Under the pieces are notes generated by a model. That model did not search any database. It was not told the DNA's origin and saw only the letters and a list, made by a program, of their open reading frames with translations. A stretch of 55,386 nt of DNA from NCBI RefSeq assembly GCF_003946335.1, contig NZ_RHNX01000020.1, positions 1 to 55,386 of the forward strand. The letters run 5' to 3'. Of the stretch, positions 1 to 55,386 are shown one piece after another; position 1 is the stretch's first letter; each line of letters opens with the position of its first letter. The position numbers and the translations under genes were made by a program. This DNA is from Levilactobacillus fujinensis (lineage in GTDB: Bacteria; Bacillota; Bacilli; Lactobacillales; Lactobacillaceae).

Positions 1-77
1 TTATTCTAATGATAAACAAAAAATCTGTCATCATTAATAGATAAAAATCTATTACCAACAACAGATATTGTAGAACC
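1..77 (-). mobile_element. Possible right end of an insertion sequence (partial, runs off the window)
   Basis: The first 77 bases are strikingly A/T-rich compared with the gene they abut. Homology to NADH oxidase begins abruptly at base 78. Read on the minus strand, the segment starts at base 77 with GGTTCTACAATATCTG, which looks like the tip of an IS terminal repeat. The rest of the element, its transposase and any target duplication lie outside the window, so the IS family cannot be fixed. The alternative is an ordinary recombination junction. Confidence 0.35.
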
Positions 78-1394
78 ACTATTTACGAACGCCACACCAA
101 TGTTTCTTTCTTGTCCTGTGGAATTTCCTTGTTCCTGGACGGTCAAGTCAAGCATCTCGAGGACATGTTTTATTCTTCTCCTGAACAACTGACCGATATG
201 GGGGCCAAGATTAAGACACGGCACAACGTCTTAAAGATCGACTCAGAAAACAAGACAGTTGATATTGTTGATATGGATACAGGTAAAATGACCACGGACA
301 CCTATGATAAATTAATCATGGCGACGGGCTCGACCGTGACTGTGCCACCTATTTTTGGTATCGATGAAGATAAAGTGATGTTATGTAAAAATTACGACCA
401 AGCCAAAGCCATTGACAAGGCCGCTGCAGGCAACAAACGAATTGCTATCGTCGGTGCCGGGTATATCGGAACGGAATTGGCTGAAAGCTATGCCCGGACC
501 GGTCACGAAGTCCAATTGTTCCAATCACGCGAGATCATTTTGAATCACTATGTTGATGAAGGATTATCTGGCCGGATTGTGAAATTATTAAGCGACAATG
601 GGGTCGATGTGCAATTACAACGGCGGGTAACATCCTTTACTGGGAACGAAGATGGAGAGTTAGTCATTGAAACGACCAACGGCGACTTTACGGCTGACTT
701 AGCCATCGTTTGTACCGGTTTTGTTCCAAACACCGAGCTTTTGCGGGGGCAAGTTGAAATGGATCGGCATGGCGCAATCATCATCAACGATTACGTTCAA
801 ACGTCTAACCCGGACATTTATGCCTGCGGGGATGCTAGTGTCGTTAACTTCAACCCGACCGGCAAGCCAGCCTACACGCCATTGGCGACAAATGCTGTTC
901 GTCAAGGCATGTTAGCCGGTATTAATATCTTTGGGAACATTCAACGTTATATGGGCACACAGGCCACTTCTGCCATGCAGATTTTTGGGCACACCTTAGC
1001 TTCCACTGGGCTGACCATCGAACATGCCTTACAATCAGGGCTGGATGCTGACATGGTTACCTTTGAGGGAACTTGGCGGCCAGAATATATGCCAACAACT
1101 GACCACTTGGTGATCAATTTGGTCTATGATCGGAGCGACCGACGGATTTTAGGCGCTCAATTGTTGAGTAAGCACGAAATTGCCCAGTCCGCTAACGCCA
1201 TCTCAATTGCGATTCAGAACCGCAACACGATTGATGACTTAGCCTTTGTAGACATGCTCTTCAACCCGAACTTCGATGATCCATTCAACTATCTCAACCT
1301 GGTAGCACAAATGGCCGTTGAAAAAGAAGTTAAGCGGGGCAATGATAAGCCACGGTTAACTGCTGGTATGAAGTCAGAACAGAAAGCCAACTAA
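78..1394 (+). pseudogene. nox: NADH oxidase / CoA-disulfide reductase family flavoprotein, N-terminus missing
   Basis: Flavin- and NADH-dependent oxidase of the Nox/CoADR family, which reduces O2 (usually to water) at a redox-active cysteine. In frame from base 78 the protein reads TIYERHTNVSFLSCGI, so the active-site SCGI cysteine is kept. About the first 35 residues, with the FAD-binding GxGxxG, are absent; the family is usually about 450 residues. The NADH-binding motif GAGYIGTE, the second FAD motif YACGDA and the C-terminal dimerisation domain ending FNPNFDDPFNYLNLVAQ are intact. A TTG at 111 could start a 427-residue product, but it sits inside the conserved active-site strand and has no ribosome site. 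It is therefore most likely a disrupted gene. A terminator follows at once. Confidence 0.8.
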
Positions 1395-1411
1395 ATTTAG
1401 CTGTAGTCATG

Positions 1412-1448
1412 GCGGTCGTTCACCCGAATAGGGGAGCGACCGCTTTTC
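1412..1448 (+). terminator. Intrinsic terminator after nox
   Basis: GCGGTCG at 1412-1418 pairs with CGACCGC at 1437-1443 and is followed by TTTT. It lies 17 bases after the nox stop. Confidence 0.75.
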
Positions 1449-1492
1449 TGTGGGGTCAAATGAGACCGAGAGATCAAAATAAGTCGAAATAC

Positions 1493-1521
1493 TAGCCAAT
1501 ATATGCCCCGTGGGGTATACT
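1493..1521 (+). promoter_or_regulatory. trxA-csoR promoter with embedded CsoR-family operator
   Basis: A -35-like TAGCCA (1493-1498) and a -10 TATACT (1516-1521) are 17 bases apart. The palindrome ATGCCCCGTGGGGTAT (1503-1518) fills the spacer and overlaps the -10. GC-rich sites of the TACCCC/GGGGTA type are typical of the CsoR/CstR/RcnR family, so the repressor encoded 480 bases downstream probably binds here and controls its own operon. The palindrome is seen; the binding is inferred. Confidence 0.65.
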
Positions 1522-1676
1522 AATGGCATCGTTAGGCATGGTGGACAGGCTAACAGTGTTATACCTAATGGACTGTAGTGACTGTAGTCATCATCAGGAT
1601 TAAGACGATCGAGTCAGGTAAAATGGGTTCCGTTAAGTGAATGATTATTATTAAAACGAGCAGGAGGAGCTTCAAC

Positions 1677-2003
1677 ATGCAGGCAATTACGAGTAAGGAA
1701 TTTGAACATATTGGCGACGATACCGCGGTTACGGTCGTGGACTTTTGGGCGGACTGGTGTGGTCCTTGTAAGATGCAAACACCGGTATTAGAGGCTTTGG
1801 ACCAAGAGTATGGTGACCAAGTCAAGTTTGCTTCTCTCGACGTTGACCAGAATCAAGAGTTAGCACAGTCTCTGGGAATCATGAGTATTCCGTCAATGGT
1901 CGTGTTCAAGAACGGTATGCCAACGGAAAAGGTTGTGGGCTTCCATCCTAAGGCCGCGCTCAAGAAGTATCTCGATGAAAAGTTGGGTGAGGTGACCGCT
2001 TAA
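1677..2003 (+). CDS. trxA: Thioredoxin
   Basis: Cytoplasmic 108-residue thioredoxin that reduces protein disulfides using electrons from thioredoxin reductase. The active site WCGPC has its cysteines at residues 28 and 31, and the cis-proline is in SIPS (Pro72); length and fold pattern are standard. ATG 1677 is chosen because AGGAGG lies just upstream; the frame is open from 1641 but that ATG has no ribosome site. The stop overlaps the start of the next gene (TAATG), so the two are translationally coupled. Pairing with a thiol/metal sensor rather than a reductase suggests induction by metal, disulfide or reactive sulfur stress. It may be an accessory thioredoxin, not the housekeeping copy. 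Confidence 0.93.
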   Translation: MQAITSKEFEHIGDDTAVTVVDFWADWCGPCKMQTPVLEALDQEYGDQVKFASLDVDQNQELAQSLGIMSIPSMVVFKNGMPTEKVVGFHPKAALKKYLDEKLGEVTA

Positions 2004-2266
2004 TGGTGCAAACGACGGCCAGCCAATTAAAGAACCGGTTGCGACGGGCTGATGGGCAATTACAAGGCATTTTAAAGATGGTTGACGATGGCCGCGAGTG
2101 CAAGGACATTTTGACCCAATTGGCTGCTGTTCGCTCCGGTGTTGACCGGATGATGGGGGTGGTGGTCGCTGAAAACGTCAAGCAATGCGTGGCACAAGAT
2201 CAGCTGACCGACGACCAACAGGCCGAGTTACAGGCCGCTTTAGATCTCGTCGTAAAAACACATTAA
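2003..2266 (+). CDS. CsoR/CstR-family (DUF156) transcriptional repressor
   Basis: All-helical 87-residue repressor of the copper/persulfide/formaldehyde sensor family. The family sensing triad is Cys-His-Cys with spacings 25 and 4. Here Cys33 and Cys62 are kept at exactly that spacing, but the central ligand is Asn58 instead of His. Loss of that histidine argues against Cu(I) sensing and toward dithiol chemistry as in persulfide-sensing CstR. The gene overlaps trxA by one base and is probably autoregulated through the palindrome at 1503-1518. Family assignment is firm; the inducer is inferred. Confidence 0.88.
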   Translation: MVQTTASQLKNRLRRADGQLQGILKMVDDGRECKDILTQLAAVRSGVDRMMGVVVAENVKQCVAQDQLTDDQQAELQAALDLVVKTH

Positions 2267-2279
2267 GTGAGTAGTAAAG

Positions 2280-2304
2280 GGTCGTCCCAGGGGCGGCCTT
2301 TTTT
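2280..2304 (+). terminator. Intrinsic terminator after csoR-like gene
   Basis: GGTCGTCC pairs with GGGCGGCC (two G-U pairs) around a short loop and is followed by six T. The T-tract runs straight into the extended -10 of the next operon. Confidence 0.7.
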
Positions 2305-2312
2305 GCTATAAT
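2304..2312 (+). promoter_or_regulatory. Extended -10 promoter of the crcB pair
   Basis: TGCTATAAT is a perfect extended -10 (TGnTATAAT) directly after the preceding terminator; no good -35 is visible. The implied 5' leader is only about 25 bases, too short for a fluoride riboswitch. Confidence 0.5.
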
Positions 2313-2342
2313 TGAGGGATACTTTTCGAGGAGGACTTGGTC

Positions 2343-2735
2343 GTGGCGAATTATCTATCTATTCTGGTGTTTGCGTTTGTTGGGGGAAGTGGGCGCTATT
2401 TGATTGGGCAAGTTCTGCCGGCTACGACGGGATTTCCCTGGGCAACGGTGATTGTGAATCTGCTTGGATGTTTGGCGTTGGCCTGGTTGTCGCATGCCAA
2501 ACGGGTCACGGCCCACTGGCCCAGTGCGGTGACTGTGGGGCTGGGAATCGGTGGCATCGGTGCATTCACGACATTTTCAACATTTAGTGTGGATGCTGTG
2601 CGACTGATAACCCAGCAACAGTGGGGAGTGGTCAGTGCTTATTTGACCGTGACCTTGGTTGGCGGTGTGTTCTGTAGCGCTTTCGGTGTCTGGAGTGCGC
2701 GGAAATGGTCGACTTTCCGGGTGGTTGAAAAATGA
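2343..2735 (+). CDS. crcB: Fluoride exporter CrcB/Fluc, subunit 1
   Basis: Four-helix 130-residue membrane protein of the Fluc/CrcB fluoride channel family, which exports F-. Family signatures visible are GGSGRYL near the N-terminus, ATVIVNLLGC in helix 2 and GAFTTFSTFS in helix 3. GTG 2343 is chosen because it is 8 bases after AGGAGG; TTG 2337 is too close to that site. The stop overlaps the start of the second crcB gene (ATGA). Two unequal adjacent genes are common in Gram-positives and are expected to form an antiparallel heterodimer. Confidence 0.9.
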   Translation: MANYLSILVFAFVGGSGRYLIGQVLPATTGFPWATVIVNLLGCLALAWLSHAKRVTAHWPSAVTVGLGIGGIGAFTTFSTFSVDAVRLITQQQWGVVSAYLTVTLVGGVFCSAFGVWSARKWSTFRVVEK

Positions 2736-3094
2736 TGGCTGGATTAGCGGGCGTTGGCGCAGCAATTGGTGCTTTAGGTCGTTACGGGAGTAGTCAGTTC
2801 GTCACCAAATTGACGGGCACATACTGGCCGTTAGCAACCTTACTGATCAATTGGTTAGGGTCCTTATTACTGGGTTTATTAACGGGTTGGCACGCGGAAT
2901 ATACGTTGACGGTCGTACTGGGAACGGGGGTCTTAGGTGGATTCACTACCTACTCGACCTTTAGCCACGAGTTTGTGATGCTGGTCGACCAGCGACGGTG
3001 GGGAGCGGCGATGAGCTACTTATTGTTGAGTGTGGTCGGTGGGCTTGGACTCGCTGGCCTTGGCTTCTATTTAGGGATTACATACGGTGGGTAG
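2732..3094 (+). CDS. crcB: Fluoride exporter CrcB/Fluc, subunit 2
   Basis: Partner of the preceding gene: 120 residues, four predicted membrane helices, with GALGRYG at the N-terminus, LLINWLGS in helix 2 and GGFTTYSTFS in helix 3. It overlaps crcB-1 by four bases (ATGA) and has no strong ribosome site of its own, so coupled translation should keep the heterodimer stoichiometric. ATG 2735 is an equally possible start. Confidence 0.9.
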   Translation: MMAGLAGVGAAIGALGRYGSSQFVTKLTGTYWPLATLLINWLGSLLLGLLTGWHAEYTLTVVLGTGVLGGFTTYSTFSHEFVMLVDQRRWGAAMSYLLLSVVGGLGLAGLGFYLGITYGG

Positions 3095-3170
3095 CCGATA
3101 AATCAGTGGTGTTTTAACGCTAACTTCCCTATCATAGAAATAATGAGGAATTGTGAAAGGAGTGGCGGTT

Positions 3171-3998
3171 TTGGCGGAACACACAACGATTACGGAACAA
3201 AATACGGCGCTACGAGAACAACTGTCACCGCAGAATCAAGCATACTGGGATGAATTGGTCGACAATTTACGTCAACAAGCAAAGTTCGCTGACGAGGCGG
3301 TCCTGCAAAAGTACTTACGGGAGTTACTTCCAAGCCTGTTAGTCGCACAAGAGGCGCAACAAACCGCGCAACAGTTCTATGGCGCAGATCCAGCAACGGT
3401 TGCTGCTAAAATGGGCCGGATCACACGGCCGAAGCCTAGCTGGTTAAGTTGGGACTTACTGGTACCATTCTTGATCTTTACGTTGGGGACGATTATTCCG
3501 AGCGCCATCTTGCCCGCGGTGCCGTTTCAACTGTTGTTGGTCGGTTTGGAGTATGTCTTCTTCGTCATTGCCATGGCGTTAGGAATTGGCGTATCGCAGC
3601 GGGTCCATACGCAGCGTGGTCAGATTGCAAGTTGGTTGATCATTATCGTCGCGTTGCTACTTGCCATGCGGGTGGCCGCACAGACGGTACCAGCTCAAGG
3701 ATTAGTCTACCTGACGCGGATCGGCGGTAGCATCACGTTGTTGGTCTTTGCGGTCGTTGTGACCGGATTAACGTGGTGGCATCACCGACGGCACACGAAC
3801 TCTTGGTTTCCGGCCATTTTAGGGAGTCTGTGGATTACGACACTATTAGCCTTGCTTGCCCGAATTCCGGCAACGTCGGGCTTAATGGTCACGTCGGCAG
3901 GAAATCTGTTGATTGCGCTTGGGACCATCCTAGGAGACCTGAGTATCTTAATCATTGGCTGGCACATTTGGCAAGCAAGACAAAATCAGACAAAATAG
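3171..3998 (+). CDS. DUF1129-family membrane protein
   Basis: A 275-residue protein of unknown function. Residues 1 to about 85 are a soluble, helical, glutamine-rich region (LSPQNQAYWDELVDNL, then a long amphipathic stretch). About six hydrophobic segments follow from residue 95 to the end. This order matches the DUF1129 family of lactobacilli. TTG 3171 is preferred because AAAGGAG is 8 bases upstream; the frame also holds a GTG at 3153 without a site. It stands alone and ends at a strong hairpin. No catalytic motif is visible. Confidence 0.75.
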   Translation: MAEHTTITEQNTALREQLSPQNQAYWDELVDNLRQQAKFADEAVLQKYLRELLPSLLVAQEAQQTAQQFYGADPATVAAKMGRITRPKPSWLSWDLLVPFLIFTLGTIIPSAILPAVPFQLLLVGLEYVFFVIAMALGIGVSQRVHTQRGQIASWLIIIVALLLAMRVAAQTVPAQGLVYLTRIGGSITLLVFAVVVTGLTWWHHRRHTNSWFPAILGSLWITTLLALLARIPATSGLMVTSAGNLLIALGTILGDLSILIIGWHIWQARQNQTK

Positions 3999-4022
3999 TT
4001 AAGGCGTCTGAGATATCACTTA

Positions 4023-4120
4023 AAAAGTTGCTCCTTTCAGAATCGTTAGATTCTGAAAGGAGCAACTTTTATTTACGTCACTATGGTGCCGAAACGTGCG
4101 GTATAAGGGGGCTTATTGTG
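4023..4120 (+). repeat. Hairpin repeat copy A (also terminator of the DUF1129 gene)
   Basis: A perfect 22-bp inverted repeat (4023-4044 with 4049-4070, loop GTTA) ends in TTTTATTT. It is followed by a conserved tail CACTATGGTGCCGAAACGTG. A second copy at 49909-50006 keeps the hairpin and the tail. The stems differ by a compensatory change: GCTCC/GGAGC here, GCTGC/GCAGC there. Confidence 0.85.
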
Positions 4121-4284
4121 TATTTAGTACGGCTAAATAGCAGTTGATATGAGGATTAACATCGAATATAAAAATAAAATTAGCTATTTATAACTATATA
4201 AATAGTCGATATGCTGGACTAATTGTGTGCGAGTAGCGTATGATTGGGGAACTAAGAAAATTATGGATATTGGGGGGACGGCGA

Positions 4285-5223
4285 ATGCGGTGGCTCAGCA
4301 TGGGTTTAGTGTTAGGTGTAGCTATCTTGAACGCTTTTTGGGGAACTGAGCAGGTTGGATCGGCTAGTAGTCAGTATTCAGCGCAACGGTCGAATTCGGT
4401 TAAATTGATCTGGCGTCACCGAATGGGGAAACATGTTTTTCACACGGTCAAAGGTGCCCGATACTCGCAACATTTAGGCGTTCGGTATAGCGAAAATTCT
4501 GATTTGCCGGACGTGACATGGGTGACAGATGCACATGAAAAGCTCTATCGAAAGGCCAAGGGCTCGTCTGCGATATACTACCACGTGAAGTCAGCTGATG
4601 GTCAACACGGCGGCTGGATTTGGCGTGGTTATTTAACGGCGGGGACTGTCCCAGTACAAACAGGTCCGGATCCTGAACGGCCGAGAAAAGCAGAGATACC
4701 AGCAGTAAGTCTTTATACTGCCAAAAGTTCAGTGGCCTATGCCCGGGCGATTCAGACGGAACCAGTCTATCGCCTCTCAAAAGCAGTGTGGCAACTTTTC
4801 CCAGGAACGAAACTGAATTTGGAATTGTCACGGATGGCGATCGACTTTCCGTCGGAGAATGGCTTACGGGATAAGGGAATGCTGGATAAAAAACACATTA
4901 TTCATTTTGATTTGGGCAATGACTGGGGGACTTTTCAGGACACCCGAGATCAGCCACTGACAACACGATTGACTTGGCTAAAAAAGCGTCTGGCACAACA
5001 GGGGCTCCCGGCTACTAAACGGCAAAGCTTACAGGGATGGTCGATTGGTCTCGACTTTGTGGACGATTTTCCTGCGGCAGCGACGACGGACGAAGATGAT
5101 GTACACAATGTTAATCAGAAACCACATGGCGATGCCGACGAACATCCTTTACACTATGCTATTGTATTGATTTCACCAGAACGTCTGCACAGCTTTCAAG
5201 CGGCGTATGGTGATCAACAATGA
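4285..5223 (+). CDS. Secreted protein with GWIWRGYL surface module, paralogue 1
   Basis: A 312-residue probable exported protein. Residues 1-27 form a signal peptide (basic start, hydrophobic core, cleavage near GSASS). A module of about 80 residues follows, running from SSQYSAQRS through WVTDAHEKLY to GGWIWRGYLT; the same ending occurs in the NlpC/P60 hydrolase at 51629, where it precedes the catalytic domain. The rest is unrecognised, but KRQSLQGWSIG near the C-terminus is shared with the next gene. ATG 4285 follows GGGGGG and begins the signal peptide; an ATG at 4240 would add 15 residues. It overlaps its paralogue by four bases. Function unknown; cell-wall association is inferred. Confidence 0.75.
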   Translation: MRWLSMGLVLGVAILNAFWGTEQVGSASSQYSAQRSNSVKLIWRHRMGKHVFHTVKGARYSQHLGVRYSENSDLPDVTWVTDAHEKLYRKAKGSSAIYYHVKSADGQHGGWIWRGYLTAGTVPVQTGPDPERPRKAEIPAVSLYTAKSSVAYARAIQTEPVYRLSKAVWQLFPGTKLNLELSRMAIDFPSENGLRDKGMLDKKHIIHFDLGNDWGTFQDTRDQPLTTRLTWLKKRLAQQGLPATKRQSLQGWSIGLDFVDDFPAAATTDEDDVHNVNQKPHGDADEHPLHYAIVLISPERLHSFQAAYGDQQ

Positions 5224-6065
5224 GGGGCCTCTATCGGGGAATTCTACTTGGTTTAATGACGTTTCTTATTGGGAATGGGAAGGGCGTAACGGCACAGGCA
5301 AGTAGTCAGTACTCAGCGCAGCGGTCGCATTCAGTTCGCTTAGTCTGGCGACAACGAATGGGTCGGCATGTGCTGCAGGCTAAGCGGGGAGCACGATATT
5401 CGCGTCATCTGGGGATTCGATATAGCAATAACGACGTGACTCCGACTGTAACGTGGGTGACAGATGCTCACGAGAAGTTGTATGCAAAGGACCGGGGAAA
5501 GTCGGCCATCTATTACCACGTCAAAAGTGAAGATGGCACTCTTGGTGGTTGGATTTGGCGCGGCTACCTGACACCGATAAAACAAAGCGCCAGGGTGAGC
5601 CCGCAATCCGAACCATTGAAGTCGATTCAAACGGCGATTCATCGGGAAACAAGTAAAGGTTATGCGAGTCCGGTAAATGCCATGGCGATTCCAGTGATGA
5701 CCCTATTTCCGGGAACCCATTTTGATCAGAGCTTGTATCGCGCTGCGGATACCTACTTGTCGATCGATGATGGACCGGATGCGATGGGCTATGACCCACA
5801 AACGGTGACTGGCCGTAAGTCATTAGCTTATTTGTTACGACAAAGCGGGGTGGCACCCAAAACATTCGTTTGTATTATTTTTGAGGCTAAAGACCCGACT
5901 AGCAGGGAATCTCTCGATACAGCCTTAACCAAGGCGGGATACACTACCGCCAAGCGGGCCAGCTTTAAGGGATGGTCGATCGGTGGTAGCGTATTGCCAA
6001 CGGACAGTGACCTGGAGGGCTCAGGGCCGGGAACGGGGATGATATTCTTGGTTCCTAGAGTGTAG
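5220..6065 (+). CDS. Secreted protein with GWIWRGYL surface module, paralogue 2
   Basis: A 281-residue paralogue of the preceding gene, starting within its stop codon (ATGA), so a tandem duplication read as one operon. Signal peptide 1-25 (ending TAQA), then SSQYSAQRS, WVTDAHEKLY and GGWIWRGYLT in the same order and spacing. The middle has diverged more than the ends; KRASFKGWSIG is again near the C-terminus. No catalytic residues recognised. A terminator follows. Confidence 0.75.
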   Translation: MRGLYRGILLGLMTFLIGNGKGVTAQASSQYSAQRSHSVRLVWRQRMGRHVLQAKRGARYSRHLGIRYSNNDVTPTVTWVTDAHEKLYAKDRGKSAIYYHVKSEDGTLGGWIWRGYLTPIKQSARVSPQSEPLKSIQTAIHRETSKGYASPVNAMAIPVMTLFPGTHFDQSLYRAADTYLSIDDGPDAMGYDPQTVTGRKSLAYLLRQSGVAPKTFVCIIFEAKDPTSRESLDTALTKAGYTTAKRASFKGWSIGGSVLPTDSDLEGSGPGTGMIFLVPRV

Positions 6066-6099
6066 GCTTTATAAATGTCCCACATTGGCAGATGCAAAA

Positions 6100-6130
6100 A
6101 GGAGCGGTAATGGATGTCATCGCTCCTTCT
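6100..6130 (+). terminator. Intrinsic terminator after the secreted paralogue pair
   Basis: AGGAGCG (6100-6106) pairs with CGCTCCT (6121-6127), followed by TCTT. The T-tract is short. Confidence 0.55.
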
Positions 6131-6184
6131 TAGGTATTTTCAAATTGGCATCTGAGGTTGAAGGTTAAAATGTTTGCGTTATGA

Positions 6185-6463
6185 CTTGTGATAGTAGAGA
6201 CTAGCACCACTAAAATAGTGGAAAACAGTCACACTCCAGCTGCCGGAAATTCCGCTTGGGGAACACCTCCAGCTAAAGAGTGGGCTGCCAGGTCGTCCAA
6301 CGATGTAAGCCAGAAAGGACCCCGACTGACGTTGTCGACACAGCTAGCTGCTTCTCTGGCTCTGATTGGGCACATCCATTTCGAATGTTGAGTTCCAGAT
6401 GAGTGCTAACATTTAATGTAAATCAATAACGTTTCTATGGGCATTTGGGACCTTTAAACCTCC
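6185..6463 (+). repeat. Dispersed intergenic repeat, full-length but diverged copy (R1)
   Basis: This fills most of the 430-base gap before the LCP gene. It begins CTTGTGATAGTAGAGACTAG and continues GTGGAAAACAGTCACACTCC, closely matching 55012-55080 near the right edge. Later landmarks GATGTAAGCCAGAAAG and GGGCATTT also recur in other copies. The central part has drifted. No coding potential. Confidence 0.65.
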
Positions 6464-6495
6464 TTAGTTAAATGACTATTTTTCGTTCAAAACGC

Positions 6496-7494
6496 CTAGA
6501 ATCCAGCTGGTTGAATGGCATCTGTTTGGAAAGTAGTGGTGGTTGACAAGTTTAAAGCGTTACGTAAACTTTTAGAAACTTGTTCGATCTCGTTTTGAGG
6601 GGCAATCTGGTAGTCGATACCATTTATGGTCGCATTTTCGCCCTGCAAGGTCTGAGATTCGATGTGCCGACTGGTGTGACTGTCTTTGGTACGTAGCCAC
6701 ATGAGGTCGTTAAAGCTCAAGTTTGTCTGTAGATTATTGGTCAGTGAGTCCAAGACAGATTGGTAACGGGCCAATGAGCCGATGCCGGCTTCCTTGAGGA
6801 CTAGGGCTTTAATGATTTGGCGTTGTCGTGCCTGACGACCGTAGTCACCGCGTGGATCATCGTCACGCATCCGTGAATAAGCGAGGGCACTGGCGCCGTT
6901 CAAATGAATCTTGACTCCCTTCGTCACGTTAGCCTGTTCATAGTGAAAGGTCAGCAGTGGGTCGACGGTGACACCACCGACCGCATTGATCATCTTTTTT
7001 AGTCCGCCCATGTTGAGTAAGACGTAGTAGCGAATAGGAATGTTAACGAGATGTTCAACCGTCTTAATGGTGGCTTTGGCGCCATACAGTGGATAGGCCG
7101 CGTTGATCTTTTCTTCGTCCTGTTGGCTACCCCAGATGTTGACTAGCGTGTCTCGCGGAATGCTTGTGAGTTTAGCTGTTTGTTTGGACGGGTTAATGGT
7201 GGCTACGATCATGGTATCCGTTCGCCCAATGTCGTGGCGTCCTAAGGCTCCCGTATCGGTACCTAAAAGTAAAATGGCGAAGGGTTTACCACTAGTCAAT
7301 GCCGTGTCGTTTGGCTTGACCCCTGCGGCGTGGTAAGTCTTGGAAAATGTGTTCTGGGCGGCATGCCAAGCTCGAAAGCCGTAAACGCCACCGCCGATAA
7401 GTAGTAAACAAAGAAGTGCGAACAACCAACGCCAAGGTCGATGAGGTCCGTGAATAAAGTGACGCTGGCGTGGTGGTAATGGTGTATTTTTCAT
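6496..7494 (-). CDS. LytR-CpsA-Psr (LCP) family cell-wall glycopolymer ligase
   Basis: Membrane-anchored phosphotransferase that attaches teichoic acid or polysaccharide to peptidoglycan; 332 residues. A short basic cytoplasmic tail is followed by one membrane helix (residues 23-40) and the extracellular LCP domain. Motifs seen: LLLGTDTG, GRTDTMIVATINP, TSIPRDTLVNIWG and KINAAYPLYG, then AYSRMRDDDPRGDYGRQ with the conserved arginines. The start at 7494 follows GGGGGAGGA; an upstream GTG would add 17 residues. It is transcribed alone, divergently from luxS. Substrate polymer cannot be told from sequence. Confidence 0.92.
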   Translation of the reverse strand: MKNTPLPPRQRHFIHGPHRPWRWLFALLCLLLIGGGVYGFRAWHAAQNTFSKTYHAAGVKPNDTALTSGKPFAILLLGTDTGALGRHDIGRTDTMIVATINPSKQTAKLTSIPRDTLVNIWGSQQDEEKINAAYPLYGAKATIKTVEHLVNIPIRYYVLLNMGGLKKMINAVGGVTVDPLLTFHYEQANVTKGVKIHLNGASALAYSRMRDDDPRGDYGRQARQRQIIKALVLKEAGIGSLARYQSVLDSLTNNLQTNLSFNDLMWLRTKDSHTSRHIESQTLQGENATINGIDYQIAPQNEIEQVSKSLRNALNLSTTTTFQTDAIQPAGF

Positions 7495-7722
7495 AGTGAA
7501 TCCTCCCCCTCTAATTCCTCTAATTTCGAAATCCAGTATACCCACGTTTGCCTAGTATGGTGGCAGGAGCGCCTTGAGTTTTACTGTTTCTTAGAGGTCA
7601 GTTTGCAAATTTACTAAGCAATCGTGAAAGCACGTTAAATTAATAGCCGTCGACCTAACTTTTGGTGTAAAGTAGGAATGTACAAATACTTTACATACAA
7701 TTGAAAAAGGGAGTTGGCAATA

Positions 7723-8196
7723 ATGGCAAAAGTTGAAAGTTTTACTTTGGACCACACAGCTGTTAAGGCACCATACGTGCGGTTGATTACCCGGGAAACG
7801 GGCGCTAAAGGCGACGTTATCTCGAACTTTGATTTACGGTTAGTTCAACCCAACACCAATGCAATTCCAACGGCCGGGTTACACACGATTGAACATTTAC
7901 TGGCAGGTTACTTACGTGATGAGATGAGCGGGGTTATTGATTGCTCCCCATTCGGTTGTCGGACCGGTTTCCATTTAATTACTTGGGGTGAACAATCTAC
8001 TGAAGAAGTTGCCAAGGCGTTGAAGGCTGCACTTCACCGGATTGCCTTTGACACGGAATGGAAAGACGTTCAAGGCACTGACAAGTACAGCTGTGGTAAC
8101 TACCGAGACCACAGCCTCTTCTCTGCTAAGGAATGGAGCAAGGATATTTTGGACAAGGGTATTTCTAAAGATCCCTTCACTCGCGAAGTCGTCTAG
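7723..8196 (+). CDS. luxS: S-ribosylhomocysteine lyase LuxS
   Basis: Cytoplasmic Fe/Zn enzyme that cleaves S-ribosylhomocysteine to homocysteine and DPD, the autoinducer-2 precursor, in the activated methyl cycle. 157 residues, the normal length. Metal ligands His54 and His58 with catalytic Glu57 (HTIEH), Cys79 in SPFGCRTG and metal ligand Cys124 in SCGNYRDH are all present. ATG 7723 is used with AAGGGAG upstream. It is monocistronic with a strong terminator; no SAM riboswitch is seen in front. Confidence 0.98.
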
Positions 8197-8219
8197 AGGA
8201 CGTTCAGTTATTAAACAAA

Positions 8220-8255
8220 CCTAGCGCGCCGGCCAATAGGCTAGCGCGCTATTTG
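8220..8255 (+). terminator. Intrinsic terminator after luxS
   Basis: TAGCGCGC (8222-8229) pairs with GCGCGCTA (8244-8251), followed by TTTG. Confidence 0.7.
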
Positions 8256-8323
8256 TTGTGGTACGCTTAATGTAATGAATGGCTGTCAATTGTAAAGATG
8301 ACGTAAGGGGGAGTGTGTTAGTG

Positions 8324-9406
8324 ATGAAGCGGATTAGCAGATGGCTAATCGTCATCGCATGTTTTACGGGCCTCTTTGGGGGTATACAGGCCCAAGCTAT
8401 GGTCAAACAGAAAACGCCGGCATTGCAGCCGGTGGGACGCCTGCGAATACTAAATGATACGCGGGTGCATTTTGTACACGCACCAAAGCACTATGCGCAT
8501 ACCAAACATGTTATGACCCATACCATCAAGTCATCACGGGGAACGTCCGTGACGTTTAAGACTAAGTACCTATTGCCACAACCGGGATATCACCATCAGG
8601 CCTGGGGAAATCCGCAGAGCCTGGCGATGACCGGTCGATATTTGTATGTTGTTTATTGCCCGACGACTTGGCACAACCGGGGTCGAATCGTCCGCTACGA
8701 TGTCAAAAGATTAACAGCATTAAAGGCTACAGCAACTGAACTCCAGCATACGTATGCCAAACACGCAACGCCAAAGGAAAAACGATTGCGTGGTGCCATT
8801 AAAGTTGGTCCCATTTTTGCCACCGGGCACGGTCAATCTTTAGCGTATAACTGGCATAATCATCATTTGTACATGTGGTGTGACCGGGAGAAAAAACCGC
8901 GGGTACCCATCAATCAGTATGGTTATATTCAGCAAATTAGTGCGCACAGTCTGAGGCCAGCCTACCAGATTCGTTTTCGCTTGCATCGCGGGCACTACGC
9001 CGTTCCTGGGGGTCATGTTCTCGCCTTTGATAAGGCCGGCCGGGCCTACTTCTGGTCGAATCCAGCCGGGTATCGGGCAAATATTTATCAGGGGCGAATT
9101 TCACGGCATAAGGTCTCCTTTCGCTTGACCCATCAGGTTTTACGTCGTGGACCCGGAACTCATGTGCAAGGGATTGCCGTAAATCCACATAATAATCGCT
9201 TGTATTTGGTTGCTGATGGATCGATTGCCAGTCTGCCGATTCAGAAATTGGCGGGACGGGGCCATCTGACCGCTAAACAGGTTCGCTGGACGCGATTCGC
9301 GTCGCGCCGAGAGTTCGAAGGCCTCGCGTTTACGACTAGTGGACACGGTTACTTACTCACCAATCATGATCCGGAAATTCTACGGGGAAATCGAATCAGT
9401 TGGTAA
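8324..9406 (+). CDS. Secreted propeller-like protein, paralogue 1
   Basis: A 360-residue probable exported protein with a signal peptide ending near GIQAQA (residues 1-25). The mature part is rich in Tyr, His and Arg, with recurrent strand-like blocks such as GRYLYVVYCPTTWHNRGRI, GHGQSLAYNWHNHHLYMW, GGHVLAFDKAGRAYFW, NNRLYLVADGSIASL and REFEGLAFTTSGHGYLLTN. The spacing of these blocks and the EGLAF ending resemble beta-propeller proteins. No enzyme motif is certain. It follows AGGGGGAG; GTG 8321 is an alternative start. A second paralogue follows 85 bases downstream. Function unknown. Confidence 0.7.
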   Translation: MKRISRWLIVIACFTGLFGGIQAQAMVKQKTPALQPVGRLRILNDTRVHFVHAPKHYAHTKHVMTHTIKSSRGTSVTFKTKYLLPQPGYHHQAWGNPQSLAMTGRYLYVVYCPTTWHNRGRIVRYDVKRLTALKATATELQHTYAKHATPKEKRLRGAIKVGPIFATGHGQSLAYNWHNHHLYMWCDREKKPRVPINQYGYIQQISAHSLRPAYQIRFRLHRGHYAVPGGHVLAFDKAGRAYFWSNPAGYRANIYQGRISRHKVSFRLTHQVLRRGPGTHVQGIAVNPHNNRLYLVADGSIASLPIQKLAGRGHLTAKQVRWTRFASRREFEGLAFTTSGHGYLLTNHDPEILRGNRISW

Positions 9407-9491
9407 GTTCAGATCTTAAAAAAATGAGCTTTACTCCTCAATTGATAGCACTAGTGATAGACTAGCTGAAAAGATTGGGGGGTTAGGGATT

Positions 9492-10589
9492 ATGCGAAAG
9501 TTAGTCGTTTTTGGGGCGTTACTTCTCGGTGTGGGGCTGGGGATAACACCGTTAGTTCCAGCGCATGCCATCACCATGGTTGACCAGACTAAGGCGGCAC
9601 TGACTACGTCGAAGCAGCGACCGCTGGATGACAGTCAGGTTCATTTTGTGTCAGTGCCCAGTAGTTATGCGTCGGCGACTAATCCAAATGGAATCAACAC
9701 CATTGTTAGTGATCAAGGAAGCCCAGTCACGTTTACGACGAAATACTTGTTGCCCATCCCTGGTTATCAACACCAGGCCTGGGGCGATCCGCAGAGTATG
9801 GCGGTCGTCGGCCAGTATCTGTACGTGATCTACTGTCCGACGGCTTGGCATAATCGTGGGCGACTGATCCGGTTTGATATGGCAAAGTTGAGCAGTTTAA
9901 AGGCGACACCGCAGCGGATTCAAAGTATCTACCGCGCGAAAACACCTGTTACGAGCCAGACCAAAGCGATTCGTGCGGCCATTAAAGTTGGCCCCGCATT
10001 TACCACGGGTCATGGGCAATCGTTGGCCTATAACTGGCATGACCATCAGCTTTATATGTGGCAGGACCGTGAGTCCGCGCCACGGATTCCTATCAGTCAG
10101 GCCGGGGTCATTCAACAGCTGAATCCTAGTAGCCTAAGGCCTGTCCGGCTGGTTCATTTCCGTTTGAAGTCCAAGAGCTTAGCTGTTCCTGGCGGTCATG
10201 TGCTGGCGTTCGACCGGCAAGGCAATGCTTATTTCTGGTCACGGCCCAACGCAACCGAGGTCTACCTCTATCGGGGTCACATTGGCCGGCGGCACGTGCA
10301 CTTTCACTTAACCAGTCAGATACTGCAGCACGGTCCCGGCACCTGCGTTCAAAGTATGGCATACAATCCCAACAACGGCCGTCTTTATTTGGTCGCCGAT
10401 GAGTCAATTGCCAGCCTACCAGCCAGCAAGTTGGCTGGGAATGGGAGCCTGACAAGTGGGGATGTGAAATGGACTCACTTTGCCTCCAAGCGAGAGTTTG
10501 AGGGCTTGTCGTTTGGTTACGATGGCAAGGCCTACTTGTTGAGCAATCATCAGCCAGAAGTATTGGTAGGTAATTCATTAAATTGGTAA
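9492..10589 (+). CDS. Secreted propeller-like protein, paralogue 2
   Basis: A 365-residue paralogue of the preceding gene with the same blocks in the same order: GYQHQAWGDPQS, YVIYCPTAWHNRGRL, GHGQSLAYNWHDHQLYMW, GGHVLAFDRQGNAYFW, LYLVADESIASLPASKLAG and REFEGLSFGYDGKAYLLSN. Signal peptide 1-26 ends PAHA. It follows GGGGGG with an ATG at 9492 and a terminator comes after. Conservation is spread over the whole mature chain, so both copies are probably functional rather than one decaying. Confidence 0.7.
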   Translation: MRKLVVFGALLLGVGLGITPLVPAHAITMVDQTKAALTTSKQRPLDDSQVHFVSVPSSYASATNPNGINTIVSDQGSPVTFTTKYLLPIPGYQHQAWGDPQSMAVVGQYLYVIYCPTAWHNRGRLIRFDMAKLSSLKATPQRIQSIYRAKTPVTSQTKAIRAAIKVGPAFTTGHGQSLAYNWHDHQLYMWQDRESAPRIPISQAGVIQQLNPSSLRPVRLVHFRLKSKSLAVPGGHVLAFDRQGNAYFWSRPNATEVYLYRGHIGRRHVHFHLTSQILQHGPGTCVQSMAYNPNNGRLYLVADESIASLPASKLAGNGSLTSGDVKWTHFASKREFEGLSFGYDGKAYLLSNHQPEVLVGNSLNW

Positions 10590-10596
10590 ATTAAGC

Positions 10597-10630
10597 CAAG
10601 GCCGTTCTCTTTAACTGAGACGGCCTTTTT
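10597..10630 (+). terminator. Intrinsic terminator after the propeller-like pair
   Basis: AAGGCCGTTCTC pairs with GAGACGGCCTT (one bulge) followed by TTTTT. Confidence 0.8.
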
Positions 10631-10673
10631 GATCAAGTCGGATTATGGAACGAGCGCTTGATGCAAATGGAAG

Positions 10674-10730
10674 TTGACAGGTAAACTACTTTGTATTACT
10701 ATATAGCAGTACTTGTTATTACAGAGTAGT
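10674..10730 (+). promoter_or_regulatory. padR promoter with inverted-repeat operator
   Basis: TTGACA (10674-10679) and TACTAT (10697-10702) are 17 bases apart. Across the -10 and start lies a wide inverted repeat: ACTACTTTGTATTAC (10685-10699) faces GTTATTACAGAGTAGT (10715-10730), whose complement reads ACTACTCTGTAATAAC. The centre holds a second dyad, TACT-ATATAGC-AGTA. The placement is that expected for an autorepressor. Confidence 0.6.
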
Positions 10731-10743
10731 GAGGAGTAACCCT

Positions 10744-11073
10744 ATGAAAATTGCAACAGAGCTGTTAAAGGGTGTGTTGGAAGGCATCGTCTTGCAACGA
10801 ATTGGCACCGGTGAAACGTACGGCTACGAGATTACCCAATACCTGAATGATCACGGGTTTGAGGATGTTGTTGAGGGCACAGTCTACACAATTTTGATGC
10901 GATTAGAAAAACAACAGTTAGTCGCTATTGAAAAGAAAAAATCAGATCGTGGTCCTGCCCGTAAATTTTATCAACTCAATGCAGCTGGCGAAGAGCGGCG
11001 CGCTCAATTTTGGCAGCAGTGGGCCTACGTCAGCACTCAGATGACGCAGTTAAAGGAGAAAACACATGATTAA
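10744..11073 (+). CDS. PadR-family transcriptional regulator
   Basis: A 109-residue winged-helix repressor. The PadR core is clear: LLKGVLEGIVLQRI, then TYGYEITQYLNDHGF, then EGTVYTILMRLEKQQLV with the recognition helix, then the wing GPARKFYQL and a C-terminal dimerisation helix. ATG 10744 follows GAGGAG. It overlaps the next gene by 8 bases. The inverted repeat in its promoter points to autoregulation. PadR proteins sense phenolics or drugs; the ligand here is unknown. Confidence 0.9.
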   Translation: MKIATELLKGVLEGIVLQRIGTGETYGYEITQYLNDHGFEDVVEGTVYTILMRLEKQQLVAIEKKKSDRGPARKFYQLNAAGEERRAQFWQQWAYVSTQMTQLKEKTHD

Positions 11074-11395
11074 CTACATTAAGAAAATGCGGCAAGAGAA
11101 GCGCGATTATCGTGAATTCAAACGACGGGTGGCGGCCTTACCAGCACCCTATGAGCAAGCAATGACATCGTTGGAAAAATATCTGTGGAATTTAGCCAGT
11201 GGTGATGCGATGTACACTGTGTTAAAGAATATCCTGGACATGTTTGAGTCGGCCGCAGCGGATAGCGTGAGTGTAGAACAAGTGGTGGGCAACGATCTTG
11301 GTGCCTTTGCAGACAATTTACTTGAGGAATTTCCGGAGGCAACCTGGGTCAATCAGCAGAAAGAAAAGCTGCAACGACAAGCATTCAAGAAGTAA
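11066..11395 (+). CDS. DUF1048-family protein, PadR partner
   Basis: A 109-residue soluble, helical protein resembling DUF1048. N-terminal YIKKMRQEKRDYREFKRRV is strongly basic; the middle (ASGDAMYTVLKNILDMFESAAADS) is amphipathic; the C-terminus ends WVNQQKEKLQRQAFKK. DUF1048 genes commonly sit behind padR, here with an 8-base overlap. Molecular role unknown. No ABC transporter or other obvious target is adjacent. Confidence 0.7.
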   Translation: MINYIKKMRQEKRDYREFKRRVAALPAPYEQAMTSLEKYLWNLASGDAMYTVLKNILDMFESAAADSVSVEQVVGNDLGAFADNLLEEFPEATWVNQQKEKLQRQAFKK

Positions 11396-11406
11396 ATTTG
11401 GTTGGG

Positions 11407-11436
11407 AGAAATCGTTCAACTGAACGGTTTCTTTTT
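11407..11436 (+). terminator. Intrinsic terminator after padR operon
   Basis: GAAATCGTTC pairs with GAACGGTTTC around AACT, followed by TTTTTTATT. Confidence 0.8.
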
Positions 11437-11550
11437 TATTATAATAGATAACACCTAATATAATTAAATTTATTAAGCAAAATGATAGCTTTCTGCAGAC
11501 GGCTCCGTTAAGATAGTCAGTATCAGAACTCGCAGGAAAGGGGGCGATGG

Positions 11551-12765
11551 ATGGTGGCGATGAGAATTGCGTTTTTAGTGCAACGCCATGCAGATAAGGG
11601 GCATCCACGCGTACATAATATGTTTGTTATTGGCCAGCCAATTCTTCAAACTGGTGAAGAGGGGACACTGGCTTATAACAAGTCGATGGCCGGATGGGGC
11701 TTGGTGACAACGATAACGTTTGATGAACATCGACGATTTGTCATTGGTTTTTCAACAGACAAGAATATCGTCTTAAATGAAAAGAATGTCGCCACTTATG
11801 AGCAGGCAACGACGGACGATGATCTCAATCAAGTCCTCCGTCATCAGGGATATCAGCTACCGCCAGTGATACCTACGGCAGACAAACAGTTAGCCCAGCA
11901 CCTACGGCAAGTGTTGCCAACGATTCAATGTCTGGATAGTTTACCCAAGGCGTACGTCGTGGTGGACTGTGAATTTGGGATACTCTTTCGCACACAGAAT
12001 ACAGGCAGTCAAATTATTCGGGAACAGGCAGTAACGTTAGGAGAAAAGGCGGGAATCTTTCAGTTGGGCGCGTTGGGCTACGCGGACGATTGCACCCCAA
12101 TGCTGAATTTTAACCGCTACGTCGACAACCCCGCATTTACGCCTGAAATGAAGTTACGTGGTCTAAGAGAAACGGGCTTAACACTGGCAGCATATGAACA
12201 GCAAGCAGCACCATTGGCCGTGCTACAAGCGTTTATTGCGCAGATATTGTGTCAGCATTATCCATTAGTGTTTTGGGATCGAACGAACGATCTGCGCTTA
12301 CTGAGAAATCTATTTGCCGTCCATTATGATGACTTGTCGACGGCGGAACAGCGGATACTAGCGGAGCCCTTAGCCATTTTTGATGGGAGCGAGTACACCA
12401 ACCGCGTCATTACCCGGAGTAATCATCAACGGGAGAGCGTTCACCATTACCTGCCGTTAAATGGGGTTGCAGGGCTGCTGAACGTGTTTAATCCTAATCA
12501 GCATAATGCTTTATGGGATGCCGAAACGACGCATTATGTTGTCCAAGAGCTTGCTAAGATCCATCAAATGGAACCACTGATTTTGGGAGCGCCGCAAGTC
12601 ATTTCTTCTCAGCCTAAACCGCGCAGAACGGTGTCCCAGTCGCCAGCGACCTTTCAGGAGTTGCGGCAAGCCGGACAGACTTACCGGGAGATAGCGACGC
12701 GGTTCGGTGTCAGTGCCAGTACGGTGTGGCGAGCAGTCAAGCACGGCGGAGAACGGGTTAACTGA
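11551..12765 (+). CDS. DEDDh exonuclease-like protein fused to a C-terminal helix-turn-helix
   Basis: A 404-residue protein with three parts. Residues 1-130 are unrecognised. Residues 133-335 look like a DnaQ/RNase T-type 3'-5' exonuclease: VVVDCEF carries Asp139 and Glu141, WDRTNDLRLL supplies Asp243 or Asp247, and HNALWD supplies His318 and Asp323, the HxxxxD of DEDDh enzymes. Residues 367-398 (FQELRQAGQTYREIATRFGV, then SASTVWRAVKHG) form a resolvase-type helix-turn-helix. The basic linker PQVISSQPKPRRTV joins them. The start at 11551 follows GGGGGCG; ATG 11560 is possible. It is monocistronic. The fusion suggests a DNA-targeted nuclease or a repurposed regulator. Confidence 0.65.
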   Translation: MVAMRIAFLVQRHADKGHPRVHNMFVIGQPILQTGEEGTLAYNKSMAGWGLVTTITFDEHRRFVIGFSTDKNIVLNEKNVATYEQATTDDDLNQVLRHQGYQLPPVIPTADKQLAQHLRQVLPTIQCLDSLPKAYVVVDCEFGILFRTQNTGSQIIREQAVTLGEKAGIFQLGALGYADDCTPMLNFNRYVDNPAFTPEMKLRGLRETGLTLAAYEQQAAPLAVLQAFIAQILCQHYPLVFWDRTNDLRLLRNLFAVHYDDLSTAEQRILAEPLAIFDGSEYTNRVITRSNHQRESVHHYLPLNGVAGLLNVFNPNQHNALWDAETTHYVVQELAKIHQMEPLILGAPQVISSQPKPRRTVSQSPATFQELRQAGQTYREIATRFGVSASTVWRAVKHGGERVN

Positions 12766-12782
12766 ACGAAGTGGGGACAGCA

Positions 12783-12826
12783 AAAAAGCACCCCTAGCGA
12801 CTCACGGGTCGCTAAGCGTGCTTTCT
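12783..12826. terminator. Bidirectional terminator between converging genes
   Basis: AAAGCAC...TAGCGAC pairs with GTCGCTA...GTGCTTT with small internal mismatches. A-rich on one side and T-rich on the other, so it can serve the exonuclease-HTH gene and yicI. Confidence 0.75.
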
Positions 12827-12855
12827 CATTTAATGGCTAACATTAACGTTTTAGA

Positions 12856-15153
12856 TTACAGGGTAATCGTTGCGTTGGCACCGTCTAAAGCAGCCTTCGT
12901 AACCTTACCGTCTTCGTGGACGTAGATGGTAGCGGAGCCAGTCAAACCAGTAGTTGTAACCTTTAATTGGTTACCGCTACGGTCAACAGTGACTTTACCA
13001 GCATCCTTACCCTTTTGGTCAACAACGGCAACGGACGTTGAACCTTCATGCATATCGTACAAATGAATGTCCAGATCCTTGGTGAAGTCGTAATCAGCAT
13101 GGACGGCTTTAGGGTTCCGTAAGAGGATCGTGTTGTCACGAGCCAGTACAGGGAGATCCAATTCACCATAGTCTTTACTGATCCACTTACCTTCGGCAAC
13201 GTTGTAGGTTTCACTGTCGTCAATGATACTTGTCCACTTACCAGCTGGCAGGTAGAAGTTGACGTGGCCTTCCTTGTTGAAGACAGGGGAGACTAACAGT
13301 TGGGTCCCAAACATGTATTGGTTGTCCAAACTGTGGGTCGTCAAATCATTGGTGAAGTCGAACCACATTGGCCGCATTAATGGATTACCATAAGCGGTGT
13401 TGTGGGCAGCTTGTGTGTACAGGTATGGCATCAAGGACAACTTCAAGTTGACGAACTTACGAGTGTTCTCAACGGCTTCGTCATCGAAGTTCCATGGTAC
13501 ACGGTAAACGTTACTACCATGGTAACGACTGTGAGAAGACAACAGACCGAATTGTGACCAACGCTTGTAAAGGTCTGGCGTAGGGGTATCAGGTCCATCT
13601 TCAAACCCACCAATATCATGGCTCCAGAATGCAAAGCCGGAACTCAAGAAGGACAAGCCGGCGTGTAACGTATCGGACATGTTCTTGAAGTTAGATAAGG
13701 CGTCACCACCCCAGTGAACTGGGTACTTTTGAGAACCGACAGTAGCGGAACGTGCGAAGACAACCGCTTGGTCCTTACCCTTGTCTTCAGCAATGGTGTC
13801 AAAGACAGCCTTGTTGTATTGCAGGGTGTAGTAGTTGTGTTCGCGCTTAGGGTCTGAGCCATCAAAGAAGACAGCATCATCAACAGGAATCCGTTCACCG
13901 AAGTCGGTCTTGAAGCAATCAACACCCATGTCAAGCAGGGCTTGTAACTTGCTCTTGTACCACTTAACGGCGTCTGGATTGGTAAAGTCAACGAAGGCAT
14001 TACCAGCTTGCCAGAGGTCCCATTGCCAAAGGTTACCGTCTTCACGCTTGACGAAGTAACCGTTCTTCTTGCCTTCTTCAAACATCTTACCCTTTTGGGC
14101 GATGTATGGGTTGATCCAGACACAAACCTTGATCCCACGGTCATGAATCTTCTTGATCAGACCTTCTGGATCTGGGAATTCGTCACGATCCCATTCCATG
14201 TTGCTCCATTCGAAGCCCTTTTGCCAGAAGCAGTCAAAGTGGAAGACATCCAATGGAATGTTGTGTTCCTTCATGCCGTCGATAAACTTCAAAACGGTCT
14301 TTTCACTGTAATCAGTGGTGAAGGAAGTCGTCAACCAAAGACCGAATGACCATGCAGGTGGTAATTGCATGCTACCAGTGAGTTCAGTGTAACGATGTAA
14401 AATTTCTTGAGGAGTTGGCCCATAGATAACGTAGTATTGTAAGGATTCACCTTCAGTACTAAATTGAACGGCGTCAACGTTTTCAGAGGTAACTTCGAAG
14501 TCAACCGTTTGTGGTTGGTCAACGAAGACACCGTAGCCAGCATCCGTTAAGTAGAATGGGATGTTCTTGTAAGATTGTTCAGAAGCAGTCCCACCATCTT
14601 GGTTGGTGATTTTAACAACTTGGCCGTTCTTGATGAAGTTCCCGAAGCGTTCACCTAAACCGTAAACCTTGTCTTCAACGCCAACAGCAAGCTGTTCACG
14701 CATGTAATGGACGTTGGTATCATGGTTTAAGATTTCGCCTTGAGCCTTGTTCCGAGAAGCAGTCAAGACCTTACCGTTAGCAGTGAATTCCATATCGAAG
14801 TCTTCACGCAATGGCAGGGTAACAGTTAAATCGCCACTCTTCAATGATGCTTTCTTTTCCGTAACGTCGATGTCAACGTTAGGATCTGAGTTGTTAAGCT
14901 CGTATGAAGGACCTTTGGTATCTTGATCAAAGTGGGTTAACTTAACACCGATAACATTCTCAACGGGGGAGGTGAGCTTAATTGTGCTCATCCCGAGGTT
15001 TAATTCGTCTCCCCGAGTTAAAATCCGTTTGTAAGGTGCGTAGACGTTTAATGCTTTACCCTCTTTTTCGGCTTCGAATGCTTCAGCCGGTGAGTTAACG
15101 TCGTACTCGTCACGAGTTAACCAATAACCATTAGTAAACTTCAAAGTAGCCAC
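12856..15153 (-). CDS. yicI: GH31 alpha-xylosidase
   Basis: Cytoplasmic retaining alpha-xylosidase of glycoside hydrolase family 31, releasing xylose from isoprimeverose-like alpha-xylosides. 765 residues, close to the 772 of E. coli YicI. The nucleophile is Asp417 in CFKTDFGE and the acid/base is Asp484 in HWGGDALSNF; FARSATVGSQKYPVHWGGD is conserved. The N-terminal beta-sandwich and C-terminal sheets are complete. Single gene: no xyloside transporter or xylose isomerase is next to it. A cre-like site lies about 580 bases upstream, too far to assign with confidence. Confidence 0.93.
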   Translation of the reverse strand: MATLKFTNGYWLTRDEYDVNSPAEAFEAEKEGKALNVYAPYKRILTRGDELNLGMSTIKLTSPVENVIGVKLTHFDQDTKGPSYELNNSDPNVDIDVTEKKASLKSGDLTVTLPLREDFDMEFTANGKVLTASRNKAQGEILNHDTNVHYMREQLAVGVEDKVYGLGERFGNFIKNGQVVKITNQDGGTASEQSYKNIPFYLTDAGYGVFVDQPQTVDFEVTSENVDAVQFSTEGESLQYYVIYGPTPQEILHRYTELTGSMQLPPAWSFGLWLTTSFTTDYSEKTVLKFIDGMKEHNIPLDVFHFDCFWQKGFEWSNMEWDRDEFPDPEGLIKKIHDRGIKVCVWINPYIAQKGKMFEEGKKNGYFVKREDGNLWQWDLWQAGNAFVDFTNPDAVKWYKSKLQALLDMGVDCFKTDFGERIPVDDAVFFDGSDPKREHNYYTLQYNKAVFDTIAEDKGKDQAVVFARSATVGSQKYPVHWGGDALSNFKNMSDTLHAGLSFLSSGFAFWSHDIGGFEDGPDTPTPDLYKRWSQFGLLSSHSRYHGSNVYRVPWNFDDEAVENTRKFVNLKLSLMPYLYTQAAHNTAYGNPLMRPMWFDFTNDLTTHSLDNQYMFGTQLLVSPVFNKEGHVNFYLPAGKWTSIIDDSETYNVAEGKWISKDYGELDLPVLARDNTILLRNPKAVHADYDFTKDLDIHLYDMHEGSTSVAVVDQKGKDAGKVTVDRSGNQLKVTTTGLTGSATIYVHEDGKVTKAALDGANATITL

Positions 15154-16094
15154 TTCCTATTCATAATATTTGAGAACTTGATTAAGATTCAACATAACGT
15201 TCAACTAGCGCTACGCTGAAGATGAAACCACCATAACAACATAGTAGCCAGAAAATTTAAGCATCTGACAGTTTGGCATACGGATTGTTGGAACCGCATA
15301 CATATTTATAAAGGTCATAAACACTTAAACGCCAACTACCTCCAACCAGTCAATTCAAGGAGTCCCTGGGTTGACCTTAAACAATTTGCCAACGTGTGAG
15401 CCAATCACTAAGTGACGGATCATACGCCTGAAGCTTGTCCAGAAGTTATCTTGCAACCAATTACGGATTGAATGTAACGGGGAACAAGATAACGATACCG
15501 GCAATTCTTGGCACGCTTTGCGTGGAAGAATAGCAGATACGTTAGAAATATTAAAACAAACCGTGCGTAAAATTTCCAGTAGCCCAACCGAATTTTTCAC
15601 GCCATGAAAGCAACACGTTAGTTTAACGCTAACGACTTAGATGATGAAACCAATCTGTTTTCACCGCCTATAATTATTTTAAGTCGGCCAACCAAAGTTG
15701 GTTGGTTGTTTACTCCAACATACTAACACGTTTTGAAAACGCATACAAATGGTAAATGGTTTTACTTAGACGATTTTATTTTTGTTTTATATGGTGTACC
15801 GCCTAATGTAAGCATACCACATAGGGTGTTCGATAGGGACTTTCGCTGATATTGTTGCGGTTTGGTTGGTGTTATTGAGAAGTGAACGTATCTGGAGAGT
15901 GATAAGAATTCGGAGTAGAGGTGATAGAATTCCTAGCGGTCAGCGTGCGACAATTTTTAATTAATCTAAGTGTCTTTCATCCCAATCGACCTGCCGTTTA
16001 TTTAAATATTGTAAAAGTTATAAGGCGTTTAGACTGGGTGGTACGCGTCACGTGGGTATAATAGGAACAAAGCGGATTAAAGGGGTGTATCACC
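15154..16094. other. 940-base gene-poor region between yicI and the PTS gene
   Basis: No convincing gene. The longest open frame (15355-15600, minus) has no ribosome site or recognisable motif. A hairpin, CCAACC/GGTTGG at 15688-15705, is followed by TTGTTT. A cre-like site is at 15734-15747. TATAAT at 16057-16062 may serve the downstream gene. The stretch 15355-15600 could be a decayed gene, but I could not identify it. Confidence 0.5.
15734..15747 (+). promoter_or_regulatory. Candidate cre (CcpA) site
   Basis: TGAAAACGCATACA matches the consensus TGWAANCGNTNWCA at all but one position. It lies between the divergent yicI and PTS EIIC genes. Confidence 0.4.
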
Positions 16095-17381
16095 TTGCGA
16101 AAATTATGGGGATTGAATCAACGACTCAATCAATGGCGCGCGATACGTGCGATTAAAGAGGCGCTACGGGTGGTTTACCCGTTTATTTTATTAATGACGG
16201 TCGTGGATGTTTTAGGGCAGAGTATTTTAGCCAGCGACGGATTTTTCTTTCAGATTTATCATATCGGGAGCTGGTTGCCAGCCATTGCGGTCTGGCGGGT
16301 GGTGGTTCAGGTCATGAGCATCGTCATCAATGGGCTAGTAGCTGTTATGGTGGCGTTTATGATTGCAAACTATCTCGCCAAAACATATCGTAGCGATGCC
16401 CTGGCAGTTGGCATTATTAGTGCACTGTCATTTCTAACCTTGAACGTGAACTACCAGGCGTTAGGACGTAAGACGACCAGTATGTCACAGTTTATGGAAG
16501 CAAACTTGGGGCCCCAAGGCATCTTTCTAGCAATTGTTGTGGGGCTCGGCGTCGGCTGGGGCGCCAGTCATCTGATGACGTGGTTCAGCCGGTGGCGGTT
16601 GCGTCATCCACAGTTTGGTCAGCCATCTTGGACTGGACGGATTGTTTTGCCGCTGACCGTGATTCTCCTGATCATGGTGGCTGTGGGTTATGGATTAAGC
16701 CTCTTGACCCCGTATGGGATTAATGGGGTCGTCTATCAGGCGCTGAGCACGCTTGTCGCCAATCCGGGGCACCAAGGTATCGTTATTGTGATGGTTACTA
16801 CGATTAGTAACTTTCTGTGGTGGATTGGATTCGTTGGTCCCGTGAGCCTAGCAGGCAATAGTTCCGTGACGTCGCTACAAAATTTATCCTATGCCATTCA
16901 ACATGGTTCCGGGTGGGGGGCACCCCATCTCGTGACTTTACATACTTTGGGTGACGCGTACGCCAACTTTGGGGGTGCGGGGATGACCCTTTCTTTGGTC
17001 ATCGCCATTTGGATTGGGTCGCGGCAGGTTAGTTATCGGCGGATCGCCAACCAGACCTTCCTACCAAACTTGGTTAATTTAAATGAACCGACGTTATTGG
17101 GGTTGCCGTTATTGTTCAATCCCATCTTGTTAGTGCCATTTCTGGTTGCACCGGCCGTGAATATCACATTGGCTTGGTTTGCGCTGACTTGGAAATTAGT
17201 GCCGCCAATTGTGTACCCTGTGCCACGAACGACGCCGGGGCCACTGATTGCCTACCTGGGAACTGGTGGTGATTGGCGAGCTTTGGTGTTGAGCCTTGTG
17301 TGTTTGAGCGTATCTGTCTTGATTTATTTGCCGTTTGTTCGGCTACTCAATCATGAAGGGGGCAGCGACCATGCGGCATAG
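16095..17381 (+). CDS. PTS EIIC component, cellobiose/lactose type
   Basis: Membrane permease domain of a phosphotransferase system, 428 residues with about ten hydrophobic segments. The family hallmark NEPTLLGLPLLFNPILLVPF is near residue 330, in the region that forms the sugar site; ANPGHQGIVIVM and WWIGFVGP are also typical. Start TTG 16095 follows AAAGGGGTG. No EIIA, EIIB or phospho-glycosidase gene accompanies it, so it must borrow EIIB or act otherwise. The next gene overlaps its end by 11 bases. Confidence 0.85.
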   Translation: MRKLWGLNQRLNQWRAIRAIKEALRVVYPFILLMTVVDVLGQSILASDGFFFQIYHIGSWLPAIAVWRVVVQVMSIVINGLVAVMVAFMIANYLAKTYRSDALAVGIISALSFLTLNVNYQALGRKTTSMSQFMEANLGPQGIFLAIVVGLGVGWGASHLMTWFSRWRLRHPQFGQPSWTGRIVLPLTVILLIMVAVGYGLSLLTPYGINGVVYQALSTLVANPGHQGIVIVMVTTISNFLWWIGFVGPVSLAGNSSVTSLQNLSYAIQHGSGWGAPHLVTLHTLGDAYANFGGAGMTLSLVIAIWIGSRQVSYRRIANQTFLPNLVNLNEPTLLGLPLLFNPILLVPFLVAPAVNITLAWFALTWKLVPPIVYPVPRTTPGPLIAYLGTGGDWRALVLSLVCLSVSVLIYLPFVRLLNHEGGSDHAA

Positions 17382-18270
17382 TTGGTGGCGGTGGTTGGTG
17401 GGTATCCTGTTAGTTTTGGCCGTCTTTTTGCCAAGTATGACTTGGATGCAGAACCAAATCACCCAATATAAAACAAATTATAAAACGCCGCTGGATCCGA
17501 CCATTATGGTGCCCGGATCCAGTGCCAGCCAAAACCGGTTTGACGCGTTGATCAAGGAACTGCGAAAGGAAACCAAGACCGCTCACAGTGTGTTGAAGGT
17601 TAAGGTGGCGGAGAACGGACAGCTTTCCTATACGGGTTCGATTCGGCGAGGGGATAACCAGCCCTTTATCGTTGTGGCCTTTGAGAACAATCGTGACGGT
17701 TACGCCAATATCGTGAAGCAGGCTCAGTGGTTGAATCTAGCGATGAAGGACCTGATCAAAACGTATCATTTCAATCACTTTTCCACGCTGGGACATTCCA
17801 ATGGTGGTCTGATATTAAGTTTGTTCTTAGAACGTTACCTCAGTCAGATTAAGGACGTCAACGTTGACCGGCTGATGACGATTGCTACGCCATACAATAT
17901 GGAATCCAACAGTACGACGACACAGACTGCTATTTTAAAGGAACTGATCAAGTACCGGAAACAGTTGCCAAAGTCCCTGACGGTGTATTCCGTGGCCGGT
18001 ACTGAGAATTATTCAAGTGACGGGACTGTGCCCGCTAATAGTGTCAATCAGGGGAAGTACGTTTTTCAAAATCAGGTCTCCCACTATACACAGATCACGG
18101 TGACTGGGGACGACACAACGCATTCGGCGCTACCACAAAACAAGCAGATCGTCCTTCTGATTCGGCAGTACCTCTTACAAGAAACGTTGCCGGTAAAGGA
18201 TCGGTACCAAAATCAGGCACAGAATCAAGTGGATAGTCGTAATGCGTCCGACGATCCCGGATTGCCTTAA
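17371..18270 (+). CDS. DUF915-family alpha/beta hydrolase, membrane-anchored
   Basis: A 299-residue cell-surface hydrolase. An N-terminal signal anchor (WWRWLVGILLVLAVFLP) is followed by an alpha/beta hydrolase domain with nucleophile elbow GHSNGG. An acidic residue in SVAGTENYSSDGTVP and a histidine in TTHSALP complete a likely Ser-Asp-His triad. ATG 17371 follows GAAGGGGG and lies inside the EIIC gene end. Substrate unknown. A second DUF915 member is at 44491. Confidence 0.85.
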   Translation: MRHSWWRWLVGILLVLAVFLPSMTWMQNQITQYKTNYKTPLDPTIMVPGSSASQNRFDALIKELRKETKTAHSVLKVKVAENGQLSYTGSIRRGDNQPFIVVAFENNRDGYANIVKQAQWLNLAMKDLIKTYHFNHFSTLGHSNGGLILSLFLERYLSQIKDVNVDRLMTIATPYNMESNSTTTQTAILKELIKYRKQLPKSLTVYSVAGTENYSSDGTVPANSVNQGKYVFQNQVSHYTQITVTGDDTTHSALPQNKQIVLLIRQYLLQETLPVKDRYQNQAQNQVDSRNASDDPGLP

Positions 18271-18296
18271 AAATGAAGTGAAGGCAGGTGGCGACT

Positions 18297-19154
18297 ATGA
18301 ATTTCCGCCAATTAGAATACTTTTTGGCAGTGGCAAATGCTGGTCAAATTACGGCAGCGGCCCACCAGTTACACATGGCACAGCCCCCGCTAAGCTACCA
18401 GTTAAAGCAATTGGAAGCCGAAATGGGCGTGACGCTGTTGAACCGGACCGTTGGTGGAACGACGCTGACACCGGCTGGCAAACTGTTGCGTGATTATGCG
18501 CAGCAATTACTGGATTTACGTGACCGTGCGGATAGTCAGGTGCGGTCATTGGGGCAAGGGCTAGCGGGCGTCCTCTCAGTAGGAGTCATTTCCTCGTCGA
18601 TGGGGGCCACACCTAACGCCAAGTTACGCACATTGACGCGGCACTATCCCAAGGTCCAGATTCGATTGTTTGAGGACAATACGTATGGCCTGATCGACCG
18701 GTTGGACAAGCATCTGATTGACGTGGCTATTGTGCGGACGCCCTTTACGGCACCGGGACTGGCCAGTAAAGAGTTGACCACCGAGTCGATGGCGGCGGTC
18801 GTGCCACAGAAGTATGACCATTTTCAAGGTGCTACGTTGCGAGTAGAGGACTTGACGACGGTGCCTCTGATTGTCTACCGGCGTTTCGAGCACCTATTTG
18901 AAACGACCTTTGCTGAAAAGAAGATGGTCCCATTTATTGCTTGTACCTGCGATGACGCACGGACAGCCGTTCAGTGGGCGAACAACCGGATGGGGGTAGC
19001 TATCGTGCCACAGTCGGTAGCGGATGAAGTCAGCGGCATTGGGACGGTCGTCCGCCCAATTCGGTACCAGCCGTGGCGGACGACGCTGAAACTAGTTTGG
19101 CCAGAACAGATTACGCCGAGTCCCCTACTACAACGCTTTATTGACAGCTATTGA
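18297..19154 (+). CDS. LysR-family transcriptional regulator
   Basis: A 285-residue LTTR. N-terminal winged helix MNFRQLEYFLAVANAGQITA with AAAHQLHMAQPPLSYQLKQLE is canonical; the C-terminal effector domain follows (GVLSVGVISS onward). ATG 18297 chosen; a GTG at 18288 would add three residues. It lies 26 bases after the DUF915 gene, same strand, so it may be the last gene of that operon. No target is obvious. Confidence 0.92.
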   Translation: MNFRQLEYFLAVANAGQITAAAHQLHMAQPPLSYQLKQLEAEMGVTLLNRTVGGTTLTPAGKLLRDYAQQLLDLRDRADSQVRSLGQGLAGVLSVGVISSSMGATPNAKLRTLTRHYPKVQIRLFEDNTYGLIDRLDKHLIDVAIVRTPFTAPGLASKELTTESMAAVVPQKYDHFQGATLRVEDLTTVPLIVYRRFEHLFETTFAEKKMVPFIACTCDDARTAVQWANNRMGVAIVPQSVADEVSGIGTVVRPIRYQPWRTTLKLVWPEQITPSPLLQRFIDSY

Positions 19155-19196
19155 TGGTAAAAAAATGTGAATTAAATATATTTGAAATACAAAATA

Positions 19197-19240
19197 GGCA
19201 GTTGTCCCATATTATTTTTGTATGGGATGATTGCTTTTTC
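19197..19240 (+). terminator. Intrinsic terminator after lysR
   Basis: GTCCCATA (19204-19211) pairs with TATGGGAT (19221-19228), with outer GGCA/TTGC pairing and TTTTTC after it. Confidence 0.75.
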
Positions 19241-19267
19241 TTGTAACCGATTTAGTGACCGTCAAGA

Positions 19268-19296
19268 TTGGGATTTACGCGAGCCAGCGCTATACT
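19268..19296 (+). promoter_or_regulatory. Promoter of tauE operon
   Basis: TTGGGA (19268-19273) and TATACT (19291-19296) at exactly 17 bases. The start would leave a leader of about 200 bases before the tauE start. Confidence 0.55.
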
Positions 19297-19302
19297 GATA
19301 AG

Positions 19303-19501
19303 GGTAACAACTAAAAATAGCATTAAATGCAACGGTTCACAACGATCCCGATATTAAAAGGCAATTCTTGGTATCACTGCAACACTTCTTGTGATAAAAG
19401 TTCTATCAGGTGGCCCGTTTGCGACCACACGAGGTTGCCCCCGTTCCCAGAAAAGATGATAATCGAATTTGTAATTTGGTTCATGAGGAGGATAAATTGT
19501 T
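19303..19501 (+). promoter_or_regulatory. Long 5' leader of tauE, possible structured RNA
   Basis: About 200 untranslated bases precede the coding region. A TATCAC/GTGATA stem (19371-19376 with 19391-19396) and a GC-rich stretch near 19408-19445 suggest structure. I do not recognise a known riboswitch and see no terminator in it. The ribosome site GAGGAGG ends near 19491. Confidence 0.3.
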
Positions 19502-20347
19502 ATGATTCAAACAGCCTTAATCATGTTGGCCGTGGGTGTTTTTGCGGGTATTGCCGGGTCAATCCTGGGTATCGGTGGGGGCATGATCATCACGCCAATC
19601 TTGACCCTGGGAATGGGATTAAATATTAAATATGCAATTGGGGCTAGCATCATCGCCGTGATTGCCACGAGTTCCGGATCGACTATCGCTTATTTACGCG
19701 ACAATGTGTTGAACTTACGGGTCGCCATGTTTTTGGAAATTGCAACGACGACCGGGGCTATTGTTGGGGCCTTACTGACCGGGGTGTTGGACCCGAAGTA
19801 CCTGTATCTCTTGTTTGGGTGCTTATTGGTCTTCTCCGGTTGGAACATGTACCGGAAGCTCCGACGGGGGTCAGAAGTCCTCCAGCGGGTCGAACCGGAT
19901 AAGATTGCTTCCAAATTGAAGCTAAATGGGAGCTACTTTGACAAGGCTGAAGCGAAGAATATCGATTACCAAGTGGAAAACGTTCCGGCTGGTTTCTCCG
20001 TCATGTTTGGTGCCGGGGTGGCCAGTGGCTTACTGGGAATCGGTTCCGGGGCCTTTAAAGTTATGGCCATGGATACCTTTATGAAGATGCCGCTCAAGCC
20101 CTCCAGCTCAACGTCCAACTTGATGATGGGCGTTACCGCGGCTGCCAGCGCGACCGTGTACTTCTTTAACGGGGCGATCTTGCCCGGAATTGCCGTTCCA
20201 ATGGCGTTAGGTATCTTGGTCGGGGCAGTGATTGGGTCGCGCATCATGCAGATTCTACCAGCACGCTGGATTCGTATTGTGTTTATCCCAATCATCTTGT
20301 ACATTGGGTTGGAAATGTTGTTTAAGGGATTGGGGGTTCATTTCTAA
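19502..20347 (+). CDS. TauE/SafE-family sulfite/organosulfonate exporter
   Basis: A 281-residue membrane protein with about eight hydrophobic segments. The paired family repeats are visible: GVFAGIAGSILGIGGGMIITP at the start and VASGLLGIGSGAFKV in the second half. Likely exports an anion such as sulfite or a sulfonate; TauE proteins of low-GC bacteria are often linked to reactive-sulfur detoxification. A strong GAGGAGG precedes it. Its stop overlaps the DUF1634 start (TAATG). Confidence 0.9.
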   Translation: MIQTALIMLAVGVFAGIAGSILGIGGGMIITPILTLGMGLNIKYAIGASIIAVIATSSGSTIAYLRDNVLNLRVAMFLEIATTTGAIVGALLTGVLDPKYLYLLFGCLLVFSGWNMYRKLRRGSEVLQRVEPDKIASKLKLNGSYFDKAEAKNIDYQVENVPAGFSVMFGAGVASGLLGIGSGAFKVMAMDTFMKMPLKPSSSTSNLMMGVTAAASATVYFFNGAILPGIAVPMALGILVGAVIGSRIMQILPARWIRIVFIPIILYIGLEMLFKGLGVHF

Positions 20348-20721
20348 TGGCACAAAATAAATCGACAGCAAATGAAATGGCGCAAGTGGAAACGGTGATT
20401 GGTCGCATCCTACAGGTCGGCGTCATCTTCTCCGCCATTGTCATGTTGATTGGCCTCGTCATGTTTCTAACGACCGGATTCTCGGGCTATGACGGGAGCT
20501 ACGTCCCACGGCGCATGGGCCAGATCTTAGTGGGTACCTGGCAACTGCGACCGTATGCCATCATGATGCTAGGGGTTTACTGCCTCATCCTGACGCCGGT
20601 CCTGCGGGTCGTGGTCTCCATCTACGCATTTTATAAGGAGCGCGATCATCTATACGTGGCGATTACGACGTTGGTTTTATTTATTTTATTGGTAGCGCTG
20701 TTCATCGGAATCAATGGTTGA
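20347..20721 (+). CDS. DUF1634-family membrane protein
   Basis: A 124-residue protein with three predicted helices (about 26-47, 72-95, 100-122) and the DUF1634 core VETVIGRILQVGVIFSAIVM. DUF1634 genes sit next to tauE in many genomes; the one-base overlap here implies a two-subunit or accessory relationship. Role unknown. Confidence 0.85.
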   Translation: MAQNKSTANEMAQVETVIGRILQVGVIFSAIVMLIGLVMFLTTGFSGYDGSYVPRRMGQILVGTWQLRPYAIMMLGVYCLILTPVLRVVVSIYAFYKERDHLYVAITTLVLFILLVALFIGING

Positions 20722-20746
20722 GTAATTTAGCAGAATAGAGAATTTG

Positions 20747-20783
20747 AAAAACCTCTGCGGGGAGTTAGCTGCAGGGGTTTTTG
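20747..20783 (+). terminator. Intrinsic terminator after DUF1634
   Basis: AAAACCTCTGC (20748-20758) pairs with GCAGGGGTTTTT (20771-20782). Confidence 0.8.
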
Positions 20784-20845
20784 AGTGGAGAACTAAATCC
20801 TAAAGAGGTTAAAAGTGACGTACTTAATCAGGGTTGAAGGGCAGC

Positions 20846-20886
20846 TATTTTACTAATTTAGCCGTGAAAATCTCCACTGTCACAAG
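20846..20886 (-). repeat. Dispersed intergenic repeat, left-end fragment (R2)
   Basis: On the minus strand this reads CTTGTGACAGTGGAGATTTT then CACGGCTAAATTAGTAAAA, matching the start of the copy at 55012 and, less well, the one at 6185. Only the left end is present. Confidence 0.6.
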
Positions 20887-20925
20887 CGTAACGTGAATGA
20901 TTTGGCTTTCTTTAGATGGAGTCTA

Positions 20926-20972
20926 AAAAGGTGTCATCAATTACTTCTCGATAGTTGATGATGCCTTTTTTA
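20926..20972. terminator. Terminator hairpin in convergent gap
   Basis: AAAGGTGTCATCAA pairs with TTGATGATGCCTTTTTT around a 13-base loop. It lies between the DUF1634 gene and the converging MFS gene. Confidence 0.75.
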
Positions 20973-21080
20973 CGTGTTGACGGGAAGGCTGGGGCATGAC
21001 TATCGCTCGTAGGATTGGTCACTATGAAGCTGGCGTAAATGATCATTTTTAGCTCTTAGAAATTAGGTGTGCTACATTGG

Positions 21081-22382
21081 CTAGTGGGCGACACGTTTTG
21101 CAGAAGTTAACTTTAAAAATAAAAAGGCTAACGTCGTTGTGATAATGGTGTAAATGATACCGGTAATCCAGATGCCATTGAACTGTGTGTAAAATCCAGT
21201 ACCCACAGACTTGAAATAGATGGCCATGAAGCCGCTAATTGCAAGCATTCCAGCACCAATGAATTGACCAACCATATTGGCTAGACCAACTAAAGTACCA
21301 TAGATGTCGCTAGACCAGTATTCTGAGCCAATCGTATTCATCATACTTACTAGATTAATTAGTATACCAGTAACGAAGGCCAATCCGCCTAAATAAATAA
21401 CTGAATGAATTTGAATGATATAAGCAGCGTACATAAAAATCATTAGAAATTGAACGACGAATACAATCAATGTACGCGGGATACCACGTTTAATTAGGTG
21501 ATCGCTAACTATACCAACGATTGGCGTACCAATAGCGCGACCTAGTACATAAATAGTTGAAAGTAAGCCACCAAAAACGACTGCCTTACTTTTATTGACG
21601 CCTGTTTGTAAATAATAATCGGTTGCGTAGAGCACAAGCCAGGCGGGAATGAGTCGCGTCCCAACCGTAAAGCCCGACCAAATAAGACTAAACATCCAGA
21701 ACTTGATGTCTGAAAATATTTTCTTGGTATTTTGTTTATAGTTCATGCTCTTTACGCTACTGTGACCATTGTTGACTGCGGGATTGTGTTTTAAAAAGAT
21801 AATTGAAATAAATGCAAAGATGACAACAACAACGGCCGTTAAAATAGTTGAGCCTTTCCAACTGGTAAACCCAAATACAGAGTGACCGTTCGTGAGAAGA
21901 AGGGTAAAGATTGGCATCAAAAGAAAGGACATTATTTCGCCTAAACCACCGCCGGTTCCAATGAATAAAGTCATGGCCAGTCCCCGCTCTTTGGGTGAGA
22001 ACCATTCCGTTAGAATTTGACTGGCCGGAATAAAAGCTGCCCCAGATACGAAACCTAAAACGGCTCGCCAGAAAATTGCTAAGTGAAAAGAGCCGCTGAG
22101 GACGAAGGCAGACATGCAGATGGCGACGACAACTAAGCCAACGGGGATGACGCGAGTGCCACCAAATTTGTCTGTGGCAATTCCCCACGGAACTTGGCCG
22201 ATAGCATAGGCGTAAAAGAATACGGAACCCAGAATGCCAAGATCGGCCTGATTGATATGCCAAGCTGTCATCAAATGACCACTAATTCCGGTATAATTCC
22301 ACCGAATTAATTCGGCAGTACAGTAGATTAGCATACAGACTAATAGGATGACCCAACGATACCAACTACTTTTGCTTTTCAT
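21081..22382 (-). CDS. MFS transporter, organic-anion (ACS/phthalate permease) type
   Basis: Twelve-helix transporter of 433 residues. Motif A is seen as GIATDKFGGTRV between helices 2 and 3, with WFSPKERGLAMTLF after helix 4, a pattern typical of the anion:cation symporter group. It is the second gene of a minus-strand pair with the RraA-like aldolase (25-base gap), so it probably imports the acid that enzyme acts on. Codons are visibly more A/T-rich than in flanking genes, suggesting acquisition by transfer. Confidence 0.85.
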   Translation of the reverse strand: MKSKSSWYRWVILLVCMLIYCTAELIRWNYTGISGHLMTAWHINQADLGILGSVFFYAYAIGQVPWGIATDKFGGTRVIPVGLVVVAICMSAFVLSGSFHLAIFWRAVLGFVSGAAFIPASQILTEWFSPKERGLAMTLFIGTGGGLGEIMSFLLMPIFTLLLTNGHSVFGFTSWKGSTILTAVVVVIFAFISIIFLKHNPAVNNGHSSVKSMNYKQNTKKIFSDIKFWMFSLIWSGFTVGTRLIPAWLVLYATDYYLQTGVNKSKAVVFGGLLSTIYVLGRAIGTPIVGIVSDHLIKRGIPRTLIVFVVQFLMIFMYAAYIIQIHSVIYLGGLAFVTGILINLVSMMNTIGSEYWSSDIYGTLVGLANMVGQFIGAGMLAISGFMAIYFKSVGTGFYTQFNGIWITGIIYTIITTTLAFLFLKLTSAKRVAH

Positions 22383-22407
22383 TAATGTTCACCACTCTTT
22401 CCAAGGA

Positions 22408-23022
22408 CTAGTTCCAGAGGCGTGTGTAGTTAAATAAATCGGCCGTTGTTTTACCTTTGGCGAGTTCGGATTTTAATTTAAGCTCACTGGCCATCTTAGC
22501 CTTAGCCAAGCGTAGTATGGTTTCTGCTTTAGATTTGGCAATGACGACCACACCATCAGCGTCACCAATAATCACGTCGCCGGGTTTTACAGGCAGGCCA
22601 CCACAGATAATCGGATTTTGAACGGCCCCAAAATCAGCTTTGTTTGTTCCGTTTGGGCAGACGGCCCGTGAGAATACTGGAAATCCTAAATGAATCAATT
22701 CGGCTTTATCACGGCAGGCACCGTCAATGACGATTCCCTTGAGTCCCTTTGCAATACAGGAAGTTGCTAACATTTCACCAAATATTCCGGCATCAACAAA
22801 TTGGTGGCAGTTAACGACGAGTACGGAACCTGGTCTTGCCTCCGCAATAGCCTTGTGAATTGTTAAGTTATCTCGAGCAGGGCAGTCAACGGTATAGGCT
22901 TCACCTGAAAAACTAAAGTTAGTTGATAACGGCTTGATATCGTGTTCCATAGCCCCGTATAATCCATTAACGTCACAAATATTACCGGTTGGAATTCCTT
23001 TAAATTCATCATAGACAGACAT
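22408..23022 (-). CDS. RraA-like / HMG-CHA aldolase family protein
   Basis: A 204-residue member of the family containing 4-hydroxy-4-methyl-2-oxoglutarate aldolase, oxaloacetate decarboxylase and RNase E inhibitor RraA. The metal/pyruvate site motif is present: GEMLATSCIAKGLKG, then IDGACRDKAEL with Arg-Asp, then GDVIIGDADGVVVI. With no RNase E in this lineage and an organic-acid-type MFS beside it, a catabolic aldolase or decarboxylase is more likely than an RNase regulator. The start at 23022 follows GGAGG; the frame is open 12 codons further upstream. Confidence 0.82.
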   Translation of the reverse strand: MSVYDEFKGIPTGNICDVNGLYGAMEHDIKPLSTNFSFSGEAYTVDCPARDNLTIHKAIAEARPGSVLVVNCHQFVDAGIFGEMLATSCIAKGLKGIVIDGACRDKAELIHLGFPVFSRAVCPNGTNKADFGAVQNPIICGGLPVKPGDVIIGDADGVVVIAKSKAETILRLAKAKMASELKLKSELAKGKTTADLFNYTRLWN

Positions 23023-23146
23023 GTGATAGCCTCCAATATTTATTGTTCCTTGATTCACAATAAATTATATATTAAACGCTTACATTTGAATAACGATAGT
23101 TTTTTATATATAATATTAAAAAAATAGATATTTGGAGGCGCCTATT
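23023..23146. promoter_or_regulatory. Divergent promoter region, rraA / lysR
   Basis: A very A/T-rich 124-base gap between divergent genes. It holds TATATATAATATT near 23106-23118 as a likely -10 region for lysR, and is the expected binding region for the LysR protein. No single operator can be fixed by eye. Confidence 0.4.
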
Positions 23147-24010
23147 ATGAGTACAGATTTGATAGAAACTTTCCTGATGATTGTCCGTTGTCAACAGCTT
23201 TCAATCGCTGCGAATGCATTATTTGTCACGCAGTCAACGGTGAGTTCAAGACTAGCAAAAATGGAAAAGCTATTGGGGACGCGCTTATTTGACCGAGAAC
23301 AGGGACATCAAGACCTCTCTTTAACGAGTGCAGGTGAAAAATTAGTGCCACTTGCTGAGCAATGGTTATATTTATCCCAAAAAGCACTGCAATTGAAAGA
23401 GACAATTAATAAAACACCAATAAATGTCAGTGGGGTCGACGCAATCAATAATCAAATTTTAACCAGTGATTTTAAAAGAGTGGCTGAGCTTTATCCGGAA
23501 TATCAACTTAGCATTAAGACATTTCACACGAACGAAATTTATGATCGGGTACGAGATGGTCTAGATGATATAGGCTTAACATTTTCTAAATTGTATAGGA
23601 AAAATACGACCAGTACTTTACTGCGTCGTGAGCCGATGTATTTAATAACGGCAACACGACAACAGACCGTTAGTCAGTTAAAAGAATTACGGCGACAGAA
23701 TGAAATTTACCTCCCTTGGAGCCACGAGTTTGAAGAATGGCACAGTAAGGTGTGGGATAATTCAGTTGCTCCCAGATTAACAGTCAACACCGGTTCCATG
23801 CTGGGAGCGTTTATTGAAATTGAGAATGCTTGGACCATTGCACCAAGTTCAGTCATTACTTTGATTAAGAAAATGAATGTGGGGGTTCAAACCGTTGAAG
23901 TGAATGAGAAAATTCCGGAGCTAAATATCTTCCAAATTACGCGGCAGAACAACAGCGAGCGTTACCAGTCGTTCCTAACGGTGTTTGAAAAGCGGCTATT
24001 TGACAAATAG
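23147..24010 (+). CDS. LysR-family regulator of the rraA-MFS pair
   Basis: A 287-residue LTTR: N-terminal DNA-binding part LIETFLMIVRCQQLSIAANA then TQSTVSSRLAKMEKLLGTRL, followed by an effector domain. ATG 23147 follows GGAGG; an upstream in-frame start would add five residues. Divergent orientation to rraA-MFS is the classic LysR arrangement, so it very likely controls that pair. It shares their A/T-rich composition. Confidence 0.9.
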   Translation: MSTDLIETFLMIVRCQQLSIAANALFVTQSTVSSRLAKMEKLLGTRLFDREQGHQDLSLTSAGEKLVPLAEQWLYLSQKALQLKETINKTPINVSGVDAINNQILTSDFKRVAELYPEYQLSIKTFHTNEIYDRVRDGLDDIGLTFSKLYRKNTTSTLLRREPMYLITATRQQTVSQLKELRRQNEIYLPWSHEFEEWHSKVWDNSVAPRLTVNTGSMLGAFIEIENAWTIAPSSVITLIKKMNVGVQTVEVNEKIPELNIFQITRQNNSERYQSFLTVFEKRLFDK

Positions 24011-24065
24011 CGTGTACCACACGAAAGTCGGTTGGTTACGGGATATCTTTTGGGGTACGAGGAAA

Positions 24066-24165
24066 CTTGAGGCCGGTAAGGCGATGATTGGACAATGTTG
24101 CCTAATTTTAGTCTCAGTATCGTTGTGACAACGGTCATGATGGGCATTTCAGACCTTTCAACCTT
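24066..24165 (+). repeat. Dispersed intergenic repeat, right-half copy (R3)
   Basis: Matches the shared core: GCCGGTAAGGCGATGATT, then GGACAATGTTGCCTAATTTT, then TCAGTATCGTTGTGACAAC, then GTCATGATGGGCATTT. It sits in the convergent gap between lysR and the alcohol dehydrogenase. Confidence 0.85.
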
Positions 24166-24177
24166 CAGTTTCGTCTA

Positions 24178-24213
24178 AAAAAGGCCGCCAGCAACAGCCA
24201 GCGACCTTCCAAG
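24178..24213 (-). terminator. Intrinsic terminator of the alcohol dehydrogenase gene
   Basis: On the minus strand AAGGTCGCTGGC pairs with GCTGGCGGCCTT (loop TGTT), followed by TTTT. Confidence 0.75.
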
Positions 24214-24231
24214 TTTAAGTTTAAATGTGGT

Positions 24232-24990
24232 CTATTGTGCGGTGTAACCACCGTCGACAACAAATTCTGAACCGGTAGCGAACTTGGATTCGTTGGAAGC
24301 CAAGTAGACACAGATGTAAGCGATATCGTTAGGTTCACCGATGTGGCCCATTGGTGTCTTGGTCCGAGCAGACATGGCTGCTTCGGCACCTGGTAAATCG
24401 TCAACTAATGGGGTCTTGATGTAACCTGGGTGGACAGTGTTGACCCGCACATCGTAATCCTTCAAAGCACAGTCGAGAGCGGCTGACTTGGACATGATCC
24501 GAACGGCACCCTTAGAAGCGTTGTAAGCACCTAAACTAGGGTCACCAACGAATCCTTCGATAGAAGACATGTTGATGATAGAAGCACCAAGCCCCTTGTT
24601 CTTCATCCGTTGAATCCCTAAACGGGTACCGAAGAAGACACCGTCTAAGTTAACGGAGAGCAGCTTGCGCCATTCTTCAGTAGTCGTTTCTTCAACGCTC
24701 TTGTTAACGGCAATACCGGCGTTGTTTACAACAGTTGAAACAGAACCGAAAGCTTTTTCGGTTGCGTCAAATAATTTTACCCAACCATCTTCGTCTGAAG
24801 AGTCATGCTGGAAGAATTGAATGACGTCTGGTGTGCCAACGCTCTTTGCAGCTTTTTCACCAACATCGCTATGGCGACCGGTAATCATAACCTTGGCGCC
24901 TTCTTCAACAAACTTGGTAGCAATGGCTAAACCAATACCAAGCGTACCACCCGTAACGATTGCAACTTTTCCGTCTAAACGATGAGCCAT
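24232..24990 (-). CDS. R-specific NADP-dependent alcohol dehydrogenase (short-chain dehydrogenase)
   Basis: A 252-residue classical SDR very similar to the R-specific alcohol dehydrogenase of L. brevis, which reduces prochiral ketones with NADPH. Cofactor motif TGGTLGIG at 13-20; Gly38-Arg39 at the NADP-phosphate position; NNAG at 89-92; catalytic Ser143, Tyr156 and Lys160 (YNASK). Scattered substitutions from the L. brevis sequence as remembered suggest a sister species. The start at 24990 follows GGAGG. Its promoter has -35 TTGTCA and -10 CATAAT. Confidence 0.93.
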   Translation of the reverse strand: MAHRLDGKVAIVTGGTLGIGLAIATKFVEEGAKVMITGRHSDVGEKAAKSVGTPDVIQFFQHDSSDEDGWVKLFDATEKAFGSVSTVVNNAGIAVNKSVEETTTEEWRKLLSVNLDGVFFGTRLGIQRMKNKGLGASIINMSSIEGFVGDPSLGAYNASKGAVRIMSKSAALDCALKDYDVRVNTVHPGYIKTPLVDDLPGAEAAMSARTKTPMGHIGEPNDIAYICVYLASNESKFATGSEFVVDGGYTAQ

Positions 24991-25040
24991 TTGAATTACC
25001 TCCATAAAATTAAAGTGAACTCTCTCACATGTATGAGCCT

Positions 25041-25071
25041 ATTATGCAACTTGTTTACAAAAATGACAAGT
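25041..25071 (-). promoter_or_regulatory. Alcohol dehydrogenase promoter with overlapping dyad
   Basis: On the minus strand TTGTCA (25069-25064) and CATAAT (25046-25041) are 17 bases apart. The dyad ACTTGT-N11-ACAAGT (25049-25071) covers the -35 and most of the spacer, the position of a repressor site. A redox regulator of the Rex type (TTGTGA/TCACAA) is conceivable, but the match is poor. Confidence 0.5.
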
Positions 25072-25219
25072 AGTTTTGTAAATTTTTTTCAAAAGGCCTA
25101 GACAGCTTTAATTTTTCGCCCAAACGGACTTGCCGCGGTATGCTAAACTAATAAGTAATGTTATAGAAGATACCTGATTTTAGGCAAGATGGGTTTGAGA
25201 AAGAAGAGGCGATTACGTC

Positions 25220-26443
25220 GTGGGCACACGAAAGACAGAGCAGTGGCGGCGCAACCTAGCTGTTCTGTGGTTAGGAACATTTATTGCGGGCATGGGGTTT
25301 AGTGAAATCATGCCATTTTTATCGTTGTATGTGGATGACTTGGGAACCTTTACCAAGGGGCAATTGACCATCTATAGTGGCGTGACTTACGCGGCAACCT
25401 TCTTGGTTATCGCGCTGGTTTCGCCATTGTGGGGGAAGTTAGCCGACCGTAAGGGGCGAAAACTGATGCTGCTCCGTTCTTCAATGGGGATGGCCATCGT
25501 CATCGGTCTGATGGGGTTTGTCACCAATATTTGGCAATTGATTGGTCTCCGTTTCTTACAGGGGTTCTTTGCCGGCTATATTCCAAACGCCAGCGCCTTG
25601 ATTGCGGCGGAGACGCCACCGGAGAAGAGCGGGAATGCCCTGGGAATCCTGACGACCGGTTATGTCAGTGGTAACCTGATTGGACCAGTGCTTGGTGGAA
25701 TCTTAGCGCAAGTCTTCTCCATTCGGTGGACATTCCTGCTCACTGGGATTTTTCTAATTATCGTATTCTTCCTGAGCGCGACCTTAGTACATGAACATTT
25801 CACGCCCATCAGCAAGGAGAAGCAGGCACAAGCTGGCAGCTTCCTACGACAGGTTGAAAACCCAACGTTGATCATTGTTTTGCTAGTCTCAACTATGATT
25901 ATTCAAATGGGAAATAATTCCATCACACCAATTATTAGCTTATACGTGAAACAGCTGATGAATAATACGGGTCCAATTACGTTGGTTGCCGGAATCATTG
26001 CGGCATTGCCGGGCCTCTCAACGTTACTAGCCGCTCCGAAACTAGGCGAGTACGGCGACCGCCGTGGTACGCAACGGGTTCTAGTTTTTGGCTACGTTTT
26101 TGCCGTCCTGATGTACTTTCCCCAAGGATTCGTATCGAGTGTTTGGTTACTGGGTATCTTTCGATTTATGATTGGTGTTTCTGACGGTGCGCTGTTTCCA
26201 GCCGTGCAAACAATGCTGACCAAAAACTCGCCACATTCATTGACGGGGACAGTCTTCAGTTGGAATCAATCGTTTCAAGCGTTAGGTAGTATGTTTGGGT
26301 CAATGCTTGGTGGTTTAGTAGCCAACTGGTTCAACTATAATGGGGTCTTTACGTTTACGGCGCTCACTCTGTTACTGAATTTCCTACTACTGTGGTGGTT
26401 GGTGCCGGACATTCGGCATTGGCGCAGTCGGCAGGCTAACTAG
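25220..26443 (+). CDS. MFS multidrug-type efflux transporter
   Basis: Twelve-helix, 407-residue proton-coupled exporter of the MdtG/TetA-like group. Motif A is GKLADRKGRKLMLL between helices 2 and 3, and motif C (GYVSGNLIGPVLGG) is in helix 5, the mark of drug/H+ antiporters. Start is GTG with a GAAGAGG site upstream. It is followed after 10 bases by an alarmone synthetase gene, so the two are probably cotranscribed. Confidence 0.9.
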   Translation: MGTRKTEQWRRNLAVLWLGTFIAGMGFSEIMPFLSLYVDDLGTFTKGQLTIYSGVTYAATFLVIALVSPLWGKLADRKGRKLMLLRSSMGMAIVIGLMGFVTNIWQLIGLRFLQGFFAGYIPNASALIAAETPPEKSGNALGILTTGYVSGNLIGPVLGGILAQVFSIRWTFLLTGIFLIIVFFLSATLVHEHFTPISKEKQAQAGSFLRQVENPTLIIVLLVSTMIIQMGNNSITPIISLYVKQLMNNTGPITLVAGIIAALPGLSTLLAAPKLGEYGDRRGTQRVLVFGYVFAVLMYFPQGFVSSVWLLGIFRFMIGVSDGALFPAVQTMLTKNSPHSLTGTVFSWNQSFQALGSMFGSMLGGLVANWFNYNGVFTFTALTLLLNFLLLWWLVPDIRHWRSRQAN

Positions 26444-26453
26444 GAGAGAAATA

Positions 26454-27128
26454 ATGACGAATACGAATTTACCCGCACAGAATTTGCCAACGCAATTTCC
26501 AAACAACCCAACCGCATTGGAAGCCATTGACCGGTTCCGATCGCTGATGCTGAATTACAACAGTGCTGTTCAGGTCGTGACCACCAAGATTCATTACCTT
26601 GACCAGGAATATCAGATTCAACATGGACATACACTGGTTGACAGCCTGCAGTCGCGAATCAAGTCGCCGGAAAGTATCTTGGAAAAGGTCCAACGAAAAC
26701 ACTTTGACTTCAATTTCGACACGTTGCCGAAACAAATGCACGATATCGCTGGCATCCGCATCATTGTGCGGTTCGAGGACGATATGGTTGCTATGGAACG
26801 CCGCTTAGCTAAGCAACCGGACATCAAAATTTTGCGGCGCAAGGATTACGTGACGAATCCCAAACCCAATGGCTACCGGAGCCTGCATTTGATCTTAGCC
26901 GTACCGGTCTACTTGGATGCTGGGGTGGCCGAGGTTACGGTCGAGGTCCAGATTCGGACGATTGCAATGAATTTTTGGGCGTCCTTGGAACATGAACTGA
27001 GTTATAAAAAGAACGTACAGCATCAAGACGAGTTACGCCAAGAGTTGATCTCAAAGGCTGAGTTGGTTCATCAACTCGATCAAGATATGAATGCCATCAA
27101 GAACCAGATTCGTGCTCAGGATAATTAG
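26454..27128 (+). CDS. Small alarmone synthetase, RelP/SAS2-like
   Basis: A 224-residue single-domain (p)ppGpp synthetase. The RelA/SpoT synthetase motifs are present: SRIKSPESILEKVQRK (ATP-binding region), MHDIAGIRIIVRF, NPKPNGYRSLHLI (G-loop) and VEVQIRTIAMNFWASLEHEL. There is no hydrolase, TGS or ACT domain. The NPKPNGYRSLHL...VPVYL pattern is closer to RelP (YwaC) than RelQ (YjbM), as far as can be judged by eye. Coupling with an efflux pump suggests a drug or envelope stress context. Confidence 0.88.
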   Translation: MTNTNLPAQNLPTQFPNNPTALEAIDRFRSLMLNYNSAVQVVTTKIHYLDQEYQIQHGHTLVDSLQSRIKSPESILEKVQRKHFDFNFDTLPKQMHDIAGIRIIVRFEDDMVAMERRLAKQPDIKILRRKDYVTNPKPNGYRSLHLILAVPVYLDAGVAEVTVEVQIRTIAMNFWASLEHELSYKKNVQHQDELRQELISKAELVHQLDQDMNAIKNQIRAQDN

Positions 27129-27199
27129 GCTTGGGTTAGTAAGGGTAGTGGTTAGCAGAAATATAATCTAGAGACGTTATGAATACAACTGGAAGCCGC

Positions 27200-27385
27200 A
27201 AAAACTCTTCGTTGACAAGCTTGGAGACGCGGTTTTTTTGAGGCTTTAAGTTGTATTCGCACTGATTAAGCCCATAGCTGCCAGCCGGTAAGGTGATGGA
27301 TAGACAACGTTGCCTATTTTTTGGACCCAGTATCGCTGTGACAACAGTCATAATGCGTATTTTGGACTTTAAACCTCAGCTTTAG
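27200..27385 (+). repeat. Dispersed intergenic repeat copy (R4)
   Basis: Contains GAGGCTTTAAGTTGTATTCG, then CTGCCAGCCGGTAAGGTGAT, then GACAACGTTGCCTATTTTTT, then CCCAGTATCGCTGTGACAAC and AGTCATAATGCGTATTTTGG. It is the reverse of the copy at 35397-35522 in orientation. It occupies most of the gap after the alarmone synthetase. Confidence 0.85.
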
Positions 27386-27391
27386 AGACAT

Positions 27392-27437
27392 AAAAAGTCG
27401 GACAGTTCTTCGTTAACGAAGAGTTGTCCAACTTTTA
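27392..27437. terminator. Strong hairpin, probable terminator
   Basis: AAAAGT.GGACA..TCTTCGTT pairs with its complement around 27414 and ends ACTTTT. The near-symmetrical arms can act in either direction. Confidence 0.65.
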
Positions 27438-27445
27438 AGATGAAA

Positions 27446-27478
27446 TAAAAACCCTGGCAGCTGCCAAGGTTGGTTGTT
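27446..27478 (-). terminator. Intrinsic terminator of the DUF2929 gene
   Basis: On the minus strand CCTTGGCAGCTGCCAGGG is followed by TTTTTATTT. Confidence 0.7.
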
Positions 27479-27501
27479 TAGGTCATGCTTAAATGAGCTA
27501 C

Positions 27502-27699
27502 TTATTTCTTCGAAGTCTGGTCGTCACGACTGAGTAAGTACCACCCATTGACGGCGATCACGCCAACAATTGCCATCATGACACCAATTTGCATAGGTTG
27601 CCAGGTCATCTGTTTCAACGTACCACCGATATAACCAATAACTTCTCCGAAGATAACCGCCCAGAAAATCACGACTAAATTAGATTCAAGCCACTTCAC
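27502..27699 (-). CDS. DUF2929 (YjzD-like) small membrane protein
   Basis: A 65-residue protein with two membrane helices. The pattern IFWAVIFGEVIGYIGGTL is that of the DUF2929/YjzD family; the second helix is GVMMAIVGVIAVNGWYLL. GTG 27699 is preferred because TGAGG is 8 bases upstream; a GTG three codons earlier lies on the ribosome site. Role unknown. Monocistronic. Confidence 0.75.
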   Translation of the reverse strand: MKWLESNLVVIFWAVIFGEVIGYIGGTLKQMTWQPMQIGVMMAIVGVIAVNGWYLLSRDDQTSKK

Positions 27700-27946
27700 A
27701 CGCGTCACCTCACAATCGTTATTAGTTTACCACGATTGCTGGTCAACAGGTAGTTAAGTTTTGGCGAGAACTTCTTCAGGTCAAAAATATCTGTCATCGA
27801 AGCGGAGACGCCAAGGTGTGGTCTTGCGGATAATCGTGATTCTTAACGGTCAGTCAGGAAAAAAGAAACCGGGCAACGCCTTAGACTGAGTTAGATAATT
27901 AAGCTGCGTCAGTAAGTTAACCAACGAACCGGTTGAAACGGGAAGT

Positions 27947-27975
27947 TTGCTTTGCTAAGGAAGTTTCCGTATAAT
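27947..27975 (+). promoter_or_regulatory. napA promoter
   Basis: TTGCTT (27947-27952) and a perfect -10 TATAAT (27970-27975) with 17-base spacing. Transcription would start near 27982. Confidence 0.65.
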
Positions 27976-28003
27976 ATAAACTAACTAAATTAATGATGGT
28001 TGA

Positions 28004-28068
28004 AGCGACTGCTTTCAAGAACTGTGTTCTCCTTGGGTTGGGGGGGCCATTTTTGGCGGTCGCTTTTT
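28004..28068 (+). terminator. Terminator hairpin inside the napA leader (attenuator candidate)
   Basis: AGCGACTGC (28004-28012) pairs fully with GCGGTCGCT (28056-28064), followed by TTTTTG. It lies after the napA promoter and 7 bases before the napA ribosome site AAAGGAGG. The 43-base apical region contains GAAC-TGT-GTTC and a GGCC-ATTTTT-GGC mini-stem. No plus-strand gene upstream needs a terminator, so conditional attenuation or a cation riboswitch is plausible. Confidence 0.55.
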
Positions 28069-28088
28069 GTTTGCAAAGGAGGAAGCGC

Positions 28089-29285
28089 GTGGAACTATTA
28101 AGAGATTTAACACTAATATTATTGGCAACAACAATTGTGGGCCATTATAGCACCCGAATCGGGATTCCGGCCGTAATTGGTCAGTTAGTCATCGGTGTTT
28201 TGATGGGCCCGGCCGTCTTGGGCTGGCTACATTTAACGCATGACTTGGAAAGCTTTGCGGAAATTGGGGTCATCGTTTTAATGTTTATTGCTGGATTGGA
28301 AAGTGACCTACAGCTACTGAAACGTTACTTAAAACCCAGCGTGTTAGTAGCTATTATGGGAGTCTTGATTCCGGTGGCCGGGACGTATCTGGTCGGTATC
28401 TTCTATCATTTGAACGTCACGGAAAGTATGTTCTTAAGCGTCATCTTCGCGGCAACGTCCGTCTCGATCTCCGTGGAGGTCTTGAAAGAAATGAACGCCT
28501 TGAACAGCCGTGAGGGGACCACGATTCTAGGAGCCGCTGTCGTCGATGATGTGTTGGCCGTCGTGATCTTAAGTGTGTTGGTCAGTACAACGGGGACGGC
28601 GGTTGCTGATGGCGCTGCGGCGTCCAGTAGCCTCCTCTTGACGACATTCGAACAGATCATTTACTTCGCTGCGATTTACTTTGTCGTGCGGTGGGTGGCC
28701 CCGTACCTGGTCAAGATTGGCGATCGCCTGATGATTCCGATGGGCGCAACCTTGATGGCAGTTATCTTGTGCTTTGGGATGGCTTACGTGGCCGAATTAG
28801 TTGGGTTGAGTAACGTTGTGGGGGCCTTCTTCGCGGGAATCGCGATTTCCCAGACGTCGGCAAAATCGACTGTGGACCGGCATATTGAGCCGATCGGCTA
28901 CGCGCTATTTATCCCGGTATTCTTTGTCAGCATTGGTCTCAATATGGACTTCAAGGGCCTGGGCAATCAAATTAGTTTTATCATTGTTCTGACGATAGTT
29001 GCGGTGTTGACCAAACAACTGGGCGCGGGTCTAGGTGCCAAAATGGCTGGGTTTCACTGGACCAGCTCGATGGCCGTAGGTGCCGGTATGGTCTCCCGAG
29101 GCGAAATGGCGTTGATTATCGCCCAAATTGGGTATCAGGCCAAGTTGATGTCGCCAGTCCGTTACTCGGCTATTGTGGCGGCCATTATTGTGGCAACTCT
29201 ACTTGCACCCTTCCTCCTACGTTTTTATATGAATCGCGTGCGTAAAGGCGAGGTCGACAAGTCGAAGGTTCGCCCGGCAGAATAA
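28089..29285 (+). CDS. napA: NapA/Kef-type Na+/H+ antiporter (CPA2 family)
   Basis: Membrane antiporter exchanging Na+ (or K+) for protons; 398 residues, about 12 helices. Features: STRIGIPAVIGQLVIGVLMGP at the N-terminus, the ion-binding VVDDVLAVVI acidic pair in the middle, and AFFAGIAIS and GMVSRGEMALII later, all typical of CPA2. GTG 28089 is chosen with AAAGGAGG 6 bases upstream; the frame opens at 27993, but that start has no site and would translate through the leader hairpin. No C-terminal RCK/TrkA domain. Confidence 0.9.
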   Translation: MELLRDLTLILLATTIVGHYSTRIGIPAVIGQLVIGVLMGPAVLGWLHLTHDLESFAEIGVIVLMFIAGLESDLQLLKRYLKPSVLVAIMGVLIPVAGTYLVGIFYHLNVTESMFLSVIFAATSVSISVEVLKEMNALNSREGTTILGAAVVDDVLAVVILSVLVSTTGTAVADGAAASSSLLLTTFEQIIYFAAIYFVVRWVAPYLVKIGDRLMIPMGATLMAVILCFGMAYVAELVGLSNVVGAFFAGIAISQTSAKSTVDRHIEPIGYALFIPVFFVSIGLNMDFKGLGNQISFIIVLTIVAVLTKQLGAGLGAKMAGFHWTSSMAVGAGMVSRGEMALIIAQIGYQAKLMSPVRYSAIVAAIIVATLLAPFLLRFYMNRVRKGEVDKSKVRPAE

Positions 29286-29387
29286 CCGCTAAGTTAAGTG
29301 ACCGAACTTAAGGAACACAAGCGATTAGCAAGTTCACTTGTTTGACTAATTGTCCCTTATAATTGAACATAAAGGGGGGCGACTTTG

Positions 29388-29606
29388 ATGATTTTCAATC
29401 GACGGTTCTATCGTAGTTTGTCGTTTTGGCTGGGACTGGTCTTAATCGTCCTGAACGCCGTGCTCGGCTGGCCGGTTCAGATTCACAGCCTCTTCTGGTG
29501 GGGAACGTTAGTCATGTTAGTGGCGGGACTGGTCTTCCTGACTAGTGGCCTGATTTGCGATACCACAACGGGTGGGAAACAAAGTTACGGTCGGCACTGC
29601 AGTTGA
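29388..29606 (+). CDS. Small two-helix membrane protein, hypothetical
   Basis: 72 residues with two hydrophobic segments (LSFWLGLVLIVLNAVLGW and WWGTLVMLVAGLVFLTSGLI). Good GGGGGG ribosome site and a TATAAT at 29358. No family recognised. Ends at its own terminator. Confidence 0.6.
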   Translation: MIFNRRFYRSLSFWLGLVLIVLNAVLGWPVQIHSLFWWGTLVMLVAGLVFLTSGLICDTTTGGKQSYGRHCS

Positions 29607-29636
29607 TCACGAAACGCTAAAAAAATTAGGTAACTT

Positions 29637-29665
29637 AAAAAATCGGCCGGTGAGCCGATTTTTTT
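29637..29665 (+). terminator. Intrinsic terminator after the small membrane protein gene
   Basis: AATCGGC pairs with GCCGATT around CGGTGA, flanked by A4 and T7. Confidence 0.85.
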
Positions 29666-29680
29666 GTCTGAATTTTTTTA

Positions 29681-29711
29681 AACAAAAGAGCCTGAGATTC
29701 CCCAGGCTCTG
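29681..29711 (-). terminator. Intrinsic terminator of yfhO
   Basis: On the minus strand GAGCCTGGGG..CCAGGCTC-type hairpin (arms 29688-29694 and 29703-29709) is followed by TTTTGTTT. Confidence 0.75.
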
Positions 29712-29722
29712 GATAAAGACAA

Positions 29723-32428
29723 CTAGTGATCCTTGTGTTTGCCAACAGGTCGTAGCCATTCGACTGTGAACCAGAAGAGAATGAACAGGGTACCACTGAT
29801 AAGGCTGATCAGGGCGCCAATTTTGAGGCCAGGCGTCTGATAAGTCAGTGTGACATGGTTGTTGCCAGACTTCAGTGGAACGCCAATCATGCCCTTATAA
29901 GACTGTTTGACGGGAATCAAGGATTCGGCGTGCATGACAGTCTTAATAGCCACGGGTTTGCCGTTGACCTTAGCCGTCCAACCAGGTATATCTGGAATGG
30001 AGACGTACAGGAGCCGACGATCGGCCGTCCCTGTCACGTCACCAGACAACCAGGTGACCCCGCTATTAGCCCGAAGCTTATAGCGCTGTTGCTTCAGACT
30101 GGCGACTAGTTGCAGGTATTTGGCCTGATCGAGCGTCGCAAATTGATTACTGGAGCCAGTTTCCGGTCGCCGGGTGATATAGCTGATAGTCATGATCGTC
30201 CCTTTAGTATGTTCTCCAAAGTTCATGATATAGCGGAAGCCATCAGCATTGATCAGCGGCTTCGCCTTCTTACCGTTGACCCGTAAGCTTGAGTAAATCA
30301 TGGTTCCAGATGGCGAGTACCCGTGCAGAAGGCCGGTCGCATTGACCCGGACAGTAAATGTTTGCAGGTACTGTGGGCCACGTAAGGTTGTGCGTTTCGG
30401 AATGGTCGCGAGATCCTGAGCGGTGGCGCGTTTCGTGTTCATCTTGAGAACGGAGACGGGGGCCAACGTATTCTTGCGAGCGCCTAGGGTAGCCAGCAAG
30501 CGCTGCTGATTAGTCAACGCCTGCTGGTCATTCAATGTCAAATGAGCTAATTTATCTGGAACGGCAAAGCCGATACCCGCGTAAGAGTTGAGTCGGTTAA
30601 CGACCGGTTTCTTATTGGCGTTCAACCGGTATTTTACCCCAAATAGCGTATCGGTCAGATGCGTGTAGCCTTGGGAACTGATACGGCGAACGTTTGGACT
30701 AAAGTAGCCCAGATCGTGTTGAAAGACACGCGCCTGTTCGACCAACGTTGAGCTATACGAACTGTTCCCGGCATACCCGTAAAGTAGCGGATCGTTGTAA
30801 TGGTTGTACGCACCACTGTAGGCTGCGCCAATCTGGGAATGAAGAAATTCGACGCGGTGTAAGTTTGGCTTGTGTTTGGTGGCAGTGACCTTGCGCAACG
30901 CGGCGGCATCCTTTTTGTAATATTTCTCAAATTGGGTTTGGGAGCCAAAGCTAATACCATGAGTGGCCGCTAAGAAGTTCCCCCCTAATTCAACCGAGAT
31001 AATCAATCCCATGAGACCGATCCGGATGGGCCGCCATTCGCTCACAAATAGGAGCATGGTGTTGACCAACAACAGCGCTAAGGATAGCCACAGCAAATGA
31101 AACTGGGGCTGACTTTGTAGGTAGAGGTCGTTGTTATAACTGGGCAAGGCTCGTTCCCAAATGCTGGGGATGACCTGTGCGGACAAGTAGCCAATGGTCA
31201 ACAGCCCTGCGGCCCAGACTAGCGCGAGTACCTTTTGCGGATCATTCATGGTCTGGGATGGGTGTGTTTGCCAAGCACGGTAGGCCGCCGTTAACGCCAA
31301 GAACGTGAAAAAGTAGACGTTACGGAATGGAAAGCCGGCTGGTTGCTGAAACATGTGCCAAGCGGTGTTGAAGAGGGTGATGAGTAACCCCAATCCCATG
31401 GCGATGAGTAACCACATCGTCCGGCGTTTTTCGACCGCTAGGATCTTTGGTGAAACGAAGTAGACGATTAAAAGTAAGAACATCAAGGTGCCCATAAACA
31501 GGCTTGGTGCGTGGTACAGGTGGGTCACATAATTGCTGCTACCCAGTCCAAATTGGGCCAGGACTTCCGGACCAAAGAGTGGCGTTGGCAGATAGTTATT
31601 GACAAAGACGGTACTTTTACCCGTCAGTAGCATGCCCATCGCCGTTGGAATTAAGACGATCATGGACATACCACCAGCCAATACTGAGCCAATCAGAAAC
31701 TGGCGAATCGCTGCCCAATGCATCCGCCAGACTTCTTTGAATGGCGTAGCGGTTGATTGATGTTCAATGACTAGATAAATGAAGTACATCACTGAAAATA
31801 GGCAGGTCATGTAACCCATGTAATAGTTGGAAATGATAGTTGCAGTGAGGCTTAACGTGTACAGCCCATAATGGTGTAGACTGACTAATCGATGTAACCC
31901 TAACGCGACTAGTGGCAACCAAATCAAAGCATCCAGCCACATGATGTCGTAGAAGTACATGGCGGTAAAGCCACACAAACTGAATGCGGTGGAGAAGAGA
32001 ATCAACGACCAGCCGCTCCGTAAAAAGGCGTGCCGGATGAAAACGGCCATGCTTAACCCAATCGTACTGATTTTTAAGATGACGATCCAGGTGACCGCCA
32101 GCGGAAGTTTCGCTGCTGGAAAGAGAAAAATTAACAAGTTAAACGGACTGATCACGTAATACGTGAGTAACGGAATGATTCCGCTGCCCGTCCCCAAAGA
32201 AAATGAAAAGAGATGGAACTGCCCTGTCGTGACGGTCGACCGCAGATATTCCAGAATCGGAACGTACTGTGCCCCCATGTCACTAAACATCAAATTTCGA
32301 CTGCCAAATGGCGTAATCTTTAGTTGCCAGAAGATAACGACCATGATGGCAAATGGAACGAAAAATGCCCCCAAATACACCCAACGGCTGACTCTTAGCG
32401 CCGCGAGGGTGTTTCGCTGCTGCTTCAT
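29723..32428 (-). CDS. yfhO: YfhO-family polytopic membrane protein
   Basis: A 901-residue multi-spanning protein of the YfhO family (GT-C-like fold). In other Firmicutes YfhO glycosylates lipoteichoic acid from undecaprenyl-sugar. About 12 helices fill the N-terminal two-thirds (MFSDMGAQYVPILEYL near residue 40 is the conserved first loop). A large extracellular region follows and one last helix sits near residue 885. ATG 32428 follows GGAGGGG. Monocistronic with its own terminator. Confidence 0.88.
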   Translation of the reverse strand: MKQQRNTLAALRVSRWVYLGAFFVPFAIMVVIFWQLKITPFGSRNLMFSDMGAQYVPILEYLRSTVTTGQFHLFSFSLGTGSGIIPLLTYYVISPFNLLIFLFPAAKLPLAVTWIVILKISTIGLSMAVFIRHAFLRSGWSLILFSTAFSLCGFTAMYFYDIMWLDALIWLPLVALGLHRLVSLHHYGLYTLSLTATIISNYYMGYMTCLFSVMYFIYLVIEHQSTATPFKEVWRMHWAAIRQFLIGSVLAGGMSMIVLIPTAMGMLLTGKSTVFVNNYLPTPLFGPEVLAQFGLGSSNYVTHLYHAPSLFMGTLMFLLLIVYFVSPKILAVEKRRTMWLLIAMGLGLLITLFNTAWHMFQQPAGFPFRNVYFFTFLALTAAYRAWQTHPSQTMNDPQKVLALVWAAGLLTIGYLSAQVIPSIWERALPSYNNDLYLQSQPQFHLLWLSLALLLVNTMLLFVSEWRPIRIGLMGLIISVELGGNFLAATHGISFGSQTQFEKYYKKDAAALRKVTATKHKPNLHRVEFLHSQIGAAYSGAYNHYNDPLLYGYAGNSSYSSTLVEQARVFQHDLGYFSPNVRRISSQGYTHLTDTLFGVKYRLNANKKPVVNRLNSYAGIGFAVPDKLAHLTLNDQQALTNQQRLLATLGARKNTLAPVSVLKMNTKRATAQDLATIPKRTTLRGPQYLQTFTVRVNATGLLHGYSPSGTMIYSSLRVNGKKAKPLINADGFRYIMNFGEHTKGTIMTISYITRRPETGSSNQFATLDQAKYLQLVASLKQQRYKLRANSGVTWLSGDVTGTADRRLLYVSIPDIPGWTAKVNGKPVAIKTVMHAESLIPVKQSYKGMIGVPLKSGNNHVTLTYQTPGLKIGALISLISGTLFILFWFTVEWLRPVGKHKDH

Positions 32429-33266
32429 GAAAACCCCTCCGTTAATGACAATCAAGATGTCTGTCCTTAATAGAATACCATGCAGACTGCTTTGACGAAA
32501 GTCTACCGCATTTTTCGAACAGTTCCGTGAACAACGGGTTAATCTTGGCAAAAACTTAGCCTTTAGTTAGCTGACAAAACTTAACGTGGGAGATGGTCAT
32601 ACGACTTGCTGGTGAAATTCTACCTGCTAGGGGGGATCCTACCAGCCTGAAAAGCGAACTTCTATCGGCGCCAATCGTGCAGACTGCCAAGCCTTGAATC
32701 CCAGATGGCTACTGTTTTGACCGCCAGCTTAAGGTTCCGTTATCGTTGGGTCTGTAGACTGTAACTTTAAATGACGGTTTTGCCGCCGGACCGGCGCACA
32801 CTAGCGATAATGATGAGATAAAACGTGGTCGCGTGGATCAATTCGCTACAGCCGAGTTGACTGGGTGGAAGTAATTGTGTCGTGACTAGTGTTGCGGACA
32901 TGTTTATACTATAGAGTAAGCGGTCTGGTGGCGCCTGAATGAGCTATGATGAAAATCAAAATTAAGGAAGCTTTGAGATGACAAGCAAGGATGAGCAGTC
33001 AGAAATAATCAAACGGTTCCTGTTACGGGTGAAATCGTAGCTATTTTACAAGGAATTAAAAGTTCCCAACCATCACTGATGACGGTTGGGATATCGATAT
33101 TGAGACCAAATTAGGGAGCTGAGTCACCGGGTGCCAGGAACGATGTGAGCACAACTTAAAGCCTCGAAATATCGCGGCTACAAGCTTGGCTTTTGCTAAG
33201 CAAGTGAAAGCCACTCACACCCACGCAAAGAAAAAATTCAAGAGTTTTTAAAAGGAGGAATGTCCG
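32429..33266. other. 840-base gene-poor region with a repeat and a possible gene remnant
   Basis: Upstream of divergent yfhO and the two-component genes. It contains a GCTGGT/ACCAGC hairpin (about 32609-32646) and a CCCAACC/GGTTGGG hairpin (33066-33091). It also holds a degenerate repeat copy (33090-33172). A short frame at 32978-33040 (MTSKDEQSEIIKRFLLRVKS) has AAGGAAG upstream and may be the start of a decayed gene. No functional gene seen. Confidence 0.5.
33090..33172 (-). repeat. Dispersed intergenic repeat, degenerate copy (R5)
   Basis: On the minus strand it reads CGAGGCTTTAAGTTGTGCTC and then CTAATTTGGTCTCAATATCG, matching landmarks of the copy at 35397-35522. The GGTAAGGCGATG part is altered. 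Confidence 0.5.
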
Positions 33267-33959
33267 TTGCCGACCACAGCGAAAGTTTTAGTTGTTGAAG
33301 ATGAGCGCGAATTATCCGCGGATATTGTTGAACTGATTAAACCGATTTGTGAAATCACGACTGCTTATGACGGGGAACAGGGAGAATTTTTGGCGAGTCA
33401 GGATGTCTTTGACGCCATCATTTTAGACCTGATGTTACCCGGCGAAAGTGGGTTGGATCTGCTGCTGCATATTCGCAGTAAGGGTGTGAAGACGCCCGTA
33501 TTGATTTTGACTGCAAAAGATACGATTGCCGATAAATTGCGGGGCTTTAACGATGGTGCCGACGATTACGTGACCAAGCCATTTCACCGTGAGGAACTAT
33601 TAGCGCGGATGAAGGCGTTGTTGAAACGAACCGGGCATCTGAATGACAGTGATACGATTACTCTAGGCCAATTAGAAATCAATACCAGCAAACATTTGGC
33701 AACGTTCAATGGGGAACCATTGACACTCAAGGGCCGGGAGTTTGATCTGCTCGCATACCTTGTAGCCAATCCGGGAACAATTATCACCAAGGAACAGATC
33801 TTCAATCGTCTCTGGGGTTTTGATTCGGAGACCAGTCTCTCCGTCGTGGAAGTGTACATGAGTAACCTGCGAAAGGAGCTCAAGCACGCCGGTAGTGACT
33901 TGTCGTTGCGGACTATCCGTAATGCCGGGTACATTGTGGAGGCCCCAGATGAGCAATAA
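33267..33959 (+). CDS. OmpR-family response regulator (CiaR-like)
   Basis: A 230-residue two-component regulator. Receiver domain 1-120 with acidic pocket Glu11-Asp12, phospho-acceptor Asp54 in LDLMLPG, LTAKD and KPFH. Winged-helix domain from residue 135 (TLKGREFDLLAYL to TIRNAGYIV). TTG 33267 follows AAAGGAGG. The kinase gene starts inside its end. CiaR-like by overall pattern; regulon unknown. Confidence 0.92.
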   Translation: MPTTAKVLVVEDERELSADIVELIKPICEITTAYDGEQGEFLASQDVFDAIILDLMLPGESGLDLLLHIRSKGVKTPVLILTAKDTIADKLRGFNDGADDYVTKPFHREELLARMKALLKRTGHLNDSDTITLGQLEINTSKHLATFNGEPLTLKGREFDLLAYLVANPGTIITKEQIFNRLWGFDSETSLSVVEVYMSNLRKELKHAGSDLSLRTIRNAGYIVEAPDEQ

Positions 33960-35301
33960 GGTCAATCGGGCCCAACGGCGACGATTATTTCTCAGTAGTT
34001 TTATTGGGTTTACCATTATCTTCTTATTACTGGGGGTCATCGTGTTCGTGCTGTTTAAACGGGCCATGCTGACCAGTACGGACCAGGCATTACGCGTGGA
34101 ACGGTCGGCACGATTGGCGGGACCACCTAAGCAAAACACGAATAAGCTTCAGCCGTTCTCCCAACACAATCAGCAGGCGATGCAGGCACAAAAAAAGGCC
34201 ATTCACCCGTTCATTACAACCACACTGATCTTCAATGATGCCGGGAAGATTATGAATAAATCTCAGTTAGGGTCGCGTTATGACACATTGCGGGGAATCA
34301 CGTTGAAACGAACGCAGGAGGGTCAGCTGCACACGATTGTGGTTAGCGGCAAGTATAATTTCCGAACATTGTTAGTCAAGGTTCCCAAGAGTAATGCAGA
34401 CAAGTCGGTGGCTGGTCGGTATTTACTGATCATGGAAAATATTGACCCTCAGAAGGCTGCGATGAGCAACTTTACGCGGGTCATGTTGATTACGATGGGG
34501 GTCTTTTGGCTTCTGTCGATCATCATGAGTATTTGGATGTCACGGATGACGATGCGGCCGATTCTGCGGTCGTGGGGCCGCCAGACCGAATTTGTAGGGA
34601 ACGCCGCACATGAGCTGCGGACACCACTGACCATCATTCAGAATAAGTTGGAAATTCTATTGACAAAACCGAACGATAAAATTATCGATCAGGCAGAAAA
34701 TATTGCGATTGCCAATAGCGAAAGCCAACGGCTACAGAAACTGACGCAAGACCTGCTGGCATTAGCCCGGTCCGACTCCAACACGTTGCAGACGAACTTT
34801 GAGGTGACTCAGGTCGCGCCATTCCTGACACGCACGGTGGAACCGTACACAGAAATTGCGGCGAGTCAGGGGAAGAAGCTAGTATTAGCACCGGTGACCG
34901 ATTTCAAAGCGACTCTGGATCAGAGCCTGGTACATCAGCTCATGAACATTTTGATTGATAATGCTTTAAAATATTCACCACGCGACAGTACCATTACGAT
35001 TTCGGCCAAACTGGTCGGTCGGAAATGGCAACTGATTGTGGCCGACCAAGGCATTGGTATCAAAGCCGGTGACCGGCAACGGATCTTCGACCGGTTCTAC
35101 CGGGTTGATACGTCTCGTAGTCGCCAAACTGGCGGCAATGGGCTTGGGTTGTCGATCGCTCATTGGATCGTTAACCTCCATCACGGTGCCATTACAGTCA
35201 AGGAGAATCAGCCGCAAGGTAGTCAGTTTGTAACGACCCTACCACTGAATCCAAACGCTGGTATCACACCGCACCGTGGTAAGTCGCAAAAGCGAGGCTA
35301 G
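33949..35301 (+). CDS. Sensor histidine kinase (CiaH-like), partner of the preceding regulator
   Basis: A 450-residue membrane kinase. TM1 about 13-36, an extracellular sensor region to about residue 165, TM2 about 178-197, then the HisKA box NAAHELRTPL with His221. N-box NALKYSP, G1 ADQGIGI and G2 GNGLGLSIAH follow. ATG 33949 overlaps the regulator stop by 11 bases. The extracellular part lacks a recognisable PAS or Cache motif. Confidence 0.92.
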   Translation: MSNKVNRAQRRRLFLSSFIGFTIIFLLLGVIVFVLFKRAMLTSTDQALRVERSARLAGPPKQNTNKLQPFSQHNQQAMQAQKKAIHPFITTTLIFNDAGKIMNKSQLGSRYDTLRGITLKRTQEGQLHTIVVSGKYNFRTLLVKVPKSNADKSVAGRYLLIMENIDPQKAAMSNFTRVMLITMGVFWLLSIIMSIWMSRMTMRPILRSWGRQTEFVGNAAHELRTPLTIIQNKLEILLTKPNDKIIDQAENIAIANSESQRLQKLTQDLLALARSDSNTLQTNFEVTQVAPFLTRTVEPYTEIAASQGKKLVLAPVTDFKATLDQSLVHQLMNILIDNALKYSPRDSTITISAKLVGRKWQLIVADQGIGIKAGDRQRIFDRFYRVDTSRSRQTGGNGLGLSIAHWIVNLHHGAITVKENQPQGSQFVTTLPLNPNAGITPHRGKSQKRG

Positions 35302-35396
35302 TAGATTTTTAACAAATCTAGGCGTTACAATTGTCCGATTGGGATAATGGCAACGTCTTTTTTAGTCCAGTGTAAAGAATGAAGGTTCTAAAACAT

Positions 35397-35522
35397 CTAG
35401 TATGACTGTTGTAACAGCAATACTGAGAGTAAAACTAGGCAACGTTGTCCAGTCATCGCCTTACCGGCTGGCAGATATGGGCTGGACCGGTGCGAACACA
35501 ACTTGAAGCCTCGAAAGTACTG
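35397..35522 (-). repeat. Dispersed intergenic repeat copy (R6)
   Basis: Minus strand: GAGGCTTCAAGTTGTGTTCG, CTGCCAGCCGGTAAGGCGAT, GACTGGACAACGTTGCCTAG, CTCAGTATTGCTGTTACAAC, AGTCATACTAG. Nearly collinear with the copy at 27240-27370. Confidence 0.85.
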
Positions 35523-35539
35523 AGTCTCCAAATTTGGTT

Positions 35540-35583
35540 TTCTACTAAGTCAGTGGGTGGTTTTTCTCACTGACTTAGTAGAA
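35540..35583. terminator. Perfect 16-bp inverted repeat
   Basis: TTCTACTAAGTCAGTG (35540-35555) faces its exact complement at 35568-35583. A TTTTT tract is in the loop, not after the stem, so it is a weak terminator candidate. Confidence 0.45.
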
Positions 35584-35788
35584 CGATGCGCCTGAGACTA
35601 ATGTTAGGTAGTGAAGTCTGGTTATCCTTACTTGCTGGTTCAGAAACAATACGGATTATGCCCGTTTTTACGAAACCAAAGGAGCTTACCGAACAAAATG
35701 GGGGGTAATCGTTCGGCCCGTATGGGAAAGAGTTCCAATGGGGGCGCTTGTATGGTAAGATTTAAGGCATTAAGAGTACGGCGGCCAG

Positions 35789-35805
35789 GCACTTAGTCTA
35801 AGTGC
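35789..35805. promoter_or_regulatory. Palindrome upstream of the LacI-family gene
   Basis: GCACTTAGTCTAAGTGC is a perfect 8+1+8 palindrome about 110 bases before the regulator start. It lacks the central CG of LacI-family operators, so it may serve another regulator. Confidence 0.35.
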
Positions 35806-35916
35806 AACGGCCCGAGTTTCGGCCGTTTGTCAGGCCAGGTGGTAACGGGGATGAGTAAGTTATCTCGTGGTCCACGTCCGAAACTGTCTAAGCGTATAAG
35901 GAGCTTCGAAATTAAA

Positions 35917-36882
35917 ATGTTAACTATTCGTGATATTGCTGCCAAGGCGGGGGTGTCGGTCTCGACTGCCTCGCGGGCACTTAATAATAATCCTCGTATC
36001 AGTCAGGCGACTCGTGAGCGCATTCAGGCGTTGGCCGCCGCCGAGGGGTATTTACCAAACTATAACGCTAAAAACTTAACGTCCGGGGAAGCCAACGCTG
36101 TGGGGGTCGTCTTTCCCACCGCGGACCACAGCTTGCCGGAGAACCCATTTTACATTGACCTGTTGCGGGGAATTAATTCGGAACTGGTCGAGCGCCATTA
36201 CGTCTTGTCCGTGGCCATCAGTAAGACGGCTGAGGACCTCTTAAAGAACGTGAAGTCAATGGTGGCGCAGGGGAAAATCAAGCGCTTTGTCCTCTTCTAC
36301 GCACACAAGGACGATCCTATCGCCAACTTTTTACGCCAGAATCAGTTGCGGTTCGTCACGATCGGCCAGCCCATGGACAACGCGAATGACGACTTTGTTG
36401 ATAATGACAATTTACAGGCAGGTATTGGGGGCGCTAATTTTCTCCTGAATCAGTTGGGCGTGACCCATCCCGTCTTCGTTGAATCCACGCACGATTGGGC
36501 GTATGAAGAGCAACGCCGGGCTGGATACGAACGAGTTGCTGCTAGCTTTAACGTCGAACCTTTGACCTGTAAGTTGGGAGCACTCGACCGTGTTCGTCAG
36601 TTCATCAAGCAACACCCAGAAATTGATGGCATTATGGCTACCGATGATTTCAATGCGATTGAATTTTATCGGTTAGTTCGTGAACAGTTCGGCGTGCGAC
36701 ATTTCCCTATTGTCAGCTTTAATCAGTCGTTGCCGGCTGGATTAACCGATGCTGACTTACATTCGGTTAATTTGTTTCCGGAAAAAATGGGGTCGGCAAC
36801 CGTCGCGCTGCTGTTCAGCGACCGTGAGCCGTTGGAAACAAGTACACCAGGTCAGATTAAAATTCCGTACGAAATCAAATAA
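35917..36882 (+). CDS. LacI-family regulator, probable maltose repressor (MalR-like)
   Basis: A 321-residue LacI/GalR protein. N-terminal TIRDIAAKAGVSVSTASRAL and hinge NPRISQATRERI are canonical. A periplasmic-binding-like core follows (AVGVVFPTADHSLPENPFY) and the chain ends KIPYEIK. The start is set by homology at ATG 35917, with AAGGAG 15 bases upstream; the frame is open 30 codons earlier. It lies immediately before the maltose transporter, whose promoter carries a LacI-type operator, so it probably represses that operon. Confidence 0.88.
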   Translation: MLTIRDIAAKAGVSVSTASRALNNNPRISQATRERIQALAAAEGYLPNYNAKNLTSGEANAVGVVFPTADHSLPENPFYIDLLRGINSELVERHYVLSVAISKTAEDLLKNVKSMVAQGKIKRFVLFYAHKDDPIANFLRQNQLRFVTIGQPMDNANDDFVDNDNLQAGIGGANFLLNQLGVTHPVFVESTHDWAYEEQRRAGYERVAASFNVEPLTCKLGALDRVRQFIKQHPEIDGIMATDDFNAIEFYRLVREQFGVRHFPIVSFNQSLPAGLTDADLHSVNLFPEKMGSATVALLFSDREPLETSTPGQIKIPYEIK

Positions 36883-36979
36883 ATTTTTGCGGTCGGTTCG
36901 ATTGGCGCTGAAGCCAACGGACAGGCCTTTTTTAATTGTCATGGTATGGAAAGGGTAGACCAATTTCCTAAAAAAGATT

Positions 36980-37019
36980 TGCGCAAACGGTTGCATTAAG
37001 ATGAAAGCGGTGCCATAAT
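36980..37019 (+). promoter_or_regulatory. Maltose transporter promoter with LacI/CcpA-type operator
   Basis: TGCGCAAACGGTTGCA (36980-36995) is a near-palindrome with the central CG typical of MalR/CcpA sites. It overlaps the -35 TTGCAT (36991-36996); the -10 CATAAT is at 37014-37019, spacing 17. The position fits repression. Confidence 0.65.
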
Positions 37020-37085
37020 AACACATGTAGTTAAATGAGTTGCCATTATAGTTAAAAATTGTCAGTTTTCTTAGGAGGTTTTCGT

Positions 37086-38447
37086 ATGTCAGATAACACC
37101 GCTGAGGTAGCGGCTAAGCCAAAGAGTGGCTTACCCACATTACCTGCTAGCACGATTTGGATGATCAACTTTGGTTTCTTAGGTGTCCAAACCGCCTTCA
37201 CATTACAGAGTTCCCAAATGAGTCGGATTTTCCAGACCATTGGGGCCGACCCGAACAGTTTAGGATGGTTCTTCATTTTGCCACCACTAGCTGGTTTAAT
37301 TGTTCAACCAATCGTGGGTTATTATTCTGACCGGACCTGGGCACCAAAATTCGGTGGTCGCCGGTTGCCTTACCTGTTATTAGGAACTATTGTTGCGGTC
37401 ATTGTCATGTGTCTGCTGCCAAACTCAGGTAGTATGGGCTTTGGCTACGCGTCACTAGCGGCTTTACTCTTCGGCGCCATCACCGTGGCCTTCCTGGACT
37501 TGTCTTCTAACGTTGCTATGCAGCCATTCAAGATGATGGTTGGGGACATGGTCAACGATGACCAGAAGAGTTACGCTTACGGGATTCAAAGTTTCTTATC
37601 CAATACGGGTGCCGTTTTAGCCGCTATCTTGCCATTCTTGTTTGCCGCTATTGGGATTGCCAACACGGCCAGCAAGGGTGTCGTTCCTTCAACGGTTAAG
37701 GTTGCCTTCTACGTCGGTGCCGTTCTCTTGGTCATCACAAGTCTATTTACCATCTTCCGGGTCAAGGAATATGATCCAGATACTTATGCGAAATATCATG
37801 GAATCACCAAGGAAGATAACGCTGAAGGTGGAAACTGGTGGACGTTACTGAAGTCTGCTCCCAAGGTCTTCTGGACCGTTACCTTAGTTCAGTTCTTCTG
37901 TTGGGTTGCTTTCCAATACCTTTGGACTTATTCCGCCGGTGCCATTGCTTCTAACGTTTGGCACACAACGAATGCCGCTTCTGCTGGTTACCAGGCTGCT
38001 GGGAATTGGTACGGGGTCTTGGCTGCCGTTCAATCTATCGCCGCTGTTATCTGGTCCTATGTGTTAGCTAAGTTGCCTAACAATGTGCATAAGCTAGGTT
38101 ACGCTGGGAGCTTAGGGTTAGGGGCCATTGGCTTCGTTTCCGTTTTCTTCATTCACAACCAGTACACCTTGATTGCTTCTTTCATCTTGGTCGGTATTGC
38201 TTGGGCTGCAATGAACACTTACCCACTGACCATGGTCACCAACGCGTTATCCGGTGCACACATGGGGACTTACCTGGGTCTGTTCAACGGATCGATCTGT
38301 TTGCCACAAATCGTGGCTTCATTAGCCAGCTTCGCGCTGTTCCCATTATTGGGTGGTGCGCAAGCTAACATGTTCCTGTTAGGTGGGATCGTCATGGCCA
38401 TTGGTGCTTTGTCCGTCTTCACCATCAAGGAAACTTACCGCGCTTAA
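37086..38447 (+). CDS. MFS maltose/disaccharide transporter
   Basis: A 453-residue, 12-helix permease of the sugar:proton symporter group used for maltose in lactobacilli that lack an ABC system. Motifs: NFGFLGVQTAFTLQSSQMSRIFQ in helix 1, GYYSDRTWAPKFGGRRLPYLL (motif A with GRR) and WAAMNTYPLTMVTNAL late. ATG 37086 follows TTAGGAGG. It is 200 bases upstream of maltose phosphorylase. Maltose as substrate is inferred from that neighbour and the operator. Confidence 0.85.
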   Translation: MSDNTAEVAAKPKSGLPTLPASTIWMINFGFLGVQTAFTLQSSQMSRIFQTIGADPNSLGWFFILPPLAGLIVQPIVGYYSDRTWAPKFGGRRLPYLLLGTIVAVIVMCLLPNSGSMGFGYASLAALLFGAITVAFLDLSSNVAMQPFKMMVGDMVNDDQKSYAYGIQSFLSNTGAVLAAILPFLFAAIGIANTASKGVVPSTVKVAFYVGAVLLVITSLFTIFRVKEYDPDTYAKYHGITKEDNAEGGNWWTLLKSAPKVFWTVTLVQFFCWVAFQYLWTYSAGAIASNVWHTTNAASAGYQAAGNWYGVLAAVQSIAAVIWSYVLAKLPNNVHKLGYAGSLGLGAIGFVSVFFIHNQYTLIASFILVGIAWAAMNTYPLTMVTNALSGAHMGTYLGLFNGSICLPQIVASLASFALFPLLGGAQANMFLLGGIVMAIGALSVFTIKETYRA

Positions 38448-38645
38448 TCTAAATGTGTTTTAAAGGAAAACAGACGTTAACATTAGCTGATACGAGTTGT
38501 ATGGGTCGATGTTAGCGTTTGGTCGTATCAAGCCAATTTACGTGCACTGTCACGTTTAAAACTTACAATGAAGTTGTGAACTGAGCGACCTCAAAGTCGC
38601 CGGTAGCAGCTCTTGAGCGGAACGTAGAAAAGGAGAATGTTTAGC

Positions 38646-40901
38646 ATGAAACGAATTTTTGAAGTGCAACCGTGGAATGTCATTACCCATACTTTTGACC
38701 CCAAAGATAAGCGCCTCCAGGAATCCATGACCAGCCTTGGTAATGAATACATGGGGATGCGTGGGGACTTTGAAGAAGGCTACAGCGGCGACTCCCTTCA
38801 AGGAATCTACTTGGGCGGTGTCTGGTATCCAGATAAGACTCGGGTCGGCTGGTGGAAGAACGGTTATCCCAAGTACTTTGGAAAAGTAGTCAATGCCGTC
38901 AACTTTATCAAGCTGCCAATCGAAGTCAACGGTGATGCCATTGACCTCGCCAAGGATCAAATCAGTGATTTCACACTGGACCTCGACATGAAGACAGCCG
39001 TTTTGACCCGGTCATTTACCCTCGAACGGGGTAAGACGCGGGTAGCCTTCAAATTCGAACGTTTCTTAAGTGTTAGTCAACAGCAGCTTTCTGTGCAACG
39101 GGTCAGTGTGAAAAACTTAAGTGATACAAACGTTGCTATCACGATCAAGCCAAGTATTGATGCTGACGTTAAGAATGAAGAAGCCAACTACGACGAACGT
39201 TTTTGGGATGTCTTAGCGACCGACCAACAAGCCGACAGTGGGAGTATCGTTGCTAAGACAACGCCTAATCCATTTGGCACGCCACAATTCACTTCTGGCA
39301 TGGAGATGCGACTGGTTACGGCTCTCAACAACGTTGCCGTTACTCAACCGAGCGACAAGGAAGTTGTGACGGCTTACACTGGTAGCTTGGCACCCCAAGC
39401 GGAAACGCAATTGGAGAAGCGGGTCATCGTCGTCACCTCTCGTGATTATGACACGCAAGAAAAGCTGACTGCTGCCATGCACGACCTAAGTGACAAGGTT
39501 GCTCAAGAAAGCTACGATGACCTCTTACAAGCCCATACGGATGTCTGGGCCGCTCGTTGGGAAAAGTCTGACGTTATCATCAAAGGCGACGACGAATCAC
39601 AACAGGGGATTCGGTTCAACTTGTTCCAGCTCTTCTCCACCTATTATGGGAAAGATTCTCGGTTGAATATCGGACCAAAAGGGTTCACCGGCGAAAAGTA
39701 TGGTGGTGCGACCTACTGGGATACCGAAGCCTTCGCTGTTCCCGTTTACCTGGGAATTACGAATCCAGAAGTTACTCGCAATCTGTTGATGTACCGTTAT
39801 AAGCAACTCGACGGTGCTTACATCAATGCGCAAGAACAAGGCTTAAAGGGCGCCTTATTCCCAATGGTGACATTCGACGGGATCGAATGCCATAACGAAT
39901 GGGAAATTACCTTTGAAGAGATTCACCGAAATGGGGACATTGCGTTCGCCATTTACAACTACACACGTTATACCGGCGACACCAGCTACGTCTTACATGA
40001 AGGCGCCAAGGTTCTGAGCGAAATGTCTCGCTTCTGGGCCGACCGGGTACACTTCAGCAAACGTAACCAGCAGTACATGATCCATGGGGTCACAGGTGCT
40101 GATGAATACGAGAACAACGTCGATAACAACTGGGACACGAATATGCTGGCACAGTGGACGCTGAAATATACATTGGAGATCCTGGGTCAAGTCGACAAGG
40201 AAACCGCCAAGAAGCTTGCCGTTTCCGACGAAGAAAAGGCCAAGTGGCAAGACATTGTTGATCGGATGTACCTGCCGTATGACAAGGACCTAAACATCTT
40301 TGTTCAACACGACGGGTTCCTTGATAAAGATATCGAACCAGCCAGTTCTATTCCTGCCGACCAACGGCCAATCAACCAACATTGGTCATGGGACAAGATT
40401 TTACGTTCGCCTTACATTAAGCAGGGGGATGTCCTTCAAGGTATCTGGGACTTTATTGACGATTACACACAAGCCCAAAAGAAGGCTAACTTTGACTTCT
40501 ACGAACCACTTACGGTTCATGAATCCAGCTTGTCACCAGCCATTCACTCCGTTTTGGCTTCCGACTTGGGTTACGAAGACAAGGCCGTCGAACTGTACTC
40601 ACGGACGGCACGGTTGGATCTGGACAACTACAATAATGACACCACAGATGGGCTGCACATTACGGCCATGACTGGTGGTTGGATTGCTGTTGTTCAAGGG
40701 TTCGCTGGCATGCGGGTCCGCAATGACAAGCTACACTTTGATCCATTCTTACCTAAGACCTGGACCAGCTACACGTTCCGTCAGGTCTTCCATGGCCGCT
40801 TGATTGAAGTTAGTGTCCATGCAGATGGGCCTCACTTTAAGCTGATCAGCGGCGATCCGTTGACTATCGATGTTGCTGGTGTGGCTGTTAACTTGAAATA
40901 G
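38646..40901 (+). CDS. mapA: Maltose phosphorylase (GH65)
   Basis: Cytoplasmic inverting phosphorylase: maltose plus phosphate gives beta-glucose-1-phosphate and glucose, saving one ATP. 751 residues and very close to the crystallised L. brevis enzyme. Catalytic Glu487 in GADEYENN falls at exactly the L. brevis number; the phosphate loop THESSLSPAIHS type region (TVHESSLSPAIHS) is intact. ATG 38646 follows AAGGAG. The usual partner, beta-phosphoglucomutase, is not in this window. The nearby mutarotase would interconvert released glucose anomers. Confidence 0.97.
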   Translation: MKRIFEVQPWNVITHTFDPKDKRLQESMTSLGNEYMGMRGDFEEGYSGDSLQGIYLGGVWYPDKTRVGWWKNGYPKYFGKVVNAVNFIKLPIEVNGDAIDLAKDQISDFTLDLDMKTAVLTRSFTLERGKTRVAFKFERFLSVSQQQLSVQRVSVKNLSDTNVAITIKPSIDADVKNEEANYDERFWDVLATDQQADSGSIVAKTTPNPFGTPQFTSGMEMRLVTALNNVAVTQPSDKEVVTAYTGSLAPQAETQLEKRVIVVTSRDYDTQEKLTAAMHDLSDKVAQESYDDLLQAHTDVWAARWEKSDVIIKGDDESQQGIRFNLFQLFSTYYGKDSRLNIGPKGFTGEKYGGATYWDTEAFAVPVYLGITNPEVTRNLLMYRYKQLDGAYINAQEQGLKGALFPMVTFDGIECHNEWEITFEEIHRNGDIAFAIYNYTRYTGDTSYVLHEGAKVLSEMSRFWADRVHFSKRNQQYMIHGVTGADEYENNVDNNWDTNMLAQWTLKYTLEILGQVDKETAKKLAVSDEEKAKWQDIVDRMYLPYDKDLNIFVQHDGFLDKDIEPASSIPADQRPINQHWSWDKILRSPYIKQGDVLQGIWDFIDDYTQAQKKANFDFYEPLTVHESSLSPAIHSVLASDLGYEDKAVELYSRTARLDLDNYNNDTTDGLHITAMTGGWIAVVQGFAGMRVRNDKLHFDPFLPKTWTSYTFRQVFHGRLIEVSVHADGPHFKLISGDPLTIDVAGVAVNLK

Positions 40902-41062
40902 AACCGGCCATATCCGGCGAGCTTACGGATTTGGAAATTGTTTCTGACAAGTTGAAACCAATCGGAGAGACTCTTTCCAGGTTGGCATGACACCACTTGA
41001 GTACAACCTAAAACTTGAATCGGTCAGGGCTGACAACGATTCGAATCACAGCTTAGAAGAAG

Positions 41063-41110
41063 AAAGGAACGTCTCCCATCAACTGTATTGTTGATGGGAG
41101 ACGTTCCTTT
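41063..41110. terminator. Very strong terminator after mapA
   Basis: A perfect 21-bp stem (AAAGGAACGTCTCCCATCAA onward) with loop TGTATT ends TTTTGTG. About 150 bases of featureless sequence separate it from mapA, so it may equally serve the converging gene at 41307. Confidence 0.8.
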
Positions 41111-41306
41111 TGTGTATTGCTAAGGGTTATAAGTTTCAAGCTAGCTTGCAATAACCAGCTGGAGTTTAGAGCTTGAAACTGACGGCATATTCGGAGCCAG
41201 AGGAGGCCAGAAATGTTCCTAGCCGGAGAATGCTTTTTGGGGCTGACGACGTTTCTCGTAGCAAACAGAATCCCTGACAACCAGAGTGTGAGCAGATTTG
41301 GTCAGC

Positions 41307-41741
41307 CTAGAAGTCCTGTGGCAGATTCTCTTGTTGCTGCCGTTTAGCCTTGACGAGTGGCGCGTCTTCGTGCCAGTAGAGTAGCCATTCACCGCTGGTG
41401 GTCAGACTTTCTAACGCGAGTTGATTGTCGATAAGCAATTCCTTTTCGACCCGCTGTTTGAAGATCGTAATCATGGCTTGAAAGATTTGGAAGGTTTGAT
41501 TGATATCGCCGCCGCCCATGTCGACCATTTCAACGTGGAATTGGTCACGAATCTCATTTTCAATGGTGCGCAGTTGTCGTTCGGTCTGGCGCGCCAGCTT
41601 GGGCTGATTGTGGATGTCAAAGACCATGGCCGGTTCGACACCGACAAATTGCGCGTTGATCTTGGGCGTTTCAATGCCATACTGTGATGAGTCGCCGCCG
41701 AACAGGTCGAACTCACGAATTACCGTTAAAACTTCATTCAT
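41307..41741 (-). CDS. Hypothetical cytoplasmic protein
   Basis: A 144-residue soluble protein, acidic, with no membrane segment. It starts MNEVLTVIREFDLFGG and contains VEPAMVFDIHNQPKLARQ and EMVDMGGGDINQTFQ; the C-terminus is charged. A GGGAG site lies at proper distance. I do not recognise the family. Good codon use and a proper start support a real gene. Monocistronic. Confidence 0.6.
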   Translation of the reverse strand: MNEVLTVIREFDLFGGDSSQYGIETPKINAQFVGVEPAMVFDIHNQPKLARQTERQLRTIENEIRDQFHVEMVDMGGGDINQTFQIFQAMITIFKQRVEKELLIDNQLALESLTTSGEWLLYWHEDAPLVKAKRQQQENLPQDF

Positions 41742-41891
41742 GTTAGAAAAACTCCCTTTAAATTGATTGGACTAAGTGTGGGACCAATTATCTAGATTGC
41801 GAACTAACCAGTGCAAAATAAATTATGTGTCGTAATTGACATCTATTATTATACACGTGCCAGATATGTCGTGGAAATAATCACTAGAAAA

Positions 41892-41930
41892 CCCGCATCA
41901 AGCGGCCAGTTAATGGCTGTTTGATGCGGG
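41892..41930 (-). terminator. Intrinsic terminator downstream of rpsN
   Basis: CCCGCATCAA and TTGATGCGGG form the outer stem with GCCA/TGGC inside. On the minus strand it is followed by TTTTC. Confidence 0.75.
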
Positions 41931-42154
41931 CTTTGTGTCTTGTTTTGGCCGCGAATAGTCGCGAAATATAATGACACTGTCTGTGGTGAAGTTGTTGCTG
42001 GAAACCGTGATTCCGCGGGGTGTCACGGTGGCAGGTCTGACCCTTAGTTGCTGAAATTAAGGCAATCTTCTCTGTTTAATCTCAAGCAGGAGTTCTAGTG
42101 GGCTGCTACTTAGGGTTAATTCTTAGGGGTTGACCGACTGACGCCGCATGCTAC

Positions 42155-42424
42155 CTACCAACTGGCTTTCTTAACACCAGGAATCTTCCCAGCGTGGGCC
42201 AGTTCCCGGAAATTCAGGCGGGAGAGCCCAAATTTGCGCATGTAAGCGTGAGGCCGACCGTCCAGATGGTCACGTCGGTGAATCCGCGTCGGTGAGGCAT
42301 CACGAGGAAGTAGAGCCAATGCGGCATAATCGCCGGCTGCTTTAAGTTCTGTTCGACGTTCTGCGTAACGGTCAACGGTTGCGGCGATGCGTTTTGCTTT
42401 CGCAATTTTTGATTTCTTAGCCAA
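42155..42424 (-). CDS. rpsN: 30S ribosomal protein S14, zinc-independent form
   Basis: An 89-residue S14 with the C-terminal [22 protein letters not shown] signature. It has no cysteine at all, so it is the C-minus paralogue that replaces zinc-ribbon S14 when zinc is scarce. Start is TTG 42424 with AAAGGAG 10 bases upstream. Standing alone, away from the S10-spc operon, is typical of the zinc-regulated copy. Confidence 0.95.
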
Positions 42425-42526
42425 TGAATGAAGTCTCCTTTATAATAGATAGTGATACGAGAATCCTTTGTGAAGCATTCAGCAGTGAATGATTCACGGT
42501 TTTTAGAGTCGCTATTCAAGCACATT

Positions 42527-42546
42527 AAATGATAATAGTTACGTTT
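42527..42546 (-). promoter_or_regulatory. Candidate Zur-type operator upstream of rpsN
   Basis: Minus strand AAACGTAACTATTATCATTT resembles the Fur/Zur-family dyad TCGTAATNATTACGA at most core positions but not at the outer right arm. It lies about 100 bases before the start. Confidence 0.3.
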
Positions 42547-42744
42547 TACTAACTTAGCATGCACACATAAAACTGTCAATTATCTCGACTCAGCGGTTAG
42601 ACGGTAAAATAGTTTAGGGGTTGGGTGATTTTTAGTGTACATCTCAAAAATCGTATGATAGACTAATTGAAGAACTGTGGTCTTACTATTAGCTAGTTTT
42701 AATGTTTAGGTTAGATAAGGTTGACATTGTCACGACTAACTCTT

Positions 42745-42810
42745 TATAGTTGTTGGAACAATGATACTGAGATTAGGCTTAGGTAGCGTGGTTCGGTCAT
42801 CTTCAATGTA
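42745..42810 (-). repeat. Dispersed intergenic repeat, partial copy (R7)
   Basis: Minus strand: GATGACCGAACCACGCTACC, then TAAGCCTAATCTCAGTATCA, then TTGTTCCAACAAC. It forms an inverted pair with the copy at 43003. Confidence 0.65.
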
Positions 42811-43002
42811 GGATAGTAAGAATCGTTACCGCTGAATGAGTGGCAATGACCGCCTCCGGCTTAAATTGGGTAGGCCAATTTTAAGCGCTGAATCCCTGTT
42901 GATTGTCAGAGTTTGAACTTAATTCAACAACGTTGCTAGAAGCATAAGTCGTGTTGCCTCAGGTCACCCAAATAAACCGAGAATTCGGCGGATATGGGTT
43001 CA

Positions 43003-43108
43003 GGCGTGTTCGCACCGATCCAGCTCATATCCCGGTAAGGCGATGACGGAACTAAGTTACCTAAGTTTGACTTCGGTATCGGTTACACCAGTCATAAGCG
43101 GCGTTTGG
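43003..43108 (+). repeat. Dispersed intergenic repeat copy (R8)
   Basis: CGTGTTCGCACCGATCCAGC, CATATCCCGGTAAGGCGATG, ACGGAACTAAGTTACCTAAG, CGGTATCGGTTACACCAGTC and ATAAGCGGCGTTTGG follow the family order with more drift than the 24 kb and 35 kb copies. Confidence 0.75.
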
Positions 43109-43120
43109 AAAGATAGACAA

Positions 43121-43160
43121 TAAAAAACGCTCGCACACCAGAGTGGTGTGTGGGCGCTTC
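43121..43160 (-). terminator. Intrinsic terminator of galM
   Basis: Minus strand AAGCGCCCACACACCA pairs with TGGTGTGCGAGCGTTTTTT with two mismatches. Confidence 0.8.
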
Positions 43161-43169
43161 ACTTAATTA

Positions 43170-44201
43170 TTAATAAGTGATATCGTATTTGATTTGGTAG
43201 CTCTGTGTCTTACCAGCAGGTAAGGTGATGTCGCCAAATTCTGGATGATTTGGTGAGTCTGGTAACGTCTGTGGTTCAAGGGCAACCCCCATGTAAGGCT
43301 GACCAGCACCGGCAGCGAGCTTCATGTTTGATGTGAAGGAGTTAGCGGTGAAAACGACCAGACCATTTCGAGCAGACTTGATGGTCAATGACCGATTCGA
43401 TTGTGGGTCGGTCAGCTTGGCAATGGTTTGGTCGGCAGTAGGTGTGACGTGATAAACGTCGTCGAAGCCCTTTTCGGGGATAGCTTGCATCCCGCGGATG
43501 GCTTGGCCAAGGTTTTGACCTTGCGCGAAGTCAAATGGGGTACCAGCGTTAGCAATCATTTTCCCAGTTGGTAATTTTTCACCATCGAGGTCCAAATGCT
43601 CCGTACTGTTGACCTGCAACTTCTGGCCGGAAATTAATTGGTCGTCGCTTAAGTTGAAATAGCAATGAGACGTTGGGTTGAACAGCGTGGTATCAGTCGA
43701 GTTGGCTTCGAAAGTTAGCGTGACTTCATCATGGTTGTCTAACGTGTACGTCATCTTAGCGGTTAGATCACCTGGGTAAGAGTCGTCACTGGACTTGAAC
43801 GTGTGCGTTAACGTGATCTTGGCAATTTCAGGATCGGTGGCATCCAGTTCGCCGGCCCAGTTGACCGTGTTGAAACCATGAGGACCACCGTGAAGGGTGT
43901 TACGGCCTTCATTGGTGTCAACGTTGTAAGTCGTACCGTTCAGGGGAAAGGTCCCCCGTGTGATACGGCCGCCTGTCCGGCCGATCCCCATGCAAACGTA
44001 GAAGGGATTGTCCAAGTAGTGGGCCATCTTATGATAAGATAGGACCAAATTCTTGTCGCCTTTGTCGGTTGGCACGGAGAGGGCGTGTAACGTGGCCCCC
44101 CAACTTAAAATGGCCAACTTAACGCCATTGTCGTTTTCAATTGCATATTCAGTCACGGCTTGATCTTGATACGTATCCCAATGTTTCGTCGTAGTTTGCA
44201 T
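43170..44201 (-). CDS. galM: Aldose 1-epimerase (galactose mutarotase)
   Basis: Interconverts alpha and beta anomers of glucose/galactose in the cytoplasm. 343 residues, usual length. The catalytic His is in NPTSHCYFNL and the catalytic Glu in ALEPQTLPDSPN; NTLHGGPHGFN with the substrate-site histidine is present. The start at 44201 follows GAGG; the frame is open 17 codons upstream. A cre-like site lies just before it. It could serve glucose released by maltose phosphorylase. Confidence 0.95.
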   Translation of the reverse strand: MQTTTKHWDTYQDQAVTEYAIENDNGVKLAILSWGATLHALSVPTDKGDKNLVLSYHKMAHYLDNPFYVCMGIGRTGGRITRGTFPLNGTTYNVDTNEGRNTLHGGPHGFNTVNWAGELDATDPEIAKITLTHTFKSSDDSYPGDLTAKMTYTLDNHDEVTLTFEANSTDTTLFNPTSHCYFNLSDDQLISGQKLQVNSTEHLDLDGEKLPTGKMIANAGTPFDFAQGQNLGQAIRGMQAIPEKGFDDVYHVTPTADQTIAKLTDPQSNRSLTIKSARNGLVVFTANSFTSNMKLAAGAGQPYMGVALEPQTLPDSPNHPEFGDITLPAGKTQSYQIKYDITY

Positions 44202-44225
44202 AGTAAGTCCTCGATTTCTAATGTA

Positions 44226-44239
44226 ATAAAGCGTTTTCA
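44226..44239 (-). promoter_or_regulatory. Candidate cre site before galM
   Basis: Minus strand TGAAAACGCTTTAT matches the left 12 positions of the cre consensus; the last two differ. Confidence 0.4.
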
Positions 44240-44490
44240 TATTTAGGTCCATTATAAATTTTTATACGGACAACTGTCAACCGAACTTCTGGTAAAAAAT
44301 CAATAATTAGCGGTTAGTTTGCGCAAAACCAATTAAATTACCAATGATTACGCCATTTCGTGACTGCCAGTTTTATGCGGATAAATTTCAGTTGACAAAG
44401 GTTAACTAGCATAAATGTTGACTGAACTAATTTTCACTTGTACACAATCAAAATAACTGGCATAATAGGTGAGCTACTGGGGGCTTTGAG

Positions 44491-45300
44491 ATGATCAAAA
44501 AATGGCATGTGGCAGTGACGCTGGGCCTGTCGAGTTGGCTGGGCGTTCGGTGGGTGACTCGGCCGGGACGACCAGAACCTTTAGTAACGCAGCGACCAGA
44601 CGTCCACTATGCGGCGATACCCACCTTGTTCATTCCAGGGTGGGGTGGTGGTGCGATTACCTATAATGGCATGTTACGCTGGTTTGCGCGGCATGGATAT
44701 GGGCACAAGATCGCTACGATTCGAGTCGATTGGGCCGGTAGACGTCATTTTTCTGGCAGCTGGGATTCACAGGCTACGAATCCTCTGATTCAGGTGTTGT
44801 TTGATCATAGCTTAACGCGTGACTATCAGCCACAAATTCAATGGATCACGGCCATTCTCAGGGACCTCTATCGGCAGTATGGCGTTCGTCAATACAATCT
44901 GGTGGGGCATTCCTGGGGTGGCAGTGCGGCCGTGAACAGTCTGGTCTTACACGGTCCATCCCCGGATATTCCGCGGTTAAACCGATTGGTCCTGTTGGGC
45001 GCGCCGGTGGATGAAGGCACGGCCCAACACCCCGTAGATGCCACGTTTGAGCGTCTAAGAGCTGCGCGGCATCAATTGCGGGCTAACGAGCAAGCCCAGC
45101 TGTTCAACGTCTATGGCACGCTTCCTGGACGGCATACGGACGGCTCTGTTCCGGTTCAGCAAGTCACGGCCCTGCGGCAGATTGTTGCTGATAGCGCGAT
45201 TCGCTATGATGAACATCACATTGCGGGTTTAGGTCACGGCCGATTACATTCGGCTCGGCAGATGTATCAGCTGGTGGCCCAGTTACTATGGGTGAATTAA
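44491..45300 (+). CDS. DUF915-family alpha/beta hydrolase
   Basis: A 269-residue cell-surface hydrolase, paralogue of the one at 17371. A short N-terminal hydrophobic stretch (VAVTLGLSSWLGVRW) acts as signal or anchor. Then come oxyanion motif FIPGWGGG, nucleophile elbow GHSWGG, an acidic residue near GRHTDGSVP and a C-terminal histidine in GLGHGRLHSA. Substrate unknown. Monocistronic, converging on the HAD gene. Confidence 0.85.
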   Translation: MIKKWHVAVTLGLSSWLGVRWVTRPGRPEPLVTQRPDVHYAAIPTLFIPGWGGGAITYNGMLRWFARHGYGHKIATIRVDWAGRRHFSGSWDSQATNPLIQVLFDHSLTRDYQPQIQWITAILRDLYRQYGVRQYNLVGHSWGGSAAVNSLVLHGPSPDIPRLNRLVLLGAPVDEGTAQHPVDATFERLRAARHQLRANEQAQLFNVYGTLPGRHTDGSVPVQQVTALRQIVADSAIRYDEHHIAGLGHGRLHSARQMYQLVAQLLWVN

Positions 45301-45301
45301 A

Positions 45302-45353
45302 AAAGTCACCGACCAAATTAGGTCAATGACTGAAAGGTTTAGGTGACTTTAAA
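45302..45353. terminator. Bidirectional terminator between converging genes
   Basis: AAAGTCACC and GGTGACTTT arms about 30 bases apart, with GACC/GGTC pairing inside. Confidence 0.6.
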
Positions 45354-46167
45354 CTTTATCTGCTAAGATGGAATCGATAACGTCTAATACCCCATCATGG
45401 TTATTATCGGTCGGGGTTATCAGATCGGCAACACTGCGGACTGCTTCGGTACCGTTACACATTGCGATACCGAGACCAACGTGCGCGATCATTTCTTTGT
45501 CGTTCCCGTTGTCCCCGAAGGCCGCAACTTCGCTGGAATCGATTCCCCAAGATTGTGCGAGCTGGGTGACACCGACGGCTTTATTCATGTGCGGGGCAAT
45601 AATATCGATACTACCAAAGCCACTGGGGGTCGCGTGAATTTGGTTGGCAAACCGTGTGTTTAGCTGGTCAACAACGTGTTGGACCGAGCTGTGAGGCCAC
45701 TCACCATTGACCTTGTAGATGGTATCGTTGACGTTTCGGGGGTCGTCGACTGTAACTAAATTGTCGAAAAAGTAGTTCTGGGCGTCAAGGTCGAGTGGCT
45801 TGCTGTCGCGACTCACGTAAGTCCCATGAGCACCGGATAAGCGGAAGGCGTGGGGTCGCAGGGTGGCGTCAGTCATCAGGGCGTCCACAACAGCGTGGGC
45901 CACATCTGTTGGCATTGGGGCCTCGAACAACGTGTGATGGTGATCAACGATCAGACCGCCGTTCTCGGCCACAAACGTCTGCACAGCGGGGGTGGGAGCG
46001 AAAACCTTGTGTAAGTGGCCAAGGTGGTTCCCACTGGCGACCGCGAAGCGAATGTTAGCGGCCTTTAAGCGCGCAAGTTGCGCTGAGAACCGCTCGTGGT
46101 TGTACTGTCGTTGGTCATTTAGAAATGTTCCGTCGACGTCGGTTGCAATCATTTTAATCTGTGTCAT
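45349..46167 (-). CDS. Cof-type HAD-superfamily phosphatase
   Basis: A 272-residue HAD subfamily IIB hydrolase. Motif I DVDGTF with nucleophile Asp10 and Asp12; motif II ASGN; motif IV FGDNGNDKEMI. A C2-type cap lies between. Members dephosphorylate sugar phosphates or flavin/pyridoxal phosphates; the substrate cannot be read from sequence. Monocistronic. Confidence 0.9.
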   Translation of the reverse strand: MTQIKMIATDVDGTFLNDQRQYNHERFSAQLARLKAANIRFAVASGNHLGHLHKVFAPTPAVQTFVAENGGLIVDHHHTLFEAPMPTDVAHAVVDALMTDATLRPHAFRLSGAHGTYVSRDSKPLDLDAQNYFFDNLVTVDDPRNVNDTIYKVNGEWPHSSVQHVVDQLNTRFANQIHATPSGFGSIDIIAPHMNKAVGVTQLAQSWGIDSSEVAAFGDNGNDKEMIAHVGLGIAMCNGTEAVRSVADLITPTDNNHDGVLDVIDSILADKV

Positions 46168-46436
46168 ACCAGTCTCCCTCAGTTGGTTAAAGTTTAAATA
46201 TTGTTAACTTTAATCATAAGGGGTTGCTACGGGGAATTCAATGCCGTAGTTTGGGGTAAATATAATAAATTGATTGCAATCACTAGTTTTTTCATTCGTA
46301 ATGCTATAAACTATTAATGAATCGGTAACATAAAGACTGAAAATAAGGGCTATAATAAATGGTTAGTGGGTCAGAATAGTAACAGCTACTGGTTCTGGCC
46401 CCCTTAGTCTTTAATGTGGAAAGGAAGAGTAATTTA

Positions 46437-46820
46437 ATGACGCAAACTAACGATTTAAACCAATCCTTGGAATGGTTTTCACAACTCCAAAAAATTATGC
46501 GGCCAGTAACGACTATCAAAACGGAGGATATTACAATTTCTCTGGAACAATTTAATCTGCTACACGCGATCACCGATCAACGAGAAGATTTCACACCGAC
46601 AAAGTTCGCCGGTCAGATCGGCGTCTCTAAGTCGATGATCTCTGGCCAGATCTCACGGTTACTGCGGGCTGGTTTGATTGAAAGCATCGCGTCACAAGTG
46701 GATCGTCGCCAACATAATCTGAAGCTGACGCCAGACGGGGTTAAAGTTTACACGCAAGTACGTGGCCAAGTGGTTACGCGTTTAAACGGTTTACATGACG
46801 ATATCGCCAAATTAATGTAA
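46437..46820 (+). CDS. MarR-family transcriptional regulator
   Basis: A 127-residue winged-helix regulator: FNLLHAITDQ, recognition helix SKSMISGQISRLLRAGLI and wing QVDRRQHNLKLTPDG. ATG 46437 follows AAAGGAAG; the frame opens seven codons earlier. It is slightly shorter than typical MarR. Next gene on the strand is the secreted beta-helix protein 150 bases on, which has its own TATAAT, so linkage is unproven. Confidence 0.88.
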   Translation: MTQTNDLNQSLEWFSQLQKIMRPVTTIKTEDITISLEQFNLLHAITDQREDFTPTKFAGQIGVSKSMISGQISRLLRAGLIESIASQVDRRQHNLKLTPDGVKVYTQVRGQVVTRLNGLHDDIAKLM

Positions 46821-46968
46821 GATAAAGTTAATTTACAATTAAAATTTGATTCCCCTTTACGTCCGGAATCTTTCAATCGTGTAACAATTAGGTTAAGATG
46901 ACCCAACGCTTTCATGTCTTAGCTTATAATGGAACCGATGGAAAGAATTTGGAACTGGAGGGGATTTT

Positions 46969-48828
46969 TTGAAATTGAGGGCAAAACTTGGCCTGTTCGT
47001 GTCGGTTGCTGTGGGAGCAACGTTACTGGGACTAAATGTCAATTCAGTAACACCACGACTGACCACTGGGGAAACTGTTGCTTACGCTGATACGACTGTT
47101 AATGCCGTTCATCAAGGCATGACGGGTGATTCCAAGACGAGTAACAACGACGCTCTACAGAAGCTGATCGACAAGTGGGACAATGGGGCCGTTACGGTGC
47201 ATGTTCCGAAGGGAACGTATCTATTTGACGCCGGCAACATTGTCTTACACGGTAACATGACCTTTAAGTTTGATAAAGGTGCTGTTTTCCGGATCACTAA
47301 TGGCAACCGGGTGAATTTCGTGTATCCTAGTCCAGAAGCGGGCTACGATGGCGGGATTAATAATGTAACGTGGCAAGGTGCAACGTTCCAAGGTGATAAT
47401 ACTGCGGCTGGACAAAGTGTCTTTACCCAAAGCATTCACCACGCTAAGAACATTTCGTTTGATAAATGTGTGTTTGATAACGCCGAATCACCAACTGGGC
47501 ACTACATCGATATTGATGGTAGCCACAATGTGGACATTACGAACTCCGTCTTTACGGGTTTCAACGGTTCCCAAGATTTTAAGGAAGCCATCCAAGTTGA
47601 TTACTCAAACAAGAAGGCGATGTCGCATAAAAATCCTGGCGATCAGTACGATAACTTACCAAGTTACGATGTGAAGGTCGACAATAACCAATTTTTGCCA
47701 GTTTCAAAGAAGTCCGGGCAGGTCGATTCTTATGCGCCAAATCCAATTGGTGAACACGCAGTCTACGGTCACGGTGCCGCTGGGATTATTCACGATGTCT
47801 ACTTCACTAATAATACGGTCGTTGATCCTAAACCACTGTTATCTAATGGGGTAGCAACGATTCATTTTAAGTGTGTGTCTAACCTTTGGATTACCGGCAA
47901 CAAGTTCATCAATCAACATGTGTTAGGTTCTGGAACCTACATTTACCTGTACAATTCCGAACCTGATTACAAGATGTCAAATTTAAACGTAACGGATAAT
48001 ACGTTTACCAACGTTAATCCTACGAAACAATACGTTTATCTCGACACGGCGGACGCCACTAATCCGATGACTGGGGTGACGATTCAAAATAATAATGTCA
48101 CCACGCAACGTCAGGGGTCAACCTTCGTGGAAGGAAACTTCCCATTGACGGGTTCCGGGATGAGCATCTCTAAGAACAAGATTACTGTGGGCAAGGTCGT
48201 CTCAACGAGTGTGACGTCACAGCAGACGATCACTGACACGACGGTTGATAACACGGCTTCAAATAGCAGCAAGCCTAAACCAAAGCCAACCACCTCACAA
48301 AAGTTGAAGAAGCGTAAGCAGACCAACAAGAGTGAAGCGTATGTCAGCGGTTTGAACACGCAACACGCGCAACTGGCAAGCAACTACAAGACCTACTCGT
48401 TGTACAATCATATTCGTGGTCATAAGAACTGGAACATTATGAAATATGACTGGAAGAGTTTGAAGAACAAGCGGGTTTATGTTGATATGCGAGCTACGGC
48501 CGATACTGGTAAATGGTACCGAATTCGTTTCAGTAAGAATGCAACGACGAAGTACTGGATTCGCGCTGGTGCTTTGGATTTTGACAAGTTTGAAACCGAA
48601 GTTTACGATCGGGATTTGAACTTGATGAAGATCTATCCGGTATACTCTCTACCGTTCAATGATCCACAATTAGCAAAGGCTAAGGGGACCACAGCAGATA
48701 TTGCTGAACGGCGGGTGACGATTACGCACCGAACGAAGCGAACGGATTCTAACGGTGACGTCACGACTTACTACCAGCTGGCAAACGGCCTCTGGACGCG
48801 GGCACTGGCGTTTGACTTGAATTCATAA
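46969..48828 (+). CDS. Secreted right-handed beta-helix protein with C-terminal wall module
   Basis: A 619-residue exported protein. Signal peptide 1-41 (ends AYA). Residues 50-430 carry repeated short strands with Asn ladders (NITFKFDKGAVF-like start, VDITNSVF, VKVDNNQF, LWITGNKF, LNVTDNTF, VTIQNNNV), the pattern of parallel beta-helix/pectate-lyase-fold proteins. A KPKPKPTTSQ linker near 435 leads to a C-terminal domain of about 160 residues with two similar blocks ending WIRAGALDFD and WTRALAFDL, like lactobacillar surface-binding modules. TTG start after TGGAGGGG. Probably a wall-bound glycan-active or adhesion protein. Confidence 0.75.
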   Translation: MKLRAKLGLFVSVAVGATLLGLNVNSVTPRLTTGETVAYADTTVNAVHQGMTGDSKTSNNDALQKLIDKWDNGAVTVHVPKGTYLFDAGNIVLHGNMTFKFDKGAVFRITNGNRVNFVYPSPEAGYDGGINNVTWQGATFQGDNTAAGQSVFTQSIHHAKNISFDKCVFDNAESPTGHYIDIDGSHNVDITNSVFTGFNGSQDFKEAIQVDYSNKKAMSHKNPGDQYDNLPSYDVKVDNNQFLPVSKKSGQVDSYAPNPIGEHAVYGHGAAGIIHDVYFTNNTVVDPKPLLSNGVATIHFKCVSNLWITGNKFINQHVLGSGTYIYLYNSEPDYKMSNLNVTDNTFTNVNPTKQYVYLDTADATNPMTGVTIQNNNVTTQRQGSTFVEGNFPLTGSGMSISKNKITVGKVVSTSVTSQQTITDTTVDNTASNSSKPKPKPTTSQKLKKRKQTNKSEAYVSGLNTQHAQLASNYKTYSLYNHIRGHKNWNIMKYDWKSLKNKRVYVDMRATADTGKWYRIRFSKNATTKYWIRAGALDFDKFETEVYDRDLNLMKIYPVYSLPFNDPQLAKAKGTTADIAERRVTITHRTKRTDSNGDVTTYYQLANGLWTRALAFDLNS

Positions 48829-48841
48829 TTGATAATCTGTG

Positions 48842-48876
48842 AAAGGAGTTTGGGACAATCCCCAGACTCCTTTTTG
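48842..48876 (+). terminator. Intrinsic terminator after the beta-helix gene
   Basis: AGGAGTTTGGG pairs with CCCCAGACTCCT, followed by TTTTT. Confidence 0.85.
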
Positions 48877-49373
48877 ATGTCTTCCAACGCTATTGCTGGA
48901 TCGGAGAAAAGGCAGTTGGTCGGTACTGTTAGTGTCAGGGCGCAATGATCCGGATTGAGAGCCTAGCTTACTGGCTGCTAAGGTGAGTTGTTCGCTTTTG
49001 CGACACGTTCTCTACTGATTTTAATGTGCTGTGGCTGATTGGCAACTGGGCCGACAGCGTTTAGTCAGAATTCGTCAGTTTGTTCAGTCAGAACCTTTTT
49101 AACGAAAAATCGTAGAATTGATTTGCGTCAACTCAAAAAATAATGTAAGCTGTTACAATACTAATAGAGCAACATTTAGCATCTTCAAAAAAAAATCAAA
49201 TTTAGGTCGCAAAACCGGTGCATTCACCTGTTAAAGTGAGTTTAAGCCTGAAGAGTTAGGGTTTATAGATAATCGCTAATCAGTGAGTTTCTTGAGAAAG
49301 TATTAAAAGGTACGCGATACTGAGAGTTATGGGTTTCATCATTTCCTAATGTGGTGTACAATGATTAACATAA
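48877..49373. other. 500-base non-coding stretch before the Spx paralogue
   Basis: No gene seen. An extended -10 (TGTTACAAT, 49151-49159) and a second -10 TACAAT (49357-49362) are promoter candidates. Transcription from the first would give a leader of about 280 bases. No known RNA recognised. Confidence 0.4.
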
Positions 49374-49399
49374 TTAGCACTCAAGAAAAAGAGTGCTAA
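49374..49399. promoter_or_regulatory. CIRCE element (HrcA operator)
   Basis: TTAGCACTC and GAGTGCTAA are exact CIRCE arms. The spacer is 8 bases (AAGAAAAA) instead of the usual 9. It lies 45 bases before the Spx-like gene start. Confidence 0.85.
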
Positions 49400-49444
49400 T
49401 CTGAAGTACCTCATCGAAGACAAACAAATGGAGGGCGATTCTAT

Positions 49445-49870
49445 ATGATTAAAATGTACTTTCATGCTAAAACAACGGCGGTTACTAAAGCTATGAAGTG
49501 GCTTGCCAACCACGATGCCATTTTCACCGCCCGTGACATTAAAAAACAACCATTAACGCGAGACGAGATTCTTTACATGTTGTCTCTGACCGAAGAGGGG
49601 ACCGACGATTTGATTTCGACCCGGTCTAAGGCTTATAAGGCCCTTCCTGCTTCCGTTCAAGACATGGGGATGAACGAACTCGTTGATCTCTTGCAAAAGA
49701 ATCCCGGGATTTTGAAGAATCCAATCGTGGTCGATCGTAACAAGTTAGCGACTGGGTTTGACTTAGAAACCATTCGTGAATTCGTTCCCGCTGCTTATCG
49801 GAAAAAGGAACTCGCTAGTTTCTTCAAGGTTTTAAACGGCGGCAACAAATTGGGCGTTTCACCAGCTTAG
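49445..49870 (+). CDS. Spx/ArsC-family protein lacking the redox CxxC
   Basis: A 141-residue Spx-type regulator that would bind the RNA polymerase alpha C-terminal domain. The thioredoxin-like fold and Spx landmarks are present (ARDIKKQPLTRDEI, ISTRSKAYKAL with the conserved Arg, KNPIVVDRNKLATGFD). The redox switch Cys10-x-x-Cys13 is replaced by Thr10 and Val13, so it cannot sense disulfide stress in the usual way. ATG 49445 with GGAGG. A CIRCE element lies directly upstream, pointing to heat-shock control by HrcA. Confidence 0.85.
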   Translation: MIKMYFHAKTTAVTKAMKWLANHDAIFTARDIKKQPLTRDEILYMLSLTEEGTDDLISTRSKAYKALPASVQDMGMNELVDLLQKNPGILKNPIVVDRNKLATGFDLETIREFVPAAYRKKELASFFKVLNGGNKLGVSPA

Positions 49871-49908
49871 TAGAAGACTATTGACTTAAATATACTAAGA
49901 TTAACTCT

Positions 49909-50006
49909 AAAAGTTGCTGCTTTCAGAATCGTTAAATTCTGAAAGCAGCAACTTTTATTTATGCCACTATGGTGCTGAAACGTGCACCATAAGGCAGTTT
50001 ATTGCG
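49909..50006 (+). repeat. Hairpin repeat copy B (also terminator of the Spx-like gene)
   Basis: AAAAGTTGCTGCTTTCAGAA (from 49909) faces its complement ending at 49956, followed by TTTTATTT and the tail CACTATGGTGCTGAAACGTG. It is homologous to 4023-4120. The loop side has one broken pair relative to copy A. Confidence 0.85.
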
Positions 50007-50093
50007 CTTAACGTGATAGTAAAAGTTATGCCAAAATCAGGCATAATTCCTGTTATCACGTTAATGCTCGTTATGTCCCACTCTGTATCATAG

Positions 50094-51068
50094 TTAGACA
50101 ATTTTAGGGCCAGGCGTTGAGGCAATGATCTCTAGTGCCTCACCAGTCACTGTCCAGTGCTGAATCGTAGAAGGCAAGATGAAGTGATCGCCGGTCTTCA
50201 ACGGATAAGCGGTACCAGCAATGCCAAGGCTCCCAGTTCCGTGGAGCACGGAAGCCAGGGTGAAGCTGGTCTGGGGTTGATCGAAGTGACATGTTCCGTT
50301 TGGTAAAAGCCATTGGTAGACACCAAAGTAAGGACTCTTGATAAATGTCGTGAGGGTCGCGCCCTCCTTGGTGGTTGTCGTACGTTTCAACTGTGGGTCG
50401 ATTTGAGGGACACTGATCACGTTGAGGGCATCAGCAATATCCAAATGTCTCTTCTGGTGGGTCTTAGGCGAGATGCGGTCAAAGTCGTAGAGGCGGTAAG
50501 TCGTGTCGGAACTCTGTTGGGTCTCGAGTGCCAAGACCCCTTTTCCCAGAGCATGAATGGTACCAGCTGGGACGTAGACAAACTGGCCAGCGTGAATCGG
50601 GATTTCACGCAATAATTTATCCCAGTTCCCTTGAGCAACCCAGTTGGTGAGCTGCTGCCGGCTGGTTGCGTTATGGCCGTAATACAGGACAGCCCCCGGG
50701 TCCGCTGCAATGATGTACCAGCATTCCGTCTTCCCCAACTCGTGGGCGTGGATCGCCGCGTACTGGTTGGCGGGATGAACCTGAATAGATAAGTTGTTGT
50801 GAGCATCCAGAATTTTGACCAGAAGAGGAAAAGCGCCGCTAGTATCTTTGTGGCCGAAAAGTTCGGCGTGCTGATGCCATAATGAGTCGAGTGCCATGCC
50901 GCTAAAGGGACCGTTCATGACGTGAGTCAGACCATTGGGATGACCACTGATTCCCCAGCACTCACCGGTCTGATCCGAGGGAATGTCGTAGTTGAATCTA
51001 CTATGTAATCGGGTGCCGCCCCAGATTTTTTCGTGAAACACCGGGCGTAGAAATAAGGGTTCGTTCAT
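50094..51068 (-). CDS. manA: Mannose-6-phosphate isomerase, class I
   Basis: Zinc enzyme interconverting mannose-6-phosphate and fructose-6-phosphate; 324 residues as in Firmicute enzymes. Zn ligands fall in LSIQVHPANQYA (Gln, His), in KTECWYII (Glu) and in PAGTIHAL (His). The conserved EKIWGGTRL is at the start. Monocistronic, with a near-consensus cre site upstream, so catabolite control is likely. Confidence 0.95.
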   Translation of the reverse strand: MNEPLFLRPVFHEKIWGGTRLHSRFNYDIPSDQTGECWGISGHPNGLTHVMNGPFSGMALDSLWHQHAELFGHKDTSGAFPLLVKILDAHNNLSIQVHPANQYAAIHAHELGKTECWYIIAADPGAVLYYGHNATSRQQLTNWVAQGNWDKLLREIPIHAGQFVYVPAGTIHALGKGVLALETQQSSDTTYRLYDFDRISPKTHQKRHLDIADALNVISVPQIDPQLKRTTTTKEGATLTTFIKSPYFGVYQWLLPNGTCHFDQPQTSFTLASVLHGTGSLGIAGTAYPLKTGDHFILPSTIQHWTVTGEALEIIASTPGPKIV

Positions 51069-51162
51069 GCTGTCAGACTCCTTAATCTAAGATTGAATTA
51101 ACCGGCAAGCTGTTAATTAGCTGACTTGTCTTACTGAAAAGTCTAGCTGTTTTTTGCGGTTT

Positions 51163-51176
51163 TGTAAACGTTTGCA
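51163..51176. promoter_or_regulatory. cre site before manA
   Basis: TGTAAACGTTTGCA matches the CcpA consensus with one deviation on either strand and is nearly palindromic. It is about 95 bases before the manA start. Confidence 0.65.
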
Positions 51177-51315
51177 TTAAGGTATAATCAATGCGTTGAT
51201 CGCTGTCCTGCGTTTCAACTATGTAGATTCGGAAATACCAAAGGAGTCCGGGGCTGTGTTCCAGGCCCGTGACACAATTTCTGAAGAGATGAAGCTAAGG
51301 ATTGTGAGTTTCCCA

Positions 51316-51432
51316 ATGCCTACTATGACGGTTATCACTGTGATACTGTGCTTAAAATTAGGCAATCTTGCCTCGCCTTACCTGCTAGTCGCTAGGGACT
51401 GAAATTGCGCCGAACATAACTTGAGGTCGGCT
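51316..51432 (-). repeat. Dispersed intergenic repeat copy (R9)
   Basis: Minus strand: GACCTCAAGTTATGTTCGGC, GCAGGTAAGGCGAGGCAAGA, TTGCCTAATTTTAAGCACAG, TATCACAGTGATAACCGTCA. The family order is kept with moderate drift. Confidence 0.75.
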
Positions 51433-51517
51433 CTTTACTAGTGGTGTTTCCCCCGGTAAGTGCAATCCTTGGCAGCCGGTGTACGACCATTTTCAGTGAC
51501 AAAACTTTTTGGTGATG

Positions 51518-51563
51518 AAAAAACACGCTAAAATCGTCTGGCTTACAGACAATCTCAGCGTGC
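51518..51563 (-). terminator. Intrinsic terminator of the NlpC/P60 gene
   Basis: Minus strand CACGCTGAGATTGTCTG pairs with CAGACGATTTTAGCGTG, followed by TTTTTTC. Confidence 0.75.
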
Positions 51564-51628
51564 TGAATTGATGTCGAAATATTATTGTCACTAAAAATCG
51601 TGGCGATGCAATGGATCACTATCTGGGC

Positions 51629-52405
51629 TTAGCTCAAAGTGGCTGGCCGTGAATAACCGACCGTATGCCACCAAGAAACGTTAGTGGCCTCGGTGATGAC
51701 GCCGTTCAATTGGGCGTCGATCATCTTGTTATTGCCAAGGTAGATCCCACAGTGCGTGATAGCCGCCGCGCTAGTGCCGAAGAAAATCAGGTCGCCAGGC
51801 TGGGCATTAGCTGCACTGACGTGAGTGTAACTGTTGTACTGTTGTTGGGCAGTGCGGGGGAGTGTCTGCCCGAGGGCCTTACTAAAGACATATTTGGTGA
51901 AACCGGAGCAATCAAATGCACTGGGACCATTACCCCCATACGCATAGGGCTTTCCTAACTGCGACTTGGCTGCACTCAGGATCGAGGCATACGTGCCGTT
52001 ACCAGTGGTTGAGACGCTGGTCGTGTTGGTGTGCGCGTAGCTCTTAGGCGTCAGGTAACCGTGCCAGATCCAGCCAGACGCGGTCCCCCGGCCGTTGGTG
52101 ACGTAGTAGTAAAGGTATTTGACACCATTTTTCTTAACGATGTAGCGCTTCTGCGTTGCATGCCAAGTGGTGTTGGGATAATTTTTCAGGTAGTGGGTCT
52201 TCTTGCCAAAGCTCATGTTGCTAGCCGTTCCGCCTAGGTTGTAGGTCCACCCGGTCGTGCTCTTGCGGACGTAAGCCGTATTTGTCATGGACGTTGTGCT
52301 GAGAATCGTATTGGTACTGTTGGCGTGAGCGGTGGTACCGACGCTCAGAGCCGGTACGACGGCTGCAGCAAATGCTACGGCCAAACTAATTTGTTTGATT
52401 TTCAT
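51629..52405 (-). CDS. Secreted NlpC/P60 peptidoglycan hydrolase with GWIW surface module
   Basis: A 258-residue exported endopeptidase. Signal peptide 1-28 (ends AHA). An SH3-like/GWIW module spans about 45-120 and ends GWIWHGYLTPK, related to the two proteins at 4.3-6.1 kb. The NlpC/P60 domain is from about 138: Cys166 in FDCSGFTKYVF, His218 in ITHCGIYLG. The third catalytic position (usually His in the MIHA-type motif) is Asp230 here (MIDA). It probably cuts D-Glu to diamino acid bonds in wall peptides. Monocistronic. Confidence 0.9.
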   Translation of the reverse strand: MKIKQISLAVAFAAAVVPALSVGTTAHANSTNTILSTTSMTNTAYVRKSTTGWTYNLGGTASNMSFGKKTHYLKNYPNTTWHATQKRYIVKKNGVKYLYYYVTNGRGTASGWIWHGYLTPKSYAHTNTTSVSTTGNGTYASILSAAKSQLGKPYAYGGNGPSAFDCSGFTKYVFSKALGQTLPRTAQQQYNSYTHVSAANAQPGDLIFFGTSAAAITHCGIYLGNNKMIDAQLNGVITEATNVSWWHTVGYSRPATLS

Positions 52406-52942
52406 CGAATATTGCCATCCCTCATATGTAAATTTTTATTCTCTTCAGTTACTAAGATAGTCGTTTTGGGTTACAGAATAGTTGCGGGGCAATATCATTG
52501 TCATTACTGTTTTGTGCCCATCTATGTAATATTACTACACGGGTTAGATGATTAGTCGCGGTGAGTGCGCTGAATGCTTACAATAAAAGGAACGGACGGA
52601 AAGTATCGTACACGAGGAGAAAATAAGTTAGGATGAAATGTTGGGACTAACCCGTGATTTTTGGCGGCTCGCGGTAACCTGAGGGGTAGGCAATGAGACC
52701 ACCCCGTAGAGAAGGCGTGCAAACACCCCGTTGTTGATTTGACTAAAGTTTTGCCAAAAACCTTGCCGGATTGTCTCTTGTTCCAATCACGTGAAGGAAT
52801 TAACATTGTAGTTGTAAAGTTGAAAGCGCTTAAAAGGACGGTGGCGACCCTGCTGCTGGCTTTGAAGCGAGCAGTAAAACTGTGTTACATAGGGAAAAAT
52901 CCCAAATTTAACAGTTGTTTCTAAGCTGAGGAGGTTGCATCC
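52406..52942. other. 540-base gap between the NlpC/P60 and dehydratase genes
   Basis: No gene seen; the open frames present lack ribosome sites. It carries divergent regulatory sequence, including the cre-like site at 52821-52834. GTGTTACATAGG around 52881 may be part of the dehydratase promoter. Confidence 0.4.
52821..52834 (+). promoter_or_regulatory. Candidate cre site before the dehydratase gene
   Basis: TGAAAGCGCTTAAA has the central AGCGCT palindrome of CcpA sites; the last CA is AA. It is 109 bases before the start. Confidence 0.45.
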
Positions 52943-54454
52943 ATGCTCAAACATGTTGTGAAAATGCGCCCAAACGATAACGTTGCCATTGCGGTCCACG
53001 ATTTACACGTTGGGGACAAGATTAAAGGCGACATTACCGTCAACGACGAAATTCCCCAAGCCCATAAGATTGCCCTGGTTAATTTAGCCAAGGGTGATGC
53101 CGTCTTACGTTACGGTGTCGTCCTGGGTTATGCCAAGAGCGATATTCAGGCGGGGGACTGGATCAATGAAACCAGTCTGGAATTACCACCGTCGCCAGAT
53201 TTGAACAAGCTGACTTATGGTACGAACATTCGTAAGGATTTACCGAAGCCGAAACGAACCACGTTTATGGGCTACGAAGTGCCGGGGAACAAGTATGCCG
53301 GCACGCGGAACATTTTGGGGATTCAAACCACGGTACAATGTGTGGTTGGGGTCTTAAAGATTGCCGTAGATCGGATCAAACAGGAACTTTTACCGAAGTA
53401 TCCGCACGTGGATGACGTCACGGTTGTCAGTCACCAGTACGGTTGTGGGGTCGCCATTGACGCACCCGAAGCCAAGGTCCCAATTCGTGAAATCAGAAAT
53501 ATCGTGAAGAACCCGAACTTTGGTGGTCAAATCATGGTCGTTGGCTTAGGCTGTGAAAAGTTGACGCCAGACCGAATCTTAGACCCAGAAGATATTAATG
53601 ACGATAACCTCTTGTATCTCCAGAACTACAAGGGCTTTGAAAAAATGATCACGGCTATTATGGAAATGGCTGATAAGAAATTGGCCGTTTTGGAAACCCA
53701 TCGACGGACAGAACAACCATTGTCGAAGCTATCCGTTGGGTTCCAATGCGGTGGGAGTGATGCCTTCTCCGGTGTGACTGGCAACCCATCCGCTGGGTAT
53801 GCGTCCGACCTGTTAGTTGCCGGTGGGGGGACTGCGATGTTCTCCGAAGTTACCGAAGTTCGTGATGGGGTCGACTTCATTGCGCAACGGATTCCAGACC
53901 AACCTAACTGTAATAAGCTGGTTAAGGAAATGTCTTGGTACGATAACTACTTGGCTAAGGGCGGTGTTGACCGTTCAGCCAACCCAACGCCAGGTAACCG
54001 CAAAGGTGGGTTATCCACCATTGTTGAAAAGTCCATGGGCTCCATTGCGAAGTCTGGGACCGCACCGATTTCCCAAGTGGTCAGTGCCGGTGAAATTCCA
54101 ACGAAACGTGGGTTGATCTTCAATGCCACGCCAGCTGGAGACTTTACGACTGGACCAATGCAACTGGCTTCTGGGATGGGCCTGGAAGTCTTCGTTACGG
54201 GCCGAGGCACGCCTTACAACCTGCAAGCAGCGCCCGTCATCAAGGTCTGCACGCGGACTGACCTGAAGGAATTCTGGAGCGACTTGATCGACATCAACGC
54301 CGGCAAGGTCGCAACGGGTGATTTGACCGTTGAAGAACTCGGGACGGAATTGTTCAACTTCATTTTGGATGTCGCTAGTGGTGAAAAGCCAGCCGCAGAA
54401 CGTTTGAAGCTCTACAACGATATCTGCATCTTCAACCCGGCACCAATGACTTAA
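52943..54454 (+). CDS. uxaA: Altronate/galactarate dehydratase family protein
   Basis: A 503-residue UxaA/GarD-family enzyme that dehydrates a sugar acid to a 2-keto-3-deoxy acid. N-terminal SAF-like region 1-100, then the large catalytic domain. Conserved parts: GTRNILGIQTTVQCVVG, SHQYGCGVA, GLGCEK and FQCGGSDAFSG, with cysteines that may bind iron. ATG 52943 follows GAGGAGG. No uronate isomerase, oxidoreductase or KDG kinase gene is nearby, so the precise substrate (altronate or galactarate) is open. Confidence 0.85.
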   Translation: MLKHVVKMRPNDNVAIAVHDLHVGDKIKGDITVNDEIPQAHKIALVNLAKGDAVLRYGVVLGYAKSDIQAGDWINETSLELPPSPDLNKLTYGTNIRKDLPKPKRTTFMGYEVPGNKYAGTRNILGIQTTVQCVVGVLKIAVDRIKQELLPKYPHVDDVTVVSHQYGCGVAIDAPEAKVPIREIRNIVKNPNFGGQIMVVGLGCEKLTPDRILDPEDINDDNLLYLQNYKGFEKMITAIMEMADKKLAVLETHRRTEQPLSKLSVGFQCGGSDAFSGVTGNPSAGYASDLLVAGGGTAMFSEVTEVRDGVDFIAQRIPDQPNCNKLVKEMSWYDNYLAKGGVDRSANPTPGNRKGGLSTIVEKSMGSIAKSGTAPISQVVSAGEIPTKRGLIFNATPAGDFTTGPMQLASGMGLEVFVTGRGTPYNLQAAPVIKVCTRTDLKEFWSDLIDINAGKVATGDLTVEELGTELFNFILDVASGEKPAAERLKLYNDICIFNPAPMT

Positions 54455-54476
54455 AAATGAAAAGCAACAGACGGAG

Positions 54477-54512
54477 GGCCAATAGCTGGTAAACTGGCTA
54501 TCGGCTTTTCTG
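54477..54512 (+). terminator. Intrinsic terminator after uxaA
   Basis: GCCAATAGC pairs with GCTATCGGC (one mismatch), followed by TTTTCTG. Confidence 0.65.
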
Positions 54513-54530
54513 TCAGAGGAGGAAACTAGA

Positions 54531-54845
54531 ATGGCTGAAAATGAACAGGTTGAAGAAGCTGTCATGACTGCGTTAGAAGGGGTCATTGACCCAGAATTGA
54601 CGATTGATATTGTGAACTTAGGCCTCATTTATGGGGTCACCGTTGAAGGCGATAAATGTATTGTTAAAATGACGTTGACCACGATGGGGTGCCCCTTAAG
54701 TGATCTGCTAAATGACCAGATCACAGCGGCCGCATTGTCAGTGGACGGTGTCGAACACTGTGATATTGATCTCGTTTGGGAGCCAGCCTGGGACATGGGG
54801 CAGATGACCCGGTACGCGAAGGTGTCCTTGGGGGTTCATGGCTAA
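54531..54845 (+). CDS. MIP18-family (DUF59) Fe-S cluster assembly factor, SufT-like
   Basis: A 104-residue cytoplasmic protein. MIP18 motifs: VIDPELTIDIVNLGLIYGV near the N-terminus and TTMGCPLSDLLNDQI with the reactive Cys, then VWEPAWDMGQMT. SufT-type proteins help mature Fe-S enzymes. Placement after a dehydratase with likely Fe dependence is suggestive, though a terminator separates them. Good AGGAGG site. Confidence 0.9.
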   Translation: MAENEQVEEAVMTALEGVIDPELTIDIVNLGLIYGVTVEGDKCIVKMTLTTMGCPLSDLLNDQITAAALSVDGVEHCDIDLVWEPAWDMGQMTRYAKVSLGVHG

Positions 54846-54910
54846 AAGCTGGTGGTTACATGTTTGATCACCACTAGGGTCCTTTCTCTAAACTGAATTT
54901 GATTAATAAA

Positions 54911-54955
54911 TAAACCGGTCACATTGCCATTCCCGCAATGTGACCGGTTTATTTT
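54911..54955 (+). terminator. Intrinsic terminator after the MIP18-family gene
   Basis: A perfect 16-bp stem, AAACCGGTCACATTGC with its complement (54912-54927/54935-54950), ending TTTATTTT. Confidence 0.9.
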
Positions 54956-55011
54956 AAGTTAACTGACTAAAGACATGTGGTGATATGTCAAGCCAAAATA
55001 TTTGCGTTGCT

Positions 55012-55275
55012 CTTGTGACAGTAGGAATTATCACGGCTAAATTAGTGAAAACAGCCGTACTCCGGCTACCAGGGATTCCGCTGGCTATGGAGGAATGCCT
55101 CCAGCCAAAGGACGGGCTTTCGACTCGCCTGAAAGCCACCAAGTTCAGGCGTCTCTCAGGTGTCCCACGATGTAAGCCGGAAAAGCGTCAGCCGGTAAGA
55201 TGATGGTTGGACAGCGTTGCCTAATTTTAGGCCCAGTATCGTTGTGACAACAGTCATAATGAGTGTTTTGACGCG
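55012..55275 (+). repeat. Dispersed intergenic repeat, best full-length copy (R10)
   Basis: About 264 bases. The left half starts CTTGTGACAGTAGGAATTAT and shares ACGGCTAAATTAGTGAAAAC with R2 and R1. It has internal stems GGAGG/CCTCC (55089-55102) and GGCTTTC/GAAAGCC. The right half carries GCCGGTAAGATGATGG, GGACAGCGTTGCCTAATTTT, CCCAGTATCGTTGTGACAAC and AGTCATAATGAGTGTTTTG. No coding potential. Confidence 0.85.
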
Positions 55276-55309
55276 TTCAGTCTTGTGACTTGGTGTAAGC
55301 GGTTCGAAA

Positions 55310-55386
55310 TGAAGTGCCGTAAAATTATTAGACAGAAAGACTAATAATTTTGAGGTGGTTTTATGAAGAAATATACGTTTGAGTTC
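55310..55386 (+). mobile_element. Left end of a probable IS150-type (IS3 family) insertion sequence, partial
   Basis: TGAAGTGCCG followed by TAAAATTATTAGACA resembles the terminal repeat of IS150-group elements. An 11-bp hairpin (AAAATTATTAG, 55321-55331, with 55341-55351) and a GAGGTGG ribosome site lead into a new gene. Further identification needs sequence beyond the window. Confidence 0.5.
55363..55386 (+). CDS. Start of a gene, possibly IS3-family OrfA (cut by window end)
   Basis: Eight codons, MKKYTFEF, after GAGGTGG. The basic-aromatic start fits the KxYxxEFK opening of IS3-family OrfA proteins, and the upstream repeat supports that. Eight residues alone prove nothing. Confidence 0.4.

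What the first reader, a model, noticed from the sequence alone, without database searches (positions are those of the whole stretch)
6185..55275. A family of structured, non-coding dispersed repeats on both strands
At least nine intergenic segments share ordered landmarks: a left half starting CTTGTGACAGTAG, and a right half with GGTAAGGCGATGA, GGACAACGTTGCCTAATTTT, CAGTATCGTTGTGACAAC and AGTCATAATG. Copies are near 6.2, 20.8 (minus), 24.1, 27.2, 33.1 (minus), 35.4 (minus), 42.7 (minus), 43.0, 51.3 (minus) and 55.0 kb. None is coding. They lie in gaps next to terminators, not inside genes. The dyads (ACAACGTTG, GTTGTGACAAC) suggest a folded RNA or a protein target. It could be a non-autonomous mobile element, a chromosome-organising site or a transcript-stabilising element. 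I know of no described family that matches.
Basis: seen in the sequence. Interest (0 to 1): 0.8.

Follow-up and report, generated by a model that had tools for sequence, protein, structure and literature searches.

The report
Mobile repeats carrying a conserved fold
Many lactic-acid bacteria carry scattered copies of a jumping DNA element that contains an apparently unrecorded folded structure, and in the copies compared between close species evolution has kept that structure after the element landed, which suggests that it does something for the cell.

Summary
The repeats are real: all ten listed places hold copies (42.7 kb only weakly) and an eleventh lies near 41.2 kb. Most window copies are decayed pieces of a ~620-bp element. 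Intact copies elsewhere in the genome have 14-bp terminal inverted repeats and 6-8 bp target duplications, exact in 11 of 17 elements: a non-autonomous transposon. Inside are two paralogous ~175-nt domains in divergent orientation, each folding as a three-way junction. Across genera 55 of 56 pairs show double-sided changes and 96.5% of cells pair. The domain model hits 66 of 251 Lactobacillaceae genomes in 13 of 40 genera, but only the window's own among 299 of the class. No Rfam family reached its cut-off on it. Orthologous resident copies keep the fold: stem-breaking changes 11 against 56 expected; domain B 95.2% identical against 78.4% at fourfold sites. No promoter, terminator or gene-orientation signal was found, so I lean to a DNA-level role; RNA is not excluded. 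The transposase partner was not found. An earlier idea, that domain A is dispensable for movement, failed its test.

The parts
6151..6444 (+). left end, A domain and spacer of an element; right half not found
   Evidence: profile hit E 4.9e-57, positions 16-359
20836..20910 (-). left-arm fragment
   Evidence: profile hit E 4.4e-12, positions 25-100
24071..24178 (+). right-arm fragment ending in an exact terminal repeat at 24155-24168
   Evidence: profile hit E 7.9e-28; terminal repeat
27129..27387 (+). decayed B domain and right arm
   Evidence: profile hit E 1.5e-44 over 27216-27387; fold model 30.3 bits over 27129-27294
33054..33239 (-). decayed B domain and right arm
   Evidence: profile hit E 3.2e-17; fold model 36.0 bits
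35367..35665 (-). best window copy: part of spacer, B domain, right arm
   Evidence: profile hit E 1.8e-63; fold model 91.6 bits over 35482-35596
   Evidence: profile hits E 6.5e-6 and 1.9e-8
42716..42800 (-). right-arm fragment, weak
   Evidence: profile hit E 0.001
42847..43109 (+). spacer and right arm with B domain mostly deleted
   Evidence: profile hits E 6.5e-30 and 1.1e-15; fold model 35.4 bits
51292..51499 (-). left-arm/A piece joined to B end and right arm
   Evidence: profile hits E 1.5e-15 and 1.9e-6
54990..55290 (+). left arm and most of A joined to right arm; B deleted, terminal repeats not recognisable
   Evidence: profile hits E 4.8e-60 and 2.2e-24; the same left and right pieces lie some 500 bp apart in fuller copies

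Best explanation
A Lactobacillaceae-wide family of non-autonomous transposons (MITE-like). SHOWN: terminal inverted repeats CTRAAGGTTGAAAG/CTTTCAACCTTYAG; 6-8 bp (mostly 7-8) target duplications; intergenic position, enriched between convergent genes. The interior carries one or two paralogous ~175-nt domains, typically as a divergent inverted pair, each a three-way junction whose pairs covary and whose unpaired bases are conserved, with the favoured strand reading outward in each half. In eight groups of orthologous resident copies in three close species the fold is kept, with a strong deficit of stem-breaking changes. INFERRED: a DDE-type transposase supplied in trans moves the element by its terminal repeats. 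After insertion the folded strand is used by the cell, most likely as DNA: a strand-specific hairpin structure, exposed when the duplex opens, that a host protein binds. The inverted pair then offers one sense copy on each strand whatever the insertion orientation. My odds for the level of action: DNA 0.5, RNA 0.35, neither 0.15.
For: Mobility: exact 6-8 bp duplications in 11 of 17 elements (mismatched flanks 0.26% for 7-mers, none for 6- and 8-mers); 8 of 16 end pairs in other genomes, one of them Pediococcus damnosus, against 0 of 240; 192 terminal repeats in the genome against 38 for the reversed pattern; two species with insertions ~14 bp apart, each uninterrupted at the other's point. Fold: 30 of 56 pairs with double changes in an unfitted alignment, 55 of 56 in a model-fitted one (0 of 500 shuffles; slid structures pair at most 51.6%). 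Strand: G.T 95 against A.C 14 cells. Neighbouring domains within 700 bp: 59 divergent, 2 tandem, 0 convergent. Selection after insertion. For DNA rather than RNA: no promoter excess upstream, no T-run excess downstream, no sense/antisense bias to tandem genes (25 of 48), divergent domains as little as 3 bp apart, G.T share 3.6% against 15.3% in RNase P of the genus, and repeated precise loss of domain A between short direct repeats at the base of its stem, which recalled work on palindromes ascribes to hairpins in single-stranded DNA.
Against: No autonomous element with these ends was found and no binding protein is known. Many copies, most in the window included, have lost the fold, and A is missing at one locus of G015 that G020 and G012 retain, so not every copy is under selection. 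The orthologous groups were chosen from copies the model recognises. G.T greatly exceeds A.C, which fits RNA at least as well as single-stranded DNA. The promoter test is weak: only 31.8% of gene upstream regions pass it.
Confidence: 0.65

Rival explanations
1. The domain is a structured RNA. Copies are transcribed by read-through or by promoters I could not see; the inverted pair puts one sense domain in a transcript from either side, acting as a terminator, stability element or sRNA.
For: Covarying three-way junction with conserved unpaired bases; G.T 95 against A.C 14 on one strand; G.T 15 against A.C 3 among variable stem pairs of orthologues.
Against: No promoter excess, no T-run excess, no orientation bias to genes, terminator-like sites before the element in 37 of 100 genes reading into it, much as in element-free gaps, 66 of 160, G.T share a quarter of that of RNase P.
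Confidence: 0.35
2. An ordinary selfish MITE: the fold serves only transposition or its control, and resident copies are passive debris.
For: Convergent-gene enrichment (25 of 83 against 55 of 285) is what the pneumococcal repeats show and was read there as a sign of parasitism (PMC3049150, passages); decayed copies are common. My test that domain A is dispensable for movement failed, so a role of the domains in movement stays open; I raised this rival from 0.2 to 0.25 for that.
Against: Resident orthologous copies keep the fold; the domains, not the terminal repeats and arms, are the most conserved parts.
Confidence: 0.25
3. The repeats are chromosome-organising or replication-related sites.
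For: In G018 85 elements leave a 788-kb gap (P about 1.6e-11) around the GC-skew turn at about 1.37 Mb; six 20-kb samples inside the gap gave no hit even at E 1, the 14 others gave 10 strong hits.
Against: G032 has elements near its terminus, and neither genome shows a bias of the best domain to fork direction (46 of 85; 49 of 96).
Confidence: 0.1

Closest known systems
BOX/RUP/SPRITE repeats of Streptococcus pneumoniae (PMC3049150, abstract and passages seen)
   Same: Many intergenic copies, tightly folded, over-represented between convergent genes, thought mobile
   Different: Different host range; here a long domain with a covarying three-way junction, usually doubled as a divergent inverted pair, found in 13 genera, and kept at resident loci. 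Sequences were not compared directly
MITEs in general (Correia elements, Nezha: named in PMC3049150 passages; bcr1 recalled)
   Same: Terminal inverted repeats, target duplications, no gene, internally deleted copies
   Different: No matching parent insertion sequence found; the fold is conserved more than the ends
REP/BIME elements with RAYT transposases (recalled)
   Same: Dispersed intergenic hairpins, often as inverted pairs, strand-specific
   Different: Here terminal inverted repeats and 6-8 bp duplications, which REP movement is not known to make; far longer fold
Integron attC sites (recalled)
   Same: Strand-specific folded DNA with conserved unpaired bases
   Different: Integrase and cassette context not examined; different architecture
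Rfam families; nearest weak match BSR0739, a Brucella sRNA
   Same: On two loci the domain strand matched it weakly: 23.8 and 22.2 bits (E 0.26 and 0.68; 0.0077 for one when searched alone)
   Different: Far below the family's gathering score of 191; a 65-nt insertion is needed; no match to full-length copy L007 or in the other-genus loci. I take it as chance

Membership tests
MITE (non-autonomous TIR transposon) | terminal inverted repeats | tested here: met
   192 ends against 38 in control; inverted pairs
MITE (non-autonomous TIR transposon) | target-site duplication | tested here: met
   6-8 bp; exact in 11 of 17 elements and 8 of 16 end pairs
MITE (non-autonomous TIR transposon) | no coding capacity | tested here: met
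   longest stop-free stretch 103 aa in a 621-bp copy
MITE (non-autonomous TIR transposon) | ends shared with an autonomous insertion sequence | tested here: inconclusive
   none at 3 mismatches in 30 PF01609 loci; five long end pairs held no ORF that I recognised as a transposase by eye; other transposase families not searched
Structured RNA family (Rfam) | match to a curated covariance model at its cut-off | tested here: not met
   window at gathering; 7 loci, 12 loci mostly of other genera, L007 element at E-value thresholds; weak BSR0739 matches only; unrelated T-box, SRP and 23S-methyl elements nearby were found
Structured RNA family (Rfam) | transcribed | not testable with these tools
   no expression data; indirect signals negative
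BOX/RUP/SPRITE | sequence or module homology | not tested
   no direct alignment made; the domain model hit no other genome of the class sample
REP/BIME | movement without target duplication by a Y1 transposase (recalled) | tested here: not met
   6-8 bp duplications; the transposase itself was not looked for
attC sites | adjacent integron integrase | not tested
   not searched

The most novel reading that the evidence does not exclude
A new class of strand-specific folded DNA element: spread by transposition, then domesticated at many chromosomal sites per genome across a bacterial family, where an unidentified host protein uses the structure.
Probability: 0.33. Interest if true: 0.88.

Novelty: new variant of a known kind. 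Interest (0 to 1): 0.75.

Why it matters
A very strongly covarying fold in a well-studied food-bacterium family appears to be unrecorded in Rfam and in the papers I could search. It occurs with up to 135 domain hits in a genome (capped at 150 scored) and travels in a transposon. Its retention after insertion makes 'are bacterial MITEs ever domesticated, and for what?' testable in harmless laboratory strains such as Levilactobacillus brevis.

Tried and rejected
Rejected or failed. Protein-coding remnant: no long frame. Domain A dispensable for movement: copies without A share one junction and have different duplications, but on a tree each lies nearest to a copy with A or among them (L044 98.3% to L007, L057 94.2% to L003), so A was lost repeatedly, not once in a moving subfamily; the claim is withdrawn. 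Plasmid or phage origin: no match for four queries in 72,556 plasmids, one query in 50,697 phage records, or a pattern in viral contigs; one hit lies on a small contig of G032 that may be a plasmid. Autonomous partner: not found. General terminus exclusion: seen in G018, not in G032. Fork-direction bias: none. RNA genes with their own promoters and terminators: no signal. Gene conversion as the cause of conservation: orthologues 94.6% against same-genome paralogues 69.4%. Papers: searches listed none that describes these repeats as far as titles and abstract openings show; passages of one paper were read.
Full report
OBSERVATION. The landmarks are above chance, and a profile from 11 near-full-length copies on other contigs recovers all ten listed places, that near 42.7 kb only at E 0.001, and one more near 41.2 kb. 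The window is contig C17 of a 3.0-Mb draft genome of 103 contigs.

ANATOMY. Searching the own genome with the 55.0-kb copy gave 64 matched pieces; left pieces (query 2-186) and right pieces (192-271) lie some 500 bp apart, so the window copy is internally deleted. Full copies are ~620 bp: CTRAAGGTTGAAAG, left arm, domain A, ~95-bp spacer, domain B, right arm, CTTTCAACCTTYAG. Among the 11 aligned copies mean pairwise difference is 0.064 in B, 0.084 in A, 0.209 in the spacer, 0.161 and 0.128 in the arms. Four contigs start or end 77-79 bp beyond the left piece (C24, C52, C47, C21), as expected of a repeat that breaks assembly.

MOBILITY. The terminal repeat occurs 192 times (two mismatches allowed) against 38 for the reversed pattern. 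In fetched own-genome loci, 20 inverted end pairs 299-914 bp apart (17 loci, three with an alternative end) gave 7 exact 7-bp, 2 exact 6-bp and 2 exact 8-bp flanking duplications; mismatched flanks gave exact 7-mers in 0.26% and no 6- or 8-mers. In loci from other genomes 8 of 16 pairs were exact against 0 of 240, including Pediococcus damnosus (L255) and L. koreensis (L218); P. ethanolidurans (L231) had exact ends but no exact duplication. The end motif lies downstream of the domain in 18 of 147 copies, upstream in 0, reversed in 2. G000 and L. enshiensis carry elements ~14 bp apart in one intergenic region with different duplications; with the elements excised the flanks align through both points. 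G000 keeps an uninterrupted match to the enshiensis target; the reverse point is uninterrupted but its six bases differ.

A WITHDRAWN CLAIM. Five copies (L044, L054, L057, L058, L097) lack A at one junction, four with different exact duplications, and L098 lacks both domains. I first read this as a moving subfamily that shows A to be dispensable. A tree of the remaining parts scatters them among copies with A, so A has been lost repeatedly, between the CTCCGG repeats at the base of its stem. That says nothing about its need in movement. It is what slippage across a DNA hairpin would give (recalled).

FOLD. B domains of 18 genomes (A1, 24 sequences) give 56 pairs, 30 with compensatory double changes. 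Domain A is B inverted: the B model finds A on the opposite strand, and consensus energy and G.T:A.C counts favour the outward strand for both (B: 61 G.T, 10 A.C; reversed A: 85, 15; -48 against -24 kcal/mol for A and -68 against -53 for B on the other strand). A model built from A1 aligned 49 domains, about half from other genera: 96.5% of cells paired, 55 of 56 pairs with changes on both sides, 0 of 500 shuffles as good, slid controls at most 51.6%. That alignment was fitted to the model, which favours it. Conserved unpaired or mismatched bases include CTCAG and CGTTCCAG at the junction and the CTTAG motif. A single full copy folds better than shuffles on both strands (z -7.5 and -5.2).

DISTRIBUTION. 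By sequence 31 of 35 genus genomes matched. The model matched 66 of 251 Lactobacillaceae genomes, own included, in 13 of 40 genera. Among 299 genomes of the class only the window's own matched; such large searches use stricter filters and lose weak hits. Copy numbers at E<=0.001, with 150 candidates scored per genome: G000 96, G018 135, G032 121, G005 84, G034 39, G086 14. Named hosts include Levilactobacillus, Companilactobacillus, Pediococcus and Schleiferilactobacillus (80 of 113 stretches listed, scan stopped at its limit). In those 80 loci, 168 non-overlapping domain hits (of 174) form 59 divergent neighbours within 700 bp, 1 of each tandem order and no convergent pair. Within one genome many copies share little beyond the domain itself.

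CONTEXT. Of 107 elements 2 overlap an ORF over 200 aa, both in metagenome locus L201. Flanking genes of 83: 25 convergent, 48 tandem, 10 divergent, against 55, 166, 64 for gaps in the same loci (ORFs called by length only). In tandem settings the best domain is sense in 25 of 48; the median distance to the upstream stop is 90 bp. Of 100 genes reading into an element, 37 have a terminator-like site before it (12 on the other strand), 6 within it (6), 14 after it (26), against 66 of 160 genes with element-free gaps. Promoter-like sites upstream of the domain: 13.1%, shuffled 19.3%, upstream of genes 31.8%. T-runs after the domain exceed A-runs in one of five intervals only.

SELECTION AFTER INSERTION. 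In orthologous regions of three close species domain B is 95.2% identical (1311 of 1377), A 92.2%, nearby intergenic 85.2%, fourfold sites 78.4% (5 of 7 comparisons pooled). Against this: intergenic positions further away scored 96.7%, probably partly coding sequence that my ORF caller missed; in L328/L333 nearby intergenic was 94.3%; in L326/L342 and L325/L339 fourfold sites were 93.0% and 90.7%; A is absent from G015 at one locus. Between orthologous B copies (8 groups, 14 comparisons, not all independent) stem-breaking changes were 11 against 56 expected, double compensatory 6 against 1.4, one-sided wobble 16 against 24, unpaired 92 against 47; orthologues 94.6% identical, same-genome paralogues 69.4%. 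The copies were taken from model hits, so decayed orthologues could be missed; at this divergence a few broken pairs would hardly have removed a copy from the list, so I think the bias does not explain the deficit.

RNA OR DNA. One-strandedness is shown by G.T 95 against A.C 14 and 15 against 3 in variable stem pairs of orthologues. The G.T share, 3.6%, is far below RNase P in the genus, 15.3% (24 of 29 loci used, many of its pairs invariant). The indirect signs of transcription are negative. I lean to DNA but cannot exclude RNA.

CHROMOSOME POSITION. In G018 none of 135 hits lies between 929 and 1717 kb (29% of the chromosome; P about 1.6e-11); GC skew turns at about 1.37 Mb. Six 20-kb samples inside the gap gave no hit at E 1, the 14 others 10 strong hits. 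G032, with its terminus near 0.46 Mb by skew, does not show this: 10 elements fall at 530-662 kb.

COMPARISON. By ends and duplications it is a MITE-like element. By fold it matches no Rfam family at its cut-off; two loci gave 22-24 bits to BSR0739, gathering score 191, which I take as chance. The nearest published relatives in behaviour are the pneumococcal repeats (PMC3049150, passages read).

Noticed in passing
window 4018-4118 and 49904-50004: A second repeat pair (101 nt, 86% alike), each with a perfect 22-bp inverted repeat.
   Followed up: no
window 4240-5223 and 5220-6065: Two adjacent genes with similar N-terminal halves (SSQYSAQRS...), apparently a tandem duplication.
   Followed up: no
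L085 2120-2244: Another inverted-repeat sequence beside the element that does not look like this family.
   Followed up: no
L055 (C10:4724-5617): An element copy carries an extra ~344 bp at element position ~101, with an older decayed copy just upstream.
   Followed up: partly
L044, L054, L057, L058, L097, L098: Repeated loss of domain A (in L098 also B) at one junction between short direct repeats.
   Followed up: partly
G018 chromosome 929-1717 kb: Terminus-centred third of the chromosome without model hits, not seen in G032.
   Followed up: partly
L327 and L334: 2.9 kb identical between two species that otherwise differ by several percent, perhaps recent transfer or contamination.
   Followed up: no
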